Shown in pieces: positions 1-64,000 of a stretch of 64,000 nucleotides of DNA. The stretch spans positions 14,897,811 to 14,961,810 of the forward strand of contig NC_049986.1 of NCBI RefSeq assembly GCF_000003815.2, read 5' to 3'. The notes below the pieces were generated by a model. It saw nothing but the letters and a program-made list of their open reading frames with translations, did no database searches and was not told the origin of the DNA. The stretch comes from Branchiostoma floridae. Taxonomy: Eukaryota > Chordata > Leptocardii > Amphioxiformes > Branchiostomatidae. How positions within the stretch are numbered: the first letter of the stretch is position 1; the number at the start of each line of letters is the position of its first letter. Position numbers and translations under genes: made by a program.

Positions 1-2388
1 ACGGGACGGAGGAGGATGCGGTTGAACTTGTGTTTGTGCCGTCGTTACTGACCCGTCCCTAACAAACTATGGTGGTCCTGACTGCGCCATACCCTTCGTG
101 TGTGCACCATGCACTCTGTGTGTACTATGGGTGAGATCAACCTGGATATGTTAGATGTTCATCAAAAAGACGCTGGACAAAATCCGAAGCCCCTCGTATC
201 TTAATTAATTGGTTTAATGATTGGCCTTCCCTTAAACTATTCAGGCTCTGTCTGGAGTGATAAAACAATACTCTTCCTAGCGATAATGTGACCCCAAACT
301 GACCAACATGTGACCTGTCTAAACCGGGAGCTTAAAAAGAACAGGTCCCTTTCTTTTCACCGACACATTGGTCGCTTGCATTTAAGTCACGGTCCCGCAG
401 TATAATCACTTGCTTTCGCTTTAAAGGTTTAAGGCTTTTTATATGATTCATTGTGCTGTGTGACCTCTAAAAGTTCGCTGAAGGTCGCACAGAGGTCACC
501 CCAGTCTCACCAGTCTGGACTAGTGACCGCCAAGCGCCATAAATCACCACAGACCTTGTTCTATACCCTCCACCTGGAAGTATTTCCGTCCTTTCCTCCT
601 TGCTTGTCATGTTCAATTGGGCTTGTCCTCCTCCTGTCGTGTATGATATTTCATAAACACAGCGTTAGTATATTACTGATGATAGTCATCTTTGTGCGGG
701 CGTCCTTTTTGGCGTCACTAGGAATACCTTAAAGGTCTTAGCCTGCTATGATGTCCATATGAACCTTAGAAATGATTCAAAACCTCATTGCTGTCCTTTT
801 CAAATGGCAAGTCTGTAGTATACTAGAATGAGTATTGAAAGAAGAAGTGCGTTTGGTATTGTGGGAACGTGGGTGGTGTGTATATCCTGAGTCTATGAGT
901 GGCAGTGGTTAAGAGGGACAACTTCGATCTGTCAATCTTTAAGATAGACGTAAACGAACTGTCCCTGTGTAGTAACGAGTCTTGGCAGGACCGAGCGCTT
1001 GCAGCACTGATCGTTCATCTTGTGGGATTCTCCAGTCCGTGCCAGTATGTGGAGAATGTTGCAGAATAACCGCCAGCTATCTCCAATGGACAGCAGACCT
1101 GAGTTTGTCTGTCTGTGTCAGTTTCCTTGTCCAAAAGCATCTTCGTCTTTTAGTCGACATATGCTTTGCTGTTTCAGTACGACACTGAGTGAGAAATGCT
1201 GCAAAAATGCTTCAGAGCCGGACGAGGCGGGGAATGATAGTTGATGACACTCGAGAAGATCTTGGAGAGCAGCTTTTTGCTCCGTTGCTTAGACACCAAG
1301 CACTTTGTATTCACAAATGGGAGTTAGGGCCGCAACCTCAAATTCTGTTGCTTGGCTAATGAGGCAGCGTGACAGGGATGTGCCGGTCCGGCATTGTAAC
1401 CTTCCACACCCTAAAAGTAAGACTTATCTTTGATAAGCAAGATACATCTTTAGTAAAACTATGCTGGATATAATTGACTTTATGTTAACATTTCAATAAT
1501 GATATTTTTGTAGTCCTACATCTTGTGACTTCAACCTTATTCAACAACCTCAACCTGGTTGCCAACAGAGATAGACACGTCCATTAAATGTACACCCCTG
1601 TCAGAAGCAAAGTTCTTCAGGTCACTCACTGACACTCCTCTGGAGTAACAAGTATCGCCAAATTTCCAACCTGAGTAGGCTGCAGCATTCGGCTATCTGG
1701 CTGTTGAAGACAGAGGTGCTTTGACGAATGCTCCAGGCAGTATCTCGGGACTGAACCACATCATTGCCAACTGAATCCCCTTTGCGGTCGGTACTGTCTC
1801 TAGTTGGCATTTTGCGGTTCTTGTGAAATAACCACATTCTTACACGTATTCGAAAGCCACAGCTGCTTCTCGGTGGAATGAAAATGTACACGAAAGTCTT
1901 TGTGTTTGGAAAAGGTGATTTACGTGCCCCTCTGGGGGTCGCTGCGGAACTGGAAAGTAACCCACGTCGAGGTCTAAGGTGATCTATAATGCCAAGCGGT
2001 TCAGTGCTGAAGATCTCGTAACATATATTCTTTTAATGGTTTATCAACGGTTGAGGTGTACACATATCTGATGACTTCGACTCTAATGGAGAAACTCGTG
2101 GATCATTGATTACTAGGATTCCGAAGTTCCAGGTACACATCGTACCATCAGTGATCACCTTCATGAAGATAAATAGACCGGCTTAGAAATGTCGCCATCT
2201 TGGCTCCAGGGTCATTTGACTGACCTTTGATGGACCTTCATCGTTACGAGGATCCTTAGCTCTAACTTGAAACATCCCTCTTAGTTTATGGTATGCTCTT
2301 AATCTCGAAGCTAAATGGTCAGCTTAAAGCAACAAAAATGCAGCTTGTAAGGGGTGTGTCTCAAATAGTACCCTCTTTCTCTCTTTCA

Positions 2389-2390
<2 letters not shown>

Positions 2391-2435
<45 letters not shown>
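2391..2435. repeat. TC dinucleotide microsatellite
   Basis: An almost pure run of TC units, interrupted by a few TG steps at its left end. Nothing suggests a function. Confidence 0.9.
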
Positions 2436-2439
<4 letters not shown>

Positions 2440-4812
2440 GAAAATGTGGCCATTTAGAAAGAAATGTCTCAATGTGTATCTTTAGAATCAGGAAGCAAGC
2501 AGCTGTTGTATATTGAAGCTTCGGTGGGTCGCTTGAATTAAACTTACATTTGATAAATGTTACTATTTATCACTGTCTTTCAGGTGACGTAAACAGGAAA
2601 GAATCCGTCATTCCCACGCACTTACTTCATGCCTGCTATGGACTGAAGTTGACGTCATGTTGTCATAAGAAAGCAAAGTTTGATGAAAAAGTCCACATTC
2701 AAACAAATAAAATTTAGGTCACCATGTCCAGGTCAAATGTGACATTCGTTCGCTGTTCTCAGTCGTTTTCAACAGTGTTGTTGCTCAACAAAACAAAATA
2801 AAGACAACATTTGTACCATTTGATTGCATACATGTGTATGAAATAGAAATAAAACCCTTAAAATGGTCGTGCTACGGACCAAAATGACGACATTAAGTTG
2901 TGACTGATGCCACTTGTCAATCAACGTCACATCTCACGAGAATTCAACGACGCGACAGCTTGGCCGCGCGCCGCCATTTTCCCGACCATGGCAGATTGAT
3001 TTAACTGCCCTGCCAGTTTGAATTATTCTCCCCAAACTCCGGAGTTTATTGGAAGAGTCAGCTAGCATGCCTGGCCATATCCAGAGATCGTGAGCGCGAG
3101 TACTGGACTAGGGCGGCTGATTTATCAATACCGAATGAGACAACTTCTCTTCCCTTTATCTCATAGTTGTGATGTTGGGGCTATTGGCAATACCATTAAG
3201 GCATCCAATCTAAATATAGATCAGAACACACATCTGTATCGCTCAGCCTATTCACGGTCATTATCACCTTCTGAATCTGTATCTCCAAGAAACAATTCTT
3301 GGGAGAGTGTAATGACCGACATGGATCTTGTTTTAATTACCGCAGAGCTACGCTATGACATACTCGACCAGAGAGTTCGTTGGGTTGGTCTTCTCTTCGA
3401 AAGTCGAACGCTAATGATGGACACATGTCAAATGAGAACAGATGTAGGTCAGCAATTTCTTTGGTTACCTGCCATGGACAGAAAGGAGGGCAAAAAGTGG
3501 CTTCTATTTCAGGTCGTATTTCTTTACAAAAACAGGTGCAGCGTTATGCATGATACACAGAAGAGTGGGCGGCTGTAAGAGTTGTAAACTAGCCTCTAAC
3601 TTCCACCATAGCAGCCAAGTCTTTTCGTCTAAAGCCCAACAGAAGGAGGTGACTTCCTTTTATTCAAAGAGACATACAGCAGCGATTGGTGATTTTAATG
3701 AGCGCCTCGCTTGTAGGGTGCATTTCCTCTTACCGGTTGGGTGCTTAGAGGTCACGGGGATAGGTCATATCCTCAGACAGAAGGTGCAGGGGCCATGCCA
3801 CGGTGCATGATTCCGGGGCACAATGATGGACATTTTCTACAGACGTACACATGCTTCTGTTGATGGGGATATCTTTTCTTTCACGGACCCTGTGCCGGGG
3901 ATAAGGTATAAATTGGCACGATGACAGAGTTGACCCACCCACCTCTATCTAGCCGCCCCTATCACGCCAGGGCATCACGCGATCTTGCCCGGACAGTCAG
4001 CTGCCCTGACCGCCCGTGACTCCAACTGGGTTGCCTCATCCCTGATTGACACGGACATGCCCGTCCCTGTGAGATTCCTTCTTGATACCTTGACCTTTCT
4101 CGATGTCTTGAAGACTATGTTCCACTATGTGAGTTCCCTTGGGTGGATATAGATGGCTTTGTTTTCGCACAGCAATTGATAAGACAGGCTTTGGAGTGAT
4201 ACAGTTATGAAAAGAATCCGATCGGCAAAGCTCTTAAAACACGTTTATGTTAGAAGAGTAATTACTCCTCTAATTCTGTCTAACTATATCTGCCTTTTAT
4301 GTCAGATTCCTTTCACAGAATACATTGACTGAAAATTACACAGAAAAACGTTAATACCATAATCAACAACTGGCACTATCTAACGGTAGCTGTTGTACCA
4401 AAGGCCACTGTTTCCCACCAACAGAATAAAACTACAGACAGCCTTTGTAATTATATATTCAGACATCTCTGCCAACTTTATTTCAACCAAACTACCACCT
4501 TGCGTCCTGCTATGGTATCAATGGCCAGTTCTTCAAACTGCCCTGTCTTATATCATTCAGTTGTATCACATGTGTATACCTGTCTTGTGTCCGACTCGTG
4601 GCCTAGCTCTAACTAAGTACACCTCGAATGGCGTTCATTGTTTGTACCTAATTGAGAAAATTATGTATAGTGAAAATTAAACATTTTTGCCATAGTGTTA
4701 TTAGTTAAACAATAAAGACTACCATTACTGTTACGTCGATGTAGGTTAGACATCCAGGTAATAAGATACGCCAAAAATAGTTACTCAAGCAACTGGATAT
4801 GGTTTTGAAACG

Positions 4813-4854
4813 GTCAGACGTTTCGGAAAGAATCCACTTTCCTTCGTCAGTGAC
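4813..4854 (-). ncRNA. Hammerhead-ribozyme-like motif, left arm
   Basis: This is the mirror copy of the motif at 5402-5443, read on the minus strand, with the same core, six-bp stem II and four-bp stem I. A transcript across the whole element would fold the two copies onto each other, so only separate transcription of one arm could form the ribozyme fold. Confidence 0.3.
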
Positions 4855-5401
4855 ACTGAAGTGATCTGCAAGAAACAGGTCTTTTATACTCTAACTATGA
4901 ATGAAGACAATTTCAGATGTCCAATAGGAAAGGTTGTAAGACAATTCAGACTGAAGACAATTTGGATTCCAAAGAAAACAAAGCTAAGCCAAAGTCAAGC
5001 TGAAGACAATTTGGATTTCAAAGGATATCAAGGCTAAGACACAGTTAATGCAAATGAGTAGCCACCCTCAACAGAAAAGGGGGGCTACGCATGGAACTTT
5101 CCGGCACTTGGGACATAGCACTACCACCCCCCCCCCCACCCCCACCCCGCCAACAAAACTTTTAGCTCCTGTAACTAAAACATCAGGAGGTAATTGACTC
5201 ATTTGCATTAACTGTGTCTTAGCCTTGATATCCTTTGAAATCCAAATTGTCTTCAGCTTGACTTTGGCTTAGCTTTCTTTTCTTTGGAATCCAAATTGTC
5301 TTCAGTCTGAATTGTCTTACAACCTTTCCTATTGGACATCTGAAATTGTCTTCATTCATAGTTAGAGTATAAAAGACCTGTTTCTTGCAGATCACTTCAG
5401 T

Positions 5402-5443
5402 GTCACTGACGAAGGAAAGTGGATTCTTTCCGAAACGTCTGAC
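5402..5443 (+). ncRNA. Hammerhead-ribozyme-like motif, right arm
   Basis: The order matches a minimal type I hammerhead. GTCA (5402-5405) can pair with TGAC (5440-5443) as stem I. CTGACGA (5406-5412) fits the core CUGANGA. GGAAAG and CTTTCC pair as a six-bp stem II with a TGGATT loop. GAAA then follows, and CGTC gives a tiny stem III and cleavage-site C. One extra A sits between the core and stem II, and stem III has essentially no loop, so activity is uncertain. Very short stem III is known in Penelope-encoded hammerheads, which act as dimers. Confidence 0.35.
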
Positions 5444-6737
5444 CGTTTCAAAACCATATCCAGTTGCTTGAGTAACTATTTTTGGCGTACCATTACTGTT
5501 AATTTGATTTTAATTCCCAGAGTTACAAACCAACAGAAGATGTGCAGAACACTAACAGATGAACACTGTCTTAATGGCAATGTCATTTTGAATGAGTGTG
5601 CTCCTCTCAGAATAACAACTCTTTCTCCACCATAGTTCAGTCGTAGCCAGTGCCAATGCAGCTCGCATTGCCTGTTCATGTTTCATGTAGGTGTTTTTGT
5701 CAGGTGTATTCTATAAGCTGACAAATCCTCTCGGCAACTTAGCAATCTCAGTTTACGTGCAGCACGTGGCTCTGTCAATTTCCCACTAACAATTCGTGCA
5801 TCACCGAATCCCCACGATGTATTCAGCCGTGCTTTTCGCTCCTTTTACCCGTTTAAGTTTGTCAGAGATCCGTCCTGGTGGATACAGTCTACAGGATCAT
5901 ATGAAGGGTTTCTGCCTGGCTGCTAGGCAACGAGGGGCATTTCCTCCTAAAGGATTGACACTCAAGGTTAAAGACTCATGACTGAATTAACTCTTTAACA
6001 GTTTGGGACGGGCTGCCACTTCTCTTGTCATTCTGGGTTAGCGCGCAAGAGACGTTTTCTTATATGGCCGGAAATGCTAGAAGTCGTACCAATGATGACA
6101 GTTAGCTGATGCTTTAATGAAAGGCCTTCATTGCGTCCTCGTGTACTATTGGCTGGGTTTTATAGGTCGTTGTAATAATAAACCGAGATGTCTACTTGTG
6201 TTTACATATAAAGGAATACATGAGATCCTCACATACCAATTATGTAGCATCCTGCACAATCACTAATAGATTACATAAAGATAGAATATGTCATCAGCTT
6301 CTTGATTTATCGTGTGATAGTGTGTGGTTAAAACATGTTACTTCTCTTGTATAATCAACTCTCTCTCTCTCTTGGTTTGAACCTTACACCTGGTTTGGTT
6401 TGGTGTTTTGTATCCAAATACAGTAGGACTGTTCTCCGTATTCCTTAGTGGACCCCCGCCCCCATACCCCCCCCCCCCCCCTCCTCTCGGGCGCCATCTC
6501 CTAGCTCCAACCATTTAAACTAGGCATGGGGCTCCTTCCGTCCCCAACATTCCTGTAACAGTACGCGATGTTACAAAGACAGTCGGTCGGTAGCTTCACA
6601 ACAAACACGGCCCGTGGTGGTTCCTGACCCCTGAAGCCCACCGGCAGCGCCGACAGATCCTGTGTATCCGGAGGCTTACGGGGAGTTTGCTTTGGAAGGG
6701 CAGTTTTTAGACAGCAGGGACGAACGTTGCCAATACC

Positions 6738-6934
6738 AGATCTTCAAGCAGATCCTACGGTAGCGCAGCATAAGGTAGATTCAAAAGCTGGCCGTGAGTG
6801 TAGCCGGCCTAGGAGTGTACATTCAATGGCTACCTCCAATGTACCTGTCGATGTAGCCAACCCCTAGGCCGGCTACACTCCTTTGTCAGCTTTTGATACT
6901 ATCTTATGCTACCGTGGGATCACCTTGGAGATTA
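6738..6934. mobile_element. Short TIR element, family M, copy A (Mutator-like, 9-bp TSD)
   Basis: A 197-bp non-coding element with long imperfect terminal inverted repeats. The left end reads AGATCTTCAAGCAGATCC and the right end, reverse-complemented, reads TAATCTCCAAGGTGATCC. It is flanked by a perfect 9-bp direct repeat GCCAATACC (6729-6737 and 6935-6943). An inner inverted repeat around GTAGCCGGCCTAGGAGTG strengthens the foldback. Copies B (19477-20050) and C (59347-59518) share the ends. A 9-bp duplication with long TIRs points to the Mutator superfamily. Confidence 0.8.
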
Positions 6935-9900
6935 GCCAATACCGCAAGTAGTAAGTCATTTATGCCAATTATGGGAGGCTAGGAAAACATGGTTTTAAGC
7001 CAATTTTGGAGTAAATTCAATTCTGAGCAAAATGTTTGGGCCATTTATCTTATCTGGCCAACATTTGTGACAATCATGTTCTTGGAGTCTTGATATGTTG
7101 TTTAAAAAATACATCTATGATGTTTACTGTTTTACTTCATGTTTTTCGGTTTGCTTTGGAAATATAAATGTGCTGTTTGAATAAACACACATGGCATGAA
7201 TTGTCTCAGTTCGCTGACCAAAGATTTAGCTGGCAATGCCCCCACATTCAACAACTCGAGATATGCAACAACGAGACAGGTACCGTCTCGGCTTGGCACT
7301 GCCATGACCGGGGCACAGATAAGTGTACTGGGCAACAGACTTCCAGTCATTAATTATGTCAACATGTCACTCAACGTCAATTTCTATTCCTTCAGCTTCT
7401 TATGCAGCCCAGATGTGTTGGACATATCAAGTAATGACCAATCTGGTTTGAGGACAGAGGACAGAATTGATGCAGAATTACGCGCCCCCAAAATAAACAT
7501 GGCGGCGATGCACTACACTGAGCGCTTCGAACCCTTTGAACCTGGTTGACCTGCAAGGTCGTTATGACCTTGGTAACCTGGGTTATTTCTGCAGACTTTA
7601 CAGTTCATCCGACCTTCATTAGTCACCTAATCGTCTGTGTAATGAGCTAATAACAGGGTGGAGTTATGTCTGTCTGATAATAGAAGTCCAGCTGGGACGA
7701 TTTTCCTTATCAGGTCTTGTCTCTTGTCTCGGAATTCCGTTCAACCTGCCAACGTTTCCTGCAACCTCTTTCCTGGGTCCCCTGCCACAAGTACCAGGAT
7801 GTACGGCCACCTTGTGGACATTTCGTACCTCAGACCTTTCCGTATATCAATTACCTGTTGTCCAACGACTGTCGCCTTGTACTGTTATGACGTCATACAA
7901 GGTGAAGGACTCTGAGCACCAAGTGGTAAATTCAGTTTATAGTGGGAAAATTTAGTTTAAAGAAATAAGATACTACAACATGCTACATAATGGTTAGGCG
8001 CACATAAGTACTTGCTTCGTCTGCTTTTGTCCTGTCGAAACAGAAAATACCAAGGGCATTGCCATTGAACTGTTGAAAGCCGCATCCTTTTTTCAGTTCA
8101 TGATTAAGGTTGGTATCCAGCTTTGTTCGAAAAGCAGACCGAGGCTTGATTACAATGTATCGTTACACGTTAAAGATCAAACGGTATTGGCTCTTTTTAA
8201 CACCTGTTTATTCTCGTGTAACGCTAGGGGTAACATTTCAGACACGCCTTGCCCAGCAGCAATTTGACTTACGGCACCTTCCTTCCTCTACCGCCCCCCT
8301 CCCTCCCCCTCTCTGCCGCAGCTGGAGAAATAACCCGTCAATATATTTGTCATCATCATCGGTAAGGCGGTCCTCTGTGCACCGGTCTGCCTTATACATG
8401 CTTGAAGGTGGCTATCTCTACACCACCTAGCTAGAACCAAATGCATTTTGTCGACACTCCCTCTCGGATGCACCATTACACGGCAAAATAAACCTTACAC
8501 GAAGACGGAAGCTGTCCAGATTACCAGACGTGGTGACAGTTAGGGACGGACCAAGAGGCTTTGGTGTATGCTTGTCTTTGTGTATGATATTGTGCTAGAA
8601 TGAGTAGAATCTTATCCGTACCTTTGTGGACCAAAACGAAAGTCTCTGTACTATTGTCCTGTCAATGTGTTTTAGATGTGGTAAGCCGTAAGCGCCGCTC
8701 AATTCAACAGCCGTGTGTTTGCGTCTAACCAATGGTATGTCCGAAGGGCCTGTTAGGTTCCCTGAAACATACCGCGCCCCGAAAGCCTGCTGAAGTTCAT
8801 AAGATCTAACACGACGCAAACTAAATGCAAGAAACAGATGCAGCTTACTTTTATATCACCAGCAGATGTTTTCTTGACTTTGATAACTCGTTCAAGTATT
8901 GGTAGTGATCAGCGTTTCCCAGTGAACGTGTTTTGGCTCATAGAAGCTGTTCTATGTGAGTGATGACTTCCCTTGAGGGAAAGATTAAATCCTACCGGTT
9001 TGCAGGCGGTGACCTTGATTTTAAACGTCTCTAAAGTTCGCCAGAGAGATGTTTTCTATTCCCAGCAGTCGGATTTTCGTGACTTGAGGATGAAAAGCTG
9101 TTCCGGGTGCGCGAACTTAAAGTAGCACACCGTCAGAAGGCAGAATATTAACGGTGATGTGCGTGCGGTTCACTTCGAAAACACTTACTAGACATGGTAC
9201 ACTTGAATGTGGTGCTTGAGTCGCTCACGCCTTGTGGAGGACGGCCCAGACAAGAGTTCAAGTGCAGCCCATGACTCTGTGTTTACAAGTAATCTTTCTG
9301 CCAGCGTGCGGCCAACACCTCAATTTCAATCACACATCCTCCCACAGACTGGTGCGACACATTGTCACGTCACGGGAGGGGTTCTTCCAAGACGAGAGAC
9401 AGAACACCACCTTCTTAGACTTCTCTTTGAACTCTAAGAACTGCGGTGATCTCTCAACATATGAATTACCGGCACTGAGCTCTCTTGTCCAGTTCCACTT
9501 CTCCAGTATCGAGTAGAAAATCTACTTGTCTTAGCAATCTTTATAAGCTTGAAAAGGAAAAATGACCTTTAAAGTTCAGTAAAACATAGCACGATATGAT
9601 TTCCTCCGTTGACCATGCACTTTCGGTAGCTATAATCTGTATAACAGAGAGATCTATAGAATGGCGTCGTGGTACGAATAAACCATCGCTTATTACATAC
9701 TTGCTTATTGTAACGAATGTAGCGAAAGTACAGAAATAGAAAGAAGATTTCCATCCTCAAGGCCGAAGAATGTCATGACTTCTTGAAGTATACAAGGACA
9801 ATTACACCCCTCCTTGAACATTGCCCTTGTCCACTTCCAGATGCCAGCCAGCCTGATCAACCTTTTGGTCTCCCCCTGTGGACAAACCAGTTGGAAGTAA

Positions 9901-10607
9901 AAGTTCTTAATTGGAGACCTTGGTTACCAATCTCCGTTCTGTGTGTGCCTGGCATGGCATTGGATCTTCCTCTTACCGACTTCCTGTCGCGTTGTAAACT
10001 TGTAGCCTACACCAGGCCGTCCTACGAGAGTACAGGAATAGTAGAATTCGGAAAAAAAATCGGGAAATTGGCCAGGGGAGTCAGTCCACGCTAAGGTTAA
10101 TGGTTAATGTTCTCCCTCCCAAAGCTAACTCTCTGGTAGCAAAACTCCACTGGCAAATTATTCTCCAGCGTAGTTAGTCTGGAAGAGACTAGTAAACTTG
10201 AGAGTTTCATTCCTGAGCCTCTTGTTTGTGTCGGTCTCTCGGCAGTGTCGGCGGCTTTAGGACCTTTGCCCTGGCCGATCCCTGGGAACACATGTCCGCG
10301 ACAGTCAGCCTGATCCTATACGGTGTATGTCACGGGGTGAGCTCAGGCACGTTTCCACTCGCTTTATTGGATTCTTGGTGCACTTCATGTGACAGGGTCA
10401 AAGACTTAGTATCAATCATGTTAAGGGTGGAGGATTTTAAAGGCAAGGGACAATTCTCAAAGACCGTAAGTCATTTCTTGAGACCCCCAGCGAAGTGGGT
10501 GTTGGCTCCCCTGGCAACACATAGCAACCACCTTTGACCCCAAGTTACCCCATTGTTTACTAATTGCCCCCTCTCCACCCAGTGTGAAAACATCCCAAGA
10601 GGGGTTC

Positions 10608-10641
10608 CACCAAGCCAGGTAAAGTGTTACCTGGAACCCCG
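10608..10641. repeat. Small perfect hairpin
   Basis: CCAGGTAA (10615-10622) and TTACCTGG (10627-10634) pair perfectly around AGTG. Outer arms that read GGGGTTCC and GGAACCCC also pair. It has no terminator or microRNA-precursor length and no clear role. Confidence 0.5.
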
Positions 10642-13600
10642 GGTTGTTTCAGACAGTACTGTCTGGGAATGACAACATGATGTGTATTGAGCATTAACTG
10701 TTTCATATGTAGTAGATAGGCACTGCTAGATTTTTACTCTGCCCGTCTGCAAATATCTTAGAATATGTAAGTTACAGCTCTCCAGAGAAAGCATCCACTT
10801 GCATTTGATTTTTTTAGCTTTGGAACTTCTCTATAAACCTACTAATGTTAGACACCCCAAAATACATACTACAAGAATGTAGCCACGATCTTTCCCCCAA
10901 ACAAAGACTTCGGATATTTTCTTGTTTGCAAGTTACTGAGTTGGTACTTTATTAACAGTATCCTAAATTTGTCTTGTTAGATTTGCAGTTCTTTGTGTCT
11001 TGATCAATTTGCCAAAGCAGTTTTATAGTAAATTCTACTCACAGGAAGCAACACTAGAAACAGTACCAAACCAGTGTTGCAATTTAGATTCATTCCAGCT
11101 GCAAGGAAGTTATATGTTTTATAATTTGATATAACGTCCTTGATTCTAAATAACGTCAATGCTAAACTCAGACTAAACTATCGAAAGTATGATCTTTTTT
11201 TATTTTATTTTACCGTGCACATAGTTGTGGCCATTTACCCATCATGTAACATGTACAATTATAGTTAGCTTGCCAGTATGGCACCAAGTTTTACACTTAA
11301 AACCCTCAAATTTGAACATACAGCCACATGTAAAAGTCTCCTTTTTTAGTTTTGTCAATACACCTATTACTAGTTCAGTATTACTGAATCATAACAGTCA
11401 TGATGGCAACTGTCTGGTTATGTCTGGTTTGGTAGAATTGTGGATACACAAAATATTATCAAGGATATTCAGAACAGAACCTTGACATCATGCATTTTGC
11501 TGTGATCATATCACACCATTTGATAATCGTATAACATGACAGGCCTTAACCAGGTATTTGCAATAATTGTGTATACTATGTTGTATTTGGAGACCCAGCA
11601 TTTGTTTAAAAGTAACTTCAGATACTCGAATGCTGTTTGTTTATTGTTTGTCAAACCAAACCAAGCCAAGCCAAGCTGTGTCTGGAACATATGCCTTGCC
11701 AGGTAAAGGTGTGAACAATCCGCATTGTTTGCCTATGAGAGCATGGTGTCCTACTGTCAGGGGGTTGTGTAAACAAATTAATTGGCCATATTGTTCCTTT
11801 ATCAAAACAAACGTGTCACATTTCATCCTTAGAGTAGCCCAAACTTGAAATTTTGTCATCTTTTTTCTTTCGTAAAAGCGCTAGCTTATGCAATATTTTC
11901 ATTTGTCACAAAAGACATGTATGGAAAGTACACATGTTGCACTTCAATGTTCAACCTGGCCCATGGTTGTTCCCCTTTCCAGTTACCTGTCAGGCTTGCA
12001 TGAATATTGCAAATATGCCATTTTTCATAATATTTTGAACATATCAAAGAATATCTCTGTTAAAATCACACTAGTAAGTGTGGGACAGGCTGAATATTGT
12101 AGAATGCTCTCTCATGAATACATAAATACCATATTTGTGTCACAAATATGTTCCTGGGGCTAGCGCTTGGAGCCTAAAAGTGATAAAATATAGCTGTGCT
12201 TATCATATTCATTTTTCAATATCAATGAGCTTTAGGTGATATCTGTATGGTCTGACACCAACTTATGAGTATTGTGCTCCACTTCCTGTTGAACATTCTG
12301 GAATATAGCAAGCCAAGAACAATATATGGCACATCAAAGTTGGTGGGCCAGTTAATTAGGCAGGAGGGCCATAAAATGACTTACGGTCATTGAGTAAAAA
12401 GAGAGGTGGATTTCCGAGCGGTTGTCTTTATACCGTTGTGCAACGAAGTTAGTGCGGGAAGAACCTCAACTAAAATTGAGGATAACACCACTGTGATTCA
12501 GAAACAGCGATGTTGCGAAACAAATGAAGACATGACATTGGGTAGGTTGAACTCAGGACTAGCGCTTTCTTCTTGCTAGACCGTCACTCCGACTCTTTAC
12601 CATCAGAAGATCACCAAACTGATGTAAAACATGAGGAGACCTGTGCTCGTAAAAACCGTTACATTCCATTTCCCTTAGTGGATACGTCTGAGGCCACACT
12701 GTCTTACTTTTATGGGTGACATTCTTCGGAGACTCCAACTCCGATGCGAATGTTGGGAAAAGAATAATGGCTTGAAAAAAAAGAAGATTTCCAAATTTTG
12801 GCATAAACCAATGGTTACGTTTTCTTGAAATACCATGATGGTACCAGTAGAACGGCAGGTTGCTGTTTATGTTGACGGCCTGACATCTTCACGGCCAGGG
12901 GCAAGGACGTTCATTCCTTCACGTTATTACTTAAGTATCGTTTGCGGCGATAACTTCATCTCTCACGCTGTAGCACGTCAGCTGGCACACGCTCGGATAT
13001 CAATCACGTGCCCTGGCATCAGGACTCCCACTTGGGTTGTTCTGGTCGGAGGTATTCTTAACTTACTCCCAATCGGTCGGCAGCCAAAATTCGATCCTCA
13101 CTCTCTTCACAGAGGAGATGAATTGTGTCTGAAGATGTCAGTGGTCATGGTCGAGACGAACAAGAACTTTTTACTATCGCCAGACGTACGTGGCTCTACC
13201 CTTTTGGGTACAGATGATTTACAACACCACGTCCTACTCTCTGTATGGCTCTAAAAGCAGAGACCTTCCTACAACTATAAATTTAGGAGCAAATATACAT
13301 TTCCTCAAAGGAGCTCCGACGTACACCCTCTGATGCCCCATAATTTGTAGCAGTAGATTTGAAACAGAATTCTACAAATGTACATTATATATGTTTAATG
13401 CATGAGTAAAGGATGAAAACGAAGAGTGACCCTAATTTGCCTCAGGGTATGCGGTGATATGTCGTCTGTCTAGTTGCCAATCATAAACCAAAAGCAGTTG
13501 CACCTGGCCCTGTAGCTGACGAGGATTGTTGTGTCGAAATCATGGCTTGCAGTTGTAGATTATAGCCCTGGGGTTAGTTTTTGGGAGGTTTGGGCGCTCA

Positions 13601-16600
13601 AGGGGTGATGGCCGTATGCCATGCCTACGTTTCCCACGGATTTTTGTTGCTCATTCTCACAATGTTCCTTTCTCAGTTACACCAGTCAGGTTGTGATCTC
13701 TGCCCATATAAGGAAGTCCTAGGTTTGTTTATGGGCTCAAACAAGTGGGAAGCCCTGGGCACGAGTGCCACGAGTGCCAGAGGCTATGGGAACGAGCTCT
13801 ATAGAGAGCGATATGTAGACGTCTGTTGGCACCGTCGCATGTATCATTTGGACGACCTTTCTGCTCATGACATTTTCTTTTGTTCCGCCCCCCTCCTCTG
13901 CAATAGGTTATATGACGGTTCTTCTGTAAGGAGATTATTTATTGTTTTGCCATTGACTGTTAACTATAGCATGTTTTCCGACTTTGAACTAGAATGGGAC
14001 CCTAATACTGGACAGGTCTTCATTATATCTTAACAGATTCGAGTGTTGACATGAACACCATTGTCTTTGCAAGGTCCATCCTGACACAGTGGGGTCATGT
14101 TCAGAAAAAGATCACCTTGTCAACCGAGTTGCCCGTGACCTTACCCTTGATCCCCTGTGTCCTGTCTCGAAGCTTCAGGACGTGCCGAGATTGATATGAA
14201 TTAGGCAGAAGATGGGATTACCTGTGGTGGAGCTTCAACTCGGCTTACCGTAATCACACCAGGTGTCTCTGTTTTGTTGGAAGTTCGCGTGTTGCCGTGC
14301 AATCTCTTCCTTAGCCCTAGTGGCCTGTTTTACATCGTTCTCATCAAAACTAAAAACCTTTTGTGGCAAATTTGACTTGTACGGCCAAATCCTGATTGAT
14401 ACGAATGCTGGTAAAAGTTTATATTTTTCAGAGAAACAATAGTTACCGCACACAGTGTTGAACTACAGTATAACTCGTGTCGAGCATTTTCATTCACGTT
14501 TGAACATGTGTGCGTGAAATACTTTGAAAAAAAGTGTTCTTTCTGCCGAACCCTACCCATGTAGAATTTATTGGCCGGCTCCTCTGAAAAGAACAGATGA
14601 AAGAACTACTCTATCAGCTGTACGCCCCTGGCCCGGATCTATGACAGAGGACAAGGGTAGCAATCAGCTTATATCACTCGCAGAACTATCATCGCTCTCT
14701 GAGGAACCGACGCCGACATGATTTGTGAATAACGTCCACTTTCAGCTAGGGACGTAAATAAGTTGTACTTGGGGGAACGGACTGTCGTTTTCCACCTACG
14801 CGTCCATGCTACCAGACCACACACGACAGCTTTTATGGCGAAAACTGTTTATGAGAGCGGCAGCTTTATACGTCTGGAAGTTCAGAACCAGACCGTGTGG
14901 TTCGGCAATGTTTGTTTTGTGACAGTTACGTCAGAGCCCCTTTAAGTATGTTTCTCTTATCTTGAGAAATCGTTTGTTGGAGTTGTCGACACTCGGTTTA
15001 TTTAAACATGGCGGCCTAATATTTCCGTATTTACAAAGAAGTGCAAGATAACGGAGGTAGGGTCTTTAATCACTACACGCACAGCTCAGATTCTTAGAAC
15101 GCTGGGGGAGAATGTCGAGGAACAGCAGTTTCTTGTAGCTTTGATTCAAAGGAATAACGTATACTGTTTTACATCTGTGAAAACGCTCAAGGCCGGTTGC
15201 AGTATCTGGTACCGAAATTGAAATATCTGACCTTTCCTTTAGAATGTGTCTGACCCAAAACGATCCGGCCAACTCTCCAGGTGCTTTGGGCCACGTAAAT
15301 GCATCGTAGCGTCATTGGCAGAATTCTTGTGGAAATTTGAGAACTATGACCATAAAATTACAACGTTCGGAGACCGGAAACCACCGTATTCAATATACAG
15401 TCTGTAGTTATCGGTTTGAATACTTATCCATACCGATCTTCTTGTTGATTTAGTATAATCTCAGTCAAGTTGATTATAATCCATCCCGCACCTTTCGGTG
15501 CCAAACAAAGTTGTGCCCAAGCGCTCGGCCGTCATGCCAAGGCCACGAAAGCCCTCGTGCCCAGGTTAGGAATGCCCTCGTGCCCAGTGCCCCGTATACC
15601 CACCAGTCTCAGAAGTGCAGTTGAATGATGACCGCAAGTTAACCTGTCTGACCTTGCCTGGTTCCAATCAAGGAGGAAAATCCGCACCTCTCACCAAACG
15701 TCGTCTGCAGAGATCCCGCGGGTTAGCTCGGCTCTTAATGAGAGGACTTCATGCGATTAAAGTACTAGAAACTGTATCAGCTGGGCTGGTATGGTGACAG
15801 GAGAGGCGAGGAAAAGTCTGGTTTAGATTCGACAGAACTTTACCAGAGCCCTGTAACTAATGCCCCGGTTTAGAACATATTTGTTGTACTCATGGATAGG
15901 TGAATGGGGAGGGGAGGCTTTGACATATGTAGTATACTTTTTATCGGCCTAAATCGTCAAAACTCTTTACAAGCCTAAGGTCACGAAACTAGGGTTTCGT
16001 GCCAAACCGTAAGAGGCTTTTCTATACATCGTTAACGATATTTAGTCTGCAATTCATCCCCTGAGATTCGCACAGACACTTTTATTGATAACGTGACCAA
16101 CCTTTGGTCTCAAGGAACCCTCCAGTGCCTTTATCTAGTCTTATATCAATCCCAGGATCTCCACTCCACTATCTTGGAACTATGTCTATGATAAATAGTG
16201 GACTACAAGTAGCACTGCTTCTCTTTTTCAAAGAGAACAAATGGTCCATTCTTTTATAGAAAATGTCTATTTTACTCCACGCAACAAAGCCAGTTGAAGG
16301 GCTGCTAGAACAAGAGATAACTTCTAAGCACTGAACTAAGTTAACGTTGGTGAAAGACATTGGTGACAATATTCCTAGGAGAATTCTTCTAATTGTGTGT
16401 TGCATTCGAGAGGAAAGACTTGTCAGGGAGAATCCGGGTTCCATAACTTTTCAGTCCGTGGGAAGAAGCTGTTGCCGTAAAACGACTTTGAGACTGGTGT
16501 GGTATATAGACAGTGTAATGATGTGAGGTATACGAGAACCTAGTGGTTACGAGTTACATATGCTTAGGACTGAAACACCGTCCACCTTTCACATTCAATA

Positions 16601-17502
16601 AGGGAATTCTGTTGTTATTTTTTTTGCTAATCGTTAGTCTAAATCGGCTTTTCAAACCTCTACCCCCAGTGTATACCGTCCAGTCCGACTCGAAGCTTCA
16701 AATCTGTGAAAATAAGGGTTGTTTTGCCAGGCGCTACCCCTACATCCCTCAGTGTCACGAACACACATGGATCGCGTGACCTTCATGGGATTTTATGTGA
16801 AGCCGGTCCATTTTGTTTGTCTTTTGGCATAGTTAACATGTAACAGCGTCCAGTTCCTCGGTGTTAAAACAGAATTAAAACCAAATGCACAATCTAGTCC
16901 AATCCATCGTCAAGTAGTATGAATGTCACGCTGTGCCCTTGCACTTATCTGGTGTGATTTAAACACCACCTGGCGGTTTTAACAAATTCTACAGGCTAGA
17001 CTTGGTCGCCCCAACAAGATGAAAGTGATACACAACATCAATTTTTTCGGCGCTATTTCATTGTCAATATTTCTCACAATGACGAAACTCTCCACGAACC
17101 TCTTTCCCTCTTAAAGGTAACTGAGCCAAATAATCTTAAGCGTACGAGACATTGGTAAATGACGCAAGCAAAGAGATGACATGGTCGGAAGTCGGTACCG
17201 TCGCCCGTCTCCATTTTTTTTCTGTTGGGAGACAGTTCAGCTTCCACATGATCATGAGAAAGGAACACGCGAGAGGTTCCATGATTTAAATCGACCTTCT
17301 CTGTGTCATTGTTTCTTTGTCATTAACGTTGGACAATTCATCTCCCACCGCATTCGGAGAGGAAGTGAAACAAATCAAATAACTACTATAGTAGAGTTTG
17401 GTATAGAATGTAATTATTTCCCCTTTAGTTTATCTGCAAATCTCATTTTCCTTCTTTGTTAAGTATACAATTAAATGTACAACTGCTTTACTTTGTTTGC
17501 AA

Positions 17503-17546
17503 TTAGCCTTCGGGCATGAACTTGCAATAAAGTTATTATTATTATC
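17503..17546 (+). mobile_element. 3' tail of a non-LTR retroelement
   Basis: The segment reads AATTAGCCTTCGGGCATGAA, then CTTGCAATAAAGTTATTATT and further ATT units. A very similar tail occurs at 58976-59016. A shared end that finishes in a short tandem repeat is typical of the 3' end of a LINE or its SINE partner. No coding part is attached. Confidence 0.55.
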
Positions 17547-17610
17547 ACCAATGTATTGTTATTAGTATGTGAGTCCCATGCTGATGATGTTTCTCCCCCT
17601 ATTCCCGCAG

Positions 17611-20250
17611 GTCTGTACGTGGCGCGGCAGGGTCAGGAGGCGGAGTTTGCCGTGACGCTGCGGGACAGGGACGGGGAGCAGTGGCGCAGGGGCGGGGACG
17701 ACATGAAGGTCGACATCATCGAGAAGAACAAGAACGCTAAGTGCGTCCAATGGCGGAAACGTCCCGTTTCATTCATAGATGATGGACGTTGCAATGTTGT
17801 ATTTAGATCAGTCACTAAACCACCTCTGTATTAAAGACAAGTGAAGTACACGATGCCTCAGCCTTCGTCACAAAAATTGACCCGTGACCTGACAAAAGAG
17901 TTGTCTCAGCAATACGTTATGTCACTTGTGTATGAGAACATGTCTAGACGACCTTGGAAATAATTCTCAACCTAGTCAATATATAAGTACCCTTCATAAA
18001 GTGAAGTAGCCTTTACCTATGTATTGTACATGCATTTGTTCATGTCTAACTTATCATTCACTCAAGACGTACCTTATAGCAAGATATTTTCAAACCTGTG
18101 TTACGTACCCATATCTCCTCAATGATCGACTGTTTATAGCCTTCAACGGTGCACATCCCCACTCCTTTCATTGTTCCAACAGACGACCCTTAGTTATGAA
18201 GACGAACGTCATGTCATTTGGGAGGGGGGCCTTATATCGACAGTTCACAAAACATAACTGTCAAAGAAGTGTCAAAGTAGTGAAAGGTGTCTCTCTCCTT
18301 CCCCGCAGACTTCTGAGATTCCCCTGGCTGAGAAAAAGGTGAGCGAATAGTGGGGGTTTGGACGTTGAAAAGGTGGGGGTTCTCGCAAATGTATGGGAGT
18401 CAGTGACGAGGACCTGTGAGAGCTGTTCCAAAGGTTTCCGCTAGATGGGGCGGCAGCAACTGCTTTACCAATCACTTATCATTCTACGTACTATTAGTAT
18501 CTTACTTTCTGTAATCACCCTAAGCCTCAATCACTTTTTTTGCCCAATCCCTCGGTAAATGTTTGGAACATCCCTAATGATTTGATAAAATTCCAAGATG
18601 CTGTTTCTCAGTTAAAGGATAAGAATTTATAAGAAATATCTGTTGTTGCAGGTGTAACAAGGTGGCTATATCCGACCGGCTGGACGGGAGTTTTCACGTG
18701 GCCTACACGGCAGACGAGTCCGGACACTACCTGGTCAGCGTTTCAGTAGGAGGGCAACATATACAGGTATTAGAAAATGCGGGATATTCGCAGTCACGTG
18801 ATTCTGACGGAGTTTAGCGTCCGCCATGTTGGTGGGTTAATATAAAAGCACGCCATCTTGGATGTACCAAGGAGGTTAAAATAAGATGTACATCATTGGG
18901 TGTACATGCCATGCCTCCACGCGCAAACACCCTGTATCCGTTGTTTGGGGGGTTACTTTATGTTACTTAATTCCTAGCTAGATTCTTCAGAACAAAGCTT
19001 ATTGATAAGATGAATGAACTTTTTGCTAATTGTACTTCTATCGTGCTATAGGGCAGTCCTTTCACGGTCTCAGTAAAGCCGAAGTGGAGATCTCACACCG
19101 GTGTTTTTCACTGCTGCACGTTTTGCTCCAGCGGGGGGAACAAGGACATCAGCTGTGGGTGTGGTGGGACTGTAACAGGTACTGGTCTGTATTGCGCTCG
19201 TCTGTGTTTGTGTGCCTGCGAGTGTGTGTGTTTGTGTGGATGTGTGTGGATGTGTGTGTGTGTTCGTANNNNNNNNNNNNNNNNNNNNNNNNNNNNNNNN
19301 NNNNNNNNNNNNNNNNNNNNNNNNNNNNNNNNNNNNNNNNNNNNNNNNNNNNNNNNNNNNNNNNNNNNCCTTGTGCGTCCGTGTGTAATGCTTAACAATA
19401 TATGGTGAGTATTTCCATTTGAATTTAATACTAGCCTTTTACCGTTTACGGCAAGGAATATCCCCAATGGTTTACCTAATCTCCGAGCAGATCCTACGAT
19501 GGCATGGTGCTTTCAGACCTGCAGTGGCGCCCTCTCTCCGAAAGGAGGAGGAACGCCTGCCTCACCTTTTTCTATAAAGTAGTCAACAATAATATTAACA
19601 TAGACGCCAGCAATATTCTGAAGCCTGCCCAAGGGCGCACCCGGGGTAGTCACGACTTCAAATATCAACACATATTCGCACGCACCGACATCTACAAACA
19701 CTCTTTTTTCCCACGCACAATTCCCGAGTGGAATGCCCTGCCTGGCACGGTTGTAAGCGCTCCCAACGTTGAGCACTTCCGTGCCAGGCAGGCGGCCTGC
19801 CCGCCCTAACCCGGGAGCCTCGATCAGCTCCCCCCTACTTTTGCCCCTCGCGGGGTCATTTGGGGGTATATATGCAGATGCAGATGCAGATGCAGATGCA
19901 GATGCATAAGATAGTACTAAGCTGGCCAAGGATTGTAGTCAGCCAAGAGGTGTACATTTGCCATGCTGGCGGTAGCCAAACACACTCCTTGTCCTAGGCC
20001 GATAGCTTTTGATACTATCTTATGCTACTGTAGGATCTGCTTGAAGATTAGGGTTTACCGACATTCCTGAAATTTGACGGTCGAAAACTTGTGACTCACT
20101 CTGTCTATTCCTTACACAGGTGGTTACAAAGGTTGCGGACATGGACACATTGGGCATCCTGGGAAGCCCCACTGGTCGTGCTGCGGCTCTACCGAGGAGA
20201 AAGCTGAGTGCACACGGCCCCCCTCCATCAGCAAACACGTCACCGTCTGA
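17611..20250 (+). CDS. TRIM45-like E3 ubiquitin ligase, C-terminal exons (filamin repeat and Cys/His tail)
   Basis: Four coding exons join in frame: 17611-17740, 18652-18766, 19052-19178 and 20120-20250 (TGA at 20248-20250), giving the last 166 residues. Exons 1-3 encode a filamin-type immunoglobulin repeat: GLYVARQGQEAEFAVTLRD, then GGDDMKVDI, then GSFHVAYTADESGHYLVSV and GSPFTVSVKP. After it comes a Cys/His-rich tail with HTGVFHCCTFCSSGG and GGYKGCGHGHIGHPG, ending in PHWSCCG. This combination is the C-terminus of TRIM45, whose N-terminal RING, B-boxes and coiled coil would lie on exons left of the window; none was found here. TRIM45 is a ubiquitin ligase that dampens MAPK and NF-kB signalling in vertebrates; the lancelet role is inference. 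The last intron holds an assembly gap and a transposon. A 30-nt splice-flanked segment (18309-18338) could be an extra exon, but its reading frame fits poorly. Confidence 0.85.
19269..19368. other. Assembly gap of 100 N inside a TG-rich microsatellite
   Basis: Exactly 100 N, preceded by a TG-rich run (about 19200-19268). The round number suggests a placeholder of unknown true size. It lies within the last intron of the TRIM45-like gene. Confidence 0.98.
19477..20050. mobile_element. Short TIR element, family M, copy B, split by a LINE fragment
   Basis: The left end is TAATCTCCGAGCAGATCC. The right end, reverse-complemented, begins TAATCTTCAAGCAGATCC. Flanking 9-bp repeats are TGGTTTACC (19468-19476) and GGGTTTACC (20051-20059). 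Compared with copy C, about 400 bp (19506-19903) is inserted after GATGGCAT. Without it the element would be near 170 bp, like copy C. It lies in the last intron of the TRIM45-like gene. Confidence 0.85.
19506..19903 (+). mobile_element. 5'-truncated CR1/L2-type LINE fragment inside the TIR element
   Basis: The open frame 19504-19809 encodes the C-terminal tail typical of CR1/L2 LINE proteins, with a YKVVNNNI segment and the motif FFPRTIPEWNALPGTVVS, ending soon after. A short 3' region follows, then a GATGCA tandem tail (about 19872-19903). Left and right flanks share GCAT, a possible short target duplication. It is a dead fragment: endonuclease and catalytic reverse transcriptase are absent. 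It is younger than the host TIR element it interrupts. Confidence 0.8.
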
Positions 20251-21344
20251 GCTCTGCGCCTGCGCACGTTCGACACGCCGCCATTTTGTTTATGACCCTA
20301 TTAACCTTGTTTGTCAGTAACGTTACCTCTAACATTCTGTAATTTGTAAACTTAAGTTACTTTGGAGTCGCATGACAGAATGTTTTCTAATCTACACGGT
20401 TAGCTAATATTGTATCCTCAGATGACACGAGCGGTCTTGTGGGTAGTATTTTGAGGTAGAATGCCGGGATTTTGGATATCAAAATTATAGTATTTGATGT
20501 ATTGTTTAAAGCTAGAGGGGTAATGAACATGCATTGTCACGAATATAGAAATGGTTGGAGTCCCTAAAAATGGAAGGTTGTGAATTTACGTATCTGTATG
20601 AGTAAATGGCAGGGGAATTGCTCGAGTGAAAATTCTTCTCCATATTAGTTACTAATACTTGTAGATAAATGTGTATCTTATCGCTCAATATCTTCTACTC
20701 ATCGTGTACTTTTTGACGGACAAGCAATAACATTTTGTTGTGATTCTCTTGCTTTGAAACATATCTGTTTAGCATGTATCAATTATTTCAGCATATAGAT
20801 TACATGGCAACATATTACGATACAGTCACAGGGCTGGATTTCAAGCAATGATATTGTATATATTTCAATCTGCTCTGTGCACAATGCTATTTTCGCTTAC
20901 CTCTAACAAATACTAGCGCAATCTGAAACTACTGAAATTCACTTGCATTCCAAATGTTTAACTATATGCTAAGCATAAGAGCGTATAATAGTACATATGA
21001 GAATATTAGCAGCTCTCCAATGGCGTTGAAATGGATCTTGTATGCCACTCTGTTAGATGTAGTTTCTGGAAACTGTTGTTTGAGATTGTGTACATAAATC
21101 ATTTGGCGTACAATACTGCTTATTCATAACGTTACAAACATTGGATGAATTTTGTGGTGATTTAAAAAAACGATGTTGTTCATCCGGACTGGTTTTGTGG
21201 CAGTATTGCGAAGTTTAACATGTGAATAGACCTGGAGAGTGCAAACGAATTGTTGTGTAAAGGACAGTATGAAAATCATGACAATCAACAGTGATATAAG
21301 ACATATGATGAGGCTAAATTACGACATTGCTTTCTACCATTGTC

Positions 21345-21350
21345 AATAAA
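21345..21350 (+). terminator. Candidate polyadenylation signal of the TRIM45-like gene
   Basis: AATAAA about 1.1 kb after the TGA, following AT-rich non-coding sequence. This would give a long 3' UTR (20251 to about 21370). No closer canonical signal was seen. Confidence 0.4.
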
Positions 21351-21548
21351 GTTATATTTGCTGGCTACAAGCGTTGCAGTCTTCTTTATGTGCTTTTCCC
21401 GCTAATATCACGCTACAACCTATGCAAACCAAGACAAAGTGTTTCTGGCTTCAACAATAACTTTCCAATGATTACGTTAGCTATCTCTTCTCAGCATTAC
21501 AGCGAAAACTTGTAGTTTCTCGACTGTTAGACTTAGAGTGACGAAATG

Positions 21549-21728
21549 TAGCTTCTCAAACATCAGAGCGACAGCCGAATACAGCTTTCGCCTAACCTCG
21601 CTCGCCAGAAACAATCCCGGTCTTAGCCTCAAGCAAAGCCGATCCAACAGGCTGGGCGTGCCTGAGGCTAAGGCCGGACTGCAGCCTGGTGAGCGAGGTT
21701 AGCTGTCGCTCTACTGTTTGAGAGGCTA
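21549..21728. mobile_element. Foldback element overlapping the DUF229 stop codon
   Basis: The left end TAGCTTCTCAAACATCAGAG and the reverse complement of the right end TAGCCTCTCAAACAGTAGAG match and continue through GCGACAG, CTAACCTCGCTC and CTTAGCCTCA. A 16-bp insert interrupts the left arm. Ends are consistent with a TA target duplication. The first three bases of the right end, read on minus, are the TAG stop of the DUF229 gene. It sits between the two convergent genes. Confidence 0.7.
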
Positions 21729-24700
21729 TATTTCTGGATGTACGGTGTATTTGCCCCTGCAGTGTTCTTTTGGAATCCCCGCCTGTTGGCAGCTCCTGTC
21801 GGCGGGAATCTCGTGGAAGAGGCTGCTCTCGCGAGAGTACTGTCCCTTCTGCCGAGGCTTGAAGTCCAGCACCTCCAGGAGCGTCTGGTGAAGGTCGTAC
21901 GGTGACGAAGACCTATTTTGGTTGACCTTGAAGTTAGCCATGATGTCGGGGTACTGATCGTTGATGCGGGGAGGCAGCGCGATGCTCATGAATGGTAAGA
22001 CTGTGTCGTCCTCCGTCCCGCCCTCGGTGGCCACGTCCACGAGATCCGAGAAGACGACCACGATGGAGTTTTGCAGAAGTTGTTTGTGTTGCCAAAACTT
22101 GAGTAGGGAGGAGATGTCGGAGTCGATCGCGGCGAAGTCGGCCGCACTTCGCTGTGTTCGGGATGTTTCGTGAATGGAGGTCAGGACGAACATCAGGCCG
22201 TCGTGATATTTGTCGGTGAAGTCCCGGGTGTAGTCCAGTGTTGCTTGGTGGGCAGGGGTGGAACCTACACACGCTTCGTTTCTGCAAAAGAGGAGAATCG
22301 ACAGGTCATTTCCTCACAATATATATACAAAGTCCTTTATACAACATTGAATTTTTTTTGGTCGTCGTTAAATAAATTACTATAATTGTTCTTTGAAACG
22401 TTCAATCGAATATAGTGAACCTTATCCTGAACTATCTGGTTTCCACGGCTGCATTGTGTGACTCTATTCCACCCTTTTCGGCACGAACCAAAGACTTCAT
22501 CTCCAATTGAAACAACATTTTCTCTTCAGACAATATAACATTGAAGGGCTGTTTTTTCGTCAACTTTACATAACCTACTGTAGTTGTTCTTAGAAATCGG
22601 ATTTTGTTTTGCTTGTAGTGAACTCTCTACATGGCTGTCTTGCCCATCCACTCCGTTCGGCGCGACCAAAGACTGCGTGTCAAGTTGAAACAACCTACCC
22701 GAAGGTTTTTTTCGCCTGTACGAGGAGGGGCCTGAGGTAGTGGTCCGTAGGTTGGTTACGGAACGCGCCCTTCTCTTTACCCCATGCACTTGGCATCTCC
22801 TCCGCTAGGAGCGTAACGTAACCAGCTGTCTTGAACTCCTTCCACAGCCAGGGGTAGTCGTCTTTGTAATAACCGAAATGTTGCTTCTCAATGTCAGCCT
22901 CTAGTTCACTTTCAACTTCACCTGTTAAGAGCAGTGAGATGCAAAAGTTAGGAGATATCATACATCAATGTAGTAATTTGATTATGCAGATGGTTTACAG
23001 ATTTATACAATATATGCGTGGCTATGTACGCCCCTGACGAGCTTATATGTCACAAGTGAGAAATTCTTATAATTTACCAGTAATGAATTATGGCACTTTC
23101 ACATTGTCATCTGATTATGAAAATTAGGTCTATAATCGACATCTACTAATGTTTCACTTGATATGCACTATGTTTCATAGACACAACAAAATGTGCAGAC
23201 TAAGAGACTTTCTTATAATCTACTACAAACTACTGAATCATCAAAACTAAGCAATATAGGGTAATATACGAGTAATATAGGGTATATATTAGAGATTAGA
23301 AATGAACACAATCTGACCCTACCCCAAGATCGCAAACAGATATGGTACGATGGACCACGATACACAACTGTTTGTTGTCGTTTACGTTTCATAGCCGGTA
23401 GTCATGTTGTCTATCAACAATGGGATTCACACTAGATAAGGTCCGGCCGTGCATGTGTGTCCGATACAACACATCATTAATAGAAGTTGAATCAATCCTT
23501 TCACAGGACACTACAATATATATTCAGACGTTTCAGACAGCATCCATCTATTTAAGAACAATACGAAGTATTCTTTGCTCCGAAAGTCTTGGAAAGATTT
23601 ATTCAACTTCTTCTATTATTATATTTTCTGGATAACTAATCTGCACAAACGTACAACACATGACTGTTCACGTATCCGCATGGCTAGTAGGTCTGTTAAG
23701 CTTTTTATGGCTTCGTTCAAAGTCTAGTTATTGAATCAACCACAGAGGCTACCTTCGAACTGGCGAAGGTTATAATTGAAGCAATGTTGCTGCCTGACCT
23801 GTCATGGCTGCTGTCATGGCGGCAGAAGTCTTCCCCACCATGTGATATTTCGGGAACTCCCTGGCCCGCAGTCCCTGCGCCAGGAAGCGGTGGGTGAGCG
23901 GCAGGTTTGTTTTGAACCTGCTCTGTGACATGGAGCCCACACACAACACGAACACGTTCACGCCTAGCGGCTTCCCGTTGCCTTTCACCTGCCGCGTCAC
24001 CAGCTTGTCATTCTTTATCACCTGATAAGACATTTCCAAGGCATTCGAGATCATCATCATATCTCGGAGATAAGAAAGTGGCTTGATAACGCCTGATGAA
24101 AGCTTCGTGTATACTAAGCGGCCGACTAGCGTATAGTCACTCGCAATGACTGCACGAATTCTTCAACTATTCCTTGCTGTTAACCTTCTACAACTGTTCC
24201 TTGTATAAGGATAGAAAAAACACAATTTGCCAAATGTAAAAGTGAGTTGGGGGGTCCTCATATTTTTTCCTTTGGTTGCGCTTTTATAAAGTTGTTGCTC
24301 TTCTTGGTTGAGGGACCGGTGCGGTTGTTACAAAACATCAATAAATGCTTATTGATTTTAGGAATTACACCGGTTGTTTTAGACATTACTATGATAACGT
24401 TACCAGCACTGCGTACAGAACGGGAACAACACAGCATGTCTCGTACCTGTAAAAAGAGTCTGTAGATCGTCTTCCTGGTACTGTTGGACACCAGACGACA
24501 CTCCACCTTCACGAACTCGTGCTTCATTGGGAACGAGATTTCGCCCTTTTTGCCGAGATCCTGGATCACATCCTTCGGGTTGAAACTAGGAGTAAAGGAA
24601 ATACAAAATTGTCGTCAGAAAAATATAGAGAGAGACCCTACACTGAATCAAATATCGTATAAAACAAGCCCCATCTCGTTGGGACTTCTCCCTTACACCA

Positions 24701-26079
24701 AAAGCTATCTCGAGCTCCTACCAAAAGATAAATTTAAAGACCATATCATGTCATGTCCAGGACAAACGATACTAAAATGAAAGTTCTGCTGCAGTACCAA
24801 GGTCGCACCCCGGGGACTCCAGTCGACCCTGACCTTTGTCTTCCCAACAACTACCCACGTGACAAATGTCATCACAACTCATCCAGGATCTTAAGTTAAG
24901 CTGACCACATGTATCCGAAAGCACTGACAGGCAGACGGACAATCACACATAGACACACACACACGAACGAGCACCAAAAACAATACCATGATGGTAAAGA
25001 ATCGTTACGAAGAAGATGTATTTGTAGCTACCCATATGTTTTGCAACTCTGTCGCGGAATCATAATTTTACATCAGATTCCGTTTTTGTACGCAACTATT
25101 CAATCGATAATGGACATATCAGAACAATGTTGCCCCGGGCGAGTTGCTTTGTGGGATTGATAACGTAATAACTATCCTCTTTCTACAGTTTAAACTTGAC
25201 AACCCTCACGTGATATCGTGGTCCATTTTGCGTGAGAACGCCTGGTACCGACAGTCGAGCTTCTCCCAGCCTTCTGCCTGCAGCCTGGCCATGTCAACCT
25301 CGTCAGGGGAGACAATACAATTTAGTTACGACTTGTTTCATGGATGATCATGATTGGCTGCTACTTATTGAGCTCCTATTATGATTTGTTTCCAAACATA
25401 TGGGACATCGTAGCCCTTTTGTAACGCATGATGCGTTGCCTTATCGCACACTGAGACCTCCATTTCTCAATATTGACTCGACCTTGTTGGAAAAAAGCTA
25501 TACGGCTAAATCAAACTAAGGAGTCTAAATAAGGCACCAATCTTAACTAACTGAATCAGTATATGTACCATAAAATGGCGGGTGCTATACAGTATAGTCG
25601 AACTCACGCATATGACGTTATAGAAGCTATTTCTCTGTTTTTCTTTCACTCTCTGACCTTCTCCATTGATTCTGTCCTGCGTGTGTTGATGTAAGATGAG
25701 GATAGATATAAACAATCAGTTTTGAACTTGGCATGTTCACCTTAATGGTGCCGTCCTCTAAGGTGATGTAGTTGTCTCCCATGTTGGGTGGACACATCTC
25801 CTCCGGTTCTTCTGTTCCCTTCTCTTCCGTTTCTTCCTCCGCGTCCGCCGAGTCCGCGTCCTTTGGAACTTTTAAGATGTTTTTGGGATGCCGGTAAGGT
25901 TCGTCTTCATCGGCTTCGTCCTCGCCGTTGGGGACATCATCGTTCTTTTCTTCGACTTGGGCCTCGGACTGCGTGACCCACGGCAGACTGGAGAACACCA
26001 CGATGATCAGGATGGTGACGAGTAGGCAGACGTGCCGGGATCTCATGCGGGCCATTTCTCGCGTCTTTCTACATGTCAT
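21726..26079 (-). CDS. DUF229 (sulfatase-like) membrane protein, complete, possible pseudoenzyme
   Basis: Six exons in frame on minus: 26079-25741, 25298-25210, 24585-24447, 24021-23799, 22921-22699 and 22281-21726, giving 522 aa. All junctions obey GT-AG and phase. A basic N-terminus precedes a hydrophobic signal anchor (HVCLLVTILIIVVFSSLPWV, about residues 17-36), then an acidic Pro-rich stalk. Family landmarks follow: KLDCRY (about 130), KPLGVNVFVLCVGSMSQSR (206-224), YPWLWKEFKTAGYVT, QPTDHYLRP, CVGSTPAHQATLDY, LPFMSIALPPRINDQYP and SPYDLHQTLLEVL. This order is that of DUF229, an alkaline-phosphatase/sulfatase-superfamily domain of unknown activity. Two usual metal-site segments look altered: the D-S of IDSVSR is VGSMSQ, and SDHG is SDLV (residues 416-419). 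The first Met (26079) was taken; MARMRSRH (26055) is an alternative start. It probably acts in the secretory route or at the cell surface. Confidence 0.88.
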
Positions 26080-28476
26080 TACACAGGAATATGGCCAGAA
26101 ATCACTTTACATGTATGTCAATGCCGAGCAGTCATGTGCGTTTTAAAAGTGTGGTAGATTCTGTAATATTATGAAATCAAACAGTTGCATGATAAGAAGA
26201 AATTTGACATGTCCCTGTCCTTTTGCCTGGTGCATCTAGATAAAATGATAGACAACATCCATCTCTATGGATTCCAAAACAAGATTCGATCTAAAAAGAA
26301 AAGTATCAACTTACTTGTGTCAAATTGTAGAGCCGGAAAGTAAAAATAAATTTCTTCCTCCAACAATTTGAACCGATATTAAACGGAGTCCTCTTTTGAG
26401 CTGAGTGAACAGCTCACATAATATGTTTTATTATTTTGCAAAATCTACAAGGCAACTATTTAGCTCCACGTACCCGTTCATCTTCAATCCGCGCTCGACA
26501 CGTCAGCAATCACCAATCACTGACTGCCAAGCCGTGTGCGATGTTTATGTTTTTTTAATGTCTGTATCCAGGGGTTTTCCAAACTAAACCAGGAATTGTT
26601 ACCAGGGCCTCAAATATACTATTCTACTACATACTAGTACACTTAACACGTCATACTCAACCAATCAGAAACTGCCATGGCACTCACGTGTCCTGTTTAT
26701 GGTCAAAACATTCTCAATAACGCAAAACACAATTCTCACAAACAGTCATGATGTACTGGTGTCTTGTGATAATGTTTTGAATATTAAATCATCATTTTTC
26801 CACGTGCACGGGTGTAATACATATTCTGATGGTTGAATTAAGAGTCATAAGTGGTCAAGTTAACAAATATATATTAGCCCTCTGCTTGACTGTCACTATC
26901 TCTGCAATTCGAAGTTATGACCGATACTGGAAAAATCCCTCGCTCTGTCGACCTCAACCTGGTTTAAATTGAGGACTTGCACTACAATGGGTTTTTCAAA
27001 GACAGCTACTCAAATTCCTCACAAGAAGCTTCTTTTCTTCAGTGTAACCTGATTAAGAGTGATTAAAACATGAGTTGGAATCACAGTCCTATAACGTTTC
27101 ATATCATTCCGTACTTTTTCGTCGTCCTTGTAAAGTTGTTGTCTTCATCAACATGGGGCTGTTTAACAACAATTTGAATTCCGGCTGTGTGCATGCACAA
27201 TGTAGCATTCTAGACATGTTATATCCACCCAAATTGTTGTTACTTCATTAATATTCCAAGGAAATGTCAAATTGACTGAACGAACAAATAACCTAACCAG
27301 CATCCAGTTCCATGCAATAGAATGATCTTCAAAGCAACAACTGCGAAATATGCTTTATCAACGCCAGTGAATGAGATAGCCTAAATAAAAACCGTTCGGT
27401 TGAAGAATATCAGTTGTTAAGACAGGGAGAGCGAAGGGGGTACATTTTTTTACAAGTTCTGAAGTTAAAAGACTACTTACACGAACATGAGCATATCTGT
27501 AAGATGGTCGCGGTAACGTTACCGAGCCGTTGTGTCTTGAGGTAGAAACGTTTTACACCGTCCGATTAGTGATGTTTTGACTAACTGTTGAAACATGTCA
27601 ACATTATCGCTTACGTAGGATCCGGTTGTGTCACGTGTATGATACAAGGTTGCGTGTTAAATCATACCATCAATGGCCACAGTCACATTGTATGCATTTC
27701 AACATTGTACATTTCGTGCTGTCGTTAGAAACTAGATAAACCATGCATTCGCAGTTCGTTCGTTTATTTGCGCACGTGTTCCATTGTCCTAAACCTTATA
27801 CCCCACCTCTTGGGCAGTATTGAACATAAACCGGACATCGCGTTGAAGATCCCTTACTGTAAGGATTACATGAACCGCCAGATGTCGCCACTGTCATGCA
27901 AAGCAACTGTCACTGAGGTCTTTGCATCGAATGATTTTTCTTGCCACAAACCAGAGTGTTACTGAAGACAATCTTTAGAAGAATGGCCGTTGATAGCATC
28001 ATGAATTTTCCGCACATTATCACCTTGCGATCCATTTAAAAAAAGCTGCAAATTTGGAGCAAACACGGTAAAACTGCGATCTGCCCTCCCCACTACTGTG
28101 TCGCGATGAGCCATTTAGAGGACCCTTAGTTGTGCCTCTTGTGTTTTATAAGGTGCCTAGTCTAAACGCAGCACAACCAAAGCATAGATAGTAACATTAC
28201 AGCCACTACAAGAATATAAAATGACATCCAGTCGTATTTATAATAATTGACAATATCGCGCTTAAGTTTTTATGGATCACAGGGCAGTTTGATTGCCCCG
28301 AAGTTTATATTTTTCTAAGGCTATGTTTAATTTTCAACGGTCACCTAAAGCACCGGTGTGGTCAGGTCATACGGAGGTCACTGTACAAAGTATCATGGCA
28401 TGTCGCAGCTGAAGTTGTTTGTTGTTTTGAAAGATTTCTGACTTCTCTGCTCTACTCCCCTGCATCGTTCAGCAAC
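26080..28476. other. Intergenic region between divergent DUF229 and FOXRED1 genes
   Basis: This 2.4-kb stretch separates the two start codons, so it should hold both promoters. I see no coding exon and no clear TATA box at a plausible distance from either ATG. The sequence is AT-rich and not visibly repetitive. Confidence 0.5.
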
Positions 28477-31400
28477 ATGAATGCAATCAGAACTTTCAGA
28501 CGCACATTTATTGGTGGGTATATGAAGATTTTCGACGAAGGATGGAGCAAGGCGAAACAACGAATGAAAACGGCGATAAAACCAGGACCAGGATTCGATA
28601 TAGGGTAAGCATATGCATTATCTGCACTATTTATGCAGAAGGCAGTTCATGAGCAATTAAGACATTAATATCTCACTGGGCGCCTGTGTTGATAGAAAAA
28701 TTCAAATTCGCAGACAGATAGAACATTATCATTTAGTCATGACACCATCTCAGTAACGTTAACATGTTAAATACTGTAAATGCAGAAATGTTCGCGGTGG
28801 ATTAATGTTCGCGGTTTTCGCGGTGACCACTTCACCGCGAATTTAAAACCACCGCGAACATTTTTCTATTATGATATTAGATTGCAGTGTATGGTGTTAC
28901 CGCGAACTTAAATCCACCGCGAAAAGTCCTTTTTCCGGCTACCGCGAAATTAAATCCCCGCGAACTTAAATACATTTACAGTACTAAATATTTTGGACTG
29001 ATGAACCAAGTCCTTGGATGAACAGATCAAATTCTACTAATTTTAATCCGATGATTGAACTGATGCTTGTATTTTCAGCTGAGACAGCAGAAAAGAGCAT
29101 GCCTGTCAACATAGTTCTACTTGTTAAAGTTTAGAAGTTGCGATGGGATTGTCTGCAGCATACAGTTCATTGATACATTGTGTTGTTATTTTGTTTATGC
29201 CTATATGTGGCACAACGATAACATGCCTATCAACAACTATGACATAATGATAAATGGGAGAAGCTATGATAGGGCATACAGTTCATTGATGACGTGTTGT
29301 TATTTTGTTTCTGTTCATAGCTGGGACAATCCCAACATGCCCATCAACAACTACGACATCGTAATAATCGGAGGAGGTGTGATGGGCTGGTCAACAGCCT
29401 ACTGGCTCATGCACAAGGTACCCAGGAAAGCGCGCGGGAAAATCGGACTCAACGTTCTCGTTGTGGAGAAAGATCCCTCTGTAAGTACAGTGATACTCGA
29501 CATCATCATCATCATCATCATCATTGGTCGACGTGATCACACATGTTCGCACATGTTTACACACGATGGGGTTATACCGCCCCTTACGGGGTGACATACC
29601 CTTTTGCTGGATTCAGTGATACAGTAACTGTAAATCCATGTTCTTGTTTTTTCACAGAAGAAAAGAAAAGGTAGCCCAAGTGCCAGCCTCCGTAGTGACT
29701 GCTGGCTGAATCCTTTAACTTGCTAAACCATGGAGGAGAACTTCCCGGAGAAGCCAAAAGATTAAGCCAGCAGTCACTACAGAGGCTAGCACTCGGGCTA
29801 AGGAAAAGGAGGCTTTTGTGATATTGAAACAATCTTGCAGTACCGTATAGTACATATAATACAAGGGTGACATATTTATGGTGTCATAAAATTGTAGTGA
29901 AGAGCTTACTCCAAAAACGGGGCAAATAAAGCCACTATGAAAGTTACAAGACTAACAGTAAGTATAGTCAGAGGCTAGAGGTGAGAAATTTAGCTAAAAC
30001 TCTCCTTTATTCCCACAGTACACCAGAGCATCCACAGTGCTATCTGTGGGGTCCATCAGACAACAGTTCACCCTGCCTGAGAACATCAACATGTCCATGT
30101 TCTCCTCTCACTTCATCCGCAACATCCGCGAGTACCTCAGTGTGTACGAGGAGGACCCACCAGACGTGCAATTCAACCCACAGGTCAGGAAACAGACCTT
30201 CTTAGCGTACATGAGTACTCAGCTGCCCAGCTACAAGAAAAATGCTGTGTGGAAAATGCAATGGCTTGATTCCTGAGAAGTTTGAAGTTCTGGTGCTTGT
30301 GAAACACTTCATTAGCAATTTAAACAAATGCATGGGAGTATCTGAAAAGCTGTAGACAACCTTTCTGTGTACTATCTCAGGCATTTACATCTAGACCAAT
30401 GTTTGGGCCTTGTTTGGAGTCATGGCATATGGCATAAGGATTATTTAGGACAGATAGACATCCTGTTTCTTACTCTGGAAATGGCTGATTTCTTAACACA
30501 TTTCTGTGGTTTAGGGTTACCTGTTTTTGGCAACAGCAGAAGGGGCGGAGCAATTGAAGCAAGCACATGACACGCAAATGTAAGTATCCACTCTATGTGT
30601 CAATACGTTGTTACCGTAGTCTGTTTTGATTGTCATTTACGTTTGATTTTATACCTTTGAATCATTTCTTTTAAAATTCGTCTTATTATTGACCACTCAT
30701 GCTTTGCGCAGATTCCAATAACTAGAGTATTTTGCTAACTATTGAAGAAAAGAAATAAACATTATTCTCCCCATTACAGAGCACTAGGTGCCAAAGTGAG
30801 ACTGTTCACCAAGAGACAACTGGAAGTCAAATTCCCATGGCTCAACACTGAGGGCATTGAGTTGGGTAACTATGGTACGTAGGGAAACCTTTACAGCTTT
30901 TCATCTCATCCTTGAAAGCTTTAGAGTTCTACAGTCTAGATAAAAACAGGTGAATGACAAGATGAGATAATCTATGTAGTCTCTGAGATGTAATTATTAT
31001 AGCAGTAACAGTGCCCCAGTCTACGTCTGTTATTGCTAGAAATGAGAAGTACTGCAGAGCTTGCCAAAATGGTGAGGTGAGCTGATATTGTTTGTTATGG
31101 AAAAGCAGGGTAAGAAAAGGTCCTTAGAATTGTACATTATAAATGATGAGATGGTCAAAAAATGAGATGGTCAACATAGGTACCATTGCACAATATATTC
31201 TTAAGAAAAACATGAAATGTTGTCCTTAGGAATGGAGAACGAAGGCTGGTTCGACCCGTGGCTGCTGCTCATGGCACTGAAGAAGAAGGCGATCTCGCTG
31301 GGCGTGGACCACTGTCACGGGGAGGTCACAGATCTGATCGTGGAGGCCAAACCTGGCGTAGTGGAGGGCAGGCTTTGTAAGAGGCTAACACATGTAAAGG

Positions 31401-33787
31401 TGGGGCAGGCTCTGTAAGAGGCTAACACATGTAAAGGTAGGGCAGGCTCTGTAAGAGGATAACACATGTAAAGGTAGGGCAGGCTCTGTAAGAGGCTAAC
31501 ACATGTAAAGGTAGGGCAGGCTCTGTAAGAGGCTAACACATGTAAAGGTAGGGCAGGCTCTGTAAGAGGCTAACACATGTAAAGGTAGGGCAGGCTCTGT
31601 AAGAGGCTAACACATGTAAAGGTAGGGCAGGCTCTGTAAGAGGCTAACACATGTAAAGGTAGGGCAGGCTCTGTAAGAGGCTAACACATGTAAAGATAGG
31701 GCAGGCTCTGTAAGAGGCTAACACATGTAAAGGTAGGGCAGGCTCTGTAAGAGGCTAACACATGTAAAGGTAGGGCAGGCTCTGTAAGAGGCTAACACAT
31801 GTAAATTTAGGGCAGGCTCTGTAAGAGGCTAACACATGTAAAGGTAGGACAGGCTCTGTAAGAGGATAACACATGTAAAGATAAGACAGACCTATCTGAG
31901 TGCTCTTGCCTTGTTTCCATTGGCATCTTTGTGTTTGTAAATAGAATGTATGAATGTATGAATGAATGAATGAATGAATGAGAATAAGGTTTTTTTGGTT
32001 TAACAGAAAAATTGTGAAAAAGAAGCTGTGGAAGGATTGGCATAAAATTTGGCAGGATACTAAAAATTTACCCACTATTAGAATAAGTTTGAAACTTTGG
32101 AGATATAATTTAAAATCCTCTGGTAACAAGTATGACTCCTGTGTGACAGTAGAAACAATCAGCCATAGTTCCAGACATAACAATGATGACTTCCTTGTCC
32201 TGCAGGTAAAGATGCCCAACAGCATACAGTACCAGAATGTCAAGGCTGGCCACTTCATCAACACGGCTGGTCCCTGGGCTCAGGACATAGCCAGAATGAT
32301 CGGGATTGGCCAGGAGGACCCCATGGGTCTGGACTGGGAGCTACAGGCGCCGCTTCCTGTTGAGCCGCGCAAGAGGTACGTGTACGTGTTCCACTGTCCG
32401 CAGGGCCCCGGGCTGGACTGCCCCCTCATCGTGGATCCGTCGGGAACCTACGTCAGGAGAGAGGGGCTCGCTGGGAACTACCTGTGTGGGAAGTCACCGG
32501 AGGAGGTCAGTGATGCTGATTTTTAATGATTACAGAAACAGCTTTAATCTTATTCCAAATAGCAGTTACTCAAGTAACTGGATATAATGTTCCAAAACCA
32601 TATCCAGTTGCTTGAGTAATTGCTATTTGGGTTTCTCATTACCTGGATATCTAACCTTGCCTTTATCTTCCAGAAAAATCTATTTCATGAGTATCTACAA
32701 TACATACAAACTAATGTCAGTTCTGTGAAGTGGAACAAAACATGCATTGTAGGAAATAGACTTGTAGATTCAACATTGTTGCAAGGTGGTGTGTATCAGA
32801 ATAAAGGATTTGGTTATACCACCTATCTGTTTTCTTTAGTATTACATATGTCGTTAGGTCCAAACAGACCATGCATTGATGTCTGATTGTGGTTTCAGCA
32901 TGAGGAACCAGATGCCAAACATTTGGAAGTGGACTACGACTACTTTAACGAGACCATTTGGCCAAAACTGGCACACAGGGTCAAAGCTTTCGAGGAAATC
33001 AAGGTATGAAAAACAGTGAAAAAGTGGGTGGTTGAAAACCTGTAGATGACAGGGGTGAATGTACTGGCAATATTGTACATTTTGAGCAAAAGTTTTGTAA
33101 ATATTTTAAATTTTTTTCAAATATCAGCTCTCTGTCAAAGTGAGGTCACACTTGCTTGTTTGTTTGTTTGTTTATTTTGATCTCCAATTAGAGTTACAGT
33201 TACAGCTTTCATTTGAAATCCTGGACAACATCACTTACGGTAATGATGTGCTTGGCTGTAGCTTGTAAGAGAATTCCATGACCCTGACCACTGAAAGGCA
33301 GCAGACTTAATAATCTGGTTTGCATCAAATGTTGCTAAGCACATAGTGTTAGAGTAGATTTCTCGCCACTGTCAGTAGACATGCATGCGCAGCCCAGAGT
33401 CCAAAGGTACAGTGCACACTAGCAGTCTAGATGTAGAGGCTCATACTGATCATCACAGCCCAAAAAAGGTCTCTGGATGTGCTTTTTAGTGTCAAACTTA
33501 CATCATGCCACTACCCCACCCCCCACTCACAGCTACGGATGGCCTGGGCCGGGTACTATGACTACAACACAGTGGATCAGAACGCCATTATCGGCACACA
33601 CCCCATCTACGACAACCTCTACCTCGCCAATGGTTTCAGCGGACACGGAATCCAACAAGCACCGGCAGTTGGGAGAGCCGTGGCCGAACTGCTATTGGAC
33701 GGAGAATTCAAGACACTCGATCTCTCCAGATTTGGTTTTGAGAGATTTTTACGAAATGAACCAATCAGGGAAAAGAACATAGTGTAG
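28477..33787 (+). CDS. FOXRED1: FAD-dependent oxidoreductase domain-containing protein 1, mitochondrial complex I assembly factor
   Basis: Nine exons in frame: 28477-28604, 29321-29480, 30019-30183, 30515-30579, 30780-30874, 31230-31393, 32206-32505, 32899-33003, 33533-33787, giving 478 aa (human FOXRED1 is about 486). The N-terminus [17 protein letters not shown] is Arg-rich without acidic residues, as in a mitochondrial presequence. A Rossmann FAD site, [12 protein letters not shown] (54-65), follows. Further landmarks are [74 protein letters not shown] and [19 protein letters not shown], all close to vertebrate FOXRED1. The protein helps assemble respiratory complex I; its enzymatic substrate is not established. 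Exon 6 ends at LTH, before GTAAAG, which aligns best with the vertebrate HVKM segment. Decayed copies of exon 2 lie in intron 1, and a minisatellite starts at the exon 6 donor. Confidence 0.95.
28772..28983. mobile_element. Short TIR element, TACTGTAAATG family, copy 1
   Basis: A 212-bp element with ends TACTGTAAATG and CATTTACAGTA and several inner TTCGCGG/CCGCGAA inverted pairs. It lies in FOXRED1 intron 1. A close copy is at 56234-56435. Ends in TA suggest a TA target, as for Tc1/mariner-type elements, which is inference. Confidence 0.85.
29164..29262 (+). pseudogene. Decayed duplicate of the FOXRED1 exon 2 acceptor and 5' end
   Basis: CATACAGTTCATTGAT and TGTTGTTATTTTGTTT, then TGGCACAACGATAACATGCC and TATCAACAACTATGACATAA, closely parallel the genuine intron 1 end and exon 2 start at 29276-29365. 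It could encode [19 protein letters not shown] versus the real [19 protein letters not shown]. The intron-AG of the real exon is not preserved and the FAD glycine motif is lost, so it is not a working exon. A still weaker third copy may lie at 29079-29112. Confidence 0.65.
29499..29525. repeat. ATC trinucleotide microsatellite
   Basis: A short ATC run, 20 bp downstream of the FOXRED1 exon 2 donor. It is intronic. Confidence 0.9.
29672..29800. mobile_element. 129-bp foldback element in FOXRED1 intron 2
   Basis: TAGCCCAAGTGCCAGCCTCC at the left pairs with the right end, which reverse-complemented reads TAGCCCGAGTGCTAGCCTCT. Both arms continue through GTAGTGACTGCTGGCT. The loop is about 30 bp. 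No coding capacity. Confidence 0.75.
31369..31885. repeat. 37-bp minisatellite, about 14 units, copied from a splice junction
   Basis: The unit begins GGGCAGGCTCTGTAAGAGGC and continues through TAACACATGTAAAGGTA. The first unit is the end of FOXRED1 exon 6 (GRLCKRLTH) with its donor GTAAAG. At least thirteen further units follow with few changes (for example AGGATA in two units). Thus each unit repeats the exon end and a 5' splice site. 37 is not a multiple of three, so read-through into the array would shift frame with each unit. Confidence 0.95.
32556..32657. mobile_element. Short relative of the 4734-5487 inverted-repeat element
   Basis: AGCAGTTACTCAAGTAACTG, GATAT and an inverted match CATATCCAGTTGCTTGAGTA form a hairpin. 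CATTACCTGGATATCTAACC at the right is the reverse complement of the outer end of the larger element. It is in FOXRED1 intron 7 and has no hammerhead-like core. Confidence 0.6.
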
Positions 33788-33841
33788 TGATTCAGTGGAC
33801 TGTCTGAACAAGTCTGTTACATAATATTGAAAAAGCTGCTA

Positions 33842-33847
33842 AATAAA
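33842..33847 (+). terminator. FOXRED1 polyadenylation signal
   Basis: AATAAA 55 bp after the FOXRED1 stop codon, in AT-rich sequence. This gives a short, plausible 3' UTR. Confidence 0.6.
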
Positions 33848-34158
33848 TTAATAAGGAAATAATTTGAAAATACAAAACCTTAAACATTAATACACTGGTA
33901 TACAATGTACCAATAAACCCAGGTACATGTATAGCATATCATTGGACAACTTGTGCTACCACCCAAAATACCTGCTCTATGCTCTGCATATGATGTACTA
34001 GTGCTGATCTTGGCTGTAGGATCATGCCTTTAACTTTTATGATGTTTTATTATTATGTGTATGGAATTGATAGGAGACACCTTCTCATTGATTTGTATCA
34101 AAATATGTGGAAACTTGATGATCATGATAAGTATCATCAGTGTCAATATATTTACACC

Positions 34159-34551
34159 ATACATTTTTTTAAACTATTGATGATTACTAGAAAGTGTGAA
34201 TTGAATTGTGACAATTCCTACCTGAATAGATACAAGTGAATCATTAACGCTAGTTCACCTTTATCCGTAGGGTAACCTATATCCGTTCTTTTTAAGAACA
34301 ATGTATTTAGGGAAATCAATTCGACAGATGATGGCTTCAAACTGCAACATTTTGAAAATAGTACAATTTGAAACTACCGTCCATTGACTTGATATCCCTG
34401 GATACCCTGTTTAGCAACACAACGGATATAGGTTACCCTGAGGATAAAGGTGAACTAACATTATACATTTTTTTAAACTATTGATGATTACTAAAAAGTG
34501 TGAATTGAATCGTGACAATTCCTGCCTGAAAAGATACAAGTAAATTATTAC
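34159..34551. repeat. Pair of about 89-bp direct repeats flanking the foldback element
   Basis: 34159-34247 and 34463-34551 both run from ATACATTTTTTTAAACTATT through TGATGATTACTA, GTGTGAATTGAAT and GTGACAATTCCT to ATACAAGT, about 90 percent identical by eye. This is far longer than a target duplication, so a local tandem duplication is likely. Confidence 0.8.
34251..34457. mobile_element. 207-bp foldback element (TAGTTCACCTTTATCC family)
   Basis: Left end TAGTTCACCTTTATCCGTAG; right end, reverse-complemented, TAGTTCACCTTTATCCTCAG. Both continue as GGTAACCTATATCCGTT. Non-coding, with ends compatible with a TA target. Confidence 0.75.
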
Positions 34552-35737
34552 CTTATACTTTGTGAACTTTACTCCCAAGGCCAGCCCTTTATGATAGCCA
34601 TGTCGACTACTTGGGTTACCTTGTGGGTCTGTATTGTCAGCCAATTGTTACGGGTGGGTAAACATCTTGCAGAGACATATTGTGCTCATTATTTTTTGCT
34701 CTCCAGTGAACTCTATTTTTTAAAGAATTAAGATATACCAAAACTTATCAGACATCAAGATATGTATATCATAAAATAAAGAGAGTGTTTACTGTAGAAA
34801 GCCAGAAAGAAGATATTACAAAATGCCTCATATAAAAAATTCATATTCATCTATGAAATGTATTAGTTGCTCATTTTGATGGTTAAGCACATAATGTGTT
34901 ATTTGTGATAGTTTTTCACATGTACATGTACATGTATGTAATTACATACTTTTTGTATACCATTATAAAGCACGCAAAACGTAAAATATAGTTAAGCAAT
35001 TTCCAAGTCTGTTATTTTGTTTATTTCTGTGGAATGTAAACATGTATTTAAATGATGAATCACTTTCTGATATTGAACAATGTAATGTTAGCTGAAGAAC
35101 AGTACTGAAATGTACATTCTGAATATTTCAGTGCCCTGTTTACAGTGACGTTTGCTGACTGGTATGCTAAGGGTAGTAAGGCCGTGGGAAGGGACAGATG
35201 GAATCAACAAAGCACTGCGATGTTTGTGCTTTACGCTGATTGGTTAAAAGTCACTGCAATACATACAGGGATAGATAGGGGCGTGGCAGAATGATATCGA
35301 TTTGGAAGAGCCCCTCCCTGAAGCCCCTCTTGCACCATACCCTACCACTTCCCCCAGCCATGGTTTGGAGTTAGCTGGGAGCAAGGTTGGCTGTGGTAGG
35401 CTACTGGTCGGCTGCAACAGCACAATGTTTAAAACGTTCGCAAGCAACAAGAGAACGTTTGATATGCACACAAACTTTAAATGACAAGTGAATCAGATAT
35501 AACTTTTGAGGCATTTTGGAAAGTGTCCTACAGGAATGTGTTACAGGGTGTTATTGCAGAGATATGGCAGGGATTGGTGTGGTTTATTTAAATCTTGATC
35601 CAAGCTTCATGATATTAGGTATAAGTCCCTCTAGAGAATGACACAAAATGCACAAAGATAACATTTACAAAGTACAGATTCAATGTAATTTAATCAAATC
35701 TAAAACCAGGGCTGTGGAGGTGGATTCGTGGGGCTGT

Positions 35738-37078
35738 TTAGACACCCTCGCCTGATCCCTCCGGCACTGGAGCCTCGGTCACTGCCGGCACTTGAGACTC
35801 GAGTGTGCAGATGCCCTTGTAACATACTGTGCGCTGGACACACTCACAGCTGGTCTGCAGGGTCGCGTCACACGGCCAGCCCAGGTGAGGCCTCAGCTCA
35901 CACTGTCAAAATAAACAAGCGCTTGGTGTTACTGTCAGCACGATTAACAAACAAGCAAACATTACACGCATTACATTACACATTAAAAGATATTTGCATC
36001 TTTTCTAAAAGAGAGAAAAAAACTGGAACAGTTTAGTACTAAGGTCAGTCGCCAGGAGGCCAATAATCTCAAGACGTAACCACATACCAAATATCATCAC
36101 AACCCATTCAGAGGTTATTAAGTTATGCTAACCACAAATATCCGGCATCATAAGCATTAACTCACACACACAAACTCAAAGACAGACCAAAAACAATGCC
36201 TCCCTTTTTCATGGAGGTACTAGTAACAACGACAGTACTTACCACAGGCAATCCGAGGAAGACGGTGTTGGAGCGGCAGCAGTACCGGTTCGGGTCGGGA
36301 CAGCTCGCGTCGCCGTTACAGATCGCCAGCGGGTTCCACAGCTGACCCTGGAACACGGCAAAATACCTTCAGTGTCGTCAACTTTAACGGTTGGATTTAT
36401 ACATTAGTTTGTTTTGCGATTTCTATGTTACTTAAGTTCAAATATTGAAAGAAAGTTTGGACTCATGTATCTTCATTCATTCACTGTTCATAATTTGAGT
36501 GTCTTGTCTTGTCTTATCTTATCTTATGTCTTGTTTTCCATCATGTGCTAGTGGCGGCGAGGATATAAGTTGTGCAGAACTTGAGTTACGCAGTCTATTG
36601 GATGTTTTCTTTGGATGAAAAAAAATTGAACACTACTCGATTGATCGCTCTCTATAGCTAGCACAACGATACTCCCGCCATCTTCTCAAATGATTGAGGG
36701 AGCAAATGTATGATTGAATAGGTCATCGGGTGACGACATGATATGAGATTGTAATGTCTCCAAGTTGATTTCTACCCAACTACGATATAGCTGACTAGCT
36801 AGGTATTTGGCTTTCAACGTAAACATTCTTCCTTCTTACTAGAAAAATACAGACTTCTATCAAGGAATAGGTTGGCAATTGTCGTTACATGAAAGAAGTA
36901 TAACGTTACTTGATATAGATAGATACAACTTAGAAAAATTGAAGTGCTTTGGTCTACATGGTTAAGAGTTGAGATGAGGGATGTCATACATGTACATACT
37001 GATTTTATAACTTTATAGACCAGTAAAACCTACCTTCACCACCACAACACAAGCCAGGAAAAACAGAGCAACCTTCAT
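35738..37078 (-). CDS. Secreted ten-cysteine colipase-fold-like protein, array gene 1
   Basis: Three exons on minus, all phase 0: 37078-37034, 36347-36243, 35902-35738 (TAA at 35738-35740), giving 104 aa. Exon 1, MKVALFFLACVVVVK, is a signal peptide. Exon 2 gives GQLWNPLAICNGDASC and YCCRSNTVFLGLPV. Exon 3 gives CELRPHLGWPCD, SCECVQRTVCYKGIC and an acidic Pro/Val tail. Cysteine spacing is C-x5-C-x6-CC-x10-C-x8-C-x7-C-x-C-x5-C-x4-C. The CxC-x5-C block and the CC-x10-C block match colipase, prokineticin and Dickkopf C2 domains. It is the most divergent and longest copy, and lies at the FOXRED1 end of the array. It should be exported; no ligand or receptor can be inferred. No AVIT start as in prokineticins. 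Confidence 0.85.
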
Positions 37079-37489
37079 GTTGTCGAGCCGGTCAACTGTC
37101 CTACGTCAGACAAACGTTCTGTTCAGAAGCAAATGGTTGAACCCGCTCGATACCTGCTGTTTTATCGCGACTTCGCTATTACGTCCGCGGCGACCTTCGC
37201 ATATCGTCCGACTTTAGAGTTGTCCAAACGTGCGGTGTGAGCTGCCAGGTGTATCAACACACAGTCACCCACCCTTCCTATTAGGAAGCACTGTGGGCAG
37301 GAAGGAACGTGTTGGTACAAGCTATGTGTAAATAATGAGGTGATGAAGGTGTCATCTTCAAAGAAATACTGGTGTCCAGTTGATATTAGTTTGGTCGATA
37401 GATGTTGGATCCAACGGGCTTATGTGAAGGTGCAGTCGTACGAATTTTGTCCTATGATCCTAGATTCTTTGTCCTATGACATTTCGCAA

Positions 37490-37640
37490 AGGGATGTCCC
37501 TGTAGCTCAACTGGTAGCAGCCTCAAAGTTGAGTGTCTTCTTCCAGTTAGGCTCAGTTAGTAAGGCCTACGTCACATTTCCAAACTGGGGCCTGGTCGGG
37601 CAGCTTTCGGGAACGAAAAGTATGATGTAAAAGACACCAA
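37490..37640 (+). mobile_element. tRNA-derived SINE-like fragment
   Basis: TGTAGCTCAACTGGTAGCAG fits an RNA polymerase III A box (TRGYNNARNNG), as in tRNA-derived SINEs. The expected B box GGTTCGANTCC is not seen, so the head is decayed. GTCACATTTCCAAACTGG downstream matches in inverse a segment near 37770-37790. No tRNA cloverleaf can be formed. Confidence 0.45.
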
Positions 37641-38253
37641 ACTACACAAGACGTAAAGAGAGTAAGTCTTTGTTTGTTTGTTAGTCGTACGTGTGGGCAT
37701 TATTTATACATATTTTTACGTATAACGTTACATGTCTATTTTTCGTTTCCACAAAGAGTTAGGCCGGACACCGGTTTGGAAATGTGACGAAAAATAGCCT
37801 AGCTGGGTAGGGCATCTTGGTTGGGGCTGCACCCGTTTCCGGAAGGGACGTAAACGAGGTTCCGTCAAACACGTTCAAGGGGAAGGGCAAGCCCTCCTTG
37901 TAAGATATACCCTGCTACTGAAACAACAACGAGCGATGTTTCAACACTGCAGATAGTAGAGGACTACTGTGGAAACCCAAAAATGTTCCAAACTAACACT
38001 TTGTGTAAATACAACAAAGCTATGTAACAATCTATCCATACCAAGAATACTATGTCTTCATCAGCGCTTTATTAACACGTGTACTTTCTTTGTAGATATT
38101 TAATCTCCGATTTTCACATCAAATAATAACGCCTCACGTAGTATAAATGGATTTTTCACCACACCTGTTCGATTGTCGTGTTTGGATGTAATTTTACAGA
38201 GTCGACACTGATCCAATTAAACACGCTCCACTCAATGGCAGAATTCATGCTGG

Positions 38254-38259
38254 TTTATT
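38254..38259 (-). terminator. Polyadenylation signal, array gene 2
   Basis: AATAAA on minus, about 285 nt after the stop codon of gene 2. Confidence 0.5.
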
Positions 38260-38544
38260 ATAAGACTGTGATCACTTGTGTTTCGACCAGAAGTACATGA
38301 TAATACTCGTAATGATGAAACCCCAACGGCTGTTATCTGACAGTGCAGAGTCAATACGGCCGGTTGTAAAGTGACCTTACATGGACAACTGGACAGTCAA
38401 ATAACCGCTTAGTCATCATCATTTCGAATAGTTTATGTATCTAGTCGTCCGATTTGATTTTCTGTTAATTCTAGTGGGGTCTGCATATGGTAAATGTGCG
38501 TCGTGGAATCTAGGACGGTCTGCATGGGTACGTGTACGTCGGCA

Positions 38545-39790
38545 TCATCCCTCCAAGTCCACCGAGACGCACAACGCCTCCGTAGTGTTCGGCTTCATCA
38601 CGCACGAGAGACCTTCCCTGCAGGGGCAGCTGGCAAGTCCAGCGGGATCACAGGGCCAGCCGTGGTGTGGTTTAATCTCACACTAGCAACACATGAGAAA
38701 TATATCATCATCATTACAGAAAGTACATCAAGTGCTTTCAGTTCACGTGCGTCGCGTCAATTTTAATGTTTACAGCCTCAAAGGAGACCTGAAGCCAATT
38801 CATAATTGTGACGTCTATCGTAGGCATACATGTAGCTATGCTAAAATAGTAACACAGGACCCAAAAGTGTCTTTTTGTGAAGGGTCTCAGTCTGGAAGAC
38901 CAGAAACATTTGCTAGCGTGTATACGTACCATTATAACACTGATAGATGATACGCGACAACTTGTATTCGAGTGTCATATCAATGACAGATATAGATAAC
39001 TGTCTAAAACATAAATATTCAAGATAAATAGACCTGTTATATAGACTAGGCATTTTGTATCACTTTTACGTTGTCGTATCTGTGCATCTGATAGATTTAT
39101 AGCATTTTGTACTTTTTTTACTCTATGTTATCCGTTTATCACTTGCCGTCGTAAATATGTACTAACATGTTTATAGATAAATCACATTTTTTCAAGACAT
39201 GAAGTTCACACCATAGCTGAACTCCGTGTAGAGTTTACGTTCGTATGGAGTGAGATTTCAGTGCTTACGGTATGGATGCCGAATATGCCTTGGCGGCAAC
39301 ATTGGTTTTCGGGGTCCGGACAGGCCATTGCGTGATCGTGGTCATGGCATGGAGTCAGTGGATTCCAGAACTGAGCCTATAACAAAGAAATAACAAAACA
39401 TATAAGCAATAGAACAATCCTGTTATACCTGATCTTACCAGAAATACTGTTGACCATTAACGTTGTCAAACAATTGGACAGATTGCTCATCTGTCTTTCA
39501 GTGAACGCTCAATGGTCACAAACAGTCGGTCTCAACCACAAAGTCATTTTCAACTGGCTTAAAACAAACGGAGTGTTTCCGAAAAAAAAAACTTTTGGTT
39601 GCCCTTGAGCAGCCTGGCAGATAATTTGTCGCTCGACGGCTTCCGTCCCGTGAAGAAATAAACGCTTTCATAATTTGAGAGCAGATGGACATGTTCTTAG
39701 ACTGTTCTTTGTAGTTTCGGCTGAAGAAAGAGATAAACTCGCCTTGATCACCACCACAAGGCAGACCAAGAACAGCAGGGCAGTCTTCAT
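38545..39790 (-). CDS. Secreted ten-cysteine colipase-fold-like protein, array gene 2
   Basis: Exons on minus: 39790-39743, 39376-39269, 38682-38545 (TGA at 38545-38547), giving 97 aa. Exon 1, MKTALLFLVCLVVVIK, is a signal peptide. Exon 2 reads AQFWNPLTPCHDHDHAMAC, then NQCCRQGIFGIHT; Cys1-Cys2 spacing is x8, longer than in the siblings, and the insert is His/Asp-rich. Exon 3 reads CEIKPHHGWPCD and SCPCREGLSC, very close to colipase CPCERGLTC. The exon 1 donor is GCGAGT, so intron 1 would be GC-AG; no GT fits the frame nearby. AATAAA at 38254-38259 (minus) ends a 3' UTR of about 290 nt. Confidence 0.85.
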
Positions 39791-41131
39791 CTTGTACAGC
39801 TGATGGACTAGGATGTCTTTAGGCAAAACAACTAATTACCACCTATGCTCCAATACGAGATCTTTTATGTATATGAATATATAAAAGCACGTCATTGGTC
39901 GGTATTTCTTCTATAGAAGGTGTCAACACAATCTTGTAAACATTAACCAGAGCCAGGAACATGATATAAATGCGTAATGTGTGTAATGTATACATTATCA
40001 TGTCCTTGCCATAACTGCAAAATCAACAGAGCTCCATCCTGTACGGAAAGGAGAGCATCTAGAAGTGTTTGAAGTCCATCAATGTTTATGTTTGTTACAT
40101 GGTGTGTGGTCATCATGACGTCGATATTTCGTGATATGGTTTTGACCTCGATTGTCACATAAAGTTAGGATGAGCCATGTGTGTGTGACTCTGTGTGTGT
40201 GTGTGTGAGTGAGTGAGTGTGTGTGTGTATGTGTTTGTATGTATTTGCTGTGTACGTGCGTGTATATATAACGTTATGCAGTTTGTATGTACCTTGTGTC
40301 TGTGTACATGCTTACAGGTACGTGTGTGTGCGTGCGTATGTACATGGCACAGTAAGAACAGTTTTTGTTACAAAATTGAACGGAATGAATTTTACATTTA
40401 CTTGCTGGTTTCAATGCTTGTCGTAGATGTCATGATATGAGTGTGGCTGTGTACACGACTGGTAATGGTTGATCAGGTCGAAGTTAACAACAAACTCATC
40501 ATCATCTATCCCTGTCTGGCTGCTTTCAGTACTGCAATCAATAAAACAAGGACAGAGATGTTTACGTTTCCGAGTGACTCTGTGTCCCAAGCCCATATGG
40601 TTAATATGTACTTGTAGTAATATTCTGGTTATAAAAATTTTGCAATGCATGAACTGAGGTTGACAAACATTAAAACGGCCCTGTCCATCTGTCTACTACA
40701 TAATTTTTTGGGTTGTCTGGTTTGTTGTTGAATGTTGGTTTTTGAATCTTGGCCTAATCAACCCTGATATTTTCACCTTCTTTTGAGAGCTCGATGACCA
40801 CCTTAAAGATTGCATTCTATCTGAAACAGTGTCTACATCCAATATTGAAATGACAACATATATGAAAACAACACTCCACAGAACTGTACATTCGTACTGC
40901 TTTATTTTCAGATGGTTTCCTGCAATAGTCACACCAGAGATACATGAAACAACTCGTGATGATGAAAGCTGGTAACTTCGCTGTCCTTTAAAATCACCTC
41001 ACAGACCAATATGGCGGTCAGTCGTTTAGTGATAACCGAAGCATACTGGCAACTGGACATTTCAAACAACAGCAAAGTTATAGTTCATCATCACTTCATG
41101 AGTACTTCAAATATCTAGTCTTTCGATGGTC
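39791..41131. other. Spacer between array genes 2 and 3
   Basis: Promoter side of gene 2 (a weak ATACATAAAAG on minus near 39862), a GT-rich microsatellite region at about 40172-40330, and the 3' UTR of gene 3 with AATAAA at 40901-40906 on minus. No exon seen. Confidence 0.5.
40901..40906 (-). terminator. Polyadenylation signal, array gene 3
   Basis: AATAAA on minus, about 230 nt beyond the gene 3 stop codon. Confidence 0.5.
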
Positions 41132-42226
41132 TTAAGCCTCAACTTCCAGTTGGCAGGTGGCCTGCGTCATGCTTCCCGCCATCAGCTTGCAGACGAGCCC
41201 GTCGGTACAGGGGCAGCTGGTCACTCCAGTGACGTCACATGGCCAGCCCTGCTGGGGCCTCAGCTCACACTGTAGATACAGACAGTACAAACATTAGTGG
41301 GTACTATATGACTTCTGGGGGGACATGAAGCTGTATAGCTTCTTGAGGGGTTCGTGCGTCAGTACTAGTCTTCGTTCTCTTGCAACTTGCAGAGGAGAGA
41401 GTTGCGATTGTGAACAAACTAACCTTCCCTGAGAAGAAGCTATTCACGTGATCACAGACCATCAACTTGAACCTTCATTAGGAAATCGTATTTTTGGCAA
41501 CGCCTCACTGTCAGGCCTGGTCTAGCTATCAAACGCTTAGAAGGATTATATGTACAATCCAGACCAAGGATACTGATGTCAGATTTACTTACGAGATTCT
41601 GGAAGATAACATTGTTGTAACGGCAGCAGTATCCCATCATTGGGCACTCATGGTCGCCTGCGCATGGGGCCAAAGGGTGCCAGAACTGGGCCTAAATTAA
41701 GGAGAAAAATAAAAGGTAGCAAAAATAAAACAATCATCATATCAGTACTCAAACTTGTGCATATATGAGGCAACTAGGCGTGAAAAAAAACATATTTTCT
41801 TGTATATACACACACACATCAGGTGTTTATACAAGAAGCCTAGTTGCCTCGGCTAACCTGGGCAAAGCCATGCATATGTCTTTGTATCTTTGATAGAATG
41901 GGAACGTATTCTTTGGATAGGAAATCATGGTTTGATAATATACAACCGTTAATTTCCTCTTCTGTAGCGTTAACATATCTGTGTTTTTTTTACTGCATGA
42001 AACAACCTTCTTCACGGGTCACGCACGATCTACATTGATCTAGCAGTACGTGCCCCATACTCATCCTTGTATGTAGGATATGCTTCACCCACAAGACGAC
42101 GTATATCATAAAACATGTATGGAGCAACTAATATTTTATGAATATCGTTCAAAGTTTCTAGATAGGAAAGTACAATCTTACCGCAGCCACAGCAATGAAA
42201 GCCAGGAAAAACAGAGCAGTCTTCAT
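41132..42226 (-). CDS. Secreted ten-cysteine colipase-fold-like protein, array gene 3
   Basis: Exons on minus: 42226-42182, 41691-41593, 41269-41132 (TAA at 41132-41134), giving 93 aa. Exon 1, MKTALFFLAFIAVAA, is a signal peptide nearly identical to that of gene 7. Exon 2 reads AQFWHPLAPCAGDHEC and GYCCRYNNVIFQNL. Exon 3 reads CELRPQQGWPCDVTGVTSC, then CTDGLVCKLMAGSMTQATC. Spacing is C-x5-C-x5-CC-x10-C-x8-C-x7-C-x-C-x5-C-x10-C. Introns are GT-AG, phase 0. A TATA-like TATAAAA lies at 42308-42314 (minus), about 85 bp before the ATG. A short hairpin built on GAGGCAACTAGGC sits in intron 1 (41768-41850). A secreted, disulphide-rich protein; function unknown. Confidence 0.88.
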
Positions 42227-42307
42227 TTTGCAGAGTTTCTGACACGAACGGATTTCTTCTGTTCAGGATTGGATACGAAGGAGGTGGTCACGTAGGACCA
42301 CACGCAC

Positions 42308-42314
42308 TTTTATA
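42308..42314 (-). promoter_or_regulatory. TATA box, array gene 3
   Basis: TATAAAA on minus, 82-88 bp before the ATG, at the same relative place as in genes 4-6. Confidence 0.55.
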
Positions 42315-42707
42315 GATAGTGTGGATGACGAAGGTAGATAAGGGGCCGAAGGGTAGAATAAACAAAACTGTGTGAAGTAACAGATGAACCAATACTCGCC
42401 CATCCTGTGCGGAACCAGTGCCATGAGTCACATCCGATGTTTGTCAAAGTTTTTAGCGTTCCAGAGGCTTTTGATGACGTGATATGTTACGTAGTTCCTT
42501 GTAACAGCTAGGGGGAAATCGCTGGTTAAGCCTTGTTCTTAGCAAGAAGGGCATTTACACCGCATCCCTGACAACTTACCAGCTTAAATACTTAAATGTA
42601 GCTGTGCTGTGTGACGTTAACACTGTCTGAACACTTGGCAGATGAACTTTTACCATAGCTACTATACAAAAATATCACTCAGCAAGGCAGGCGTCTGTTC
42701 ATGTTGC

Positions 42708-42713
42708 TTTATT
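42708..42713 (-). terminator. Polyadenylation signal, array gene 4
   Basis: AATAAA on minus about 200 nt beyond the stop, inside the 3' block shared with genes 5 and 6. Confidence 0.6.
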
Positions 42714-42910
42714 CTTATGCGGATCCCATCAAATGTTCTGAGCCGGTATACATGGAGGAACTTGTAATGTTGAGGTATGACCCTAATATACGAACAACTG
42801 TATCCCAAAATAACACTTATCACTACGAGTGCCCCATGTATCTAGTCAGAGGTTGAAGGATCTGCATGGAGGTGTTACGTGTGCTGGTTCTTAAGCCGAC
42901 AGCATCACCC

Positions 42911-44275
42911 CTACACTTCAGGCTGGCAGGTGTACTGGCCGGTGGTACCATCGGGCTGGCAGAGGAGACCGGTGTTGCATTCACAGCTGGACACCGCTGT
43001 AGGGTCACAGGGCCAGCCTTGGTTTGGCTTCAACTCACACTGCCAACAAAATGAATGAATCAATAAATAAATGAGTGAATGAAGGGATAGACTAATGGGA
43101 TGAACTAATGAATGAGTAATTGAACGAATGAATGAGTGAATGATGAATGAATGGATGGATCCGCATGTGTATGGAAAACACACAGACTACGACAGAATGT
43201 AAATTGAAGTTAAAATCCTTTCCAGACTTTCCGCTATATAGGGACGCTGCCCATATTCATGCATGTACTGTTGAGCCATAAGAAGCACAACACACTACAG
43301 TAGGGGGTCCACCGGTAACGACGTGTGTTAAACTCGCATACCCTTTCTCACAAGTGCCACACGCTAAGCAGAGAAACCAGTATGTAGCACTTTCCAATTC
43401 TTTGTGGGTATGGACCTGCCAGCCACTTTTTGGCTAAACACTGCGCGGCCGTATTACCTAAAACTGCGTCAATGTTTTGTACATGTTATTTTCTCCGATT
43501 TTTTTGGATAATCTTGATACTGCGTAATACGTAAAAGAAGACGACAAAATGCACAAAAAGTAAGAAAATTCGTTCTTTATCTCGAAATTCGTTGAGTATC
43601 TTTCGAACCTCTCAGTGACGCAAACGTAACGTAAATGCAGTGAGAGTGCACCTGTAGTGTTTTGTTAGGTTCAGGATAAGACACTTGACAACACACCATA
43701 CTGGACAACACAACAGTGCTGTGGTGGCAGAAGTATCTCTGGGCTGCGAAAGCTATTCACGTGACCACACACACACCTTCATTAGGAAATCGATATCAAA
43801 CGCTCAGAAGGATTATATGTACAGACCAATAATGATACTGATGTGAGATTTACTTACGAGATTCTGGAAAATAACAGTGCTGTAGTGGCAGCAGTATCCC
43901 GCCGCTGGGCACTCATGGTCGCCTGCACATGGGTGCAACGGGTGCCAGAACTGGGCCTGGGCAAAGAAATGAAGATCATTCCGGTACTCAAAATAACTTG
44001 TACGGAATCAAGCTTTACTCTGAAACAAACGTTTAACGTCAGCAATGAAGACATTGCGGCAGGAACCTACTTCATCTACGCATATGCAGCCTGTGCGTCC
44101 CTATGGTTTCCATGGGGAAAATGTTGTCAGTTGATCAGGCAAACGACATTTTAGGTCTGTGTTTCTCTCATTGGGCTAATTGTGTATGAACATCTATCAG
44201 TTGAAGTGAAGATGACAAGAGGACACTTACCGCGGCCACAGAGAGGCAGGCCATGAACAGCAGAGCAGTCTTCAT
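42911..44275 (-). CDS. Secreted ten-cysteine colipase-fold-like protein, array gene 4
   Basis: Exons on minus: 44275-44231, 43956-43858, 43039-42911 (TAG at 42911-42913), giving 90 aa. Exon 1, MKTALLFMACLSVAA, is a signal peptide. Exon 2 reads AQFWHPLHPCAGDHEC and GYCCHYSTVIFQNL. Exon 3 reads CELKPNQGWPCDPTAVSSC and CNTGLLC, ending TCQPEV. Exon 3 is almost identical to that of gene 6, while exon 2 resembles genes 3 and 5. This mosaic hints at gene conversion or exon turnover. A decayed second exon 2 lies in intron 2 (43701-43749). An AATG-type tetranucleotide repeat precedes exon 3. TATATAAAA lies at 44362-44370. Confidence 0.9.
43701..43749 (-). pseudogene. Relic of an alternative exon 2 in gene 4 intron 2
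   Basis: On minus it reads GAGATACTTCTGCCACCACA, then GCACTGTTGTGTTGTCCAG. This parallels the YCCHYSTV part of exon 2, closest to gene 6 exon 2, which ends in a similar CTGTTGTTCAAG. The CC pair codon and donor are destroyed. The flanking intron matches gene 5. Confidence 0.6.
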
Positions 44276-44361
44276 CTTCTCGAGCTTGTGGACCAGGAGA
44301 GGCGGAACGATTCTCAATGACTACAACTGAGAGTGGGGGTCTCTCACACAGTACGGGCTAG

Positions 44362-44370
44362 TTTTATATA
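44362..44370 (-). promoter_or_regulatory. TATA box, array gene 4
   Basis: TATATAAAA on minus, about 90 bp before the ATG, within a block conserved in genes 5 and 6. Confidence 0.65.
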
Positions 44371-44905
44371 GGGGCTGCTGACGGGCAAGGTACAGGAATA
44401 GTTAAAGTCATGTTTAATTTGTTCGTCATGAGCGGAATTGACGTTCGTGACAGGCTAAAAGGGCACATTTGAAGGGCATTCTCAAGGTTTTAGTGACGCG
44501 ATGTGTCACGTGGTTCCTGTTGTTGTTAAACCTCCATCTATCTGTCAATCTATTTCATCCATCCGTTGAGGTATCCTATCTAAGTCGTCTAGATCCTTCC
44601 TATCTGCTTATAAGCATCACTGTGATAATGATGATACATTAGGTACCAAACCCCGAAACTACATGGCCTGCTCCATAATACAGGGGAAATAGGGATGAAT
44701 TCTGAAATTATTACATCGATTATAACAACAACAACTACCGCTAAAAAATGTGCATCATCGCGCAGCTGTGTGCAGACCACATACAAAACTACATACGGAT
44801 GCGGCAAATGGAACATAGAGATACAGATGCGAAGATTTATCGACGACAATACTCCTTCACAGAGTAGAAATACCACTCAGCAGGGCAGGCGTCTGTTCAT
44901 GTTGC

Positions 44906-44911
44906 TTTATT
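44906..44911 (-). terminator. Polyadenylation signal, array gene 5
   Basis: AATAAA on minus about 210 nt beyond the stop codon, in the conserved 3' block. Confidence 0.6.
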
Positions 44912-45118
44912 CTTATGCGGATCCCATAAAAGGTTCTGAGCAGATATACATGGAGGACTTTGTAATGTTGAGGTACCTTACGCCATACACCAATATTGTG
45001 GATCATCAACTGACCCTAATATACGAACAACTGTATCCCAAAATAACACTCATCACTACGAGTACCCCATGTAACTAGTCAAAGCTTGAGGGATCTGCAT
45101 GGAAGTGGTAGCTGGTTG

Positions 45119-46416
45119 TTAAGCCGACGGCTCCACTACAGGCTGGCAGGCATACTGTCCAGTGGTACCCTGAGGCTGGCAGGTAAGACCCTCGTTACAG
45201 GGACAGCTAGACACGTTCGTCGGGTCACAGAGCCAGCCTTGGTTTGGCCTCAACTCACACTGCCGACAAAATGAATGGATGAATGAATGAATAGATAAAT
45301 GAATAAATGAGTAAATGGAGGGATAGACTAACGGATGAACGAATGAATGAGTAAATGAATGAGTGAGTGAGTGAGTGAACGAATGAATGAATGAATGAAT
45401 GAATGTATTAGCATATGTATGACGAAGACCCAGACCATGATAGAATGTAAGTTGAAGTTAAAATCCTTTCCAGACCTTTCGCTGGTCATATTCGTTCATA
45501 TAGCCATAGAGAGCACTACGGGCCCACCGGTAATGACGCGTGATCAACTCGCATACCCTTTCTCACAAGTCCCACATCTAACAAGCAGAGAAACCATGAT
45601 ATGTCATTTTCCAATTCTTTGTCGGTATTTCCGGTGTCGCACACACAGATACATTTGGAATGCAAGCCATAAATTGCGCCCGTGTACAATCCATGACAGA
45701 TTGTTCCTTTTTGGCTAAGCACTGCACGGCCGTATTACCTAAAACTCCTGTCCACACGGGTACTTAGTGTTTTGTTAGGTTCAGGATAAGACATTTGACA
45801 ACACACGAAACTGGACAACACAACAGTGCTGTAGCGGCAGAGGTATCCCTGGGCTGCGGAAGCTATTCACGTGATCACAGACCTTCAAAACCTTCATTAG
45901 GAAATCGAATTTTTGGCCAATGCAAGGCTCACTGTCAGATCTGGTTTATCCATCAAGCACTTAGAAGGATTATATGTACATCCAGGCCACGGATACTGAT
46001 GTTAGGTTAACTTACGAGATTCTGGAAGATAACATTGTTGTAACGGCAGCAGTATCCCATCCCTGGGCACTCATCGCCGCTTGCGCATGGGTGCAACGGG
46101 TGCCAGAACTGGGCCTGGGCAAAGAAAAAAAAGACCATTCAGTAATGAAGACATGCGGCAGGAATCTACTTCATCTACGCATATGCAGCCTGTGCGTCCC
46201 TATGATTCCATGGGGAAAATGTTGTCAGTTGATCAGGCAAACGACATTCTGGAAGATAACATTGTTGTAACGGCAGCAGTATCCCGTCGCTGTAACCTTT
46301 TCCTTCTCTCTTTGGGCTAATTGTGTATGAACATCTATCAGTTAAAGTGAAGATGACGAGAGGACACCTACCGCGGCCACAGAGATGCAGGCCAGGAACA
46401 GCAGAGCAATCTTCAT
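45119..46416 (-). CDS. Secreted ten-cysteine colipase-fold-like protein, array gene 5
   Basis: Exons on minus: 46416-46372, 46114-46016, 45259-45119 (TAA at 45119-45121), giving 94 aa. Exon 1, MKIALLFLACISVAA, is a signal peptide. Exon 2 reads AQFWHPLHPCASGDECPG and GYCCRYNNVIFQNL. Exon 3 reads CELRPNQGWLCDPTNVSSC and CNEGLTC, ending ACQPVVEPSA. All ten cysteines are present. Two relic exon-2 pieces lie in its introns: 45811-45859 (old) and 46245-46285 (near-identical to the working exon, so recent). TATATAAAA is at 46489-46497. An ancient-to-recent duplicate of gene 4, sharing upstream, intron and 3' sequence with it. Confidence 0.9.
45811..45859 (-). pseudogene. Relic of an alternative exon 2 in gene 5 intron 2
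   Basis: Same position and form as the relic in gene 4: GGGATACCTCTGCCGCTACA, then GCACTGTTGTGTTGTCCAG on minus. It predates the gene 4/5 duplication. The Cys-Cys pair is lost. Confidence 0.6.
46245..46285 (-). pseudogene. Recent partial copy of exon 2 in gene 5 intron 1
   Basis: About 41 bp identical to the 3' part of gene 5 exon 2 (46017 onward), encoding GYCCRYNNVIFQN. It is absent from the matching place in gene 4 intron 1, where ACGACATT continues directly into the shared sequence. It has neither acceptor nor donor. Confidence 0.75.
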
Positions 46417-47025
46417 CTTCCCGAGCTTGTGGAACGATTAACGATGGGTTGAGGTGAAAGTGGGGGTCTCTAACACGGTGTGGGCTAGTTTTATATACGG
46501 GCTGTTGACGGGCAAGGTACAGGAATAGTTTAAGTCATGTTTAATTTGTTCATCATGAGCGGAATTGACGTTCGTGACAGGCTAAAAGGTCTCGTTTGAA
46601 GGGCATTCTCAAGGTTTAGTGGCGTGATGTGTCACGTGGTTCCTGTTGTTGTCTATCTGTCAATCTATTTCATCCATCCGTCGAGGTATCCTATTTTTAT
46701 CTATCCATTTCAGCATTTTCTTTTTTTTAGTGTTCCTTGAAAGAGCTGATTGAAAAGGAAAGTTTCTTTTTTTTGTAACATGAAGAGTAGAGTAGAGTGA
46801 TATACCAATCCTAAAACAGTTGCCAAACGCTGAAAGTATGTACTGTTTGTTTGTTTATTTTCATACACCTGGGTAGCATATTCAGTGCTAGTACACTGGT
46901 TTTCAATAGGGCCCAGTTTCACATATACATACAAGGAAATAGAAAAAATAAAAACTTACAGAGAGAAAAGTAGACATATACGTCGGAACATACAAATACA
47001 ACTGAAACATGAAAGACACAGATAA
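46417..47025. other. Gene 5 upstream region and left edge of the LINE-rich insertion
   Basis: To about 46830 the sequence matches the gene 6 upstream region (57540-57893). From there on it does not, marking the left edge of foreign sequence. A TTTG run and TTTCATACACCTGGGTAGCA near 46850-46890 look like another retroelement 3' end. Confidence 0.5.
46489..46497 (-). promoter_or_regulatory. TATA box, array gene 5
   Basis: TATATAAAA on minus, 73-81 bp before the ATG, in the same context (CTAG beside it) as gene 4. Confidence 0.65.
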
Positions 47026-50000
47026 ATCACTTCACTTCACTTTCACTTTATTTATTTTACCAGTAATTACATCTCAGGCCGGAAATCGGCCTGCTTTTCA
47101 GGTAATCCTGGACATAAAAGTACAAAGTACACATAGCACATATACAATACATAATAAAATTATCCAATATCAAAGTCCAGACTACGGAGCATCAGCCAGA
47201 TCAAGTTCTAATTCTCAATGAACTTCTTAAAAGTCCTGAGGCTGAGCAATTGCCGTTGCTTTAGCGGTAGTGAATTCCAGAGGAAAGGTCCGTAGGACTG
47301 TAGACTGTTTCGGAATGCAATGACTCTTGCTGGTGGACACCAGAGTAGGTGAGGGTCGTAGTCCCTTAGACGTTTTACCTCTGACCGAGTAGGGCGTACA
47401 CTCATTGTTGGTGGAGCCTCCCACTTGAACAAAGATGCCAAGTACGCCGGCGCCTTTCCACGAATTGTCTTAAAGACAGTAACAAGAGTTGTAATTTCTG
47501 TCCGTTTACGCACAGAGTCTATCCCTGCCTCTGCTCTCAAGTTGTCGACTGTCACGTGGTCTCGGAGTTTATGTCCTGTGATGAGCCTTGCATCCCTGTT
47601 TACCAGTCTATCCAGCTGTAACATAAGAGTTTTGTTGCCTTGTGCAAGGCTTGGTAGCCATGCTGTGGCGCAATACTCCAGATGAGCCAGTAGTAGTGTC
47701 TGATACATGGTTTTCAGCACTTCGTTCGTAACAAAGGCTCTGGCACGTCCCATTGCTCCAAGTCCGCTAAGAAGCTTCTTCGTGATTTTTTGTACATATG
47801 CTGCCCACCTGAGCGCTGGGTCAAGAGTAATGCCCAGTTAAGTGAACGAGTCAACTTGTTCGTAAACGTTCACACCGTCTGTTATGTTGACGGTTGTCCC
47901 AGCATGCTTCAGTTTCTGAGGGAGCCCGAAGAGCATCGATTTGGTCTTGTCTGGGTGAAGCAGTAACCTGTTTTCACTTAACCATTTTACCACTCTCTTC
48001 ATGTCCATAGAGACAGTCTCTTCACATACCTTCACGGAAACAGCAGAATAGTACAGGACCGTATCATCTGCGAACATGTGAATACTGCATTTTTGGATGA
48101 CATTGGGTAAATCGTTAACATACAAACAGAATAATAGCGGACCTAGGACACTTCCCTGAGGTACCCCACAAGAGACTCGAGTTTTTGAAGAGTATTGACC
48201 CTGAAGACATGTGCACTGAAGGCGCTCAGAGAGGTAAGATGTAAACCATTTCATAGCGTCACTATCGAAGCCAAACTTCTTGAGTTTACTTAACATAATC
48301 TCGTGGTTGACCGAATCGAATGCCTTCCTTAGGTCCAGAAATAGTGCCACTGTGACCTTAGAGCAGTTGTACCCAGATGTAATGTCCTCGACAACCTTCT
48401 GTACAGCCGTCGCAGTGCTATGGTGCCTTCTGAACCCACTTTGGTGAGTCGTGAGAAGTTTACATCTGGTCAGGTAACGTGTCACTTGATTGCATACAAG
48501 CTTTTCCATCATCTTCGAGGTAACACTTAGAACTGACACAGGGCGATAGTTTCCGACATCAGCACAGCTTCCAGACTTGTGTACAGGTGTAATCTGTGCC
48601 TCCTTCCAGTCAGATGGAACCTCTCCAGAGGCGAGAGATAAGTTAAATATGTGTGCCAATGGCTTTGCGACCACTGGGGCGGAGTCTTTGAGAAGTTTGG
48701 CTGGAATTTTGTCCAACCCTGTTGCTTTCTTCGTTTTTAACTTTTGAAGTTCATTTAACTCTTCAGTCTCTTCCACACAGTCAAAGCTGAACTTCGTCGT
48801 GGAATCAGGGATGTGGCGAAGAGGATCTTCCTCGGAATCTGGCATCCCATCTGTAAGTCGTGAAGCGCAGGATGTAAAGTAGCCATTAAATTCCTGTGCC
48901 ATTTCACCTGGATCAGACATGGAAGTGTTGTCAGCTCGTAGCAATTTCTGGACTCGCTTTGTTGATTTTGATTTCCCTGTGAAACTATTAATAATTTTCC
49001 ACATGAGAGATTGGTCACCCTTAGCTTCAGACACAGCTGTGGCAAAGTGACTTTTCTTCTCCTTTCTGATGATGGATGTTGTCTGGTTTCTTAGAGAACG
49101 GTATGTATCCCAGTCCTGTACATCTTTTGTTCTGATGGCTTTGCGTCTGGCAGCGTCCCGACGACCCATCATGTTTTTCACCGTATCAGTCATCCATGGA
49201 GCTGGGCGGTTGTTTTCCCGAGCAGTTTTCGTACGGAGCGGGGCATGTTCGTCGGCGACATTCAGGAAAATGTCCTTAAATGCATTCCAGGCCTCGCTAA
49301 CATCCGTGCAGTCGAATACTGTATCCCATCTAACTGATTTTAAACTGTCGATGAAGGACTGCTGTGTGTAGAGCTTGTACGACCTGTATTCGCACCTGTG
49401 AGCAGCACCAGCCTCACTTCCAGCTTTGGCACATGTCAGAATGAGGTTGTGATCAGATGGCCCCCAGGCCACACTTGCACTTGACTTGTAGCGGTCCGGG
49501 TTAGAGACAAATATGTTGTCAATACATGATTCGGTTTTCTCTGTAATGCGGGTTGGTTCGCGTATGACAGGGACTAGCTGGTACAAACCCATCAGGAATT
49601 CCACTGAGGACATTGCTTGAGTTGAGGTAAGTAAATCGGAGTTGAAATCTCCCATGATAGCGACGTCTGCGTTTTCTTTCTCTGCCGTTTGATTGAGTTT
49701 GTGCACAAGTGATTCAGCAGAGTTTCTCTAGTCAGGTCCAGATGTCGGCGGTCGGTAGACGCAGGTCAGCAGAGTCTTTCTCGCCTTCTCCGGTTTAATC
49801 TCGACACAGCAAACTTCAAGGTCTTCCTGCTCGAGCTCACAACGTCGCTGAGACGCAATCGTCTGCTTGACATAGACGCCTACGCCCCCACCTTGCCTGA
49901 CTCTGTCCGTCCTGTACAAGGTGTAGCCATTGATATCCACAGAAGAGTCAGGGATACTATCTGATAAACGGGTTTCATTGAGTCCTAATACATGTATACG

Positions 50001-50335
50001 AGTGTTCCTAAGAAGTAACTGCTGGATTTCATCTAGGTGTCGTGGGAGGGAGACCACGTTGTAGAAAGCATACACTATGCCCTTCCTCCAGACAGGTAAT
50101 CCCCCGGTATCAGGTCCCGGGTTAGGCGAAACATCACCAGCCAGTAGTAACGTTGCACAAACAAGTAAGTTAAACGTCCGTTCGGTCCTTTCCGTGCATG
50201 TAGTTGATCGACCAATGAGTCTTACTCCAGACAGTCCAGGATTGATTTTTACGGAATAAGCATTTTGTGTAATCCAAGTTCCACTTTGTAAGTGAACATT
50301 AGTAGTAGCCTTATCCCACATAGGGACTAGGGCTA
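47026..50335 (-). mobile_element. Nearly intact CR1/L2-type LINE with 2A-like N-terminus
   Basis: One reading frame runs from 50321 to 47208 on minus (1,038 codons), broken only by two in-frame stop codons. In order: a leader with 2A-like LLLAGDVSPNPGP (residues 58-70); an APE-type endonuclease with LGLNETRLSD, GGGVGVYV, MGDFNSDL and SDHNLI; a reverse transcriptase with ITPVHKSG, NYRPVSVLS, FLDLRKAFDSVNH, SCGVPQGSVLGPLLF and MFADDTVLYYS; and the C-terminal region with HLEYCATAW and FLWNSLPL. No ORF1 gag-like frame lies upstream within the element. The 3' end on minus finishes in AGTGA-type repeats near 47026-47040, as usual for the CR1/L2 group. The few breaks mean it is young. It stands just downstream of the 3' tail of the second LINE. 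Confidence 0.9.
50112..50150 (-). other. 2A-like ribosome-skipping motif, LINE 1
   Basis: LLLAGDVSPNPGP fits the 2A pattern D-V/I-E-x-N-P-G-P except that Glu is Ser. In 2A peptides the ribosome skips the last Gly-Pro bond. CR1-clade LINEs of sea urchin and lancelet are known to carry such peptides. The Ser variant may be weak or may serve as a signal peptide instead. Confidence 0.6.
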
Positions 50336-52179
50336 AATCAAAATCATAATCCGATCCAAGGTCAACAGTTTGGGAGGTCAGAGGTCACTACTCAGTACTG
50401 AGACTATGTTAGGTCTTTCAAAGCTGACTTAAATGAATTTAGGCTTTGAACTTGCTTAATGTAGGCTGGAAGTGAATTAAAGTGTTTAGCACCTCTGTAT
50501 GAAAATGTACGCTGTCCTGTTGTGGTCTTGAAAAAGGGTTTGTATAGGAGTGATGTCTGTCTGGATTGGTAATTGTGTAAGTTGTGGTTGTGAGAGAAGA
50601 TGGATGATAGGTATGTTGGTGCTAGCCCATTGATACACTTGTAAACCATAATGCACACATGATCCCGCCTTCTCCCTGCGAGTTACTGCCAGCTGAGCTT
50701 CTCATGAAGGTTGAGGACACTGCTGGACTTTAGGTTGAGTTGCAGAACTACCCTGGCAGCCCGGTTCTGTAGCACTTGGAGTTGTTGTTGTCTCCCCACT
50801 CCGCAGCTATCCCACACGGTGTCACAGTAATCCATAAGGGGGAGTACCATTGCTTTATACAACATATCAGCTATATTTACAGTGAAGCAAGGTCTAAGAC
50901 GTCTGAGTAAACCTACTCGTTGGGTTACCTTTGAGCAGAGTTTGTCAACATGTTCATTCCACAACAATTTGTCATCAAGAATAAGCCCTAGGTATTTAAA
51001 TGAAACGACTCTTTCTATTGACTCTAGTCCAATTTTGATTGACACTGGATGTGCTTTCTTAAGCTTACCACTGCTCCCAAAGAGCATCCACTTTGTCTTT
51101 GAAGCATTTAGGGTCAAATGGTTTAACTGGAACCATGTAGCTATATGAGAGAGTTCTGAATTCAGAGTGGCTTCAATGTACCTAGTGTCATTACTGGAGC
51201 AAAAAATTGCCGTATCATCAGCATAGAGACATACTTTGTTGGAGATACAGTCAGGTAGATCATTTATAAACATAATAAATAACCCTTGTGGCACACCTAC
51301 TGTCACTGGGAGATAATCAGATACACAACCGTCTAGAGACACTGTCTGCTTTCTATCAGATAGGTAATTTGTGAACCATTTGAGTTCTACATCTTTAACC
51401 CCAATCCAGGACAGTTTCTTCAGTAACAGGCAATGATCTACTGTATCAAAAGCCTTTTTCAGGTCTAAAAACACAGCCCCCCACTAGGTTTCCACTGTCA
51501 ATGTTTTGATACACATGGTCAGTGACATCCAGTAATGTAGTAGCGGTGGAATGACCTGGCCGGAACCCAGACTGCTGTTCAGAGAGAATGCTGTGATGGT
51601 GGAAATATTCCAGGAACTGACCATGTATCTCTTTTTCAAAAGCTTCATGATAACTGGAAGAACAGATATAGGCCTATAATTATTTGGATCCTCTTCCCCC
51701 CCCCCCCCCCTTTGTGTATTGGGGTCACCTTAGCTGTTTTCCATTCCTTAGGAATGATACCAGATGAGAGAGACAGATTAAATATGTGGGCCATAGGTTT
51801 GCATATACACGGTGCAGCTGCTTTAAGCAGTCTTGAGTGTATCTTGTCCAACCCTGTGGCCTTGTTAGTCCCTAAGACTCTGAGCTTGTCGTATACAGTA
51901 ACTTCTGTTACCTCCTTGAAGGCGAAAGTGGATGTTAGCTTCTTGTACTTATCTGGGCAAACCAAGTTACCTGTCTGTTTCGTGAACTTTTCAGCTAACT
52001 TGTTTCCAATGGAAACAAAGAAGTTGTTGAAACAGGAGACTATGCTAGAGGGGTCCTTGTAGAACTGCCCTCCCCAATGAAGTGACTTGGTAACAACAGG
52101 GTTTTTGTTTGGAAGTACTTCCTTTATTGTTGCCCATAACTTACTTGCGTTTGACATATTTACCTGCATGTATGCAGGT

Positions 52180-52830
52180 ATGGTTTTCAGGGGCGTGGGA
52201 ATTTTTGGAAGCTGGGGATTTAGGGTGCTGTATAACAAGAACGGATAGTGCGAGCACGACGATTTTTGGTACGTGGGTTGGGGGTGGTGGCTTGACACTC
52301 GGGTTTGATTTTGGTCCTCTTGGTGCTTGAACTTGACATTGAAGGTGGCATTTTTTGTGTTTTTTGGGCACTTTTGGCGCTGTGTGTCCGGAACGATACG
52401 CGCCATTGCAACGATTTTTGATGCATGGGTGGATGGGGTTGTTGCCTGTTGCCTAGGATTGACTTTGGGCCTTGTCGCGTTTGAACTTGACACGGCAGAT
52501 CGAATTTTGTGTCCGGGAGGGGTATTTCCGGAGTTATATCTTCTGAACGGTTGGTGCGGGCGCGACGATATTTGGCACATGTGTTGGTGGTGGCTGAATA
52601 ATTCTCAATTTTGATTTTGGCGCCCTTGGTGCTTGAACTTGACATTCCAGGTTACCTTTTGTGCGGGAACGGCACGTGCGCTGTATCTCCGGATCGCAAG
52701 GTGCCATTGTGTTGCTATTTGTTACGTGGGTTGTTGTTGGTGTCCTGGTGGTCAGGTTTGATTTTGGGCCTCCTAGTGCTTGAACTTGATACTGTAGGTT
52801 GACCCTGTTTTCGTGTGGTTGGGGCATCCC
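52180..52830. repeat. About 150-bp tandem repeat, four degenerate units
   Basis: The landmark GTGCTTGAACTTGACAT, or a close variant, occurs near 52324, 52478, 52631 and 52779, so the period is 148-154 bp. Each unit also has TTTGATTTTGG before it and a GCG-rich CGACGATTTTTGG segment. Because the period is close to a multiple of three, translations show repeating peptides; these are artefacts. It lies inside LINE 2. Confidence 0.75.
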
Positions 52831-54172
52831 CCCAATATCTGCTTGGTTGTAAAAACAGGTGACGGTTGGGTTTGGGTTGATTGATAGGTCTTTAAGTTTA
52901 CATGTAGAATCGTCATCTGTTTTTGCACTGGCCTCTGCCACCTTCAATGTATCAGGTTACTTTGTATCAACAGTGTCTCCTGCCAGATGATGTACTAGTA
53001 TAGTATCTGTTGTGTATTGTTAGGTACAATTTGAGTTTGCTTCTTAGTCCGAGTTTGTGGTGTTTTGAGGGCTGTGTAGTACGGAGTTTAAGGTTCTGGT
53101 ACAAGTTCCTTTACCCTGTTTGGCAATCAACAGAAGATACAACTTTCTAAAGTGGAGAAGAAATGTATAGAGCTTGAGTGTAAGAGAAAGGTATGTGTAT
53201 GATTTTTCCTGTGTTTCTTGTTGTTTCTTTGAGGTTGCCATTTCTGTATTGTATGCAAGTAATTTGTAGTTTGGGGCTAGTAATATATATTCGCTTGATT
53301 TTTGGGCCTGCTTAATCTATAGTACGGGCAGGGTTAAGTGGTAGAGGCTTTGTTCTGTTTTAAATTTAGTATCGTTTGTTCCATTTTGTCACTGCAAAAA
53401 TATGATGAAATTGTTTTCCCCCTCTAAGCAACTGCTCATTGATTTTGTGGGATGTTTGCTGGGTGTTCACTCTGACTACAACAGTTTTCTGAACTTTTTA
53501 AAGTTGCCAGCAGCTTGCCATCTATGAATGGGATTGACAAGGACATTTTGAATAGTAAATTCTGCTGTTAAATTTGGCTTAGGTACTTCAAGAGATTTAG
53601 GTTTTAGTTGGACGGATTGAATAAAAATATCATACCACCCTGGGGACTAACTGTTGCTGCTGGATGGGGGATACCACTATTCATATTGTCTATGGAACTA
53701 CTGTAAAAATATAATTGGTCAAATTATGCAAATAACCTTCCAGTGTCAAGTGATATAACACCCCAGAAATGAATCTTTAATGAATATCATTGCCACACTA
53801 AGGAGATTTAGCAGCTGCATTAGGTCAGTACACTGAAATAGGAAGATATCAGTACTGAATATATCATATGTGACAGAATAACTACATGGGCCATCTGAGA
53901 CAAAAAAGGTAGGAAAAGTCGTCTCAACAACTTCAAGGTACTGTGGTTGGTTACATGCTTAAGAATTCCAAAATAAGTAATGTTCATCCATGCCCAAACT
54001 TACACATTCCAAAAATGGAATTTCAGACTTTTGCATGTTGCACAACCAACACGGTAAAAATCTCTCTCTTCCAACCACGCAACCACGGACGAAAAGGAAA
54101 AAAATACACAATAGGTCTACAGACACCCAATATATTTCATGCAGGCCTGAGGTCTACGAACTCTTGTTTCTT
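52831..54172. other. Non-coding remainder of the insertion in LINE 2
   Basis: 1.3 kb of AT-rich sequence with no recognised domain or clear terminal repeats. Together with the tandem repeat it occupies the place where the linker between endonuclease and reverse transcriptase should lie. Confidence 0.5.
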
Positions 54173-55254
54173 TTAGTTTTTGTTGACAGTACATTGCTTT
54201 GTGGACTGTAGGACACTGTCCCAGCTTAGTGTTCTTAGATGGGTCAGGAAATTGTTCTCATCGAAGTTGGAGAACTTGCGTGAGGTGATATATCTAGGTG
54301 CTGATTTGAGTCGCTCTGCTTTCCTGACACAGAAAACTGCATAGTGGTCCGAAAGGGTGGAGTGCACTACACCATGCTCACACACCTGATGTAAGTCACT
54401 ACAGTAAATGTGATCAATTATAGTACTCGAATGTTGGAGCACTCTTGTGGGCTTATCTATTACCTGCTGTAGCTGGTATTCCTGGCTAAGGTTTGTGATG
54501 TGTCTGGCTCCTGATGTGTCTGTGTTACTCAGGTCAATGTTCATGTCCCCAAGCAGGAACAGTTCTGAGTTTGGAGTGCAGGTGCTCCAGGTCTCTAGAC
54601 TGTCTCTTAGCAGTGAGAAGGCACATCCACTGTGGCATTTGGAGGTCTGTAGATAGAACCAACAACAATAGGTTTGGTAAAGGGCAGCTGGATTTGGCAG
54701 AAAAGTGCCTCTAATCCAGGTTGTGTCATATCTGTCCTCTCAGTGTGGCTATATGCTTCAGACACATAAATTGCGACCCCTCCCCCAAACCGATTCCTGT
54801 CCTGTCTGTATAAGTGATACCCATCTATGCATAATTCACTGTCATGGATAGAGTCATCAAGGTGGGTTTCGCTGACTGTCATAATATCAACATTATTTGT
54901 AGACATAAATACATACAGTTGGTCTAGCTTACTATACAAGCTACAAATATTAAGATGTACCATGATTAAGCCCTTTGATGGTGGTATCGTAGAATTACTT
55001 TCTGAGATTTCTTCTTCATTTGCAGTATCAGAATCATCACTACAATCGTTACATGAGGAATCAAAAAAGGAATCACTAAAACAGGGAAGTAGGCAAGGAT
55101 TGCAGTACCAATAATCGTCGGAATTAGCCAGTGTATGATATTCTTGAACATCCATGCCTGTACAGTTAAGATGATACCACTTGTCACACAAGTCACAGCA
55201 TATTCCTTTTTGATTTTTTCTTACACACCTGTTACAGATACCACAGGGATCCTT

Positions 55255-55296
55255 TGGCCCAGGGTTAAGTGATACATCACCAGACAAGATCAGCAG
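55255..55296 (-). other. 2A-like motif, LINE 2
   Basis: LLILSGDVSLNPGP near the start of the LINE 2 protein, immediately before the PHD finger. Glu of the 2A consensus is Ser, as in LINE 1. A hydrophobic run precedes it, as in 2A peptides that double as signal sequences. Confidence 0.6.
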
Positions 55297-55343
55297 TGTG
55301 TAAGGTGTAGGACCCAAGACAACTGCGATGTACCATTGGGCGG

Positions 55344-55948
55344 GAAGAGGTTATATTTGTAGGAGGATCACATTTTAAAAAGAGACAAAGAAATAGAGAT
55401 ATTTGAAAGACGGACAAAGAAACGAGACCAATTCTCTAGGCATAAGCAATGAGAAGATATTGTCTTCAAGTAGTCTCGTAACAGACCGTGCACCAAACGG
55501 GGGTTGAAAATCGTGCCATATATGGGCAATTGAGCACTTAGTGACGATTTAGCTTGAGTTTATAATGATTATTTAGTCAGGCATATGTATCGAAATGGAA
55601 GGCTCTGCATGGCGGTTCTGGATGCTCTGATTTTAACCATCGATTGTGTATACCATAACCACTATACATAAATACACCATGCCACTCCATTCAGCAAGGC
55701 AAGCGTATGTTCACGTTGCTTTAATATACGGATCCCATAAAATGTTCTGAGCCGGTATACATGGAGGAACTTGTAATGTTGAGGTACCTTACGCCATACA
55801 CCAATATTGTGGATCATCAAATGACCCTAATATACGAACAACTGTATCCCCAACTAACACTCATCCCTACGAGTACCCCATGTATCTAGTCAGAGGTTGA
55901 AGGATCTGCATGGAGGTGTTACGTGTGCTGGTTCTTAAGCCGACGGCA
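55344..55948. other. Spacer before array gene 6
   Basis: GAGGTTATATTTGTAGGAGG and the next 120 bp match 57983-58090, so this is genomic flank of the array rather than LINE. The gene 6 3' UTR follows, with ATTAAA at 55720-55725 on minus. Confidence 0.65.
55720..55725 (-). terminator. Candidate polyadenylation signal, array gene 6
   Basis: ATTAAA on minus at the place where genes 4 and 5 have AATAAA in the shared 3' block. Confidence 0.5.
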
Positions 55949-57482
55949 TCACTCCACTTCAGGCTGGCAGGTGTACTGGCCGGTGGTACCATCGGGCTGG
56001 CAGAGGAGACCATCGTTGCATTCACAGCTGGACACCACTGTAGGGTCACAGGGCCAGCCTTGGTTTGGCTTCAACTCACACTGCCGACAAAATGAACGAA
56101 TGAATGAATCAATCAATCAATAAATGACTGAATGGAAGGAAGGATAGATGGATGACTGAAGACATGAATGGATTCGCATATGTATGACGAAGACACAGAA
56201 TATGACAAGTTTAAGTTCAAATAACCTTCCAACTACTGTAAATGCAGAAATGTTCGCGGTGGATTAATGTTCGCGGTGACCACTTCACCACGAATTTAAA
56301 ACCACCGCGAACATTTTCTATTATGATATTAGATTGCAGTCTATGGTGTTACCGCGAACTTAAATCCACCGCGAAAAGTCCTTTCTCCCGCTACCGCGAA
56401 ATCAAATCCCCGCGAACTTAAATACATTTACAGTATAGGAACGCTCGACCACAGAAGGCATTAGAGTAGTTGTTAGTCCACTGCTGGTAATGAAGTGTGT
56501 TAAATTGTAATACCTCTTCTCATAAGTGCTAGGTGCCATTTTCCAAGTGTTTTTTCGGCGTGTCGCCCGCCTTTCAAACGCAAGGCAAAAGCTTTAAATC
56601 AACCCACCGCCCCATCTAGGACAGAATGTTCCTTTGCTCCTTGACCAAACGCATGCCTACTTAGTATTATTACCTACTTAGTACATAGTATTTTGTTACG
56701 TTGAAGTAAAAACCAGTGACAACTGACAACTCACCAGCTTGAACAACAGAACTGTGCTGTAGTGGCAGCAGTATCCCGTGGGCGGACACTGTTGATCGGT
56801 TTCACATGGGGCCAAAGGATGCCAAAACTGGGCCTGGGAAAAGAGCAAAAAGAACGTTCCGGTACGCACAATAACTAGTACGTAATCAAGTTTTTACTCT
56901 GAACCAGACCTTTAGCATTACCAGTGAAGAAATGTATGGTACGGAGCAAGGATGTTCTTCATACACAAATTATGCATCCCGTATGCTTTCTGTGATGAAA
57001 ATCTTGTCAGTTGAGCTATGTCGTGTTAAGACAAAAGACATTTCACGTTAGTTTTTCTCTTTTTTTTCCTCTCAATTTCATTTCAGTCCATGCTAATTGC
57101 TGCTTGTTGTGATATGTAGTATATCAGCGTGGGTTTTCAATTGTAAATTGCATCAAATCATACTTCGATGAAGGTTAGACATCCAGGTAATAAGGTACGA
57201 CAAAAAGCAGTTACTCAATCAACTGGATATGATTTTGGACACAGAAGACATCGGGTAGAAACCAGTTCCTTGAGTAGCTGCTTTTTGGAGCATCAAATCA
57301 TCCTTACAAAGAGGGATGAAAATGATTGCAAAACACAAGACAATTCCCTCTCTCCCATAGCTATGCAATACATGTGTACGGGCTAACTGTGTATGAACGT
57401 CTATCAGTAGAGGTGAAGATGACGAGAGGACACTTACCGCGGCCACAGAGATGCAGGCCAGGAACAGCAGAGCAGTCTTCAT
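55949..57482 (-). CDS. Secreted ten-cysteine colipase-fold-like protein, array gene 6
   Basis: Exons on minus: 57482-57438, 56833-56735, 56080-55949 (TGA at 55949-55951), giving 91 aa. Exon 1, MKTALLFLACISVAA, is a signal peptide. Exon 2 reads AQFWHPLAPCETDQQCPP, then GYCCHYSTVLLFKL, a distinct version whose relatives survive only as relics in genes 4 and 5. Exon 3 reads CELKPNQGWPCDPTVVSSC, then CNDGLLC and TCQPEVE. Exon 2 donor is GTGAGT. A TIR element sits in intron 2 (56234-56435) and a retroelement fragment in intron 1 (57174-57290). TATA box at 57572-57578. A secreted disulphide-rich protein of unknown function. Confidence 0.9.
56234..56435. mobile_element. Short TIR element, TACTGTAAATG family, copy 2
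   Basis: Nearly identical to 28772-28983, with the same ends TACTGTAAATG and CATTTACAGTA. It is 10 bp shorter through loss of TTTTCGCGG after TTCGCGG. It lies in intron 2 of array gene 6 and is absent from the matching introns of genes 4 and 5, so it came after their split. Confidence 0.85.
57174..57290. mobile_element. Fragment related to the 4734-5487 element
   Basis: GTTAGACATCCAGGTAATAA and CAAAAAGCAGTTACTCAATC, then AACTGGATATGATTTTGG, match the left end of the larger element. An inverted CCTTGAGTAGCTGCTTTTTG follows. It is in intron 1 of array gene 6 and has no hammerhead-like core. Confidence 0.65.
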
Positions 57483-57571
57483 CTTTCCGAGATTGCGGAC
57501 CAGGGGAGGTGAGGAGAGGCGGAACTATTCTTAATGGGTAGAGTGGGGGTCTCTAACGCGGTGCTGGGTGG

Positions 57572-57578
57572 TTTTATA
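57572..57578 (-). promoter_or_regulatory. TATA box, array gene 6
   Basis: TATAAAA on minus about 90 bp before the ATG, in the block shared with genes 4 and 5. Confidence 0.6.
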
Positions 57579-58524
57579 CGGGGGCTGCTAAAGAGCAAGG
57601 TACAAGAATAGTTTAAGTCATGTTTAACTTGTTCGTCATGAGCGGAATTGATGTTCGTGACAGGCTAAAAGGTCACATTTGAAGGGCATTCTCAAGGTTT
57701 TAGTGGCGCGATGTGTCACGTGGTTCCTGTTGTTGTTAAACCTCCATCTATCTGTCAATCTATTTCATCCATCTGGAAAGGTATCCTATTTCTTAGCTAT
57801 CCATTTCAGCATTTTCTTTCCTTTTATTTAATAGTGTTCATTGAAAAGGAAAATGTTTTTGAAACATGTAGAGTCGAGTGATACCAATAACGCCTAAACT
57901 ATGTACAGTTCGGACGCGCAACCTGTCACCCATTCCCTGCGACTACAATTAGAAAAACTATATTCGGCGGAATGAGGTTATATTTGTAGGAGGATAAGAT
58001 CTTTACAAGAGAAACGACCAAGAGACAAAGAAAATGGACCAATTAATTCTCTAGGCATAAGCTGTGAGAAGATATCGCCTTCTTGTTGTCTTGCAATAGG
58101 CCGTACAACACAGGGCCGCACGGTGCCATCTTCTGACTGTTTGCCGATCTTGCGTCGGTGATATTCCAGAACTTGACGGTACGGTCCAAAAACTCTTATT
58201 TGTCATTGGGCTTTCTTTTTGAAGCAAAATTTGATGACCAGTATTAATAGAATTAACGTAGTGTGCTTCTATTCAAACAGGGTGACATTTAGTACTTGTC
58301 ACGTAGCAGACAAAGACAAACAAAGCTCACACTTACTAGATTAATTAGATGACAGGGAGAGATGTTGAAATTGACTCACGACTGTTAAAACCTTCCATGA
58401 TATTGACATCTCTACAACGTTGCAAAACTAAACTGAACTAAACTGATCCTTATCACGTGCTTATCCGTGTCAGTTCTAGTCCACGTGTCACCATTGTTAT
58501 CTAAGACTTGTACTATATCTAACG

Positions 58525-58925
58525 TAGTGGTGCGTACCTAAAGCCCGGACTTGGAATTGGACCTAAAATGTAAAAAAACCCTCTAAATGTCCGGAGCCAA
58601 GTCCGGACTTGCAAAAAGCAATCTGTCACTTATATTCCCTTTTTTGTTCTAAACCATCTAAAACCTTCCATAGACAGTGAAATATGCACTGGAAAAAGAC
58701 AAAAAAGTTCGTGTTTACACTGGCTGTCTATCATTTTCATGTAATTTTCACATTGCATTTCCATTCATACTAACATGCAATTTTATATGCACCACCCCCC
58801 TTCCCCTAAAACAAATGCACATAATATGTGATGATGAGTTGAGGTCCGGACTTTAAGTCCGGACCTGAACCTGAACTGCTGGACCTGAATCTGGACCTGA
58901 AATTGAGTTTAGGTACGCACCACTA
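58525..58925. mobile_element. hAT-like short TIR element with 8-bp TSD
   Basis: Perfect 18-bp inverted ends, TAGTGGTGCGTACCTAAA and its complement, with perfect 8-bp flanking repeats ATCTAACG (58517-58524 and 58926-58933). An 8-bp duplication and TAGTGG-type ends indicate the hAT superfamily. Interior, 401 bp in all, is non-coding, with repeated GTCCGGACTT and GGACCTGAA segments. Confidence 0.85.
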
Positions 58926-58975
58926 ATCTAACGTCAACTATGTTTACTTTTTTTTGCAAATACTGCTTCAGGTCG

Positions 58976-59016
58976 CAATTAGCCTTCGGGCAAGAACTTG
59001 CAAATAAAATTATCTA
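58976..59016 (+). mobile_element. 3' tail of a non-LTR retroelement
   Basis: AATTAGCCTTCGGGCAAGAA, then CTTGCAAATAAAATTATCT, matches the tail at 17503-17546. Confidence 0.55.
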
Positions 59017-59216
59017 TGTTTACTACTGACTCGTTTGGATCCTTCCTGTCTTCTTTATATGATATAAGCATCCATCACTGTCATAATGATAATACATCCG
59101 ACACCGTGAGTGGTGCCAGTACCTTTCGCATCCAGTCTTTGCATAGCTAATTAGCTATTTAGGTTTATGTAAAAAGAGAAACATACAATACATTCAATAT
59201 GAGATGGCACATCCAT

Positions 59217-59222
59217 TTTATT
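59217..59222 (-). terminator. Polyadenylation signal, array gene 7
   Basis: AATAAA on minus, about 370 nt beyond the gene 7 stop; the inserted TIR element accounts for 172 nt of that distance. Confidence 0.45.
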
Positions 59223-59346
59223 TATCATCAGATGAAACCAACTGAAAAATTACATTGTCTTGAGATTTGGAGGCATGATTCCCTGTGAACGGCACAGAAA
59301 GAAAGATGGAATATCGTGCCATATATGGGCAATTGGGCAGTTCGGT

Positions 59347-59518
59347 TAATCTCCAAGCAGATCCTACGATGGCATAAGATAGTACTAAGCTGGCCAAGGA
59401 GTGTAGTCAGCTAAGAGGTGTGCATTTGCCTTGTAGCAAACACACTCCTAAGCCGGCTTCACTCTTCTACCAGCTTTTGATACTATCTTATGCTACCGTG
59501 AGATCTGCTTGGAGATTA
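59347..59518. mobile_element. Short TIR element, family M, copy C (9-bp TSD)
   Basis: 172 bp with ends TAATCTCCAAGCAGATCC and, reverse-complemented, TAATCTCCAAGCAGATCT. Flanking 9-bp repeats are CAGTTCGGT (59338-59346) and CAATTCGGT (59519-59527). It is the cleanest of the three copies and serves as reference for copies A and B. It lies in the putative 3' UTR of array gene 7. Confidence 0.85.
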
Positions 59519-59592
59519 CAATTCGGTAACGGTTTAGCTTGAGATTGTATCACAATGGAAGGCTCTGCATGGCGGATATGCATGTTCTGATT

Positions 59593-60770
59593 TTAGCCAC
59601 TGATTTGACATGTAGCCCCCGTGCTGCTGTTCGGGTTCGGGGCGCACGTCAGGTCGGCGCTTGCGCATGGGCAGTCCGTCTCCGGCCAGCAGGCCCAGCC
59701 CTCCATCGGTGTGAGCTCACACTGCAAGCAAAAGTCAAAACAATTTAGTATGTCTGTGCTGTGTGGCGTCGCCAAAAGTCTGATTCTTTGATCGATTAAT
59801 CCTTCGATGAAATTTTCAAAACCGACTGCAATAAACTTAACGCTCCACATCTGTGGTGTCTCCAAGATGCGAGATGATACCGACATTACAGGCATCAACC
59901 ATTATTCCTGTCCAAAGTTATGAGATTTGAGACAAAGCTGACCTTTTTGTAGCCAAGAGATTTGTTGTAGATGCAGCAGTACACATCCGCCAACGGGCAG
60001 TCATCGGCGTCGTCACATGGGTCATTTGGGTTCCACGGAGTCCACTGAGCCTAATGACAAACAAACCAACATATTTTATCGCTCACATACAAAACCTCCT
60101 CACAAGTAATAATCACTACGCATTTATACCGAGTGTTTGTAGGATTATAAACATGTTTATGTAGTAGGCAGAAGCCCATGCATGTTTCTGTGTCATGGTT
60201 CTGTGGCGATCATGCTATTCTGATGTGACGTTTTGCCACTCGTCTTGCATGGTTTTAGAACTTAACAGGCAACAGTATAATTATGGACAAACACTCCGGA
60301 ATTCCGGAAAACCTTAATAATTTCAAAATAGATTGACCAGATGAACTTATATTTGTATGTATGATATATCAAAGGATAGTGAATATGCAAGTTGCAATTA
60401 AATGTCTCTACGAAGAAAGGCTGCCGAATTCTGGCTCAGGTTCCCAGAATTCTGGCAGAATCCGCAGAATTCTGCAGAATTGGCCTTCTTTATGGAGACA
60501 TCTAATTGCAACCTATATATTCATCATCCTTTGATAATATCATATCTACAATTACAAATATCAATTCATCTCGTTAATCTATTTTGAAATGAATCAAGGT
60601 TTTTCGGAATTAAAGTGTTCGTCCGGAATTATACTGTCGCCTGTTACTTGAGGAACAGTGAATGCTTTGTATTATAATTGCAAGTCACGATACAGCATTG
60701 TAACAGCGTAAAGAGGGAAACTTACCGCAGCCACAGCAATGAATACGAGGAAAAACAGAGCAGTCTTCAT
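59593..60770 (-). CDS. Secreted ten-cysteine colipase-fold-like protein, array gene 7
   Basis: Exons on minus: 60770-60726, 60050-59943, 59721-59593 (TAA at 59593-59595), giving 93 aa. Exon 1, MKTALFFLVFIAVAA, is a signal peptide. Exon 2 reads AQWTPWNPNDPCDDADDC and VYCCIYNKSLGYKK, three residues longer than in genes 3-6 and more acidic. Exon 3 reads CELTPMEGWACWPETDC and CASADLTC, ending TCQISG. All ten cysteines are present; Cys6-Cys7 spacing is x5, shorter than the x7 of its siblings. The exon 2 donor GTCAGC is weak. A 376-bp foldback element fills much of intron 1. TTTAAAA near 60852 (minus) is a poor TATA candidate. It is the right end of the array. Confidence 0.85.
60267..60642. mobile_element. 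376-bp foldback element in gene 7 intron 1
   Basis: Left AGGCAACAGTATAATTATGG and the reverse complement of the right end AGGCGACAGTATAATTCCGG match, and the arms continue for about 170 bp each (through TTTCAAAATAGATT and TATCAAAGGAT). The centre has repeated GAATTCTG. Non-coding. Confidence 0.8.
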
Positions 60771-61192
60771 CTTGCAGAGTTTCTGAGGTGAGCCGATGTC
60801 CAGACTGTATCGAGTGTAGTCAATTGTAAGTTAATGGACAGTACTGGCCGATTTTAAAGGATCAGTGGCGGATATTGATAAGGTACCTAAATATAAAAAG
60901 ATCATACAACAAATAATATAGTCTTGATTAAGACACGCTAATGGGGTGAATAACCTCACGATCAAATGCCTGGGTGGATAGCCGTTAGGTCAAGAACCTG
61001 CAATTTGCCAGGTGTGTGTGTGCGTGTGTGTAAAATATGCGAGAGAAGAACTGTTCTAGGAGTGTATCCTGATGAATGATAATGTACTTAAGACTATATA
61101 ATTGACTTTTGAGCCGTTAAACAACGACTGTCACTGCCAGCGACGTCTGTCAATTTCTTTCAAGAAATGAACAATTAATGCTTTGCTCGGCC
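60771..61192. other. Upstream region of array gene 7
   Basis: Contains a short TG-rich run near 61014-61030 and no exon. The gene 7 promoter should lie within its left 150 bp. Confidence 0.5.
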
Positions 61193-62511
61193 ACTCTCCA
61201 AGCAAGAGGTTGGTGGGAAAATCCTTTTCCTTCATCTATTTGTTTTCGACAGGTGTGACAGTGATCTCGCCCCCCCCGGGGGCGAAATCACTAGCGATCT
61301 CCCCCCCCCCCCGGGGCGAAATCACTAGCGATCTCGCCCCCCCGGGGCGAAATCACTAGCGATCTCGCCCTCCCCGGCTAGTGATCTCGCCCCCCTACCT
61401 CGCCCCCCTTTAGCGATTTCGCCCCCCCCAAAAAAACGGGTTTACGTGACATTTTAGAAGTTGATTGGTATAAATCACAAAATGCAGTTTCAGAATGATA
61501 TAAGTACACGAGTTTCATACATAACTCCATTCATAGTATCAATATTAACGTAATTACATGGTAATAAGATAGTTGAACTTGTTTCAGACAAGGAGGGTTG
61601 GGTCCCTTGTATTCCCATTATTGCATATACCTGAGTCTTGACATAAGATGTATTCCATTGTATTCACCTGTCCCCAAGCAACCTATATATCTCCAATATG
61701 AAGTCTCTACCATGAAGTGACCACAAAAGAACTATGTAATGTCTTTATTAATTATGCAAATATTAGGTATTAATTAGAATAACGCACATTTTGGTATATG
61801 CACCTGGCCAAGAGATATCTTCACCTCCAACATGACTGTTTTTCTAGTATTTAGGAACTGATGCATTTACCCGTGTTTCTTAAGACTGGTACTTTACCAG
61901 TGTTTGTGTAGCATTTAGCAACAGCTATATCAACTTGCGCGTAGATAGTGTTTATAATGAGAAACTATTATTCACGTGTGTTTTTGTTAGTGCTGTGGAA
62001 ATGTTTCCAGTACAAGAAAGAAAACACTGACAAATTGAAAACATATAGCTGACGTATTCCGTATCACACTCGGATGGTGTTGATTTATACGTTCGCAGTA
62101 GCACTGTTTTTATGCCACCTCAGCTGCAAAAATTGTCTTTTTCATTTCAATGTCATGTTTGCACCGAACAATATAGTATCGACTTTCGAGGTATGACATC
62201 TTACGGTACGGTAATAAGGTTCCATATAGGTACCAGGTAACACACCATATACGGTACTATACCAGGTGCAGTATAGTACCAGGTAGCGCACCTGTAATAT
62301 GTAGTAACCAGCTGCTCTTGGGGGGGAAGCGAAAACGCTAAAGGGGGGCGAAAACGCTAGTGATCTCGCCCCCCCCCCCCCCCGGGGGGGGGCCAAGGGG
62401 GGGGCCAAAACCCCCGGGGGGGGCGAAATCGCTGTCACACCGGCACTCCCACCAAAAATTGATGAAAGGAAAAGGTCACGATTTTATCCACCAACTTCTG
62501 CTTGGAGAGTA
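61193..62511. mobile_element. 1.3-kb non-autonomous element with GC-rich subterminal repeats and 9-bp TSD
   Basis: The left end ACTCTCCAAGCAAGAGGTTG and the reverse complement of the right end, TACTCTCCAAGCAGAAGTTG, form imperfect TIRs of about 80 bp that run to GGTGTGACAG. Flanking TGCTCGGCC lies at 61184-61192 and 62512-62520. Inside the TIRs, palindromic blocks of C8-14/G7-9 with GCGAAATCACTAGCGATCTC repeat every 31-34 bp at the left (61261-61430) and in mirror form at the right (62325-62435). The AT-rich core (about 61440-62320) has no open frame. The ends share TCTCCAAGCAGA with family M, which also makes 9-bp duplications. Confidence 0.8.
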
Positions 62512-64000
62512 TGCTCGGCCGCCTGAAGCGCACTGCAGTCAAACAAGTCTCGTTCTTGTTGACTGGGCGACAGGACCATTGAAGCGGTTTACAGACGCAA
62601 CGTTAACGGTACTACGGCAGGTTCTGATGGACACGGCTTTAATTGTAACTTGTGGACAGCGGTATAATAGATAGCATACGGGAGATTATTATTGAAAAGA
62701 TAGTAGCAAATCTAGAATGACAAAAATGGCAACAACACCAACTAGATTTAGATTTAGGATAACGCGCTATATGTACATGTATTTGTTCTTCTAAAGAAGC
62801 AGGAAACAAAATGGTTCGTCCAAAGTTGGAGCTTCTCTTCAAGTTCTCCACAGGAATTTCGGGAATTGCTCAATGGCGTTTTATAAGTAAAGTAGAAGCC
62901 GTTTAATCACACATCCAATTTGCTAGCGTATTTCGTGCAATTAGCCGGCGTGTGCAATAATGGGAAGTTACCCAGTTGGACCGTACAGGGTGATCGGCAG
63001 TAGGGCCATTATTTTGGCTGGTTTTGGCTCTCCTGAACTGCTTATCTACGTGATAAGTATGTAACCTGCACCACAGCTAATGTATACCCTGTATGTCTGC
63101 GCAATGTTCTGTTTCCGACTGACCGGACCTGAGAGGCTAGGAAAACAACAGACATCCGTGTGGACGGAAGGGAGTTGTGCCTGGTGGTACGGCTACACAA
63201 ATCAATGAAATGGCTTAATATAGACCAATTGGTGCATGTACATAAAGTATGGGCACAGCTGCCATGTAAAATTAAAACAGCCTATGTCAGCTTAGGCCAT
63301 GTTGATTTGATTATATGGATGACATTGGTCTACGCATCGATTTTCGGCCGTTTCCACACAAGAAAGTTTCTAATTATGCTGTAAATAGAGAAGTACAAAA
63401 TGAACAAATATATGCCTTAGATTAACGAAAAATTATCGAAAAAACATATACTAATGTCATAGAATGCCAACGCCAATTACAAGATCAAGGCAGAAGACGT
63501 GAAAGAACAAATATAGAGAATCTATCGTTCGGTATTCTGTGTGTTACGTCATTAGTCCAACCTTCCTTACCACTTACATATATTTCACAATGAATGAAAA
63601 TTTTTGTTTTGACAAATCTTTTCCATCAGTTTTGGGGTTCCTGGCCGGAGGATGTCGTTCATATAATCTAACCAGCATAGGCTTATGTAAAATACGCTGA
63701 CACAGCTAGGGACGTTTGGTTCTCTAAAAATCAATCGACCCAAAATTAGACAGAACCTAGCATTATTGATACGCGTGTAGCTTGTTGATTAAGATACTGT
63801 ATAGCTTTTGAGGTGACAAAACATTGCATCAAAGTCTCACTTGAAGATAGTGATATATATAAAGCCAAAGTTCCTTTTCAACATGAAGGGGCCTTGAATA
63901 GTTTAAAAGTGCTGAGCAGTATAAAACACATTTTCGAAAAATTGCAATTGGGAGTTGTTGTTCGTTACTAAATGTCAGAGTAGTTTCCTTCTAGATAAGT
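62512..64000. other. Right end of the window, no recognisable gene
   Basis: No domain, splice-bounded exon or repeat boundary was recognised. The longest frame (63160-63384, 74 codons) has no known features and AT-rich, non-coding-like composition around it. Confidence 0.5.

Follow-up and report, generated by a model that had tools for sequence, protein, structure and literature searches.

Colipase-fold proteins have been put to varied uses: fat digestion, hormone-like signalling, Wnt control, venom and antibacterial defence. The fold is pinned by five disulphides (C1–C4, C2–C5, C3–C7, C6–C9 and C8–C10). Porcine colipase is described as contacting lipase through Glu15, Leu16, Arg38, Glu45, Glu64 and Arg65 (PMC7094207). 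Prokineticins are reported to signal via the conserved N-terminus with which the mature protein begins (PMC8877203), and Dickkopf C2 is presented as a ten-cysteine domain of colipase type (PMC6425005). Hydra NDA-1 is described as a taxon-restricted, ten-cysteine colipase-like antibacterial peptide (PMC5614986), and the colipase-fold peptides of octocorals as lacking AVITG (PMC11896702).

We analysed a window of 64,000 nucleotides from the lancelet Branchiostoma floridae (NC_049986.1, positions 14,897,811 to 14,961,810). It holds an array of seven genes, G1 to G7, with outermost coding bases 60770 and 35738 (Table 1). The initial annotation had described seven minus-strand genes with a common three-exon, phase-0 plan, and all seven were confirmed. 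Exon 1 is signal-peptide-like in each. As every exon length is divisible by three, all introns are phase 0, and intron 2 lies directly 5' of the fifth cysteine codon in every copy. A TATA-like box stands 81–96 bases upstream of the ATG in five of the seven genes, and all seven have a poly(A)-type signal no more than 500 bases downstream of the stop. The donor of G1 exon 2 is weak (GTCAGC). That of G6 exon 1 is GC instead of GT, which makes G6 either a gene with a GC-AG intron or a damaged copy. Among the retroelement pieces between G3 and G2, RVT_1 is over cut-off for 47838–49727 and 50683–51483, the rest of the span 47208–51483 consisting of reading frames only; the LINE type of the second piece (54607–55350) is our interpretation.

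Table 1. Genes of the array and neighbouring features in the window
Feature	Position	Strand	Exon 1	Exon 2	Exon 3	Protein	Remark
G1	60770-59593	-	60770-60726	60050-59943	59721-59593	93 aa	
G2	57482-55949	-	57482-57438	56833-56735	56080-55949	91 aa	
Second LINE-type piece	54607..55350	-					between G3 and G2; PHD finger over cut-off, endonuclease below cut-off
LINE-type retroelement pieces	47208..51483	-					between G3 and G2; reverse transcriptase
G3	46416-45119	-	46416-46372	46114-46016	45259-45119	94 aa	mosaic
Fragment of extra exon 2	46243..46284	-					in intron 1 of G3
G4	44275-42911	-	44275-44231	43956-43858	43039-42911	90 aa	mosaic as in G3
G5	42226-41132	-	42226-42182	41691-41593	41269-41132	93 aa	
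G6	39790-38545	-	39790-39743	39376-39269	38682-38545	97 aa	GC donor after exon 1
G7	37078-35738	-	37078-37034	36347-36243	35902-35738	104 aa	

When three of the seven proteins were searched against the whole genome, the array exons were recovered, and in the searches made the family occurs only at this array. Within this genome, these searches support the local expansion that had been proposed. Since exons also match between copies down to E ~1e-19 in a search of this one window, the repeated gene structure is beyond chance. Three off-array matches (E 0.127–0.71; on the genome sequences labelled C7, C5, near base 4243, and C10) had no ten-cysteine frame on their own strand and were rejected. 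The match on sequence C5 includes a short stretch resembling the loop between the fifth and sixth cysteines (GLGWTCDVTLEKGC), the remainder being unlike the array proteins. In flanks of 20 kb (upstream) and 10 kb (downstream), a pattern scan and tblastn of the seven proteins found no further copies; the best tblastn match there had E 0.021, and the matches lacked the cysteine frame. G5 had no tblastn match in a phage collection, which is uninformative for an animal gene. Literature on colipase and prokineticin in amphioxus, colipase-fold evolution and exon-intron structure included no paper on these genes among the matches listed.

The ten-cysteine pattern given in the initial annotation holds in part. 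All seven proteins have ten cysteines in the mature part, in colipase order with CC and C-x-C, but the C5–C6 spacing is x9 throughout rather than x8, and the exact first-half form C-x5-C-x5-CC-x10-C is found only in G2–G5 (4/7). C2–C3 is x6 in G1, G6 and G7, C1–C2 is x8 in G6, and the spacing from CC to C5 is x9 in G6 and x11 in G7. G1 has x5 at C6–C7 and x6 at C8–C9, where the other six copies have x7 and x5. The C9–C10 spacing is 10–11 in six copies and 4 in G7, which has a longer Pro/Glu tail and a final cysteine that does not line up with that of the other six.

A Pfam scan of the seven proteins returned no family above cut-off, only weaker matches; Colipase and Colipase_C are passed by 0/7. 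A family profile of the seven, searched against PDB sequences, gave three distinct matches, all colipase (E=0.0011–0.0025), with C1–C9 in register in the profile alignment to porcine colipase. The three best matches of G5 alone were also colipase (E=0.063–0.23). As a control, profile columns were permuted 300 times with the aligned cysteines kept; the alignment was otherwise unchanged, except that the out-of-register cysteine of G7 moved. The real profile scored 19.2 bits against a colipase fragment (best of 300 local permutations, 14.7) and 16.2 bits against the genome's own colipase gene (best permutation, 15.5). No permutation reached the real score in either case, which argues that the similarity to colipase is more than cysteine spacing. 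For five of six prokineticin-like domains of the genome, 2 to 20 of 300 permutations did as well as the real profile or better. On one of the domains a permutation reached 18.6 bits, more than the real profile on the colipase gene. These six come from eight domains fetched, out of 20 over cut-off; L043 and L047 were left out because they had no full ten-cysteine match to the pattern. Four shuffled profiles gave 0, 0, 1 (an antibody, E=0.41) and 0 PDB matches; in the first two the gapped columns moved as well, so that spacing was not fully preserved, and in the last two the gapped columns were fixed but the sequences were realigned by the alignment tool. By hhalign the array profile relates weakly to the prokineticin-like domains (probability 13%, P 0.0022) and with a probability of 11% to the colipase gene.

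We accept, from these sequence comparisons, that the array proteins probably have a colipase-type fold, as the framework proposed in the initial annotation implied. They would be distant relatives of colipase, a remote offshoot of the superfamily that unites colipase, prokineticin and Dickkopf C2. The first half of WAP and granulin modules has the form C-x5-C-x5-CC, and several unrelated folds share the cysteine motif that exon 2 encodes. Convergence of another cysteine-rich module with a WAP- or granulin-like first half, without colipase kinship, would agree with the lack of any family over the Pfam cut-off. We consider it very unlikely, as the colipase match covers both halves and withstands the permutation tests. 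No WAP or granulin model matched at E up to 10, a weak argument given that HMMER filters drop most matches above ~0.1.

Compared with colipase (PF01114/PF02740), the array proteins share the C1–C9 register, and CC-x10-C-x9-C (5/7) and C-x-C-x5-C (6/7) equal the porcine spacing. Unlike colipase, they have 5–6 residues rather than 3 between C2 and C3, and 7 (5 in G1) rather than 11 between C6 and C7. This last finger, which carries tyrosines in colipase, has no Tyr or Phe in any copy. Relative to the porcine protein it is short by 4 residues in six copies and by 6 in G1. In the profile alignment to colipase, the lipase contacts Arg38, Glu64 and Arg65 are present in 0/7 copies and Glu45 in one (G1); Glu15 and Leu16, placed by position just before C1, are also absent (0/7). 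A separate gene of the same genome passes Pfam Colipase_C at 34.1 bits. That gene is likewise without Arg65 and Glu45. A PF01114 genome search gave ten places, the array not among them; of the eight with a locus, only C5:9591217 has the colipase frame, and the other seven were rejected. The initial suggestion of a lipase cofactor is weakened by the loss of the contact residues and by the separate colipase gene. Colipase is the only PDB sequence match, the two spacings are identical, and the C4–C5 finger is hydrophobic in several copies (e.g. TVLLF, NVIF); even so, with the C6–C7 finger so short, it is distinctly unlikely that these are lancelet colipases anchoring a digestive lipase at lipid surfaces.

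Prokineticins (AVIT, PF06607) resemble the array proteins in having ten cysteines, and G at position 7 of the C5–C6 loop is found in all seven copies and in 5/6 of the genome's prokineticin-like domains. The array proteins differ in lacking AVITG (0/7), in a much shorter C6–C7 segment and in an intron between C4 and C5, where the six domains have none within the domain. None of the seven is above the cut-off of the Prokineticin Pfam model, and a genome search with it gave 29 places, 20 over cut-off, with none on the genome sequence labelled C8 and none in the array. Twenty predicted B. floridae genes are described as similar to prokineticin receptors (PMC2246102), and the array proteins, with their conserved N-terminus, could be ligands of this expanded set. 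We regard that as distinctly improbable, given the missing AVITG, the missing Pfam match and the 20 other Prokineticin-domain places, which fit those receptors better. G5 also matches DIKK1-2-4_C-subdom2 (E=0.03, below cut-off), but the array proteins have one ten-cysteine domain in precursors of 90–104 residues, without an N-terminal Dickkopf domain. With the lipase contacts lost, AVITG absent and one domain only, membership of the colipase, prokineticin or Dickkopf families fails. The array genes are not the lancelet's typical colipase or prokineticin genes.

G3 and G4 are mosaics: their exons 1 and 3 are G2-like and their exon 2 is G5-like (Fisher P below 1e-14), which points to exchange of exon tracts. 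An exchange of exon 2 (the C1–C4 half) among copies, relative to exons 1 and 3, is well supported and is new in this analysis. The fragment of an extra exon 2 in G3 is 93% identical to G5 exon 2 over 14 residues, and its region is 95.8% identical to the G5 gene region over 48 bases. Estimates of dN/dS are 0.23–0.73, below 1 in all 20 computable pairs, and on these values we reject positive selection over the mature region. The rapid diversification envisaged initially therefore survives only in part: the loops are variable, but its simple form is disfavoured by dN/dS.

Conservation is concentrated in two segments, the N-terminus and the C5–C6 loop, with a mean pairwise identity of 66%; the remaining segments between cysteines, where longer than one residue, have 18–43%. 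After the predicted signal cleavage site the proteins read Q-[F/L/W]-..W-[H/N]-P, and the loop reads E-[L/I]-x-P-x-x-G-W, then mostly P, each with an invariant tryptophan. All seven are acidic (pI 4.05–5.26, net charge -4 to -8 at pH 7). The initial observation is thus confirmed and its interpretation as a whole partly supported. We give about even chances to the following reading: the array encodes secreted, acidic, five-disulphide proteins of colipase type that probably act on one shared partner outside the cell, as ligands or modulators; the copies are tandem duplicates with exchange of exon 2. The genes are presumably expressed, and the mature proteins would have ~74–88 residues and possibly an N-terminal pyroglutamate. 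Outside the cell, a common partner protein would recognise the N-terminus and the C5–C6 loop, one tryptophan on each, while the remaining fingers vary and would tune individual copies. This mode of action is proposed from conservation alone.

Defence or microbiome-shaping peptides would also be served by a tandem array, exon exchange and variable fingers, and Hydra NDA-1 and the octocoral peptides are, as described, secreted colipase-like proteins, as the array proteins are predicted to be. We judge this role unlikely. NDA-1 is described as cationic, with a predicted cleaved C-terminal part (PMC5614986), and a cationic antimicrobial is disfavoured by the acidity of all seven array proteins; dN/dS below 1 in 20/20 pairs also speaks against it. 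Octocoral precursors, unlike those of the array, are described as mostly multidomain (PMC11896702).

The phase-0 introns would split a colipase-fold protein into signal, C1–C4 half and C5–C10 half. We advance only tentatively, as rather unlikely, the idea of a recombining, lancelet-specific ligand array in which the two halves are swapped while both tryptophan surfaces maintain recognition of one shared partner, a receptor or an enzyme. If true, half-swapping would join variable N-terminal halves to C-terminal halves in new pairings. The genome holds three kinds together: one colipase-model gene, 20 prokineticin-domain places over cut-off and a separate acidic array, set apart by its own intron position and exon exchange. 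It is therefore a clear setting in which to ask about re-use of the fold near the base of the chordates.

Rebuilding the array one exon at a time recovered seven minus-strand genes (G1–G7) within the window (G000:C8:14897811-14961810), and the three-exon plan with phase-0 introns throughout, described in the initial annotation, was borne out. Exon 1 (45–48 bases) encodes MK.AL.F..., exon 2 carries the first four of the ten cysteines (C1–C4) and exon 3 opens at C5 and contains C5–C10. Splice borders are GT-AG, the sole exception being a GC after exon 1 of G6. The cysteine spacing in G2–G4 is C-x5-C-x5-CC-x10-C-x9-C-x7-C-x-C-x5-C-x10-C, which corrects to x9 the x8 originally given for C5–C6; G5 differs by ending in x11, and certain loops in G1, G6 and G7 depart from the G2–G5 spacing. 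A TATA-like box lies 81–96 bases upstream of the ATG in five of the seven genes, and AATAAA or ATTAAA occurs within 500 bases downstream in all seven. These are real, intact-looking genes, with one questionable splice site in G6.

Searching the genome (513,431,437 bases, 431 contigs) with three of the seven proteins returned the array exons and otherwise weak places: 1 of 15 matches for G5, 2 of 13 for G7 and 0 of 5 for G1 fell off the array (E 0.127 to 0.71), and all three lacked the ten-cysteine frame. Flanking stretches of 20 kb and 10 kb, one at either side, hold no extra copy. Near the start of contig C5, a short stretch (C5:4243-4392, L026) resembles the C5–C6 loop of G7 (E=0.164) with the rest of the frame missing; it is either a chance match or a degraded relative. 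The interval between G3 and G2 contains LINE-type pieces. Among the surrounding features (table), the DUF229 gene is sulfatase-like, and the inverted repeat may be a foldback element of recent origin or else a fold in the assembly.

Features around the array and elsewhere in the genome (G000, Branchiostoma floridae)
Feature	Location	Strand	Remarks
Perfect inverted repeat	window 4767-5059 and 5197-5489		293 bases; 137 bases between arms
DUF229 gene exons	window 21729-24162	-	one frame above cut-off, one below
FAD-dependent oxidoreductase (DAO) gene exons	window 29115-33784	+	adjoining the array; two frames above cut-off, one below
Candidate colipase gene	G000:C5:9591217 onward		outside the window; domain exons L041:1 to ~130 and ~650-860
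20 PF06607 places above cut-off	contigs C2, C3, C4, C9, C10, C13, C14, C19		best eight, L042-L049

The colipase-type kinship proposed earlier found support in a profile search of PDB, while in Pfam none of the seven proteins rose above cut-off (top match, the Dickkopf C-terminal subdomain in G5, E=0.03). The seven-sequence profile, searched against 177,635 distinct PDB sequences, matched three at E<=10 and no more; each is a colipase (E=0.0011 to 0.0025) whose alignment keeps C1 to C9 in register. Of four shuffled profiles, three matched nothing and one had a single match, to an antibody (E=0.41). G5 alone also placed colipase in its three top matches (E=0.063-0.23), beyond which came viral glycoproteins at chance level (E>=0.66). 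In a local permutation test (n=300; shuffling confined to mature-part columns that had neither gaps nor cysteines), no permuted profile reached the real score on a colipase fragment (19.2 bits; highest under permutation 14.7) or, by a narrow margin, on the genome's own colipase gene (16.2 against 15.5). For six own-genome prokineticin-like domains it was reached by 0, 2, 2, 11, 20 and 20 permuted profiles, one permuted profile attaining 18.6 bits on one domain. Profile-profile comparison of the array was weak (13% with the six prokineticin-like domains, 11% with the contig C5 colipase gene); those domains and that gene scored 96% with each other. On this evidence the array is very probably a remote relative of the colipase-fold superfamily, with a predicted colipase-type fold that is supported at the level of sequence, and we file it no closer.

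The array proteins are not typical colipases or prokineticins. Of six colipase lipase-contact sites (those listed in PMC7094207), five are kept in none of the seven proteins and Glu45 solely in G1. The tyrosine finger of colipase and the prokineticin N-terminal motif AVITG are missing, and in contrast to Dickkopf there is one domain. The contig C5 gene is a better colipase candidate: its first domain exon alone matches porcine colipase (E=1.1e-5), and its two exons joined pass Pfam Colipase_C (34.1 bits, cut-off 23.7), scoring 25.4 on the N-terminal colipase model (below the cut-off of 27). Its finger still has YY and its end is IGVC-like, but Glu45 and Arg65 are absent. A whole-genome search with PF06607 (Prokineticin) found 29 places, none on the array's contig (C8); of the 20 above cut-off, one passes only with neighbours in frame and four have internal stops. 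The six prokineticin-like domains that we read have CPC, preceded by FW in five. Each is a single exon, whereas an intron splits the array domain between C4 and C5; in the contig C5 gene the intron lies between C6 and C7. Since that gene and the 20 PF06607 places exist elsewhere, the genome has a stronger colipase candidate than the array, and the array genes are not its prokineticins.

Array copies and their exons differ in age, as their synonymous divergence shows. Exon 1 of G2, G3 and G4 shows mutual dS near 0; in G3, exon 2 has a dS of 0.06 to G5 but 1.16 to G2, and exon 3 a dS of 0.49 to G2 but 1.40 to G5. Counting shared sites over exons with 20-60 flanking bases, G3 has 74 G2-only and 10 G5-only sites around exons 1 and 3, whereas around exon 2 the numbers are 15 and 48 (Fisher P=8.6e-16); for G4 the outer exons give 89 and 5, and exon 2 gives 18 and 38 (P=1.6e-16). 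These P values are indicative, since adjacent sites are non-independent. With G3 and G4 G2-like around the outer exons and G5-like around exon 2, the likeliest account is that copies of the G5 and G3/G4 types have traded an exon 2 tract, by unequal crossing-over or gene conversion. An exon 2 fragment inside G3 intron 1 (46284-46243) fits such traffic. Mature-part dN/dS is 0.23-0.73 in 20 of 21 pairs (those computable, several near saturation), pointing to purifying selection overall.

Mean pairwise identity is 66% at the N-terminus, 66% in the C5–C6 loop and 67% in the signal peptide, and 18-43% in the remaining inter-cysteine segments (the one-residue C7–C8 segment excluded). The N-terminus and the loop each hold one tryptophan kept in all seven proteins, and signal cleavage presumably falls directly before an invariant glutamine, by the usual -3,-1 rule. 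By profile alignment, the colipase C5–C6 loop holds Glu45, a lipase contact (PMC7094207), and the mature N-terminus is a key active part of prokineticins (PMC8877203). From the two conserved segments and these parallels, our guess, held with moderate confidence, is that both surfaces would bind one shared partner protein while the remaining fingers vary. Colipase-like proteins can act otherwise: Hydra NDA-1 is a cationic antibacterial (PMC5614986), but the acidity of the array proteins (pI 4.05-5.26) speaks against that role. They could also be ligands for the products of the twenty prokineticin-receptor-like genes that PMC2246102 reports for B. floridae, but the obvious ligands there are the genome's own prokineticin-like genes, whose twenty PF06607 places may match those twenty receptor-like genes. 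The useful additions here are the exon exchange and the finding that one genome carries this array alongside a colipase gene as well as numerous prokineticin-domain places.
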